Shown in pieces: positions 1 through 33,688 of a stretch of DNA of 33,688 nucleotides (within the stretch, counting starts at the first letter, position 1; each line of letters begins with the position of its first letter). The stretch comes from Paraglaciecola hydrolytica. Its GTDB lineage: Bacteria > Pseudomonadota > Gammaproteobacteria > Enterobacterales > Alteromonadaceae. The notes under the pieces were generated by a model that made no database searches, was not told where the DNA came from, and was given only the letters and a program-made list of their open reading frames with translations. The stretch spans positions 198,479-232,166 of the forward strand of contig NZ_LSNE01000005.1 in NCBI RefSeq assembly GCF_001565895.1. Direction: 5' to 3'. A program made the position numbers and the translations under genes.

Positions 1-485
1 CCTGCAGAAAAGTTAGCGGCTGTAACAAGTATCTTAAGAGTGCCATGAATATTGTAATTGTAAGCGAGAGTGAAACGATGAACGTAAGCTATGAGTGATG
101 TACTGAAAATCACTTTATTATTCTTATCTAATATTTGAAAGCTATCAGGTTCTGACAAAGCGTCAATATAAATATTAAGAATGCCGTTATATCCTGATGT
201 AGAAGTAGAAGGGTTATAATTTCTATATGAATTACCGGAATAGTAGTTGTTAGTTGAATCTTGGCAACTTGAATTTGTTTGTTCAGGTTGCATTTCATCA
301 AAATACGTTAATATTCTTGAAATAGTATTATTTGTGTGGCTTGCCCCTTCTTTTAAATAAGTTTTGATTAGCGAGTGACCCGTAATATCATCTGAAGAAA
401 TATTAATATTGTAGGGTAATGGCTCAATATGACCCAAATTTCTAATTGAGTTTATTATCTTGTCTGTGTAGTTGGTATAATAATA
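1..485 (-). pseudogene. In-frame continuation of the lipase-like gene past the TAG stop
   Basis: Directly after the TAG at 488-486 the same minus-strand frame is open for 161 codons and runs off the window edge, beginning YYYTNYTDKIINSIRNLGHI. It contains DDITGHSLIKTYL, where the His is a good candidate for the catalytic histidine missing from the upstream half. The residue composition matches the upstream part (rich in Asn, Ser and Tyr). No ATG with a ribosome binding site starts a separate gene here, so a single nonsense change, a sequencing error or stop read-through best explains the break. The true C-terminus lies outside the window. Confidence 0.7.
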
Positions 486-1958
486 CTAATTGCGGGGAAT
501 ATAACTTGCTGGAGAACCCAATCCATATATTCTCAGAAACCTTTCTGCCTTCCCTTGATTAAGGTTATTCACTTTTTCCCATACTTCATTGGCAAAAAAA
601 TTGCCTTGCGAATGCGCGAGTAAAACAACATCACCTTGTGGAATCCTCACGTTAATATCACTGTAAAGTCTTGTCATGTCATCTCCGTCTTTGTAGTCAG
701 AAAAGTCAATCGAAGCGAGATAATCTGTGATAAAAGAGATGGGAATATTTTTTGTTTGTAGACCTAAATTAAATCTTGTCACATCAGCCAGAGCTAGAAA
801 CCATCCTGAATTGTCATTTGGAGAATTCACATATTGCTTGAAAGCTTGAATTGCATCAAATGCACCTTCACTATAATTATGTGTTAACGAAATGCTCACA
901 TTTGCGCCATAATCGTTAAAAACCTTTTTTATATGTGCAAGATTTGCGTCCGCTGCCGGTCTATCAGTTAGCATTCCGTTGACATAAATCACGAATTTGA
1001 AACCACTAGATGAGGTTGCATTCAGGACAGCAAGGTCATCAGACAATCCTAAATTTTCACTCTTTTTTTCAACGTTATCACCCTGCGTTGTTTCAAAAAA
1101 AGCTGATTTCTCCAGTTCACTTTTTACATAAGAAGCCATATTGGAAGTGCTTGTTGAGATATTACAAGTCATAGGCCCTATATTGACACTGTAGCTAGAA
1201 TTTGAATAAGCGTTTTGTGCTGAAACATAGCGTCTAACTGCATTCTCATTATCGAGCAACGTACCGGTGACTTCACTTATGCCTGCTGCCCCTTGTAAAC
1301 AAATTAAAGCATGGGACATATTCCAATAATCGTATCTCATATCATTTGAAGGCCCATAACTATTATCAACTAACCTTTGCAAGTAATACGCATAGTGTAA
1401 AAGATATGTATGATTGTTACTTCCCACTGTGTGGAAAAAGTCAGCTAGAGATTCAGCATCATCACGAATACTGTTACTGTTTGAATCAGATGTGTTTCTA
1501 TTATAAGTTGAGACAGTAATAGAACTACTTGGATTAGAATAAAGACAACCACCTATTAAGATGCCACAACTCCTAGTTCTATATTGTATACCACTCGTTT
1601 TAGGAGGATTTGAATCAATATACTGAGCCAATGTTGTTCCATCTCTCTTTATTTGCTTAGTATTTTGCGGTAAATCACTCCAACTTGAGGAAGCTATTCT
1701 TCTTTGAACAGAATAGCGTGTAGCAGTATTTAATGGAGCGCTCCATTCAAGAATTACCGCTCCCATTGTCGTCTTCTTTACAACTATAACACAAGGGGCT
1801 GGAGGTGCGGGAGATGGAGATGGTGTACCAGGGCTAGTGCTGTTAGGTTCAGAGGTTGATGAAGTGGAACTTCCACCACATAAAGCAAAAACATTTGTAC
1901 AGACGCTAAATATTAAGATGAAAGAACATAATATTTTTTTCATAATTGAATTGTTCAT
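486..1958 (-). CDS. Secreted FnIII/lipase-like alpha/beta-hydrolase, N-terminal part (ends at an in-frame TAG)
   Basis: 490 codons from an ATG preceded by AAGGA at a 7-nt spacing. Residues 1-26 are a hydrophobic signal peptide (KKILCSFILIFSVCTNVFA), then a Ser/Pro-rich linker (about 28-53) and a fibronectin-III-like domain (about 54-151). The C-terminal part looks like an alpha/beta-hydrolase: a strand FKFVIYVNGM near 320-330 and a nucleophile elbow AHSQGN with Ser450. The frame stops at GSPASYIPRN, immediately after the elbow region, so no catalytic His is present. The same frame stays open downstream (next entry), so this is very likely the front half of a broken gene. The exact substrate is unknown; an esterase or lipase of a poorly described family is inferred. 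Base composition is more AT-rich than in the neighbouring polysaccharide genes, suggesting an accessory origin. Confidence 0.75.
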   Translation of the reverse strand: MNNSIMKKILCSFILIFSVCTNVFALCGGSSTSSTSEPNSTSPGTPSPSPAPPAPCVIVVKKTTMGAVILEWSAPLNTATRYSVQRRIASSSWSDLPQNTKQIKRDGTTLAQYIDSNPPKTSGIQYRTRSCGILIGGCLYSNPSSSITVSTYNRNTSDSNSNSIRDDAESLADFFHTVGSNNHTYLLHYAYYLQRLVDNSYGPSNDMRYDYWNMSHALICLQGAAGISEVTGTLLDNENAVRRYVSAQNAYSNSSYSVNIGPMTCNISTSTSNMASYVKSELEKSAFFETTQGDNVEKKSENLGLSDDLAVLNATSSSGFKFVIYVNGMLTDRPAADANLAHIKKVFNDYGANVSISLTHNYSEGAFDAIQAFKQYVNSPNDNSGWFLALADVTRFNLGLQTKNIPISFITDYLASIDFSDYKDGDDMTRLYSDINVRIPQGDVVLLAHSQGNFFANEVWEKVNNLNQGKAERFLRIYGLGSPASYIPRN

Positions 1959-2584
1959 TGTAAAGTCCTTATTTCAAATCACCATGTTTAGTAATATACC
2001 TACATATTGATATGTAAAAATATTTACTCTCGATTAGCTTAGGTTATTATTATTACCTTCGCTGTATCGACTGCAAATATAGCACCGGTATAAATACTTA
2101 CCAATTTTTTAGCTAATATCGTTGTTATTTTATTAGGAGGTGAGGCAAATGCGGAGTTGCACACAGAGAGAGGAATAAGCCGAAAAAATGACACCTCTTT
2201 GACTTCAAACAATCAACTAAACCAAAATCAGCGGTCAGCTAATTAACGATCAAATTTGCAACTGAGATTAAAATTTTGGCTGTCTGCAATCTTCTAATTG
2301 GGATCGTTCACTGAACAGCTCAGCTTGTCTGCACTTGGCTGTGAGTTCAATCGGTCAGTATTTTTGTCGTTCTATTCAATAATTCGTTTCGTCCGCTTTG
2401 GGCGTGAAACCGAAGTTACCGTTATATGACCTTCGACGTAACTACATCTATGGCGTTGAAAATTTTGGAGAACACCTAGCTGATCAGGATTAGTTTAACT
2501 TTTTCGAGATGTTTGAAAAATTAACTAAAAACCCTTAAAGCCTCGTTTTTAATGGCCGCAACGGCCATTAAATTGAATTTATGC
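1959..2584. other. Intergenic region with no convincing gene
   Basis: About 626 bases without a supportable gene. It holds the upstream region of the lipase-like gene, including inverted arms TACATAT/ATATGTA (2001-2016) 43 bp before its ATG. A plus-strand AGGAGG (2135-2140) precedes a 9-codon open frame at 2149-2178. A 10-bp stem-loop lies near the lactonase end. The rest looks like decayed non-coding DNA. Confidence 0.5.
2548..2572 (-). terminator. Stem-loop just downstream of the lactonase-like gene
   Basis: Perfect 10-bp arms TTTAATGGCC/GGCCATTAAA around a 5-nt loop, starting 12 nt after the stop codon at 2585. On the minus strand no T-run follows at once (a TTTTT comes about 16 nt later), so it is either a weak terminator or an mRNA 3'-end stabilising hairpin. 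Confidence 0.4.
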
Positions 2585-3700
2585 CTATTGGTTAGCCTTG
2601 CCAAATAAAATACAAATCGGCCCTGGAACACTGATGATCCCATTGGTTTGAAACGTTAGTTCACCATTATTTTGGTCGATTTGAAACACAGAAATGGTAT
2701 TGGAATGGGCGCCTGCGGCTAACAGCCATTTGCCACTAGGATCCAAATTAATATTGCGCGGCCACGAGCCGCGAATTGCCTCGACTTCTTTAAGGTCTAA
2801 TTTTCCTGTGTTTGGATCTGCGTGATATACAGTGACCGAATCATGACCACGGTTTGCTGAATAAATGAAGTTGCCATTTGGGTGCACCAGTATTTCAGAC
2901 GAAGAATTGAACATTTCTTTATCCTTGGTTTGCTGGGTCAAGGCTTGAGTTGTACTTAAGCGCGTGGCGGTGCCATGAGCTGCGTCGTATTTGAAAGTCG
3001 TAACCGATAAACTCAATTCATTCAGCAAGTAGATAAACTGTCCATCGGCTGAAAATCTCATGTGGCGCGGGCCGGCACCAGCAAGTGCGTCGATAGTGCC
3101 ATGGCTTTTTACCGTAACCGTATCAAGGTCGATTTTATACACCACGATTTTATCGAGCCCCAAGTCAGGCACAAAAGCGTATTGACCGTCTGGCGAGTAC
3201 CCAGTCCAATGAGGATGTGGGCTATCTTGACGATTACCAACGATCTTCGACCCTCCCTGGTGATCAATTAACTGTGAACGTTCGCCAAGTTTGCCGTTTT
3301 CAATGATAAGGAAAACAGCAAGCGAACCTCCACCATATTGGGCGGTCAGTAAAAATTTGCCGGATGGGTGGAGTGAAATATGGGCTCCGCCGCCATCACC
3401 TATGTCAACTGAGTTTAATAAAGTAAGACCTGCATCTTTTTCTATTTTATAGGCAAGCACATGGGCTGCGCCATCAAGTACATACAAATGTGATTTAGCC
3501 ACATCCATCGCCATAAAATTCGAGCCATTAACTTGCACCACCAAATTTGCTGGCGAAAGTTTGCCCGTTTCGTCGTCAAACACCGCGTGGTAGATACCCT
3601 TGGTTAATTTACCTGAGGTACCAAAATACACATCATGGGTATTAGCCACCGATATATTAGCCAGCAAACATAGTAGGGTAGCGAGGAGGGGTTTTAACAT
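2585..3700 (-). CDS. Secreted lactonase-family seven-bladed beta-propeller (6-phosphogluconolactonase-like)
   Basis: 371 aa, ATG preceded by AGGA. Residues 1-19 form a signal peptide ending SVANT, so the mature protein is periplasmic or secreted, unlike cytoplasmic 6-phosphogluconolactonase. The repeated blade signature is visible in HISLHPSGKFLLTAQYGGG, PHWTGYSPDGQYAFVPDLG, PRHMRFSADGQFIYLLNEL, EILVHPNGNFIYSANRG and NINLDPSGKWLLAAGAHSN. This is typical of the lactonase family PF10282/COG2706 and its usual 340-380-aa length. It is the last gene of the polysaccharide locus, 118 bp downstream of a GH16 gene. A role on a sugar lactone formed from galactose or anhydrogalactose is only an inference from context; members of this family are also often annotated without a tested substrate. 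Confidence 0.8.
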   Translation of the reverse strand: MLKPLLATLLCLLANISVANTHDVYFGTSGKLTKGIYHAVFDDETGKLSPANLVVQVNGSNFMAMDVAKSHLYVLDGAAHVLAYKIEKDAGLTLLNSVDIGDGGGAHISLHPSGKFLLTAQYGGGSLAVFLIIENGKLGERSQLIDHQGGSKIVGNRQDSPHPHWTGYSPDGQYAFVPDLGLDKIVVYKIDLDTVTVKSHGTIDALAGAGPRHMRFSADGQFIYLLNELSLSVTTFKYDAAHGTATRLSTTQALTQQTKDKEMFNSSSEILVHPNGNFIYSANRGHDSVTVYHADPNTGKLDLKEVEAIRGSWPRNINLDPSGKWLLAAGAHSNTISVFQIDQNNGELTFQTNGIISVPGPICILFGKANQ

Positions 3701-3818
3701 GTACAGGTTCCTAAATAATTATTGAGCATTGTCTAACTCTTGCCTTTGTTTTATGCATTTTAGGCAGGGAAAAGTCGCCCTCGTAAAAATCCAAGTTAAA
3801 ACCCCAGTATAGACACAG

Positions 3819-4802
3819 TTACTTTTGCCATACTCGCACATATTCGATTTCATAATCGACTATACCATCGTCTTTTTTACCTTGTGGACTGTTTCGTTCC
3901 AGATCGGCTTTACTTTCTGGAACGCCATGCCACGGGAAGGTTTCTTGATCTAACCAAAGACTGATAGGACGAACAGCCACATAGCCATCATAATCAGCAG
4001 GCACTTCACGATTTTCTCTGGCAAATTTTGTTACTTCCTGTGCAGATACCTCGGAAAATAGTTTGCCATCCACGTAATACTTTACGCCACTTTCATCCCA
4101 CTCAAAGCCATAAACATGGAAATCATCAGCCACCCGAAAACCTAAATCTTTGCGTTCGGTGTAGGTAGGTTTGCCTTTGACTAAGGTGCTCCAGTCACGG
4201 ATTGACCACCATAACTCGCTATCAAGATGGTCTTTGTTTGGATCTTTGGCATCGCCAAATTGTTCGTAAAAATCGATTTCTAATTTTTCACCCATTGCCC
4301 AAAAGGCGCTGGACACTTCAGCATCCGCTGCCTTACTTTTTATTTCGATATAACCGTACTTAAACTCTTTACGCCCGATAAAACAGGCTGTGGTTAGATT
4401 TTCATATTTTAAAGCATCGCCAAATACGGGTTTGTGAATTTCTTTTTCGAAAGGGAAGTCAGGCTCCCAGCGAGTTTCCAGTATTAATTTTCCGTTTTCT
4501 AAGCGGTAATTCTGTCCTGAAAATTGTGAAGGGGCACGGCCTTTCCATACTTTTTTATTAGGTTTGTCTGGGTGTTGGTAAACAGGTTTGCCGTCTTGAA
4601 GTTTACCCACAATATACCAACGCTCCTCATCAATTGTGTCGTCGTTAAATTCATCACTTACCTCTGTGTTTAACTTCCACTGACCTAAATTTTGTTGATC
4701 TGATAAAGGTAATACCTCAGCGTTTGCTGTAAGTGGTAAGCAAAATAGGGCAGATATACTGGCTAGTTGCCAGCCCCTGAATTTGTTTCGATTGTTTGAC
4801 AT
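3819..4802 (-). CDS. GH16 family endo-galactanase (agarase/porphyranase/furcellaranase-like), secreted
   Basis: The frame is open upstream to an ATG at 4895, but the ATG at 4802 is preferred: it has AAGG 8 nt upstream and opens directly into a signal peptide (MSNNRNKFRGWQLASISALF, cleavage near TANA), giving 327 aa. The GH16 catalytic signature E-I-D-F-Y-E is at residues 175-180 of this form, the beta-bulge E-x-D-x-x-E type. Other family landmarks are EVSDEFND, GRAPSQF, YGYIEIKSKA and a closing YVRVWQK. It is clearly paralogous to the GH16 at 32130-33179. Where the two other GRAPSQF paralogs have HDW after the catalytic strand, this one has RDW. Substrate cannot be fixed by reading; a sulfated or neutral red-algal galactan is likely. 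It follows a strong terminator and precedes the lactonase gene. No copy of the GntR operator was seen directly upstream. Confidence 0.88.
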   Translation of the reverse strand: MSNNRNKFRGWQLASISALFCLPLTANAEVLPLSDQQNLGQWKLNTEVSDEFNDDTIDEERWYIVGKLQDGKPVYQHPDKPNKKVWKGRAPSQFSGQNYRLENGKLILETRWEPDFPFEKEIHKPVFGDALKYENLTTACFIGRKEFKYGYIEIKSKAADAEVSSAFWAMGEKLEIDFYEQFGDAKDPNKDHLDSELWWSIRDWSTLVKGKPTYTERKDLGFRVADDFHVYGFEWDESGVKYYVDGKLFSEVSAQEVTKFARENREVPADYDGYVAVRPISLWLDQETFPWHGVPESKADLERNSPQGKKDDGIVDYEIEYVRVWQK

Positions 4803-4937
4803 GTTATTTGCCTTATTAGCTTGTAAGTGTGATTTTTGTTTAATGGGGTTTTTATTTAAAGAACTTTGGCTTAGTTGGGGCGCAGTTGCTGACATAGTTC
4901 AGTACTCGTGCTCGGCTTTCGACCCTAAGCAAAAAAT

Positions 4938-4977
4938 AAAGCAATACAGCCGACAGTAGAAAGGGCTGTATTGCTTT
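4938..4977 (-). terminator. Strong rho-independent terminator after the GH42-like gene
   Basis: 14-bp perfect arms (AAAGCAATACAGCC/GGCTGTATTGCTTT) with a 12-nt loop, followed on the minus strand by TATTTTTTG, starting 11 nt after the stop codon at 4989. It separates the PhoD-like/GH42-like transcript from the GH16 and lactonase genes downstream, or acts as a partial attenuator between them. Confidence 0.85.
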
Positions 4978-4988
4978 TGATGAACAGA

Positions 4989-7421
4989 CTAAAGCGCGTT
5001 GACCTCAAGTAGGGTTACACCTTTAGACTTAAGCTCAAACTCAGCCGCCATAGGTTGGCCGGTTAGCATGTTGGTGAGGGATACTGACTTTCCATTTTTT
5101 AAACTGAGCTTAAGATTGGCTTTGTCTTTACCAATATTGAGAATACTCACAAGGTAACTGCCATTTGGATTTTTCACCACGCGCCAAGTACAGCCTTTGT
5201 GCTCGCTACCGTTGTCTTCTGTTAGCACAATATCAGGCCTACCCGCAGCAACTTGCTCGAGGGCAAGGTCACGAATTTTCTCAATAGCGGATTTGCCATC
5301 CAGTACGATTAACTTGCCTTTGGCTTGTGATAAAGCAAATTTATGCACTTGGCCATATTCGTTTTTACTTAGGCTCAGCGCACTATCTACAATCACCGTG
5401 CCGCCATTATCAAGATAGCTTTGCAAAGCCTTTAATTCAGACTCGGTGACAAATTCAGTGCGGTAAACCAAAATCGCATCCCACAGGGTATTATCTTGTT
5501 TTTTAATAATATTTTCGGTCGCAAAGCCCACGGGGAAACCTTCAAAAAACAGCTTTTCATACATGCTAAATTGCTCAGACATATGGTAAGGCTTGTTGAT
5601 AGCGGAGGTTTCTGAGTGGAACAAACGCAGTGGGCGCCGTTGTTGACGCAGTGCGATGACTTCTTCAGAAAAACTATTTAAGTCGTACATCACTTGGGTG
5701 TAGGCGTTGGCGATATGCGGCTGCTGATTTACCGAGCCGGCAAATGAGCCAGCTAGGGCAGGGTCAAAAAAGTTTAACGTGCCTTCCAGTCGATCTTCGG
5801 GTGAACCATCTGGATCTCTAGCCCAAAACCACGCCATGCTGGCATCCATACCTTGTAAGGTGGCGAGCCAATAGACGCTATCTACATAGTCCACTGAGGT
5901 ATCTAGTTTTCTCCACCATGAGGCAGATAAGAAGTGCGATTCTGAATTGATGTGGATTTTGTTAGGTCCCACCGATTCCATGAAATCATAGGACATACTC
6001 ATTTCTTCCCAGAAATAAGCGTAATGCGACTCCCACTTTTCTGGTTTGTTGGTATTCAAACGACGACTTTCGCGTGTTTTGGCGTCGTTGCCTATCATGG
6101 TGGTCAGTTCAACAAAAGATTCTGCGTCGATACCATGAGAGCGATTATTTTCGCTGTACATATCAGGCATAATTTTGATGTGGGTGTCTGCGCCTGGATT
6201 GCCCTTTTGTAATTCGCCTTGTAAATAGCTAAACCAGTCTGTTGAGCGAAACATATTAAAGCGCGCCCAGTCGTACCAAATGGGGGTGCCACGTGTGGAT
6301 TTGTCGATTGGGATCTGGATTTCTACATGGTCGAAGCTGCTGAACGTTGCAGACCAATTTTTGTTTAAATCCGCGATGTTGCTGTTATAGGTTTTATCTA
6401 GCCACTGGCGGAATTTGTTCAGCGTATAAGAAGAGATGGCTTGCATCTCATCAAAGCCTTTAGTCCAGTGATCGGTTTCAGAAAACCAATGGGGTTCGTT
6501 AGCGAGAATGTAACCCAGTTGCGTGACTTTTTTGCCTTTGGTCAATTCTCCGGTTTTTTGTGCAATTTTACCCCAAACGTCTCTTACTAAGGGGTTATCA
6601 ATATCGTAACCAGTGAATAATGAACGGCCCTTTCTGACTTCTGGTTCACGTTTTTCGACCCATTCTGGGATACCCATGTTCCAGTAAATCAAAAACCCCA
6701 CGTTCTCGTTGGAAATATCGGTTACTTCTGACATCAGTTCAGCATCAAAGCTGCCGTCTTCTTTTAACAAAAACGAGTTGATTGCTCTATCGTGATCTAC
6801 TGGATAAAGGTTTTCACCACCGTGAAAAATCGCACCAAGATGGTCGTTATACACTGCCGTGTCGGTCAAGGGGCGACCAACGGATTTGGAAAAATAGTCG
6901 TACAGAAAAATAGGTCGGCCGTTGCTTAATAACATGTTGTCGCCAACCACAATGTTTTGCCAGTCGACTTTATTAACGGGGCGGCGCTGGATCTCGCCAC
7001 TGAGCACGCTCGTCAGTTCTTGTATGCCCCCATCCAAAATTTCAATTACTTTTTGCCGCTCAAAATCCGGCAGTTCATCGGCCATTTTATCTTTATCCGC
7101 TTTATAGGGGGCGTACTGCTCAAACATGTAAGCAACACTTTCGCGGTTTGACTCATCCCAGTTAGCAAATTTTAGGAATTCTTTAGCAAACCAAATAACC
7201 GTTTCTTCACGTGTTACATCGATATTTTTGCTGTTTGCTTCAGACATCAAACCTTCAAGCGTCTGGATTTTTTCCTTGGCTTGTTGCTCGTACAAATTAT
7301 CCGATTTAACCGTTACCAATGCCTCGTGCTTTGCGCTAGCTTGTTTACTTTGCTCAGAACAGGCTAATAAAAGTAAGGATACAAATGCTGACAGTGCCCA
7401 ATAAGTTGTTTTTTTATGCAT
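4989..7421 (-). CDS. GH-A clan glycosidase lipoprotein, GH42-like (beta-galactosidase/agarase-type)
   Basis: 810 aa. The N-terminus is a lipoprotein signal with lipobox LLLACS (Cys21), so it is probably membrane-anchored. Residues 45-150 form a mostly helical charged region of unknown role. The barrel runs from about 155 to 590, with LANEPHW supplying the likely acid/base Glu309 and HINSESHF the likely nucleophile Glu494. Residues 600-700 look like the alpha/beta trimerisation domain of GH42 (WDAILVYR, ALQSYLDNGGTVIVDSALSL), and the final 100 residues form a beta domain. This order of domains argues for GH42-like beta-galactosidases; the NEPHW motif is not the DNE form I associate with GH50 agarases. 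GH86-like agarases remain an alternative. It starts 24 bp after the PhoD-like gene and is presumably cotranscribed with it. Exo-type release of galactose from algal oligosaccharides is inferred. Confidence 0.78.
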   Translation of the reverse strand: MHKKTTYWALSAFVSLLLLACSEQSKQASAKHEALVTVKSDNLYEQQAKEKIQTLEGLMSEANSKNIDVTREETVIWFAKEFLKFANWDESNRESVAYMFEQYAPYKADKDKMADELPDFERQKVIEILDGGIQELTSVLSGEIQRRPVNKVDWQNIVVGDNMLLSNGRPIFLYDYFSKSVGRPLTDTAVYNDHLGAIFHGGENLYPVDHDRAINSFLLKEDGSFDAELMSEVTDISNENVGFLIYWNMGIPEWVEKREPEVRKGRSLFTGYDIDNPLVRDVWGKIAQKTGELTKGKKVTQLGYILANEPHWFSETDHWTKGFDEMQAISSYTLNKFRQWLDKTYNSNIADLNKNWSATFSSFDHVEIQIPIDKSTRGTPIWYDWARFNMFRSTDWFSYLQGELQKGNPGADTHIKIMPDMYSENNRSHGIDAESFVELTTMIGNDAKTRESRRLNTNKPEKWESHYAYFWEEMSMSYDFMESVGPNKIHINSESHFLSASWWRKLDTSVDYVDSVYWLATLQGMDASMAWFWARDPDGSPEDRLEGTLNFFDPALAGSFAGSVNQQPHIANAYTQVMYDLNSFSEEVIALRQQRRPLRLFHSETSAINKPYHMSEQFSMYEKLFFEGFPVGFATENIIKKQDNTLWDAILVYRTEFVTESELKALQSYLDNGGTVIVDSALSLSKNEYGQVHKFALSQAKGKLIVLDGKSAIEKIRDLALEQVAAGRPDIVLTEDNGSEHKGCTWRVVKNPNGSYLVSILNIGKDKANLKLSLKNGKSVSLTNMLTGQPMAAEFELKSKGVTLLEVNAL

Positions 7422-7445
7422 GATTGTTCTCTATAGAAAGGTGTA

Positions 7446-9797
7446 TTAAACCGATTCAAGTCGATTGTGGCCTTGGTTTTCATCTTGATGAATAGTCACT
7501 GGCCAACCCGGAAACTGCTTATCACTGTCATTTTTGCTGACATCCACTAAATAGCGGTAGGCATGCAGGGTGTAGCTTAGTTTTTCGGTATCAAAAATAA
7601 TAAAACCAAAACCGCTGCCTTTTTCATGGGCTTGGATATAACGATTAGGTGATTTGCCAACTTCGGGAACACCCACCGCATACACATACATTTTGTTGCC
7701 AAAGCTATCAAGAAATTCACCGGTTTGTGGCAGACCATGAGAAGGTCGGTTTTGGTGGGGTATGCCTACCTGGTCGGGTAGCCACCATCTTGGCCAACCG
7801 GCTGAAATCGCTGGGGTACAAAAAGACCAATTACTGTCTCTTTGTTGTTCGACACCATATTGGGCTAATGAGCCCAGATGAGTATCACCACAAATATGTA
7901 AGGCTTTCGATTTGCGCATGATGCTTACCGCACGATCTCGGGCTGGAGCTGGCCAACCGCTGCTATCAAAATCGTATTTCAAATAGCGTTCTGGCGTAGG
8001 TTGATGAGTTGAAATACCGGCAAACACGGTTTGACTTAACACCGCCTTTAATTTGTGACCGCGCCAGTCCGTCGCCCATTTATCCAGAAACGCTTCTTGT
8101 TTTTCACCCAATAATTGTGAATTGGGTGGATTGATGGCTGGATTAATTGACGTCGGAGATTCACCTACACCGGTTTCGCCAACAACCACACCGGCCTGCT
8201 CGGGGCCATTTTTCCATTGTCTGTCTGCTAAAATAGCAAAACCGACATTGCCATATACCATATCGCTGTAATAGGTACCGATCCCATCGACAGAGAGAGT
8301 GGTGTCATAAGGATCAGGGTGATGGCTGGTGCAAGTGCGATGCACAGCATTAACAAAACGCGCGGTTTCGATATAGCCGCCTGTTAAGGAGGCTGTCGGA
8401 TCGCTGTCTGGGTCTTTTTTGAGGACACCACCTTCGCCCCACAAATTACCTTGTAATACGTCATGATCATCGGGTAAACAAATAGTCGGTTGGTTGCGCA
8501 TCACCTCTCTAAATGCCCAGCCAAACTGATAAAATTTTCTTAAATAGTTTTCAATAGCTGACTCAAAAGGCGCTCTGACGATGCCAAAGCCACCATGACT
8601 TTCGTAAATTTGATCACCGGAAAAAAATACGATATCAGGTTGCAAGGCCCGCACATTTTGTTCAACCGGCGTATAAGGAAAACTGTAGTCATTCTGGCAA
8701 GTTAAGGCCGCCATTTTTAACTGTTTGCTTTGCGGGTTAGCTTTTATGAGTCCTTCCCATACATCGGGCGTTTCACTGCCATCTTGGTGTTTTTCTTGAT
8801 AAACAACACGAAATTGACTGTCTGATTGCGCGTTCCAGTTTGCTATTCTAAATGTGGCAACCCAAGCATCGGGATCTAATTGGCTTTGCCCATGGCTACG
8901 CCATTTACCATCCTGTTTAATTTGCAACTGCACAAATTGATTATCGTCATGGCCCATTGGCCCAGTAAAAGCACTGAGTTTTAATACAAAGCCTTCAGCG
9001 GTGCGGGTATCATTTAATGAATACATGGACCACAGAATGGGGCCAAACTTGTTGGTCGGCGTGACCACAAAGGCATCACCTTGCATTTGCCAATTGGAAA
9101 AACGATAACGGTTACGTGGGCTTAGCTCTTTGGGGTGAGAGCTTACTTTAAAATTACTGACTAAGGCGACATTGCCAAATAGGTGGGCAGCGGGAACAAT
9201 CAATGTCATTTGGCCAATGCGCTCATTTGTGGCGGCAAGGATTGCGGTCAATGACAGTTTCATTGCACCAGCCTGAGGTTTGCCCGTTAAAGACAAATTG
9301 ATCACGTCGTTGCTGCTGTAAACGCCGGAAAGTGGAGTTCTTTTTCCAGCAATTTCTAATTCATTACCGATAATGCCAACATCTAAGCCTTTTTGTACAA
9401 AACAACTACTGCGATAGTCGTTAACCTCATTGTTAACACCTAAGCGAAATCCTGCTCCGCCACTATAACTTAGCCCACCAATCGCCTGTACAGATGTGGA
9501 CATTTGAAAGGATTGATTGGTGTTTTCTAACCTATGGGTTAATGAGTGCACAGTGCGATTGCCATTAATGCTTTTACATTCGGCAGCGCCATCCACTAAA
9601 TGCCAGTCTTCCATTGGATTAGACCAGTATTCGCCGCCCAACCACGTTCTGTTATGGGTGTTTTGCCACTTATCACGCGTGTTAGATGGCAAGTTTTTAT
9701 TTGCACTATTAACATTTGGTTTGATTGTGTTAGTACAAGCTACACCACTCACCGCTAAGCTTGATGCAATAAGTTTTAGGGCTTTACGTCTGTCCAT
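7446..9797 (-). CDS. PhoD-like metallophosphoesterase with N-terminal beta-sandwich, Tat/lipoprotein signal
   Basis: 783 aa, ATG preceded by AGGAT. The N-terminus MDRRKALKLIASS reads as a twin-arginine-type signal, and VSGVACT gives a possible lipobox Cys21. Residues 50-240 look like a concanavalin/laminin-G-like beta-sandwich (WLGGEYWSNPMEDWHLVDGA), a fold often used for sugar binding. Residues about 245-350 are a second beta region. The metallophosphoesterase domain (about 360-660) shows FFSGDQIYES (Asp395), LPDDHDV (Asp444, His445) and ICGDTHLGS (Asp638, His640), the metal-ligand pattern of PhoD-type alkaline phosphatases. It is much longer than classical PhoD (about 550-600 aa) because of the N-terminal domains. 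It heads an operon with the GH42-like gene and carries the GntR operator upstream. Phosphatase activity is the family default; action on a sulfate or other ester of galactan oligosaccharides is a hypothesis from context. Confidence 0.8.
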   Translation of the reverse strand: MDRRKALKLIASSLAVSGVACTNTIKPNVNSANKNLPSNTRDKWQNTHNRTWLGGEYWSNPMEDWHLVDGAAECKSINGNRTVHSLTHRLENTNQSFQMSTSVQAIGGLSYSGGAGFRLGVNNEVNDYRSSCFVQKGLDVGIIGNELEIAGKRTPLSGVYSSNDVINLSLTGKPQAGAMKLSLTAILAATNERIGQMTLIVPAAHLFGNVALVSNFKVSSHPKELSPRNRYRFSNWQMQGDAFVVTPTNKFGPILWSMYSLNDTRTAEGFVLKLSAFTGPMGHDDNQFVQLQIKQDGKWRSHGQSQLDPDAWVATFRIANWNAQSDSQFRVVYQEKHQDGSETPDVWEGLIKANPQSKQLKMAALTCQNDYSFPYTPVEQNVRALQPDIVFFSGDQIYESHGGFGIVRAPFESAIENYLRKFYQFGWAFREVMRNQPTICLPDDHDVLQGNLWGEGGVLKKDPDSDPTASLTGGYIETARFVNAVHRTCTSHHPDPYDTTLSVDGIGTYYSDMVYGNVGFAILADRQWKNGPEQAGVVVGETGVGESPTSINPAINPPNSQLLGEKQEAFLDKWATDWRGHKLKAVLSQTVFAGISTHQPTPERYLKYDFDSSGWPAPARDRAVSIMRKSKALHICGDTHLGSLAQYGVEQQRDSNWSFCTPAISAGWPRWWLPDQVGIPHQNRPSHGLPQTGEFLDSFGNKMYVYAVGVPEVGKSPNRYIQAHEKGSGFGFIIFDTEKLSYTLHAYRYLVDVSKNDSDKQFPGWPVTIHQDENQGHNRLESV

Positions 9798-9859
9798 AAG
9801 AGTATCCTGAGGGCAGTAAAATAATGTTAAGAGATTACTTTACAAACAAACTTATGTAA

Positions 9860-9888
9860 ATAGTATGTTGCAAAACATATGATGTTTA
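9860..9888 (-). promoter_or_regulatory. GntR-type operator upstream of the PhoD-like operon, with candidate promoter
   Basis: The perfect inverted repeat AAACAT-CAT-ATGTTT (minus strand, 9887-9873) lies 75 bp before the ATG at 9797. A candidate -10 TACTAT (9865-9860) with a 17-bp spacer places -35 TAAACA (9888-9883) on the operator itself. The element is identical to the sites in front of the large receptor gene and of the GntR gene. The operator is seen; the promoter boxes are inferred. Confidence 0.75.
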
Positions 9889-9916
9889 AATGTGTGGCAT
9901 TATTTCATCATCTGGC

Positions 9917-11593
9917 CTAATCACATGCAAATAGCTTTTCATTATCACGGCTAATTGTTTTAGAGGCACTCGGGAAGCCTGTTGATTTTTCTCGCAATTC
10001 TTGTTCACTCGGTACCATGATTGAGTAAAAACGGGGATCGTCTATGGTGGTGCTGCTGGCCGCATACAGTAATGGACTGATGCTTGGTCCTTGATGAAAG
10101 GTTTCCATATAGGGTATAGCGTCAGCAAGCCATAAGTAGCGCAACTCACAAGGTACAAAGGGCAGGGTACCTTGTTTTACTTGGGCATTAGTTCCATAGA
10201 TTGTTGTTACATCGGTGATGCGAGAATCAGCGGAAAAACTCCCGACAGGTAAATTGTCGGGATTAGTAAATTGCCCACTAGAGGTTTGCCAGTCAACAAA
10301 GGCTCTATCGATACGTACCGCCGCTCCGCAGCTATCTGCCGCGATTTTTTGCACGTCGAAGCGGCCGTTTGTGGCGCCCCAGGGTTGGATCATCACAGCC
10401 GCATTGCCATTTTTACACTTGATGTTATAGCCAAAAATGTCTGCGATCTTAGATATCTCTAAGGGAGCTTGCCCACCAGATGCACTCACTGCATCTGTCT
10501 CAATTCGTAAGGTAGCGCCACCACCAAGTGATTCAATGTTTTTGAAAAACACATTTTCGCCCACTCGAACTTGCACTGCGCCATAGCCACCATGCGCATT
10601 GATGACAGTGATGTCTTTTACTAAACCATTGCTTGCACCGGCCCATATTCCGTCGGTTTTACTTGGTACTAGATTAACCGAAGAGTGGACTGTGCCCTTA
10701 TCGATAACATAAACACCGCTGAGCATAAAATTTTCTACGTGTTTAACACTAAAGGGCACCAGTCTTGGCGGCTCTTCGTCAAGAATATACAAATCGTCAG
10801 AAAGGTCAGACATATCAATGGTGAACTGCTCTGTAGCAGAGCTTGACCGAATGCTGACGTTGCGAATGTAGGGACCTCCATCATAACCAAGGTGAAATAG
10901 CGGGCCATTATAAGTAAAGCGCTTAGGTTTAATGACTACCGCTGGCTCAACAATAATATGTACATTGGAAGCGAGTTTTATTTCACCGAGCACCCACTCA
11001 GGATCTGGCGATGCGGGCAGTGTTATGTTTCCACCTCCTTGAGCGTTGAGTTGATTAATGAGTGTTTGTAAATTGCTAGAATCATCGCCTGGCTCATTAA
11101 CTAAGGTCATTTGACGCTCAACAGGGATAGAAGATGAGGTGTCGTTGAAAAAATCGCTTTCAACTAAAAATTCAGGCAATGAAGCATCGACGCAATCGGG
11201 ATGTTCAATACCCGCTATGGCGCAAAAAGGTAAGGTACAAGTTGGATAATCAGTACCACCGTTTGCACAAACAGGTGCAGTGCAAGTTGGATAATCAGTG
11301 CCACCGTTTGCACATGCAGGTGCAGTGCAAGTTGGATAGTCAGTACCACCATTTGCACAAACAGGTGCAGTACAAGTTGGATAGTCAGTACCACCGTTTG
11401 CACACACAGGTGCAGTGCAAGTTGGGTAATCAGTACCTCCGTTTGCACATACAGGTGCAGTGCAGCTTGGGTAATCAGTACCACCGTTTGTACAAACGGC
11501 AGTTTCTTCTTGGTCTTCTCCCCCTCCACTACAAGCGGTTAAAAATAAAAACAGGGATAAAAGAATAGATCTGAGTAAGGTTTGTTTTATCAT
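9917..11593 (-). CDS. Beta-helix lipoprotein on a Cys-rich repeat stalk; possible GH82-like carrageenase
   Basis: 558 aa. Lipobox FLTACS (Cys21) indicates an anchored lipoprotein. Residues 34-123 are six copies of a 15-residue unit, consensus CANGGTDYPTCTAPV, followed by one degenerate copy, making a stalk with regularly paired cysteines. Residues about 170-500 read as a right-handed parallel beta-helix (NLQTLINQLNAQGGGNITLP, then successive short strands such as NGLVKDITVINAHGGYGAVQ). In the middle, TLRIETDAV supplies an E-x-D pair (Glu365, Asp367) with Gln341 24 residues before the Glu. From memory, iota-carrageenases of GH82 use a Glu-x-Asp pair with a Gln about 23 residues upstream, so a GH82-like enzyme is possible. 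Polysaccharide lyase or GH28-like folds are alternatives. It has its own upstream gap after a stem-loop and precedes the PhoD-like operon. Confidence 0.72.
   Translation of the reverse strand: MIKQTLLRSILLSLFLFLTACSGGGEDQEETAVCTNGGTDYPSCTAPVCANGGTDYPTCTAPVCANGGTDYPTCTAPVCANGGTDYPTCTAPACANGGTDYPTCTAPVCANGGTDYPTCTLPFCAIAGIEHPDCVDASLPEFLVESDFFNDTSSSIPVERQMTLVNEPGDDSSNLQTLINQLNAQGGGNITLPASPDPEWVLGEIKLASNVHIIVEPAVVIKPKRFTYNGPLFHLGYDGGPYIRNVSIRSSSATEQFTIDMSDLSDDLYILDEEPPRLVPFSVKHVENFMLSGVYVIDKGTVHSSVNLVPSKTDGIWAGASNGLVKDITVINAHGGYGAVQVRVGENVFFKNIESLGGGATLRIETDAVSASGGQAPLEISKIADIFGYNIKCKNGNAAVMIQPWGATNGRFDVQKIAADSCGAAVRIDRAFVDWQTSSGQFTNPDNLPVGSFSADSRITDVTTIYGTNAQVKQGTLPFVPCELRYLWLADAIPYMETFHQGPSISPLLYAASSTTIDDPRFYSIMVPSEQELREKSTGFPSASKTISRDNEKLFACD
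11235..11504. repeat. Six 45-bp tandem repeats encoding the Cys-rich stalk
   Basis: Six in-frame 45-bp units begin at 11235, 11280, 11325, 11370, 11415 and 11460. They differ at only a few positions each, the last being the most diverged. Each encodes one 15-residue C-x9-C stalk unit. The high DNA identity points to recent slippage or recombination, so copy number may vary between strains. Confidence 0.93.
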
Positions 11594-11680
11594 TTAAATT
11601 ATGCCTTTCATCATCTAGGCGATGATTTTAGTTTGTGTAAATTAACCAACGAGTTGGAAGGTAAATTTGTTGCAAGGTAA

Positions 11681-11705
11681 AAGAACGTAAAAAATCTACG
11701 TTCTT
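11681..11705 (-). terminator. Stem-loop after the DUF6445 gene
   Basis: 9-bp perfect arms AAGAACGTA/TACGTTCTT with a 7-nt loop, 47 nt downstream of the stop at 11752. On the minus strand the arm ends in TTCTTTTACC, a modest T-tract. It probably ends or attenuates the receptor operon before the beta-helix gene; the AT-rich stem makes this a weak terminator call. Confidence 0.5.
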
Positions 11706-11751
11706 AAATCGCAAACTTTTTTGTTAGTTGCTCAATATTGGTTATCGATAC

Positions 11752-12468
11752 TTATGCTTGTTTAAATTCGATAAAAAAATTGGCTGATAATCTGCCGGTT
11801 TTAGGGTCGTTATTGACATCATGTTTGGGATTATCAATGTAGGCAGAATGTAAAATAGTTGCGGGGTAAATTAATAAGCGGTTGGGTTTATAATCCACCT
11901 TATGGATCAGTTCAAAATGCTCATTACTCTCGGTAAAGTATTGCTGTTTTGGCTGGCCTGCATGATCAATAAAAGCTTGCGCCGATTGTAAATAGTGCTG
12001 CCGACGACCCTGAGTAATATTTTCATAACCTGTTGGTTTATGTCGATAAAACCCCGTTCCGCCAAAATCACCGTCGTTAAGATAGTGGATCATGGCAAAA
12101 TTGAATGTATCGTTATTGTCAAAATGCGGAATACACTGCAACAAGTCCATGTTTTGTGGTTGCTGGGTTATAAGTGAATAACTGCCATTTTTAGGAAACA
12201 AGCTTAGTGCTTTAGGTACTTGAAAAAAGTGATAGAACACGTCCAAGGAATAACGTAGTACTGCCATACCGTAGGCTTCTCCCACAGGAGCACGAACCCC
12301 AGGGTAATAAGCGCCAATCTTATTTTTATCGCTTGAATAGGCAATTGAGCATGCTTCTTTTTGCGCATCGCTATAATCCAACATGACATCATCCACCACA
12401 AACAATGGGGTTTGTTCGTGGCCTAAACGATAGGCTTTTTGTTGTAGTTTAGGATTGATTTCAAACAT
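11752..12468 (-). CDS. DUF6445 family protein, 2-oxoglutarate/Fe(II) oxygenase-like
   Basis: 238 aa, no signal peptide, so probably cytoplasmic. The sequence matches what I know of DUF6445 proteins, which look like prolyl-hydroxylase-type double-stranded beta-helix enzymes. It has the facial-triad candidates IPHFDN (His115, Asp117) and ILHSAY (His207), plus TGRLSANFF (Arg226) as the likely 2-oxoglutarate ligand. GDFGGTGFYRHK between them is a typical core strand region. It is 20 bp downstream of the secreted two-repeat protein and ends the receptor operon. Relatives are often linked with TonB-dependent receptors and flavin halogenases; here the partner is a carbohydrate locus. The reaction is unknown. 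Confidence 0.7.
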   Translation of the reverse strand: MFEINPKLQQKAYRLGHEQTPLFVVDDVMLDYSDAQKEACSIAYSSDKNKIGAYYPGVRAPVGEAYGMAVLRYSLDVFYHFFQVPKALSLFPKNGSYSLITQQPQNMDLLQCIPHFDNNDTFNFAMIHYLNDGDFGGTGFYRHKPTGYENITQGRRQHYLQSAQAFIDHAGQPKQQYFTESNEHFELIHKVDYKPNRLLIYPATILHSAYIDNPKHDVNNDPKTGRLSANFFIEFKQA

Positions 12469-12488
12469 AAAATTTTAACGCCACCATA

Positions 12489-13220
12489 CTATTGAGCTGC
12501 TTTTAAAATGAAATATTTACCATATTTTTCAACGATGGGAGTTGTTTTACCTGTTTCAGATAAATAGATAACCCAGCTATAGTTTCCTGGCGGAAAATCA
12601 TCGGTCATATTGGTTAAAGGCAAGCTCATATCTCCCGGTGTGGTAACCGGAAATTTCAACGCACCTAACTCTTGCTGATTGTCACTATTCAAAAGTTTAA
12701 GGTGTAAATCCCGCGCGGCAGTGATGTCAAAAATCACTCTTAAATTAACATCCTCTTTGCCAATAACCTGCTTGGGAAAATCAACCATCTTCACTTTATC
12801 TCTAGCGCTAAAATTTGCGCTCTCCACCAGTTTTGCTTGATTAAGTACACGTAATTCTTGATGAATGGTTTCACCCAACCTGTCATTCCAATCTTTACCT
12901 TTGGGGGTTAAATAGGCGTCTATGCGGTACTGACCGGGCTTTAAATTGTCTACCGGTATTTCAAAATGATATTTGCCAGATTTATTCACGCGCTTCATCG
13001 CACGTTTTACGGTTTGCCAACCATCCATATTTTGCACTGCAACGTGAAGGTCTCGCGTTTTAGACAGTTCGACTTCAATTTGGACCAATGGCACCTCTTC
13101 AAAACCGATACTCTTTTGCACACTAAACTCAACAATACTGTCGTTGTTTGCTTTAGCGTTTATGGCAGTAAACAACAACATTAAGCACACAAATTGAACA
13201 GCTAAAGAGCGGTATTTCAT
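12489..13220 (-). CDS. Secreted protein of two tandem Ig-like beta repeats, coupled to GH16
   Basis: 243 aa with a signal peptide ending INAKA. Two halves align by eye: repeat 1 (about 30-130) has IEVELSKTRDLHVAVQNMDG and LKPGQYRIDAYLTP; repeat 2 (about 140-243) has RVIFDITAARDLHLKLLNSD and FPPGNYSWVIYLSE. Each looks like an immunoglobulin or bacterial carbohydrate-associated beta domain. No catalytic motif is visible. Its ATG overlaps the stop codon of the GH16 gene (TAATG), and AGGAGG lies inside the last GH16 codons, so translation is coupled to that enzyme. A periplasmic or surface accessory role, such as glycan binding or scaffolding, is inferred from this coupling only. I do not recognise a named family. 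Confidence 0.72.
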   Translation of the reverse strand: MKYRSLAVQFVCLMLLFTAINAKANNDSIVEFSVQKSIGFEEVPLVQIEVELSKTRDLHVAVQNMDGWQTVKRAMKRVNKSGKYHFEIPVDNLKPGQYRIDAYLTPKGKDWNDRLGETIHQELRVLNQAKLVESANFSARDKVKMVDFPKQVIGKEDVNLRVIFDITAARDLHLKLLNSDNQQELGALKFPVTTPGDMSLPLTNMTDDFPPGNYSWVIYLSETGKTTPIVEKYGKYFILKAAQ

Positions 13221-14626
13221 TATTCCTCCTGCGGTATTTTACTAATAGCGATATCATCAATAAACAGGGTACTTGTACCTGCTGGTGCATCGGCCTGTTT
13301 GATGATAATTCGCATACGATCATTAAGTTTTGACGCTTGTGTTCTGACAAAGGGCAGGCTTACTTCTACCCATTGAGAAGGTGTGATGTTGCTTACATTA
13401 ATGGGTGATAAGACTAACCAGGGGTTTTCTAATATGATGTTTATTTTCTGGACTTGAGATTGTGGCTCTTTCCATAGTTTAAAGGTGAGTTGATAGTTGC
13501 CTTCATCTAAACGAATCGAACCTTCTGGCGAAAACGCCACGACCTCATTTTGGGCAAGTTCAGCGTTTTGCACAAAACGTAAACTTTTGCGGCCACTGGC
13601 AAATTTGTTTTCGTTAAAATCCGTGATGGCAAAGTGCTTGGCAGAGGCATTATCAAACCACCATTGCTTGGCATACAGATCCCGAGCTTCAGGCATTTGT
13701 CGCATTTCACTGATATATGGCCCTTCAAAGCCATAAAACGCAGGGGCGAGTAAGTTGCTGTCCGGCTTTTGCCATATGCGCACATAATCAATCTCAAAAT
13801 CCACTGGTAATTCTTCTTTACTGGGAATGCCATGCCAAGGAAATACTTCTGAATCGAACCATAATTCCAGTGGGTTGTTGAGTAACCAGCTATCGCCCAT
13901 TTCCGCTTGATTAACGGTATGTACTAATTCACCGTCTAAATACATTTTCAAACCATCTTTAAGCCATTCCACACCATAAACATGGAAAGCATCTGCGGTT
14001 CGGCCTGCCATTTTATGGGGATGTCGCCACACTTTATTTTGCTCTGCATGCCCTGGGCGCCAATCGTGAATAGAGGTGACAAAGGTACTTTCTGGATTGC
14101 GGCTGCCAGTTTTAACTCGGCCAATTAACTCAAATACATCTAATTCTTGTTGATAACCCGTGCCCCAAAATGCACCTGTCATGGCCGCATCCGGAATTTT
14201 GACCCGCACTTCCATATAGCCATATAAAAAGGTTTTTTTACTGATAATGGCGGCTGTGGTGATATTTTCGTAACTTGTTATTTCTTGTTTAGCAGGTGGT
14301 GTGCCGACAAATGCATAATCGGGTTGCCATTGTGTTGTCAGTTTCAACAGGCCGTCACTTAAGTTGACGTTATGCGGGGCAAACTGTGATGGTGCTCGAC
14401 CTTTCCACAGATAAAACTTTGCCTCTTTACCTTGCACAAACCATTTGAGCTCGTCCAGAGCAGTACCATTGAATTCATCACTGACTTCTGGATTTAACTG
14501 CCAGTTTTGGCTGTTTTTTGGATCTGATAATGGCAATATTTCTTTTGCTAACACTCCGCATGAGAGGCTCATGAGTAATAGAATATTTAGTGGTTTAAAT
14601 AACAAATTCATTTTGCAAACACTCAT
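13220..14626 (-). CDS. GH16 enzyme with C-terminal carbohydrate-binding-like domain, secreted
   Basis: 468 aa. An N-terminal signal peptide (LNILLLMSLSCGVLA) is followed by the GH16 domain (about 29-310): EVSDEFNG, WKGRAPSQF, YGYMEVRVKI, catalytic E-L-D-V-F-E at 161-166, IHDWRPG and DYVRIWQKP. Residues 310-468 form an extra beta-sandwich ending STLFIDDIAISKI, resembling CBM4/CBM22-type binding domains. The start could also be the ATG at 14611; neither has a clear Shine-Dalgarno sequence. It lies 15 bp after the kappa-carrageenase-like gene and overlaps the following gene by TAATG. It belongs to the same GH16 type as the genes at 3819 and 32130. Red-algal galactan is the expected substrate; the subfamily is not resolved by reading. 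Confidence 0.87.
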   Translation of the reverse strand: MSVCKMNLLFKPLNILLLMSLSCGVLAKEILPLSDPKNSQNWQLNPEVSDEFNGTALDELKWFVQGKEAKFYLWKGRAPSQFAPHNVNLSDGLLKLTTQWQPDYAFVGTPPAKQEITSYENITTAAIISKKTFLYGYMEVRVKIPDAAMTGAFWGTGYQQELDVFELIGRVKTGSRNPESTFVTSIHDWRPGHAEQNKVWRHPHKMAGRTADAFHVYGVEWLKDGLKMYLDGELVHTVNQAEMGDSWLLNNPLELWFDSEVFPWHGIPSKEELPVDFEIDYVRIWQKPDSNLLAPAFYGFEGPYISEMRQMPEARDLYAKQWWFDNASAKHFAITDFNENKFASGRKSLRFVQNAELAQNEVVAFSPEGSIRLDEGNYQLTFKLWKEPQSQVQKINIILENPWLVLSPINVSNITPSQWVEVSLPFVRTQASKLNDRMRIIIKQADAPAGTSTLFIDDIAISKIPQEE

Positions 14627-14641
14627 TTAATAGAGAAATAT

Positions 14642-15610
14642 TTATTGGCGCGGTTTGTAAACACGTACCCAATCCACTTGCATAGTGCTTGGAAAGCCCT
14701 CAGCCGTCGCTTTGCTCGGCACGGCACAACGTACAAATTCAGGAGGACAGTTGTTATAGCTAACATGGGGGAAACGCAAACCTAACGATAAGGTGACATG
14801 CATGGGTAGATGCCAATAAACGTTGGGTTTTTCGGCCACTTTTTTGCCATCTAAATACCAAGTGATTTTTTCTGGTGTAACTTGTGCACCGTAAACATGA
14901 AAATCATCTCTGGGATCAAAATCGCCATGTATTTTATTGCGGGTTAATTCAGGATGAGTATTTGGACGCTTCCAGATTTCTTTGCCATTTTCTATGACAC
15001 GAGTGTGCAGATTCATGTCCAGCACTTCTGGTCCTTCAAAGGTGTGATGAGCTTTATCCCATTCCGCTTGTTGAAGTTCAATAATGTCGACTTCAGAATA
15101 GGTAGGTTCACCTTCCTTAGTACCACGCAAACCTAATGCTTGTACTTCTTCAGTTAAGCTATATATCCAAAATGCCGGACTTGCAGCTGGGTAGGTGGGG
15201 ATACCCTTTAGTCGTGCTTCGTAATAGCCATAAACCTGATATTGGTGAGATCGCAAGATGCCAGAGGTGTAATACAGTTCAGTCTCCACTTTTTTACCAT
15301 GGCTTTTATAGGCGTGGCGTTCAGCAGTATGAGGTTTGTAGTTAATCTGGATGTTAAGATTGCCATCTTGTTGCCACGTATTGTCAGTCTCCCACGACCA
15401 CGGGCCCCAACTGCCAGGATCATTATCCCATTTCTCGCTATCAATTTGCGTGGTATTAAATTCATCTGACAGCGCCGCTACGTATTCCCAATCATCGGCA
15501 GATGATTGCAGCAAGGTTGGCTTAATTTGCGTGTTAGTTTGCTCGCTTGTGGATTCGCAAGCGCTAAGGCTTAACATACAAAAGGTGCTAAGTATTAAAT
15601 ATCGTTTCAT
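14642..15610 (-). CDS. Kappa-carrageenase-like GH16 lipoprotein
   Basis: 322 aa. Lipobox LSLSACES (Cys18) suggests membrane anchoring, unlike the secreted archetype. The catalytic signature E-V-D-I-I-E lies at 173-178. Many stretches match what I remember of the Pseudoalteromonas carrageenovora kappa-carrageenase: LYYTSG, YGYYEARLKG, SPAFWIYS, FDPRDDFHVYG, KITWYLDG, YWHLPMHVTLSLGLR and AEGFPSTMQVDWVRVY. This places it in the kappa-carrageenase branch of GH16 far more clearly than the other three GH16 genes here. Expected reaction: endo-hydrolysis of beta-1,4 bonds between 4-sulfated galactose and anhydrogalactose. A close specificity such as furcellaran or beta-carrageenan is possible. It is third in the receptor operon, after a stem-loop, with GGA upstream of the ATG. 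Confidence 0.85.
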   Translation of the reverse strand: MKRYLILSTFCMLSLSACESTSEQTNTQIKPTLLQSSADDWEYVAALSDEFNTTQIDSEKWDNDPGSWGPWSWETDNTWQQDGNLNIQINYKPHTAERHAYKSHGKKVETELYYTSGILRSHQYQVYGYYEARLKGIPTYPAASPAFWIYSLTEEVQALGLRGTKEGEPTYSEVDIIELQQAEWDKAHHTFEGPEVLDMNLHTRVIENGKEIWKRPNTHPELTRNKIHGDFDPRDDFHVYGAQVTPEKITWYLDGKKVAEKPNVYWHLPMHVTLSLGLRFPHVSYNNCPPEFVRCAVPSKATAEGFPSTMQVDWVRVYKPRQ

Positions 15611-15624
15611 GGTTTTTCCAATGC

Positions 15625-15649
15625 ATAGTCACCCAGCAAGGGTGACTAT
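15625..15649 (-). other. Intercistronic stem-loop between the surface lipoprotein and GH16 genes
   Basis: 10-bp perfect arms ATAGTCACCC/GGGTGACTAT with a 5-nt loop in the 77-bp gap, ending 14 bp before the GH16 ATG. No T-run follows, so it is more likely an RNA-processing or stability element than a terminator. Confidence 0.65.
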
Positions 15650-15687
15650 TTCTAATTATTGATTAACTGGATGTTTGATTATCTAGC

Positions 15688-17448
15688 TTATTCAACTTCA
15701 ACGATGGAGTAGTTATCGAGAAGAATGGTTTCGCCATCAGCGAAGCCATACAAATCCCAGAATTGGAATACAACAGTCGTTTGATTCCAGTTGGCAGGGA
15801 CTTCCCATACATTGGTACCAGTGAGAGGATTGATAAACTCAACAAATTGCCAATCTGTAGTCGGTTTCAATACGGCCGACACTGCTCCTTGCACGCCTGC
15901 TTCATAGCGCGCTGGGAAGTTAGCCAAGCCTTCACAACCTGTGCAGTTCCAGGGTAATAAGGTGTGATCTAACTTCACTTCATCTGAAGGTAGTTGTCCA
16001 AGTTTTGCCCATACTGCAAATTTAAACTTGCGGCCAACTGAGGCTTCACCACGTCCATAAGTTGCAGCATGGAAGTTATACACTTGGTTCCATTGCTGTT
16101 GGGTTGTTATACCGCGCATTGCGCCACTGTTTGTCGAGCTTATCCGTAATGAATTACCATCCAAACCTTCAGCAACAGGCGCAGCATTGGGTCCCCAACC
16201 ACCATTATTTAAGCCTAGGTCTGATACATAGAACACAGCCCCTTCAGCATTAGGGTTGGGATCACAGGCGTAATTGCGTTCCGCTGTTACGGTAACCGAT
16301 TGCTCAAGAATATCTCCTGCAGCCGTTGCACCTGTATAACCACTGCTAAAACCTACGTTAATTTTAGCTTGTTCTCCCGCCGCCAAAGTATTGGAAAATT
16401 GACCGGTAGCACCAAATGCTCCATCACTTTGTTCACCTAAAAAGTTGGCGTCTGCACTTTCTGATACCCAAGAGTAATCATATTCACCCGTTAAGGTATC
16501 CGCCACAATCGATGGTTCAACACTGACACCTATCGCCGAACAAGTGGGAACTGACTTAGTACCTAAAGGCGCGCCGAGTTCATTTACATCCTGACTAACG
16601 ATATTGAGGTTAAAGCCAGAGGTCACTTTGATTACTGCTGTCGCTGATAGCTCAGGGTTTTCAACACTAGTCACCGTAATGGTGGTTTCGCCACGCGCCA
16701 CTCCAGTAACAGAGCCTGCAGCATCCACTGTTGCTATTGCTTCATCGGCAATCGCGTAGGTCAGTGCTGAATTACAGGAGTAAGCCGGTGCGGTAGCTGA
16801 CAACATAGGCTTGCTATCACCAGTTGCTACATTTAAGTCAAAGGCTTGCACGTTAGTAACAGGGTCACTAATAGCATTTAGTGTTAAGTTGAGGGTACGG
16901 AAAGGGGGACTTGCTCCTGGAGCGAGTTCAAAACCATTATCCACAATATAGTTAATCGTATAACTGATGGTCGTGGGGAAATCTCTTGAGCCATTGCCTT
17001 TAGGTGTACCGTCTGGATTAGTGTCGCCACGTACATCTGTGGTATCACACATTCTCAGTGATTCAGAAAAGGCATCAGTATCAACTAACAGCGTCACTCC
17101 ATCTGCGGCAAAAGTAAAAGGTGATACAGTTTGGTTTGCTGCAAAGCCCGGTTTTTGTGGGGTAACAAATTCTCCGTTTGAGGCTACAAATGCAATTTCT
17201 CGAATATGAATAGGGGACGTCGAACTATCTACCGTTAAGGCAGTGCCATTAACAGTCGCCCCTTCAAGTAAATTAATTTGTTGTACACCTGATTCTTCTG
17301 TAAATGTTTGACTGATGGCTTCATTGCTATATACCACCGCATTATCATTGATAAAAGGATGCTCATAACCACTATCAGGACCACCGCAGCCATATAGTGA
17401 TGCTGACATGACTGCAAATATTGTTGTTTTTTTCAGTAAGTTGTTCAT
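15688..17448 (-). CDS. Surface glycan-binding-type lipoprotein (BIG2-like plus C-terminal beta-sandwich)
   Basis: The frame is open to an ATG at 17490, but the ATG at 17448 has GGAG 7 nt upstream and begins a lipoprotein signal (SASLYGCGG, Cys21), giving 586 aa. An N-terminal beta region is followed by a BIG2-like Ig domain (about 215-290: AIATVDAAGSVTGVARGETT). A further Ig-like region follows, and then a C-terminal jelly-roll (about 420-586) resembling carbohydrate-binding modules, ending ETILLDNYSIVEVE. No hydrolase signature is visible. It lies immediately downstream of the large receptor gene, the place taken by SusD or surface glycan-binding proteins in Bacteroidetes loci. I infer that it captures polysaccharide at the outer membrane for that receptor. 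The family is not named with confidence. Confidence 0.75.
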   Translation of the reverse strand: MNNLLKKTTIFAVMSASLYGCGGPDSGYEHPFINDNAVVYSNEAISQTFTEESGVQQINLLEGATVNGTALTVDSSTSPIHIREIAFVASNGEFVTPQKPGFAANQTVSPFTFAADGVTLLVDTDAFSESLRMCDTTDVRGDTNPDGTPKGNGSRDFPTTISYTINYIVDNGFELAPGASPPFRTLNLTLNAISDPVTNVQAFDLNVATGDSKPMLSATAPAYSCNSALTYAIADEAIATVDAAGSVTGVARGETTITVTSVENPELSATAVIKVTSGFNLNIVSQDVNELGAPLGTKSVPTCSAIGVSVEPSIVADTLTGEYDYSWVSESADANFLGEQSDGAFGATGQFSNTLAAGEQAKINVGFSSGYTGATAAGDILEQSVTVTAERNYACDPNPNAEGAVFYVSDLGLNNGGWGPNAAPVAEGLDGNSLRISSTNSGAMRGITTQQQWNQVYNFHAATYGRGEASVGRKFKFAVWAKLGQLPSDEVKLDHTLLPWNCTGCEGLANFPARYEAGVQGAVSAVLKPTTDWQFVEFINPLTGTNVWEVPANWNQTTVVFQFWDLYGFADGETILLDNYSIVEVE

Positions 17449-17475
17449 CTTACATCTCCAAAATTTTTTAGCTTC

Positions 17476-17495
17476 GGCTGGTGTCAACACCAGCC
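17476..17495 (-). other. Intercistronic stem-loop between receptor and surface lipoprotein genes
   Basis: 8-bp GC-rich perfect arms GGCTGGTG/CACCAGCC with a 4-nt loop, 24 nt after the receptor stop codon. What follows on the minus strand is GAAGCTAAAAAATTTT rather than an immediate T-run, so partial termination or 3'-end protection of the receptor message is more likely than full termination. Confidence 0.65.
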
Positions 17496-17519
17496 AATTA
17501 GTGTGCGTTTTGCAATTAA

Positions 17520-20500
17520 TTAGAAACTTCCACGTAAACCTATGCGGAATTGACGCCCGTTTTTAAATACCGCAGCTGTTCTATTTGTCGGTACATTGCC
17601 ATCTAGCGCATTACCCTCATCCAGTACAATATCGCCTGCTTCGTTAGGTTTGTTGTAAGTGGTGTAATAATTACGAATGACTTCATCGGTTAAATTAATT
17701 GCTTGAAAACTAACACTTAAGTTTTTATTAATTTGATAGCTTGAGCTAAAGTCGAGATTACTGGTCGCTTCTTGCCATATAGCTCCGCCATGTAAACCAT
17801 CATTAATTAATTGTTCGCTGGCGTAACGGTGGGCTAAACGTAAGGTCAAACCATACTTTTCATAAAAAATGGTAGAGTTTGCAGATTGCTCTGGGGTATA
17901 TGCTTGTGGCAAAGGCTTAGTAAATACGCCGGTTGTACCTACCTCTTCAATTTCTTTTTCCGATTGCTGATAAGTGTAATTTACACTCATGCCTAAACCA
18001 GACCAGATACCAGGTAAAAAGGTATAGTTTTGGGTATAGCCAATTTCTATCCCGCGAACATCGGCACCTTGACCATTTTTCTCGATAGCAATCTCAGCTT
18101 TGTGACATTCAATCTTCCAAGAACTGGCACCAAAACCACCTACATAACGATGAGGCATACAGTTGTCGGCATCACCAGGCACGCGGTTTTCGTCATAATC
18201 CAGCAGCAAATTAGCACTTTGCAGATCGTATTCTGATCTCACATCTAAATAGTTAAAGGTAGTGACAACGGTTTCAGGGAAATCAGTCATCTTCTTATAA
18301 AACAGAGCAGTTGATAACATACCTGACGCGTCGAAATACCATTCAAACGATAAGTCGAGGTTTTTCGATTTTAAGGGTTTTAAATTTACGTTACCGGCAA
18401 CACCGCTAGCAGCAGGTCCCCAAACGTTTTCATCCATTTGTAAACGCGGATTCAACGAATCGAATTCTGGTCTGGTCATGGTTTTAGATACTGCAAAACG
18501 GCCGATCATTTCCTCATTGATGGCGTAGTTTAAATTTAAACTCGGCAACAATAGGGAGTGTTTGGCGGTACCACTAGTGGGTGCTTGACGAATGTAGGAC
18601 GAATCCTGATCGCCGTTAGGACCTACAAAAGAGGTAGAACGGTCGAGGAAGGGCCAAATTTCGCCCACATTGGCAAATTGACGATGGGTTAAGGCACTAG
18701 CATTTACCAAATTACCATTAACATCGGTAATTTGGTTAGGTAAATCAATAAGTTGTTGTACAGTGGGTGGAGTGGTCGAATAATCAATATAAACGAGCCT
18801 ATTGGTATCAACACCACCAGGCAGCACCCACTGCCCATCTACATAGGGAGTCGTCGCATCATTATTGTAGTCATAGCCGTGGGTTAGAGCCCAAGCAAAA
18901 CAATTGGATAATTGGTCTGAATTTTGCGGCTCCCAGCGTGTATCTGGCAAACCAGTTGAGGGATCAATGCCCATAAGTGCTGTAGGGCAAGCAGGTGAAC
19001 CTTCAATATCACCTAAACCACGTTCAATAAGCAGGTTATAAGGGTCAAGTAAGTGTGGGGGGCGATAATAAGTGATACCACCATAGCCGTTAGCGGTATT
19101 GGTATCTTTAATGTAACGTAAACCGACGTTACCGGTTAAGCGCCCATCAAATCCCTCAAAGTTAACTTTACCATACAAAGCATTGGTTTCTGTTTCTATG
19201 TTACGAGTACCAAGGTTGTTTTTGCTAACACCCACAGTACTTGGATCGCGGCCGGAAAATTCAGCAATGGCTTTTTCTGCATCCAACATCGGCCAACCGC
19301 CAAAATAGGCGTTACTTCTATCGCTTACTAAATCTTCACCAAAGTTATCGTAGGGGAATGCTTCACCTGACAACATATCAATAACACCAATAGACTGCAT
19401 ACCAACAGTGGCATAATTGACATCAGGAGTGATGTTATCAACTAAAGCAGTACCGGTATTGACAGTTTGGTTTTGGGTATAAACATCTTTTACACGTTTG
19501 GCGTACTTTGCGCCGAATTCAATAGAGGTGATGTTGTAACGATCTAGATCCCACTCAAAATCAAGGTGTAAGGACTTATTGGTATCGGATTGATCGTTAT
19601 TTCTAAAAGTTAAACCGCCTAAGTGATTAGCTTCCAAATCAAAGGGATTAAAAGAACTGCTTACATAACTGACACTGCCGTCAAAAGGATCAAAAATGGC
19701 AGGCTTGGTTCCTAAGGTAAAACTACAATCACCGTTGCTACCAGAGCAATCATGACCAATAGGTTCAATGTCTTCCATTGGTACGGCTTCGATTACGGTA
19801 TTGCCTAAAGTGCCCCAAGTGGCAGTGGTGAGTCCTACGTGATTTTTAGTTTTATCCGTGGTTTTGGAAATACCCGCAACAAAACCCATACGTAGAGTAT
19901 CAGTAATATCATGTTTGATTTCTAGTGATGCTACATCGGTGTTTAATTCGCGCAAGCCTTGGGTTCTATTAAAAAAACCACCGGATTTACGACTATAAGA
20001 TTGTTCTAAGGTATTGGTTTCTAAATCGACACCATTCCAATCGGTAACCGGATCGGCACCAGAAACCCCTGTTAATGCTGCGAAATTCAAACGAAAATTA
20101 TGATAATCAGTTTCGACATCTTGTTTAGTATGAGTTACGTCAAACTGAATATTAGTGGCTGACGTTGGTTGCCATTCAATACCGGCAGAAACCGAAAACC
20201 TTTCGCGTATATCAGACGAGGTAGATATATCGGTAAAGTTTCTTGCGGTAACATCTAAGGGGCCGTCATGGGCAATTTGGGTGTCTGGATCCCAATTAAG
20301 TAAATCTGCAGTGGTTTGGCCTTCACCTAATATACGAATGGCTTTACCTGAGGCGATGTCATGGGCGGTCCGTCCAGAAGACGAATACAAATCGACAATA
20401 GGAATTGCAGCCGTTACCCAGTTGGTATTGAGTCTGTCTTGACGAGTTTTTTGCGTGTCTTTGGAAACGGTAATAACAAAGCCTAGGGTGTCATCTAGGT

Positions 20501-21185
20501 ATTTATCGGCAAAACTACCGGTAATTCGTTCGGTATTTTCGCCAGAATATTCATCAAAGCGACCTTCAATATTGAGTGAACGGCGTGCGTCACGTAATTG
20601 CAAGGGTTTAACCGTGCGCAGTACCACTGTCGCCCCAAGAGAACCTTCATCTTGATCCGCCGAGGACGTTTTAATGACATCAATAGAAGAAAGGATGTCT
20701 GAAGAAAATGAGCTTAAATCGACACTTTGACTGGCTGTTGGATTGGAACCATCACCCGAAAGACCACTGGTTAAAGAAACACCGTTTACTTGAATTTGGT
20801 TCATGGATGGACCGGTACCACGCACCGAAATCCGCGTTCCCTCACCATTTTCAGACTGAATAGAGATACCAGTCACACGAGATAGTGCGTCAGCTATGTT
20901 TTGATCTGTTGATTTACCAACATCTTCAGCGTGAATTGAATCACTGACATTTTCTGAAAAACGCTTTGCATTTAACGCTTTTTGTAAACTTCCTCTAAAG
21001 CCAGTAACTTCAATAATTTCAAGTTCGTCATCTACCGCGGCAGTTTGATTCGCTTTATTTTCGGCAATTTGTTTTTCAACGAGCTTGGCGTCATTGACTG
21101 ACGTTTCTTGAGCCATTGCTGGATAAGCCATAAAAGAGCTTAAAACAGCGATGGATATTGCATTCAGTTTAAAACTAGATTTCAT
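17520..21185 (-). CDS. Large TonB-dependent receptor, oligosaccharide transporter type
   Basis: 1221 aa, ATG preceded by GGAG. The signal peptide ends YPAMAQE. The TonB box region is EIIEVTGFRGSLQKAL (56-71), followed by the plug domain (NIADALSRVTGISIQSENGE, TRISVRGTGPSMNQIQVNG) and a long 22-strand barrel ending in the aromatic C-terminal signature FRIGLRGSF. The size and the FRGSLQKAL motif are typical of the carbohydrate-class receptors of Alteromonadales and Xanthomonadales, rather than the 700-aa siderophore type. It heads an operon with a surface lipoprotein and two GH16 enzymes, so import of red-algal galactan oligosaccharides is the likely role. The GntR operator sits in its predicted promoter. 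The leader is long, about 295 nt. Confidence 0.92.
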   Translation of the reverse strand: MKSSFKLNAISIAVLSSFMAYPAMAQETSVNDAKLVEKQIAENKANQTAAVDDELEIIEVTGFRGSLQKALNAKRFSENVSDSIHAEDVGKSTDQNIADALSRVTGISIQSENGEGTRISVRGTGPSMNQIQVNGVSLTSGLSGDGSNPTASQSVDLSSFSSDILSSIDVIKTSSADQDEGSLGATVVLRTVKPLQLRDARRSLNIEGRFDEYSGENTERITGSFADKYLDDTLGFVITVSKDTQKTRQDRLNTNWVTAAIPIVDLYSSSGRTAHDIASGKAIRILGEGQTTADLLNWDPDTQIAHDGPLDVTARNFTDISTSSDIRERFSVSAGIEWQPTSATNIQFDVTHTKQDVETDYHNFRLNFAALTGVSGADPVTDWNGVDLETNTLEQSYSRKSGGFFNRTQGLRELNTDVASLEIKHDITDTLRMGFVAGISKTTDKTKNHVGLTTATWGTLGNTVIEAVPMEDIEPIGHDCSGSNGDCSFTLGTKPAIFDPFDGSVSYVSSSFNPFDLEANHLGGLTFRNNDQSDTNKSLHLDFEWDLDRYNITSIEFGAKYAKRVKDVYTQNQTVNTGTALVDNITPDVNYATVGMQSIGVIDMLSGEAFPYDNFGEDLVSDRSNAYFGGWPMLDAEKAIAEFSGRDPSTVGVSKNNLGTRNIETETNALYGKVNFEGFDGRLTGNVGLRYIKDTNTANGYGGITYYRPPHLLDPYNLLIERGLGDIEGSPACPTALMGIDPSTGLPDTRWEPQNSDQLSNCFAWALTHGYDYNNDATTPYVDGQWVLPGGVDTNRLVYIDYSTTPPTVQQLIDLPNQITDVNGNLVNASALTHRQFANVGEIWPFLDRSTSFVGPNGDQDSSYIRQAPTSGTAKHSLLLPSLNLNYAINEEMIGRFAVSKTMTRPEFDSLNPRLQMDENVWGPAASGVAGNVNLKPLKSKNLDLSFEWYFDASGMLSTALFYKKMTDFPETVVTTFNYLDVRSEYDLQSANLLLDYDENRVPGDADNCMPHRYVGGFGASSWKIECHKAEIAIEKNGQGADVRGIEIGYTQNYTFLPGIWSGLGMSVNYTYQQSEKEIEEVGTTGVFTKPLPQAYTPEQSANSTIFYEKYGLTLRLAHRYASEQLINDGLHGGAIWQEATSNLDFSSSYQINKNLSVSFQAINLTDEVIRNYYTTYNKPNEAGDIVLDEGNALDGNVPTNRTAAVFKNGRQFRIGLRGSF

Positions 21186-21487
21186 ATAGTGTCTCCACGA
21201 TCCAGTGTTACCGTTTAAATAACAGGTTCGGTTTAAAGTTACTTAAATAACTTTCTAATTATTAAACGTTATGTAGCCATTCTTAAGTCAACTAAGTTAA
21301 CAAAACAATGGCACTCACGTGTTTATGTGTTTTGTAAAGCGTCTTCTCTATGTTTAAAAATATTCTACTAACAGTGACTTGGCTGAGTAAGGTCAGCAAT
21401 TCAAAATTGACAAGGAGTAAACTTATCAATAACGGCAAAAATCACTTCAACACCTGATTACGTTACATAATTATGATGTTATGATTT

Positions 21488-21516
21488 ATTTAAACATATG
21501 ATGTTTGTGATCGCAA
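21488..21516 (-). promoter_or_regulatory. Promoter and GntR-type operator of the receptor operon
   Basis: On the minus strand TTGCGA (21516-21511), a 17-bp spacer and TTAAAT (21493-21488) form a plausible sigma70 promoter. The perfect repeat AAACAT-CAT-ATGTTT (21506-21492) fills the spacer and touches the -10. Binding there should block RNA polymerase. A start near 21480 would give a leader of about 295 nt. Confidence 0.75.
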
Positions 21517-21772
21517 CATGATATTAACAAAACTTTAAACTTTTATGTGATTGTTTAAAAGTTAGTACAATCTAAGCATATTTGTTGACGAACTAGTGCT
21601 AGGCGATTTGGTAAATTATGAGTAGTCAGGTAGGAGCTGTATCGAGCAAACGTGAGGTTTAACGCTAGGCAAAATTACCGATATGGATATGTAAAAAGAA
21701 GGTTGTTTGGGTATATCTGAGTTAAAACAAGTTAATGCAAAGGCGCTAAGGTGGGACTTCAAATCAAGTCTG

Positions 21773-21795
21773 AGCTACTACAAACTGTAGTAGCT
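21773..21795. other. Perfect 10-bp hairpin in the intergenic region
   Basis: Arms AGCTACTACA/TGTAGTAGCT around a 3-nt loop. They are nested inside a weaker outer pairing (GACTTCAAA near 21755 with TTTGAGTC near 21808). No T-run follows on either strand. It may be a structured RNA or a DNA-level repeat; no named RNA family recognised. Confidence 0.45.
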
Positions 21796-21971
21796 TACAT
21801 CTGATACTTTGAGTCGAAAGGTTTTGACCTATCTCGACAGGCGGCTTGGAAGCGAATTGCAGACGATTGAAAACTGTCACGGCAATTACTTGTTTACGAA
21901 AAAAGCGGCCATAGGTCATTCAAATTTGTCTTAGAATTTTGAGTGAGGAGTTAGTCCCATGCCCAAAAGCA

Positions 21972-22025
21972 GGGGGCAGAAATTCTGACTTTTTCCTGAA
22001 AAGTGAAATCAACGGCTCTGCCCCC
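21972..22025. repeat. REP-like imperfect palindrome
   Basis: 9-bp arms GGGGGCAGA/TCTGCCCCC enclose 36 nt that contain a second small stem ACTTTT/AAAAGT. It lies 41 bp downstream of the DUF917 stop codon. The layout (GC-rich outer arms with CAGA, AT-rich inner stem) resembles the palindromes moved by REP-associated tyrosine transposases in gammaproteobacteria. No transposase is in the window. No T-run, so not a classical terminator. Confidence 0.5.
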
Positions 22026-22066
22026 ACAGACTTCATCCTATTTATCACATTTGCTAATGTCGAATG

Positions 22067-23152
22067 TTAAATATCCTCAAGGGCAACATAGTCAAAATCA
22101 AATCCAAAACAGCGGGGAGAAACAACTTTAAGGGCTTGTTCTGAGCGATAAAACTGAGGACAGCCAACCGCAAATACTGCCACTCGTTGGCCATAACGCA
22201 GTCGTTCAGCATTAATTGGCGTTGAGGTTTCGTAGTCAACTATAACAATTAAATCCGGCACGCTGGTGACGACCTTTTCTCCTTTGCGAGCAAGCAAGTA
22301 TTCATTTTTTATGCTTACACTTAATGGTGAATCACTACTGTCAAAAGATTCAATTGTGGCTTCACCAATGTCATAACCGCCAACAATTCGGGTGGCTTTG
22401 TCAATGACCTTGCCGGTATAGATTAAGCGACATTCACCATAAATTGAGTCTTTGAAAAGGGCCTGCAATGGCGCCAACATGTCTGTCGCTAAACCACGAT
22501 TTTCACGCAGGGTCTGTCCTAGTTTAATGGAGAACAACAACGTGCCCGGAATAATGGAATCTTTAAGTTCACGTCCGCTCATCGGATGCTCTGCAGTGGT
22601 AATCATGCCACCCGCAGCCATCGCTAGACTGCGTATATGTCGTTCATAAACTTCTGTGCTGTTCGTGGAGAAGGTGGCAATATTACCCGCATAATCATAG
22701 GCAAGTGCTGGGGTGGGTTTAACACCAGCAATGGCATAACTCATCATCTGGGCTTCAGGCAACGCTCTGCCCATACCATCACCATCAATAACTGGAAGGC
22801 CTCTTCCTGCTGCTGCCACTAAAGGAATTAATGAGTTTCCTCCACCAATTTCAAAAGACGCTACTGCATCAACGGTTTTTCCAACGTGTTTTTCAAATGC
22901 CGCTAATGTATTGGCGGCGTCCTCGACTGAAGGCAACAGTTCTAGACTCACCGTTGGTGCCCCTACCGAACCAATGGCAACCACATAAGCATCATCGTTT
23001 AGTTCAGAAGGGTCGATGACCTCAATTGGCCCAAATTGTTTGATCGCTTGTTCTGCTATTAGGCGCGGTACATAAGGGTCGCCACCACCACCAGTTGCCA
23101 AAAAAACCGAACCCAATGCTAAATCTTCTAAATGTTTAAGTTCAATTTTCAT
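22067..23152 (-). CDS. DUF917 family protein, hydantoinase-associated
   Basis: 361 aa, the usual length for DUF917 (PF06032). Recognised by the glycine-rich N-terminus FLATGGGGDPYVPR, by VASFEIGGGNSLIPLVAAAG and by GLPVIDGDGMGRALPEAQM. No signal peptide; cytoplasmic. Its ATG overlaps the stop of the hydantoinase-A-like gene by 4 bp (ATGA), so the two are translationally coupled and probably act together. The conserved Gly/Asp loops suggest a ligand or metal pocket, but the reaction of this family is not established to my knowledge. It takes the place that hydantoinase B holds in classic hyuA-hyuB pairs. It is the last gene of the receptor-permease-enzyme operon. Confidence 0.85.
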   Translation of the reverse strand: MKIELKHLEDLALGSVFLATGGGGDPYVPRLIAEQAIKQFGPIEVIDPSELNDDAYVVAIGSVGAPTVSLELLPSVEDAANTLAAFEKHVGKTVDAVASFEIGGGNSLIPLVAAAGRGLPVIDGDGMGRALPEAQMMSYAIAGVKPTPALAYDYAGNIATFSTNSTEVYERHIRSLAMAAGGMITTAEHPMSGRELKDSIIPGTLLFSIKLGQTLRENRGLATDMLAPLQALFKDSIYGECRLIYTGKVIDKATRIVGGYDIGEATIESFDSSDSPLSVSIKNEYLLARKGEKVVTSVPDLIVIVDYETSTPINAERLRYGQRVAVFAVGCPQFYRSEQALKVVSPRCFGFDFDYVALEDI

Positions 23153-24729
23153 AATGTGGACTCCTGTGTATTGTCAGATGAGTTAGCAGACGAACTGGCT
23201 AATTCACCAATCACTTTGACGCGAATACAGGTGCTAGATTCATCCATATAGGGTACGGGGGTTTCTTCAATATCAACAGTGCGCAGGGTTTCAACTGCTG
23301 CCCCTGCATCAATGGCGCGTTGCATAGCATCTTTGGTGACCTGTTTTATGGCCTCTTCGCGAGCTAATGTACGGTAAGACACCATTTGCTCAGCTTCTCC
23401 GCCGATTTGTGCAATGGCAGCCCCTATGGCATTTGCGACGCCTGCATGCTCGGGTCGATGGATTTCTGAAGCCGCGTTTAATCCATCGGTAACCAGTATT
23501 GCACCGCCGCCTACCAGTATAACGGGCATAGATTTTCCACCGGGCTTCATCATATCGATATTTTTATCAAGCATTGCATGTAAGGTTGCTTTTGCCTTGC
23601 GAATGGTTTGGGCCGATATATGTGTGACTTTTGATTTGTCACCAACATCTGCACCGCCACTGGCCACTAAAATATCGGTTGTGGTTAGGGTATCGCCACC
23701 AAACACCAAACCTTCTGTTACTAATCGATGACCTACCGAACGCGGCCCAATTGAGGAGCCGTCGGCTGAAACAATGCTGCCACCACCCAAGCCAATCGCT
23801 AATATATCGGGCATTCTAAAGTTAGTGCGTACGCCACCAACTTTTATGATCACATTGGATTCCCGCGGGAAGCCATTTTGCAACACGCCTATATCCGATG
23901 TGGTGCCACCAATATCCACCACTATGGCGTCTTTCAAGCCAGTTAATTTATAGGCTCCACGTAATGAATTGGTGGGGCCAGAAGCAAAGGTCAGGGCAGG
24001 ATATGAACGCACAAAGTCAGCACTCATCAAGGTGCCATCATTTTGGCTGATATACACAGGGCAGTGTAAGTCGCGTTTTTTAAGTGCACCTAAAAACGAG
24101 CTCACTACTTTGTCGGCAAAAGGCAGCAAAGTGGTATTAAGAATGGCCGCATTTTCCCGCTCCATTAATCCTAAACGACCAAAACTATGGGATAAAGTGA
24201 TTTTGGCATCTGGAATGGCTTGGCGTATTTTGGCAGCCACTTGTTCTTCTGGTGCTGAATTTATTGGTGAAAATGCAGAGGCAATGGCAATATTTTTAAC
24301 GCCGCTTTTAAGCATACTGTTAATCATATTAGTAATTTCAACTTCATCTATGTCAGCCAACGACCAGCCGTCATATAAGTAGCCGCCATGCAGCATGTAG
24401 TATTCACTATCAAGTGCATCTTTGAGGTCTTGTGGCCAATCCAGCATAGGGGGCATACCGTTACCAGATGGTAAACCAATACGCACGGCTGCCACTTGAG
24501 CCAGTTCACGTCGCTCAATGATGGCATTGGTAAACTGAGTGGTGCCGATCATCACGGTTTCGATCTTATCTTGTGAAATGCCACTTTCGCCTAAAATAAC
24601 GTCCAGCGCATTGGTGATCCCCGAAATAACATCTGCAGAGGTAAGCGCTTTGGTCGATGCCAATACTTTATCACCTTGCATAATCACTGCATCTGTATGC
24701 GTGCCGCCTACATCTATTCCAATTCTCAT
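23149..24729 (-). CDS. Hydantoinase A/oxoprolinase-like ATPase (ASKHA fold)
   Basis: 526 aa, ATG preceded by AGAGGT. The phosphate-1 motif IDVGGTHTDAV (residues 5-15) and a second one, VDIGGTTSDIGV (271-282), are the marks of hydantoinase/oxoprolinase proteins (Hydant_A_N then Hydantoinase_A). Further along lies a GGGAILVTDG adenosine-type motif near 410. It is shorter than full HyuA proteins (about 690 aa) because the C-terminal domain is missing, as is usual for the version paired with DUF917. Family members open cyclic amides such as hydantoins or 5-oxoproline with ATP. It lies 12 bp after the NCS1 permease gene and overlaps the DUF917 gene. A cyclic ureide or amide substrate is inferred. 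Confidence 0.85.
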   Translation of the reverse strand: MRIGIDVGGTHTDAVIMQGDKVLASTKALTSADVISGITNALDVILGESGISQDKIETVMIGTTQFTNAIIERRELAQVAAVRIGLPSGNGMPPMLDWPQDLKDALDSEYYMLHGGYLYDGWSLADIDEVEITNMINSMLKSGVKNIAIASAFSPINSAPEEQVAAKIRQAIPDAKITLSHSFGRLGLMERENAAILNTTLLPFADKVVSSFLGALKKRDLHCPVYISQNDGTLMSADFVRSYPALTFASGPTNSLRGAYKLTGLKDAIVVDIGGTTSDIGVLQNGFPRESNVIIKVGGVRTNFRMPDILAIGLGGGSIVSADGSSIGPRSVGHRLVTEGLVFGGDTLTTTDILVASGGADVGDKSKVTHISAQTIRKAKATLHAMLDKNIDMMKPGGKSMPVILVGGGAILVTDGLNAASEIHRPEHAGVANAIGAAIAQIGGEAEQMVSYRTLAREEAIKQVTKDAMQRAIDAGAAVETLRTVDIEETPVPYMDESSTCIRVKVIGELASSSANSSDNTQESTL

Positions 24730-24741
24730 TGTGTTTTACCT

Positions 24742-26028
24742 CTAGCTCTTTGTGCGGTGACTGGAACGACGTTCATTCCAAGAAAGGGTTGTGTAGATAA
24801 TGCCAGCAAGAAAAATGGCATCGATAGCTGCAATTCCGGATGGTGAGGAAATCAGACTTTCAGTACTTAAAATGGCGAAAACGGCGCTTAACAGCCACGC
24901 AATAAATCCTTTAGGTGCAAAAGTGCGATTATCGCTAAGGGACTCGATGTTATAGGCCTGAGGACGGATAAACAGATAATCGCTGATGATGATCCCTGCA
25001 ACCGGCACAAAAATAATCGACAGATAAAAGATAAAGGTAATAAAGTTGTCGAGTAGATTTAATAAGGCCACAAAAACACCCACTAAACCTAAACAAATGG
25101 TCACTAAGGTCGCATTTAATTTGGGAAAAGTAGCCGTGGTGCTCAGCACAGCGCTGTATAGATTTAGCGAGTTGAGTACCCAAGAGCCGGCAATAACAAT
25201 GATAGAGGCACCAAGACCTAGGCCTAGATCAATCATGATATCCAATATATCTGTTTTACCTGAAGTGGCACCAGCTAAGCCCGCAGCGCCCATAACCAAA
25301 AGTTGCACTACAACATAAGCTATAAAGGCGATGTAGATGGCACTGGACCAGTGTTTAACAAAACGGGTGATGTCTGGCAAAATGATCGCGCCAATAATAA
25401 TCGCGCCCACTACAGCTGAAATGCCTTGACCAAGAGACAGGGTAGCGACCTTTTCAGTTGCCATTATTTGTGCAAAGGAATTTTCGCTGAGCGCAGAATA
25501 GGCCAATAAAAACGTTACCCCCGCGAGTATGGGTACCATAATCGTCGCCAACCAATTAATGGCTTTAAAGCCGATAACTGTGGTGAGTGTCATACAAAAA
25601 CTGGCAATCATGGCCAAGGTTAAGGGGGCTATACTGACGCCAAAAACATCCAAGGCCAGACGGGAAACCGCATCACCAAACAAGTTTATATTGACCCCAA
25701 ACCAACCAAGTAATGAGATAGCAAAGGCGATATTCACTATGCTCGCGCCTTTGTCGCCAAAGGCTATTCGCACCAGCAAATACGAACTCATGCGGGTTTT
25801 TGCACCAATCACCCCCATCACGCCACCGATAGCAAAAATAATCAGTGAACCAATGACCAAGGCCAAAAGAGCCTGTACAGGTTTGAGCGCCTGATGGACT
25901 TCAAGACCCGTGATAAATGTGGGTAATGAAAAAGCCACCATGGCGCCGACAGCTGCAACTCGGGGCCAAGGAACTAATTGGGCATCGGTGATCTTTACGG
26001 CAGAAAACTCATTTAGTTCCTGTTTCAT
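24742..26028 (-). CDS. NCS1-family permease (CodB-like)
   Basis: 428 aa with about 12 hydrophobic helices and no signal peptide, typical of the nucleobase:cation symporter-1 family in its cytosine-permease (CodB) branch. Visible features are the first helix WPRVAAVGAMVAFSLPTFIT, the loop VIGAKTRMSSYLLVRIAFGD between helices 2 and 3, and GWFGVNINLFGDAV in helix 3. Known substrates of the family are cytosine, purines, allantoin, hydantoins and related rings. It lies between the receptor and the hydantoinase-A-like gene. I infer that it carries the ring compound across the inner membrane after the receptor brings it through the outer one. Confidence 0.85.
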   Translation of the reverse strand: MKQELNEFSAVKITDAQLVPWPRVAAVGAMVAFSLPTFITGLEVHQALKPVQALLALVIGSLIIFAIGGVMGVIGAKTRMSSYLLVRIAFGDKGASIVNIAFAISLLGWFGVNINLFGDAVSRLALDVFGVSIAPLTLAMIASFCMTLTTVIGFKAINWLATIMVPILAGVTFLLAYSALSENSFAQIMATEKVATLSLGQGISAVVGAIIIGAIILPDITRFVKHWSSAIYIAFIAYVVVQLLVMGAAGLAGATSGKTDILDIMIDLGLGLGASIIVIAGSWVLNSLNLYSAVLSTTATFPKLNATLVTICLGLVGVFVALLNLLDNFITFIFYLSIIFVPVAGIIISDYLFIRPQAYNIESLSDNRTFAPKGFIAWLLSAVFAILSTESLISSPSGIAAIDAIFLAGIIYTTLSWNERRSSHRTKS

Positions 26029-26103
26029 AAACCTAACTCAACAAACAGACGCCTGTTAATTAACAGTCTCTTGAGCAATGAGGGCCGATGCCAGCCCAAC
26101 CAA

Positions 26104-28230
26104 TTAAAAGTCATAATTAAATTGAACACCAAAGCTAGAGCCGATATTCGGGAAGCGTCCAAGTGACACCACGCTATTTCCTAGCAGTATTAAATCTTCT
26201 ACTTGGCGTTCGTCAGTTATGTTGTCTGCAAAGGCAGTTACCGACCAATCTTGCGCTTCAAAAGTCGCTCTTAGATTAATAATCGTTTGTTTGGAAGACT
26301 GAATATCGGCAATATCAAAGCTGAATATTCTAGGACCTGTGTGGTTCACATCGGCGCGTAGGATTAAATCCAACTCAGATGACATGGCATATTCATATTC
26401 GGCCACCAAATTGAGGTTGTAATCAGCCACGTGGGGTAACGAATAACCAATTAAGTCAGGGCGTTCAGCAAAGGCTTTAATGTCCGAGTCAATTATTCCG
26501 CCATTCGCCATCAGGGTTAAATTATCACTAGCCTGTACAGAAAGCTCAAACTCAATTCCTTGGGTACTGACATCATCAACCGAGATGTTTTCTAAGGTAA
26601 AGGTATCGCCATTAAAACGGGTTATCTGGGCATCTTCTTGGTCAATCCTAAACAGGGCGAAGTTAAAGGTACCGTTGCCATTTAATACGCTAGTTTTAAA
26701 GCCTACTTCAAAGCTATCAGAAATTTCTTTATCAAAGGTGCGGCTAATATCAGGGTGAGGTTCGTTAAACCCGCCGCTACGAAAACCGCGTGAATAACCA
26801 CTATAGATAAGAGTGTTGTTATTCATTTGATAGGCGACTGAAAATTTGGGCTGTAACTCAGAAAAGGTTTTTTGCTCAAAAGTCTCTTCAACAAAGCGCG
26901 AGTCAAAAGATTCTCTGTCGTCGGTGTCATAACGAACTGCCGCCGTCACTTCGATTTGCTCAGTTAAATCATAGTTTAACTGAGTTGATAAAGCCCAAGC
27001 GCTGCTGCTGTTATCATCCAATATACTAAATACAATTAAACTCTCATCAAAGTCAGAGCGATCCATCGGCTGATTGCCAACCATATCGTCATAGTTGTGG
27101 TATTCGCTATCCCGCGATCGTTCTTGCATAAAGGCAGCTACAGCCCAGCGCAAGCGAGAATCGTCGTTAGACTTTAGGCGTGCTTCAAAAGTGGTTGACT
27201 CTACTTTCAAAATATTTTCCTGCGCACCAGCGTAATAGAAACCGTCAAAGTCACTTGGTTGATTAGAAAAATCGGCATCAGAGAAACCGCTTTGATCTGA
27301 TTCGCTATAACCTGCGACTAACTCAAGGGTTGAGGCCTCAAATTCGTGAGAGAATCGTGCGCTAAATTCGCTAAGATCGCGAGTGTCTAAGCCTGGCACG
27401 TTATGTTCAACTTGTAGCGAGAAATCTTCAACGGTATCAAAATCGACCGCTTGGTAATATCCAATGCCTGATTCTGTATTGGTCAAACGTGCATTTAAAT
27501 CAAGGATAGAATCATCTGAAACATCTATGCTCAACTTGCCAAATACCGAGTTTTCTTCATGAAAATCAACAGTTTTATTTAAAAATGTATTATCAAGTTG
27601 TCCCGCGTAATCACGTCGATACGCTCCAACTCTAAAGTAGGCTTTATCTTCAACCACAGCACCAGACGCGACACCAGATAAACGCAGATCGTTACCACTG
27701 GCAAAAGACGTACTGACTCGCGCTTCAAAATCGTTAGTAGGTCTGCGAGTGGTAATATTAACCGCGCCACCTATGGCACCGCGTCCATAAAGTGCACCTT
27801 GAGCGCCGCGCAGTATTTCAATTCTTTCAATATCGAATAACTGTTGATTCATAAATTCCAAATCAGAGGCGGTAATGCCATCCACCACAAAGGCTAAAGG
27901 CGCATCACCTACCTGAGGGGTGATTAAACCGCGGATTTGGATTCGAGCTAAGCCCGGACGAAAATTGTCTAATTGACTTAGATTGGGCGTCAGATCAGCT
28001 ACATCGCGAAAACTCTTAATGCCTGCACGTTCAATTTGCTTGGCGTTAAACGAGGTGATGGACTCTGGGATCTCTTGCAGGCTCTCAACTCGTCCACGTG
28101 AGGTGACGACTATTTTTTCGAAGGGTTCTTCGAGTGATTCTTCGGCGGCGACAAGCTGCGAATTTGCAACAAACAGTAAAGTGCTTGGCACAATCAAGGC
28201 TGTCGTGATTTTATTTAGACGCATAGACAT
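26104..28230 (-). CDS. TonB-dependent receptor of the hydantoinase/DUF917 cluster
   Basis: The frame opens at 28314, but the likely start is the ATG at 28230 (MSMRLNKITTALIVPSTLLF; signal peptide ending LVAAEE), giving 708 aa; the ATG at 28245 is also possible. The TonB box is EKIVVTSRG, the plug is clear (FRDVADLTPNLSQ, ARIQIRGL, IERIEILRGAQGALYGRGAI) and the barrel ends FGVQFNYDF. The size fits siderophore/vitamin-class receptors, in contrast to the 1221-aa receptor of the polysaccharide locus. It is the first gene of an operon with the NCS1 permease and the two enzymes, and is divergent from an Lrp-type regulator. The substrate is unknown; a scarce nitrogen ring compound or a carrier of one is inferred. 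Confidence 0.88.
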   Translation of the reverse strand: MSMRLNKITTALIVPSTLLFVANSQLVAAEESLEEPFEKIVVTSRGRVESLQEIPESITSFNAKQIERAGIKSFRDVADLTPNLSQLDNFRPGLARIQIRGLITPQVGDAPLAFVVDGITASDLEFMNQQLFDIERIEILRGAQGALYGRGAIGGAVNITTRRPTNDFEARVSTSFASGNDLRLSGVASGAVVEDKAYFRVGAYRRDYAGQLDNTFLNKTVDFHEENSVFGKLSIDVSDDSILDLNARLTNTESGIGYYQAVDFDTVEDFSLQVEHNVPGLDTRDLSEFSARFSHEFEASTLELVAGYSESDQSGFSDADFSNQPSDFDGFYYAGAQENILKVESTTFEARLKSNDDSRLRWAVAAFMQERSRDSEYHNYDDMVGNQPMDRSDFDESLIVFSILDDNSSSAWALSTQLNYDLTEQIEVTAAVRYDTDDRESFDSRFVEETFEQKTFSELQPKFSVAYQMNNNTLIYSGYSRGFRSGGFNEPHPDISRTFDKEISDSFEVGFKTSVLNGNGTFNFALFRIDQEDAQITRFNGDTFTLENISVDDVSTQGIEFELSVQASDNLTLMANGGIIDSDIKAFAERPDLIGYSLPHVADYNLNLVAEYEYAMSSELDLILRADVNHTGPRIFSFDIADIQSSKQTIINLRATFEAQDWSVTAFADNITDERQVEDLILLGNSVVSLGRFPNIGSSFGVQFNYDF

Positions 28231-28267
28231 TGTGTTGATTCCCATATTATATGTTGAATTAGCATTT

Positions 28268-28305
28268 TTCGTTTTATTTTGAAGCTGTAGTATATTACCA
28301 ACGAA
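28268..28305. promoter_or_regulatory. Inverted repeat in the receptor/Lrp divergent promoter region
   Basis: Arms TTCGTT (28268-28273) and AACGAA (28300-28305), extendable to 9 of 10 matching bases, flank an AT-rich centre between the divergent receptor and regulator starts. This is a plausible binding region for the adjacent Lrp-type protein; not a proven operator. Confidence 0.35.
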
Positions 28306-28403
28306 TAAAAACATTCTGTTGAAGATACCTCTTGAAAACGGATAATCTTTACTTCCGAACTGCCCTCACAAAATAATCGTTTTTCAACTTAAATGGCCAT
28401 TAA

Positions 28404-28904
28404 ATGAGCATTAAAAAAAACATCAAACTTGATCAGATCAACAAGAAAATAATAACGATAGTGCATACGCAGGCTGATATCTCTAATCAAGAACTAAGCG
28501 AACGTGTGGGTTTATCAAACAGTGCCTGTTTTCAACGCACTAAAGCGCTCAAAGAGGCAGGCTATTTTGTTGGTTTTAATACAGATCTTGATTTAAATAG
28601 AATTGTAAAAAATGTCTTGGCTTATGTTGAATTCACCCTTGAAGCAAATAATCCAAAGGCAAGAAAAACCTTTGAGAATGCCATAAAAGCTATCCCAGAA
28701 TTTATGGACTGCTTACGGATTACCGGCGATGTGGATTATATTTGCTTTACCTGTTGCTCTGACACCCAAGCCCTCAATGAACTTTGCGATGCAGTGAATG
28801 GCAATCCTGATTTGGGCATACAAAAAGTTAAAACACGCATTATATTAGAACGCGCCAAGTGGTACTTGGGCTATCCGCTACAAAAGCTGGAATGGTTGAA
28901 GTGA
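28404..28904 (+). CDS. Lrp/AsnC family regulator, divergent from the second receptor
   Basis: 166 aa, the normal size. The N-terminal helix-turn-helix is at about 26-50 (ISNQELSERVGLSNSACFQR), and the C-terminal ligand-sensing RAM domain at about 68-150 (VLAYVEFTLEANN, MDCLRITGDVDYICFT). It is transcribed away from the receptor-permease-hydantoinase operon with a 173-bp shared upstream region, so it is the obvious candidate to control that operon in response to an amino acid. The ATG has only a weak ribosome binding site. It ends 20 bp from a second, convergent Lrp gene; the two share the family fold but are not close copies. Confidence 0.9.
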   Translation: MSIKKNIKLDQINKKIITIVHTQADISNQELSERVGLSNSACFQRTKALKEAGYFVGFNTDLDLNRIVKNVLAYVEFTLEANNPKARKTFENAIKAIPEFMDCLRITGDVDYICFTCCSDTQALNELCDAVNGNPDLGIQKVKTRIILERAKWYLGYPLQKLEWLK

Positions 28905-28924
28905 GGCAAGTTGGCAGTGCTGGA

Positions 28925-29389
28925 CTAAGTCGAGCTAAGTAAAATGCTGGTTTCGCTGTTAAGTACCCCGGGGATCATTCTTACTACCCTCAAAACTTGA
29001 TCAAACTCACCCAAGCTTAATGTTTGTATCTCTGCAATGAGATCCCACGCACCATTTGTTGTGTGCAGTTTAAACAACTCAGGAATACCTCGCAATTTTT
29101 CAATAACTTGCGAAGTTGATTTACCAACAACCTCAATCATCATGATTGCCCTTATTGCGCCTTCCTCCACATTTTCATGGGCACGAATGGTAAAGCCCAA
29201 AATTGCTCCGCTTGAAAGCAGCCGATCTAGCCTATTTTGAATGGTGCCTCGGGAGACATGTAAAATCTCAGACAGTTTTGAAATTGATGCCCTGCCATCC
29301 TTACGCAATATGCTAACCAACTCTCGGTCTAATTCGTCGTATAGATAAGGGGCTTTTGTTTGTTTGGTCACAGAAGTTAACCCTGTCAT
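28925..29389 (-). CDS. Lrp/AsnC family regulator, divergent from ocd-ctlX
   Basis: The frame can start at a TTG (29410), but the ATG at 29389 has GAGA upstream and is preferred (154 aa). The helix-turn-helix is SISKLSEILHVSRGTIQNRL, and the RAM domain includes IRAIMMIEVVG, LHTTNGAWDLIAEIQT and VLNSETSILLSS. Divergent from the ocd-ctlX operon with a 134-bp gap, it probably regulates citrulline/ornithine catabolism, as Lrp-type regulators often do for adjacent amino-acid genes. The ligand, perhaps ornithine, citrulline or proline, is inferred. Confidence 0.88.
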   Translation of the reverse strand: MTGLTSVTKQTKAPYLYDELDRELVSILRKDGRASISKLSEILHVSRGTIQNRLDRLLSSGAILGFTIRAHENVEEGAIRAIMMIEVVGKSTSQVIEKLRGIPELFKLHTTNGAWDLIAEIQTLSLGEFDQVLRVVRMIPGVLNSETSILLSST

Positions 29390-29403
29390 TTTGCTATCTC
29401 TGT

Positions 29404-29450
29404 ATGTCAAAGTGATAAATAATAGTGCATATATTACAGTATATTGACAT
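29404..29450. promoter_or_regulatory. Inverted repeat between the Lrp gene and ocd
   Basis: 7-bp perfect arms ATGTCAA (29404-29410) and TTGACAT (29444-29450) are 40 bp apart centre to centre, about four helical turns, in an AT-rich divergent promoter region. The right arm includes TTGACA, a consensus -35 for ocd, though no well-spaced -10 is obvious. A plausible site for the adjacent Lrp-type protein. Confidence 0.4.
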
Positions 29451-29523
29451 TTTAACTAACATGTTAAGGTTATAAACTTTTTCCATCGTCAAATTTAAGT
29501 TTAGCCTTGCGAGTTCTTAACTA

Positions 29524-30597
29524 ATGAATAGTTGTAATAAATTGAAATCCCCTAATGTTCCGTTTTTAGGCGTAAGTCATTTGCTTGATTTACTGGCAGA
29601 TGTGGGCGTAGAAAACTTTCTGCTTGGTCTAGCTGAATATATTCAACAAGATTTTATGCGCTGGGATGAATTTGACAAATCTCCGCGTTACGCCTCACAT
29701 TCAGAAGAAGGTGTTATTGAGTTAATGCCAACCAGTGACGGTAATAATTTTAGTTTTAAGTACGTTAATGGTCATCCTAAAAATACCCTAAAAGGACTTC
29801 AAACGGTTACCGCTTTTGGTGTGCTGGCTGATGTTGACTCAGGCTATCCCCTGTTAATATCTGAGATGACTGTTTTAACTGCCTTGAGAACAGCTGCTAC
29901 CTCTGCCTTAGTGGCAAAATACCTCGCTCCTGCAAACTCAAGTGTGTTGGCTTTGATTGGCAATGGTGCGCAGTCGGAATTCCAAGCATTAGCGTTTAAG
30001 GCGCTATTGGGTATCACCCAAGTGAAGTTATTCGACATTGATAGATCTGCTTCCATCAAGTGCTACGAAAACCTTAAGGATAAGGGACTAGATGTCGAAA
30101 TTTGCCTTTCTGCTCAGGAAGCAATCGAAGGGGCACATATCATCACAACCTGCACTGCAGACAAATGCAATGCGACCATATTAACTGATGAAATGGTAGC
30201 TAATACAGTCCATATTAATGCGATCGGTGGGGATTGTCCGGGCAAAACTGAATTAGACAAAAACTTACTGCTCAGGGGCGATGTATTTGTCGAATATGAG
30301 CCGCAAACGCGAATCGAAGGCGATATACAACAACTTGATGCAAGCAGCTTTGTAACAGAAATTCATCGGGTGATAAGCGGATTAGCACCTGGTCGCACTG
30401 TTGCTCAGCAACTAACCATTTTTGACGGTGTGGGTTTTGCTGTTGAGGATTTCTCTGCTTTGCGTTTTGTCAGAGACTTGATGCAGCAATCTCCACATCA
30501 ACAAAAACTTGATTTACTGGCCAATCCCAAAGATCCACGTAATTTATTTGGCTTATTAGCAAATAGTCAAAAAACATCACTTAGGCAGGCAAGTTAA
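29524..30597 (+). CDS. ocd: Ornithine cyclodeaminase family protein
   Basis: 357 aa, the expected length for ornithine cyclodeaminase/mu-crystallin proteins. Seen: FKYVNGHPKN (Lys79, substrate-side lysine region), ALRTAATSALVAKYLA, the NAD-binding glycine loop LALIGNGAQSEFQ (144-154), and AIGGDCPGKTEL (233-244) with the conserved Asp237. Expected reaction: L-ornithine to L-proline plus ammonia using NAD in the cytoplasm. Its stop overlaps the ATG of the citrulline hydrolase gene (TAATG), giving a two-step route citrulline to ornithine to proline. Related cyclodeaminases and alanine-dehydrogenase-like proteins share these motifs; the neighbour favours ornithine. Confidence 0.88.
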   Translation: MNSCNKLKSPNVPFLGVSHLLDLLADVGVENFLLGLAEYIQQDFMRWDEFDKSPRYASHSEEGVIELMPTSDGNNFSFKYVNGHPKNTLKGLQTVTAFGVLADVDSGYPLLISEMTVLTALRTAATSALVAKYLAPANSSVLALIGNGAQSEFQALAFKALLGITQVKLFDIDRSASIKCYENLKDKGLDVEICLSAQEAIEGAHIITTCTADKCNATILTDEMVANTVHINAIGGDCPGKTELDKNLLLRGDVFVEYEPQTRIEGDIQQLDASSFVTEIHRVISGLAPGRTVAQQLTIFDGVGFAVEDFSALRFVRDLMQQSPHQQKLDLLANPKDPRNLFGLLANSQKTSLRQAS

Positions 30598-31520
30598 TGG
30601 CAATTCGTAATCCTCAAGCACCTAGTGCAGTAGTAATGGTAAGGCCTCATCATTTTTGCCCCAATCCACAAACACAGGCTGACAACTCATTTCAATCGCC
30701 ATTGCCACAAAACTCAGAAACACTGCACGCTTTAGCCTATCGGCAGGCCTCTGATGTTGCTGCCAAATTAACAGACTGTGGTATTCAGGTTCACATTTTC
30801 GAAGATGAAACCCGTGATACTCCTGATTCAGTATTTCCCAATAATTGGTTTTCTACCCATTCGGGTGGACATGTTGCCATATACCCTATGTATGCCCTGA
30901 ATCGACGAACTGAGAAGAGAGCCGATGTTATCGATATGCTGAAACGTTGTTATCGGGTCCAGGACGTGGTGGATTATTCGGGTTTAGAAGCCGATGACAT
31001 TTTTCTAGAGGGGACAGGTGCAATGGTGCTGGACCATATTGACCGGGTTGCCTATGCAGTGCAGTCAAATCGCACAAATCCGCTGGCACTTGAACGATTC
31101 TGTTCACATTTTAATTATGAGCCAATGTTATTTGAGGCCTTTGATAATAATGCTAAAGCGGTTTATCACACCAACGTTCTGATGTGCATTGGTACTGACT
31201 TTGTAATGATTGGACTGGATATGATCGATAATCAAAAACGTCGTGATGAAATAATCCAACGATTTGTAGAGTCCGGGCGAGAGGTGATTACCTTGAGTCA
31301 CCAACAAATTGCTCGCTTTTGCGGCAATGCCATAGAACTACAAGGCAAAAACGGGCGAATATTAGCTCTCTCTTCAACGGCCTATGCCGCTTTGGAGCCA
31401 GAACAGCGCCTAATACTCGAAAAAAGCGTAACCCTGTTACCATTAGAGGTGTCAGTAATAGAGTCGGCAGGTGGTTCGGTAAGATGTATGTTGGCTGGTA
31501 TCCATCTATCAGCTAGGTAA
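30597..31520 (+). CDS. ctlX: Citrulline hydrolase CtlX-like (amidinotransferase/arginine deiminase superfamily)
   Basis: 307 aa. The N-terminus MVRPHHFCPNPQTQADNSFQ matches the CtlX pattern I know. Guanidine-modifying-enzyme landmarks follow: DSVFPNNWFSTH, DDIFLEGTGAMV (Glu138), AVYHTNVLM (His191) and a C-terminal nucleophile candidate Cys297 in GGSVRCMLAGIHL. CtlX proteins hydrolyse citrulline to ornithine, CO2 and ammonia; dimethylarginine-type hydrolases are an alternative. Cotranslated with ocd, which would remove the ornithine formed. No clear terminator follows. Confidence 0.85.
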   Translation: MAIRNPQAPSAVVMVRPHHFCPNPQTQADNSFQSPLPQNSETLHALAYRQASDVAAKLTDCGIQVHIFEDETRDTPDSVFPNNWFSTHSGGHVAIYPMYALNRRTEKRADVIDMLKRCYRVQDVVDYSGLEADDIFLEGTGAMVLDHIDRVAYAVQSNRTNPLALERFCSHFNYEPMLFEAFDNNAKAVYHTNVLMCIGTDFVMIGLDMIDNQKRRDEIIQRFVESGREVITLSHQQIARFCGNAIELQGKNGRILALSSTAYAALEPEQRLILEKSVTLLPLEVSVIESAGGSVRCMLAGIHLSAR

Positions 31521-32129
31521 TAAAGAGCGTTTAGGCATGGCTGATTCTGATTTTTCGATGATCCTTAAGTGAATTAATTACACAATTAGAACTAGACTAA
31601 AACTAGCTAAAATTGCCAGGTAAAAGGCGGATAGGGGCTGGCACTACAAAGGAACTCAATCCATAAATCATCAATAACCAGCTTGCCCTCCGCTACTAGT
31701 TATTCTTTGTGAATTCGCTCAACCAAATGCACCACAGATATCGAATAGTTAGCTAATTTATACGATCTCAATTGAGGTTACGGGAGTTAATCAGAAGTTC
31801 CTGCCTGCTCAGGAATGATGTGTAATAGCTTGTATATCCTCACCGTCCGCAATATGCTATTTGTACTCATTCATTGGGAAGCTCGCCAACAACCGCAAAT
31901 GGCACACGGCCGTCTGTAAGGTTTGGTCAAGCTCTGTATATAGAAAATTTCAGATTGAATTCAGACTAATTCACATAAACCATAGCCAGTTTAACAACTG
32001 GCTGATATGCTCTTTACGACAAAGTCGCTCGGTAATTAGACCGACAGTCTCCCTTGGTAATCACACTACTACAGACAATAATAGCTTCGCTGAATTCTTC
32101 CGTCCCACAGTGTAAATCGTGTTGTGTGT
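31521..32129. other. Intergenic region with no convincing gene
   Basis: About 609 bases between convergent ctlX and the fourth GH16 gene. It contains an 8-bp perfect stem-loop AGCCAGTT/AACTGGCT with a 4-nt loop (31984-32003) and no T-run. An 84-codon plus-strand frame at 31861-32115 lacks a ribosome binding site and any recognisable motif. It marks the boundary where the nitrogen block meets the polysaccharide regulon. Confidence 0.5.
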
Positions 32130-33179
32130 TTATTGTTTTTCTGGTGTTTGCCACACCCGTACATATTCAATTTCAAAATCGACGATACCGTCATCTTTTT
32201 CATCTTCAGGACTGTTTAACTCTAAATCTGCTTTCGACTCAGGGTAGCCACGCCAAGGAAAGGTTTCTTGATCAAGCCAGATATGCATTGCTTTATCAAT
32301 TACGTAGCCTTTTTTAAAGCCACGCTTTTTGGCCCAGGCATCTATTGTGTCTCGTGATGCTTCGCTAAAAAGCTTGCCATCGATGAAGTAGCGTATGCCG
32401 GTTTCAGTCCATTCAAAACCATAGGTATGGAATTTTTCGGCTACTCTAAAGCCTAGATCTTTGGTTTCAGTGTAAGTTACATTTTTACCGTTTTCCTGAC
32501 CCAATTTTGGATCCCAGTCATGCAAGGTCCACCACAGATCTCTATCTCTATGTTCTTGGCCTGGGATACGATGACTGCCAAAGTGTTCAAACATATCGAG
32601 CTCTAATTCGGTGTCGTTTCGCTGTCCGTTTTTGCTTTCATGTCTTGTCATCCAAAACGCGCTCGATATTTCAGCATCTGCTGCTTTGGCGTGAATTTCC
32701 ATATAACCGTATTTGAATATTTTACGGTTAATTAATGCGGCGGTCGTGATGTTTTCGTATTTACCGGCAATTTTGTCAGGCCCCCAAGGATCGCCAGCTT
32801 GAGTACTAAAAGGAAAGTCGGGCTCCCAGCGTGTTTCTAACATTAACTTGCCATCTTCTAAACGGTAATTTCTGCCAGAAAATTGCGAAGGGGCGCGACC
32901 TATCCATACTTCGCGATCCGGAAAATCGGGATCTTTGTAGACGGGCTTACCATTTTCAAATTTGCCCACCACGTACCATCTATCCTCGTCGAGAATACTA
33001 TCTTCAAATTCATCGCTGACCTCTTCATTTAGAACCCAGCCACCTGTGTTATTAGGATCCGAAAGAGGCAGTACGTTGGCACTGACAGAGTGTGCTGCCG
33101 AACTCAATATCAGAGCAGCAACAAGAGGGCGCCAATTAATATGCGATTGAGGCCACTTGGTGGGATATTTAAAATACAT
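32130..33179 (-). CDS. GH16 family endo-galactanase, secreted, under GntR operator control
   Basis: The frame opens with a TTG at 33191, but the ATG at 33179 has GGAG 6 nt upstream and starts a signal peptide ending HSVSA, giving 349 aa. GH16 landmarks: EVSDEFED, IGRAPSQFSGRNYRLE, YGYMEIHAKA, catalytic E-L-D-M-F-E at 193-198 of this form, TLHDWDP and a closing YVRVWQTP. It is closely related to the GH16 at 3819-4802 (shared LETRWEPDFPF, KDLGFRVA, DQETFPW, KDDGIVD) and so is probably a duplicate with a shifted specificity. Located 11 kb from the rest of the locus, it is tied to it by the operator 110 bp upstream of the ATG. Agar-, porphyran- or furcellaran-type substrates are all possible. Confidence 0.88.
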   Translation of the reverse strand: MYFKYPTKWPQSHINWRPLVAALILSSAAHSVSANVLPLSDPNNTGGWVLNEEVSDEFEDSILDEDRWYVVGKFENGKPVYKDPDFPDREVWIGRAPSQFSGRNYRLEDGKLMLETRWEPDFPFSTQAGDPWGPDKIAGKYENITTAALINRKIFKYGYMEIHAKAADAEISSAFWMTRHESKNGQRNDTELELDMFEHFGSHRIPGQEHRDRDLWWTLHDWDPKLGQENGKNVTYTETKDLGFRVAEKFHTYGFEWTETGIRYFIDGKLFSEASRDTIDAWAKKRGFKKGYVIDKAMHIWLDQETFPWRGYPESKADLELNSPEDEKDDGIVDFEIEYVRVWQTPEKQ

Positions 33180-33284
33180 GTCATTCTCCAATATAGAAAT
33201 TTAGTCCCTCCCGAGCTAGGTCTCTAAAAGACTACAGCGGTTGTTGTTGGTAGTCAGAGCAGGGAATGTTAAAACATCATTTAT

Positions 33285-33313
33285 AGTTAAACATATGATG
33301 TATTGGTGGGCAA
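33285..33313 (-). promoter_or_regulatory. Promoter and GntR-type operator of the fourth GH16 gene
   Basis: On the minus strand TTGCCC (33313-33308), a 17-bp spacer and TTAACT (33290-33285) form a candidate promoter. The operator ATACAT-CAT-ATGTTT (33303-33289) fills the spacer, one mismatch from the perfect form. A second half-like site AAACATCAT lies at 33272-33280 on the plus strand. Confidence 0.7.
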
Positions 33314-33428
33314 TTAAATTTGTCGCTCTTTTGTTAAGCTGTATTTAATTATTAACTCTACCAAAGGGACGTAATTTAAAGGGCAGGTTTACTCATTGGG
33401 CTTTTACTTGCTTCTACCTTATTAAACT

Positions 33429-33460
33429 AAGGCCAGTCGTTTTTACTACTGGCCTTTTTT
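33429..33460 (+). terminator. Rho-independent terminator upstream of the GntR gene
   Basis: 9-bp arms AAGGCCAGT/ACTGGCCTT with a 10-nt loop, followed by a run of six T on the plus strand (33455-33460). It lies 123 bp before the GntR ATG, and no plus-strand gene ends nearby. It could end a small RNA, attenuate a long GntR leader or insulate the regulator. Confidence 0.85.
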
Positions 33461-33547
33461 GTAGTGGGCAATATCTATTTCTAATTGCGTTATTAAGCCC
33501 AAAAAGGTTTGAATTAATTTAAATATGTCTGAAATGTTAAATAAATC

Positions 33548-33576
33548 TTGTGAATGTAAACATCATATGTTTATAT
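33548..33576 (+). promoter_or_regulatory. Promoter and autoregulatory operator of the GntR gene
   Basis: TTGTGA (33548-33553), a 17-bp spacer and TTATAT (33571-33576) form a candidate promoter, with the perfect operator AAACAT-CAT-ATGTTT (33558-33572) in the spacer. The expected start point falls at or next to the ATG at 33584, which suggests a very short or absent leader, unless transcription begins further upstream. Confidence 0.72.
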
Positions 33577-33583
33577 ATCTGCT

Positions 33584-33688
33584 ATGAGTGAAATGACGTA
33601 TTACGATTTAAAAAGCGCTGGCACTATTTCGCCAAGCATGTCGGTCCAAGTTGCAAGAGAACTGGGTCGTAGAATTGTGGCGGGGGAA
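33584..33688 (+). CDS. GntR (FadR-subfamily) regulator, N-terminus only, truncated by window edge
   Basis: 35 codons are visible before the window ends. The reading SMSVQVARELGRRIVAGE is the start of the winged-helix domain of GntR/FadR-subfamily repressors, which control sugar-acid and galactonate-type pathways in many proteobacteria. No Shine-Dalgarno sequence precedes the ATG; a second in-frame ATG is three codons further. A perfect copy of the 15-bp operator lies 12 bp upstream, so it is probably autoregulated and the controller of the polysaccharide genes. Effector domain, length and effector cannot be seen. Confidence 0.8.
   Translation, partial: MSEMTYYDLKSAGTISPSMSVQVARELGRRIVAGE

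Follow-up and report, generated by a model that had tools for sequence, protein, structure and literature searches.

A 15-bp palindrome as the putative operator of a GntR-type repressor in the carrageenan locus of Paraglaciecola hydrolytica

Introduction

Gene sets of the PULs of Pseudoalteromonas U2A/FUC4 (PMC6923384) and Colwellia echini (PMC6952198) have been reported to be induced on carrageenan. The genes of the C. echini CAR PUL were described as jointly regulated on kappa-carrageenan, and the accessible passages of that report (PMC6952198) name no regulator; in the accessible part of PMC6923384, the mechanism of induction by carrageenan was called unknown. A literature search, in which sources were partly accessible, found no experimental assignment of a regulator to a carrageenan locus. 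The nearest characterised relative of the regulator considered here is DgoR, the structure of which is 7c7e (PMC12288454). For the FadR subfamily, the consensus operator TKGT-N3-ACMA has been given, with NanR and BioR as exceptions (PMC4494728).

A 33,688-nucleotide stretch of the genome of Paraglaciecola hydrolytica, a marine bacterium that digests seaweed (contig NZ_LSNE01000005.1, positions 198,479 to 232,166; hereafter, the window) was analysed. In the initial annotation, it had been proposed that the element AAACAT-CAT-ATGTTT defined an autoregulated GntR regulon of scattered polysaccharide genes, with four sites.

Results

Scanning of the window for AAACATCATATGTTT revealed exact copies at 9873-9887 (-), 21492-21506 (-) and 33558-33572 (+) and a fourth copy with one mismatch (ATACAT...) at 33289-33303 (-), all as initially annotated. 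The claimed rarity of the motif was also borne out, since 0.02 copies at no more than one mismatch were expected by chance in the 34 kb and four copies were reached in none of 100 dinucleotide shuffles. The orientation relative to the downstream gene was the same at 4/4 sites. The sites and the genes behind them were as follows.

9873-9887, minus strand: operator 1, exact, 75 bp upstream of the 7446-9797 ORF, heading the PhoD-like/GH167/GH16/lactonase run
2585-9797, minus strand: genes under operator 1, a run predicted from spacing and strand
7446-9797, minus strand: PhoD-like phosphatase (Pfam)
4989-7421, minus strand: GH167-like, without Pfam match; solved GH167 9whd (E=1e-164), also 6ptm
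3819-4895, minus strand: GH16 of the operator 1 run (Pfam)
2585-3700, minus strand: 7-bladed lactonase of the operator 1 run (Pfam)
21492-21506, minus strand: operator 2, exact, 306 bp upstream of the TonB-dependent receptor (TBDR) ORF, with TTGCGA at 21511-21516 in the promoter register
9917-21185, minus strand: receptor run (Pfam and PDB), predicted transcript extent
17520-21185, minus strand: TBDR of the receptor run (Pfam)
15688-17490, minus strand: Big_2 protein of the receptor run (Pfam)
14642-15610, minus strand: kappa-carrageenase-like GH16 (PDB 1dyp, kappa-carrageenase, E=5e-61)
13220-14626, minus strand: GH16 of the receptor run (Pfam)
12489-13220, minus strand: 243-aa protein of the receptor run
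11752-12468, minus strand: DUF6445 of the receptor run (Pfam)
9917-11593, minus strand: iota-carrageenase-like (PDB 3lmw, iota-carrageenase, E=2.6e-28)
33289-33303, minus strand: operator 3, one arm mismatch, heading a GH16 gene, with TTGCCC at 33308-33313 in the promoter register
32130-33191, minus strand: GH16 under operator 3 (Pfam; PDB 9ijc, E=2e-48)
33548-33553, plus strand: -35-like TTGTGA of the GntR1 promoter, read directly, in the register common to other sites
33558-33572, plus strand: operator 4, exact, flanked by the -35-like and -10-like boxes in the GntR1 promoter, 11 bp from the ATG
33584-33688, plus strand: start of the GntR1 gene, which runs past the window; an S1 kappa-carrageenan-4S-sulfatase-like gene is next

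Two details of the initial annotation are corrected: the GH16 gene called distant lies about 100 bp from its site and adjoins GntR1, and the distance from operator 4 to the GntR1 ATG (at 33584) is 11 bp, not 12 bp. Homologues of the operator 3 GH16 in two other genomes, G202 and G009 (72% identical), likewise have a site. The sulfatase downstream of GntR1 matched 6prm (E=5e-215).

In the whole 5.22-Mb genome, the perfect 15-mer occurred five times, and all five copies lay in one 47-kb galactan locus (C5:187661-234576). Two of them, at C5:187661 and C5:234562, are just beyond the window and head a GH16/sulfatase/GH127 run and a 3,6-anhydro-D-galactose (dauABCD-like) run. The four sites of the window stood, but as a regulon they were incomplete: the locus has five perfect sites and one near-perfect site. 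Beyond the locus, 30 imperfect matches (1-2 mismatches) were found; of the 24 of these that were placed, 19 fell within ORFs and 5 between ORFs, and on this ground the imperfect matches were rejected as additional regulon members. The neighbouring stretch with an agarase-like gene (matching 6xj9) contained no site at 0-1 arm mismatches, and an Rfam search of the window at gathering scores gave no match.

By their matches, the members of the locus include kappa- and iota-carrageenase-like, GH167-like, exo-4S-kappa sulfatase-like and GH127-like proteins, DGOK and KDPGal aldolase. Predicted carrageenases, carrageenan sulfatases and a Dau-type pathway are thus found together, as in a carrageenan PUL. 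The initial assignment to galactan genes held as to confinement of the sites, and the predicted substrate is narrowed to carrageenan specifically.

Two GntR paralogues are encoded in the genome, the second of which (GntR2) closes the dau run. GntR2 has an N-terminal GntR winged helix-turn-helix (PF00392, E=4e-13); the N-terminal 35 residues of GntR1 resemble it by eye and, being short, have no Pfam match. The C-terminal FCD domain (PF07729) was found in GntR2 (E=8e-25) and in the C-terminal piece of GntR1 (E=2e-19). With these two domains, the proteins belong to the FadR/FCD subfamily, but the arms here, ACAT-N3-ATGT, are not the TKGT-N3-ACMA boxes of that subfamily. The best solved relative of the GntR alignment in a profile search of the PDB was 7c7e (E=5e-42), and 19 NCBIfam models were matched, none up to its cutoff. 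D160, H164 and H208 were invariant across 31 aligned proteins and aligned with Asp and His residues of 7c7e; we take these residues to have a metal role.

Because the reading heads of GntR1 and GntR2 are very similar, the operator could not be assigned to one paralogue. GntR2 is an equal candidate, and more than one cognate regulator is possible, which qualifies the initial naming of GntR1 as the cognate repressor. GntR2's own site in P. hydrolytica is degraded (two arm mismatches). The link between GntR and the motif was supported by co-occurrence. GntR was present in 21 of 196 family genomes, and the exact motif was found in all 21 (counts that ignore shared ancestry), compared with 2 of the 175 genomes without GntR, each with a single match within an ORF. 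Among 22 genomes of the same genus, our own included, the 7 with a close GntR were exactly the 7 with the motif.

Conservation of the sites was studied in 43 stretches picked around GntR or motif matches, in which 78 of 80 exact-arm sites lay outside ORFs. The genes behind such sites encode GntR, GH127, TBDR, dauA/dauB-like proteins, MFS, sulfatase, GH16 and GH167-like proteins, and homologues of all six own targets are also preceded by sites. Fourteen further places were found in GntR genomes; 11 precede homologues of regulon genes, and 3 have only genes of no assigned identity behind them. In G202, the gene behind one exact-arm site is presumably a ribosomal protein gene. All 11 exact-arm sites of C. 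echini lay within 89 kb of one contig, and Pseudoalteromonas FUC4 had the same GntR and 7 exact-arm sites, which were confined to 37 kb. In many genomes, GntR is present in one copy and the targets are of the same kinds.

The collection of GntR loci from other genomes comprised 78 loci ranging from Gammaproteobacteria to Alphaproteobacteria and SAR324, with up to 65% GC. The palindrome (no more than one arm mismatch) was found within 60 bp of the GntR start in 56/78 loci and at exactly 11 bp in 38/78, across classes, which supports the autoregulation that had been claimed. In 10/78 loci, no site at up to two arm mismatches was found within 60 bp of the annotated GntR start; in 8 of these, an exact-arm site is present at another position in the locus, and in 2 there is none. 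In some marine groups, no homologue of the window's carrageenases was found in the 6 kb flanking the regulator on each side. Of the element as initially written, the arms were constant and the spacer was not: the putative binding site is the palindrome AAACAT-N3-ATGTTT, in which CAT is the favoured spacer.

The position of the operator relative to promoter-like sequences was also studied. TTG preceded the operator by exactly 10 bp in 31/51 sites and stood at each of 27 other offsets in no more than 3; it was absent from the 10-bp position in 20/51 sites, including operator 1 before the PhoD-like gene, the sole own site without TTG in register. The operator often lies inside a sigma70-like promoter at a fixed register; therefore, repression by blocking RNA polymerase is implied. 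With a single downstream gene, the CAT spacer ran along transcription in 35 sites versus 2 (36 versus 1 when 33558 was assigned to GntR1), and in divergent intergenic regions, its direction relative to the nearer gene was unbiased (9 versus 8). A GntR1/GntR2 heterodimer was not supported as the cause of the spacer bias, which persisted in single-copy genomes (CAT 11, reverse 0); the flanking promoter register explains it better.

Among the 38 loci with a site at -11, TTG was located at -36 to -34 from the ATG in 21, and a pyrimidine occupied -1 in 35. An SD-like motif was present in 3/41 close-site loci versus 8/15 others. In many relatives, the repressor gene may be transcribed without a leader, from its ATG.

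Discussion

Very probably, a GntR-type repressor binds at the shared 15-bp tag. With a good deal of confidence, we propose that the locus forms a local autoregulated carrageenan regulon in which a FadR/FCD GntR repressor acts on AAACAT-N3-ATGTTT, blocks promoters and is released by a sugar acid. The repressor, a distant relative of DgoR, would bind the palindrome as a dimer; bound between the -35 and -10 boxes of sigma70-like promoters, it would exclude RNA polymerase. At least six transcription units within 47 kb would use this one operator: TonB receptor/carrageenases, PhoD-like/GH167, a GH16, GntR1/sulfatase, GH16/sulfatases/GH127 and dauABCD/MFS/GntR2. Candidate effectors are 3,6-anhydro-D-galactonate and 2-keto-3-deoxy-D-galactonate, both from 3,6-anhydro-D-galactose, or D-galactonate. 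During carrageenan degradation, binding of such a sugar acid to the FCD domain would free the repressor from its operators, and all units would be switched on jointly. An operator lies at GntR1's own promoter at 33558-33572, and the repressor level would be set by autorepression.

Several other readings were weighed against this one. It is very unlikely that the palindrome serves a different regulator of the locus, for instance the AraC-type protein, whose gene lies roughly 0.3 kb upstream of the GH16 site beyond the window. The AraC gene (L031:8016-8885) does adjoin one site, but its homologues occurred in 25/196 genomes, of which 15 had the motif, and were absent from 8 of the 23 motif genomes, whereas all 21 GntR genomes have the motif and the site recurs just ahead of the GntR start across classes; AraC was rejected as the cognate regulator on this genome distribution. 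It is also highly improbable that no repressor is involved and that the element is conserved as a promoter module, retained only as -35/-10 architecture. The fixed register between the two boxes and a CAT spacer that tracks transcription with one downstream gene would suit such a module; however, the arms form a palindrome and stay constant, in contrast to the variable spacer, and exact copies are missing elsewhere in the genome and in nearly all GntR-less genomes.

The PhoD site and the other sites that lack TTG at the fixed offset could be taken to mean that GntR is an activator, or a repressor at some sites and an activator at others. We regard this as unlikely, given that the surroundings of most sites resemble a promoter, from which a bound protein should keep RNA polymerase out, and that DgoR is a repressor overlapping its promoter (PMC12288454, as far as its accessible part goes). 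A division of labour, in which the paralogues share the operator and respond to different sugar acids (anhydrogalactonate versus galactonate branches), would refine the repressor model rather than replace it, and is held tentatively, as somewhat less than an even prospect. In Paraglaciecola, proteins of the GntR1 type and of the GntR2 type fall into distinct clades (in a tree without our own GntR1), two copies occur in several other genera, and the anhydrogalactose and galactose branches meet at 2-keto-3-deoxygalactonate (accessible part of PMC6923384); against it, many single-copy genomes have the same kinds of targets.

The repressor model may extend further. About as much speaks for as against a portable 3,6-anhydro-D-galactose switch, consisting of a FadR/FCD repressor family, a non-canonical operator and a leaderless promoter-operator cassette, TTGNNN-N4-operator-AWAT, copied regulon-wide. 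In Alphaproteobacteria and SAR324, the cassette would control an ABC-sugar-importer/dauA/dauB-like scavenging operon; in macroalga-degrading Gammaproteobacteria, it would have been copied ahead of the entire carrageenan degradation regulon; and it would drive leaderless transcription of the repressor gene. The reach of the operator into marine groups without nearby carrageenase homologues points to scavenging of anhydrogalactose released by others. A regulator, a 15-bp operator and an effector class together offer a testable answer to how carrageenan loci are switched on, and the operator can be used for finding scattered carrageenan genes. The motif, in the forms searched, was printed in no paper, RegPrecise and subscription papers being beyond the search.

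Among known systems, a likeness is seen to DgoR, the Escherichia coli galactonate repressor, which shares the GntR and FCD architecture and, in the accessible part of PMC12288454, is an autoregulated repressor over its own promoter and a galactonate-type catabolic operon, as proposed here. It differs in its operator, where IR1 contains TTGT-AGT-ACAA (same source) instead of ACAT-N3-ATGT, and in that a multi-operon polysaccharide locus is the predicted target here. In the carrageenan PUL of P. carrageenovora 9T, a GntR also lies beside dauABCD and is annotated 'Galactonate operon transcriptional repressor' (PMC6262041); this is annotation only, and a search of the text for 'motif' and 'palindrom' gave no match. 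The carrageenan regulon of Zobellia galactanivorans likewise consists of scattered, co-induced genes with common catabolic steps and a GntR-like factor labelled; it differs in belonging to Bacteroidota and in being known from an RNA-seq study, with no operator in the passages of PMC5698469 on the regulon. The word GntR is absent from PMC6923384 and PMC6952198, and the same GntR and operator were found here in FUC4 and C. echini. Co-induction of carrageenan loci was already known; what the sequence comparison adds is a proposed regulator and operator behind it.

Predicted operator sites and the extent of the regulon

The predicted operator is a 15-bp palindrome with arms AAACAT and ATGTTT and CAT as the preferred spacer. 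The four window positions given in the initial annotation were borne out, and two further sites were found in the flanks of the window (L031 and L032).

Operator sites of the locus
9873-9887, minus strand, exact 15-mer (PhoD site)
21492-21506, minus strand, exact 15-mer
33289-33303, minus strand, one mismatch
33558-33572, plus strand, exact 15-mer, 11 bp before the ATG (33584) of GntR1, the GntR gene running past the window end
L031, exact site, 61 bp ahead of a GH16 gene heading a run
L032, exact site, 22 bp ahead of an aldehyde dehydrogenase gene heading a run

Such a 15-mer had been considered unexpected by chance, and shuffles agreed, giving 0.02 matches with at most one mismatch against the four observed. 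The site ahead of the GntR ATG had also been annotated, at a distance of 12 bp; the site stands, but the distance is 11 bp. When the whole genome (5,221,450 bases, 20 contigs) was scanned, as the annotation had proposed, all five exact copies were found in C5:187661-234576 (C5, the contig of the window). There were 31 matches with one or two mismatches, one being the 33289 site; of the remaining 30, 24 were placed, 19 within ORFs and five between ORFs.

In L031, the GH16 gene is followed by two S1 sulfatases, an FG-GAP/ASPIC protein, a GH127-like protein and an SGL-like protein. The L032 run continues with an MR/MLE enzyme, a 2-keto-3-deoxygalactonokinase, a KDPGal-type aldolase, a sugar MFS transporter and a second GntR paralogue, GntR2. 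The gene kinds of the L032 run match those named dauA-D (3,6-anhydro-D-galactose pathway) and GntR in PMC6262041. As far as sequence can tell, the annotated regulon is real, and it extends beyond the window.

Genes adjacent to the operator

The window, its two flanks and 40 stretches from relatives, picked around GntR or motif matches, were surveyed, with target genes named by blastp to the window's own locus. Across these 43 stretches, 115 sites had no more than one arm mismatch, and 111 of them lay outside ORFs; of 80 exact-arm sites, 2 lay within ORFs, one of these close to where an MR/MLE gene is called to start. Gene starts within 300 bp either side belonged to GntR (24), unidentified genes (18), sulfatases (16), GH16 (14), GH127-like (9), TonB-dependent receptor (9), MR/MLE (8), MFS (8), GH167-like (5) and dauA-like genes (4), with fewer of others. 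Every one of the six own targets has a homologue that is preceded by a site in another genome, the kind of conservation anticipated in the annotation. Among 14 further sites in GntR genomes, 11 preceded regulon-gene homologues, including four GH16 genes that share 65-78% identity with own ones, and three preceded unidentified genes. One site in genome G202 precedes a gene that resembles a ribosomal protein gene. Isolated operators were also seen in relatives ahead of GH16 or GH167-like genes (L094:1501, L096:1501, L250:2497, L254:2536, L255:2453 and L258:2519), as expected if the regulon is trans-acting.

Two operator-free groups of genes were noted. Window 22067-31520, within the carrageenan locus, is an amino-acid/hydantoin-type block (S-Me-THD-like, hydantoinase A, purine/cytosine-type permease, second TonB-dependent receptor, two Lrp/AsnC regulators, ornithine cyclodeaminase, DDAH-like). 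L031:824-8888, adjoining the regulon, includes genes for an SSF transporter and an AraC regulator, along with what by eye are presumably reductase, ferredoxin and cytochrome P450 genes; this run is possibly for methylated galactose.

Predicted substrate

ORFs of the window matched solved structures of kappa-carrageenase (1dyp, E=5e-61), iota-carrageenase (3lmw, E=2.6e-28) and GH167 (9whd, E=1e-164). The sulfatase after GntR1 matched an exo-4S-kappa-carrageenan sulfatase (6prm, E=5e-215), and the GH127-like protein matched GH127 structures. Two other GH16s, the only further ones compared with the PDB, matched 9ijc, an unnamed GH16. No site with zero or one arm mismatches was found in a neighbouring stretch that carries an agarase-like gene (6xj9, E=1.5e-98). 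Judging from the carrageenase, GH167, sulfatase and GH127 matches and this siteless stretch, the regulon is carrageenan-directed. The iota-carrageenase-like ORF (9917-11593) carries tandem 15-residue CTAPVCANGGTDYPT-type repeats near its N-terminus.

Co-occurrence of motif and regulator

A GntR2 homologue (E<=1e-50) was present in 21 of 196 family genomes and the exact motif in 23, including all 21, in counts that ignore shared ancestry. The two motif genomes lacking GntR (G098 and G101) had one match each, within ORFs. Within the genus (22 genomes, counting the window's own), the seven with a close GntR (E<1e-100) were exactly the seven with the motif; seven others had only distant GntR proteins (E of roughly 1e-31 to 1e-36). 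With the spacer left free (AAACATNNNATGTTT), 3 to 12 sites per genome were found in 21 GntR-bearing relatives, and 0 to 2 with the reversed control. An AraC regulator is also encoded in the locus, and the same comparison led to its rejection as the cognate regulator: the motif occurred in 15 of 25 AraC genomes, and AraC was absent from 8 of 23 motif genomes.

Public genomes were scanned with a 31-protein GntR alignment, and the best 80 of 139 candidates yielded 78 loci; a few genomes contributed two, and some were shared with the genome sets used here. These belonged to Alteromonadales, Colwelliaceae, Cellvibrionales, Marinomonas, Vibrio penaeicida, many Alphaproteobacteria and SAR324. In the 60 bp preceding the GntR start, 40 loci had a site with exact arms, 16 had one with a single mismatch and 12 had one with two; 56 of 78 loci had a site with at most one mismatch there. 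Such a site was present in 28 of 7,491 random 60-bp windows of the same loci, true sites of other operons being counted in. In the remaining 10 loci, no site with up to two arm mismatches was found in the 60 bp before GntR, and eight of them had an exact-arm site elsewhere in the locus.

In alphaproteobacterial loci L195 and L226, GntR is followed by a sugar-binding protein (PF13407), an ABC ATPase (PF00005) and a permease (PF02653); the sugar-binding protein was also checked in L218, a SAR324 locus. In L195, L198, L200, L218, L226 and other loci of Alphaproteobacteria and SAR324, this GntR and its operator occur with ABC sugar importers, and dauA- or dauB-like genes follow. No homologues of the window's carrageenases were found within the fetched 6 kb of these loci. 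Homologues (blastp E<=1e-10) of dauB were present in 36 of the 78 loci, dauC in 33, MFS in 29, dauA and dauD in 28 each and GH127 in 20. Anhydrogalactose/galactonate catabolism appears to be the common denominator, which makes a sugar acid of that path the likely effector.

Predicted promoter-operator architecture

The comparison covered 51 exact-arm sites that have just one gene downstream of them within 400 bp, with 26 divergent sites and one other excluded. In 31 of the 51 (27 of 41 without GntR genes), a TTG precedes the operator by exactly 10 bp, against at most three at each of 27 other offsets, and the operator's last T opens an A/T-rich -10-like string. This register holds at five of the six own sites (TTGCGA, TTGTGA, TTGCAT, TTGTAA, TTGCCC); the PhoD site has no TTG at that offset. 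The CAT spacer ran along transcription at 35 sites vs 2 reversed (p=1e-8), or 36 vs 1 if 33558 is assigned to GntR1, a gene cut off by the window end. In divergent regions, orientation relative to the nearer gene was unbiased (9 vs 8).

A site at exactly -11 from the GntR start was found in 38 of the 56 loci. In these 38, TTG stood at -36..-34 in 21 and a pyrimidine directly before ATG in 35. An SD-like motif was present in 3 of 41 loci with a close site (-9 to -11) vs 8 of 15 with a farther one, and in 19 of 31 dauB/C/D-like genes used for comparison. These positions and the scarcity of SD-like motifs suggest that the repressor mRNA may be leaderless.

Regulator proteins and comparison with known systems

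GntR2 has GntR and FCD domains, and the C-terminal piece of GntR1 has an FCD domain. D160, H164 and H208, with a putative metal role as in the subfamily, are invariant in all 31 aligned proteins. In a tree without own GntR1, Paraglaciecola GntR1-type and GntR2-type proteins formed separate, well supported clades. The site of GntR2, TAACATCCTATGATT (L032:9647-9661), has two arm mismatches and also lies 11 bp before the ATG; its orthologues in three relatives (G006, G009, G015) have one-mismatch sites at the corresponding position.

The best solved relative of the alignment was 7c7e (E=5e-42), which is DgoR according to PMC12288454. The FadR-subfamily consensus TKGT-N3-ACMA, to which its source itself gives exceptions (PMC4494728), is not matched by the motif, which has ACAT-N3-ATGT at that place. 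By its sequence features, this is a local regulon of the GntR/FadR kind; its operator is unusual, and the predicted promoter-operator cassette is conserved across classes.

In C. echini (G082), all 11 exact-arm sites lie within 89 kb of one contig; from its genes, this stretch would be the CAR PUL, which is about 86 kb long and whose genes are jointly regulated on kappa-carrageenan (PMC6952198). Iota-carrageenan raises the expression of 24 of 30 CarPUL genes in Pseudoalteromonas U2A, by a mechanism that PMC6923384 calls unknown. The induction is that of U2A, whereas the operators were counted in FUC4 of the same study, where all seven exact-arm sites lie in 37 kb with dauA- and GntR-like genes.
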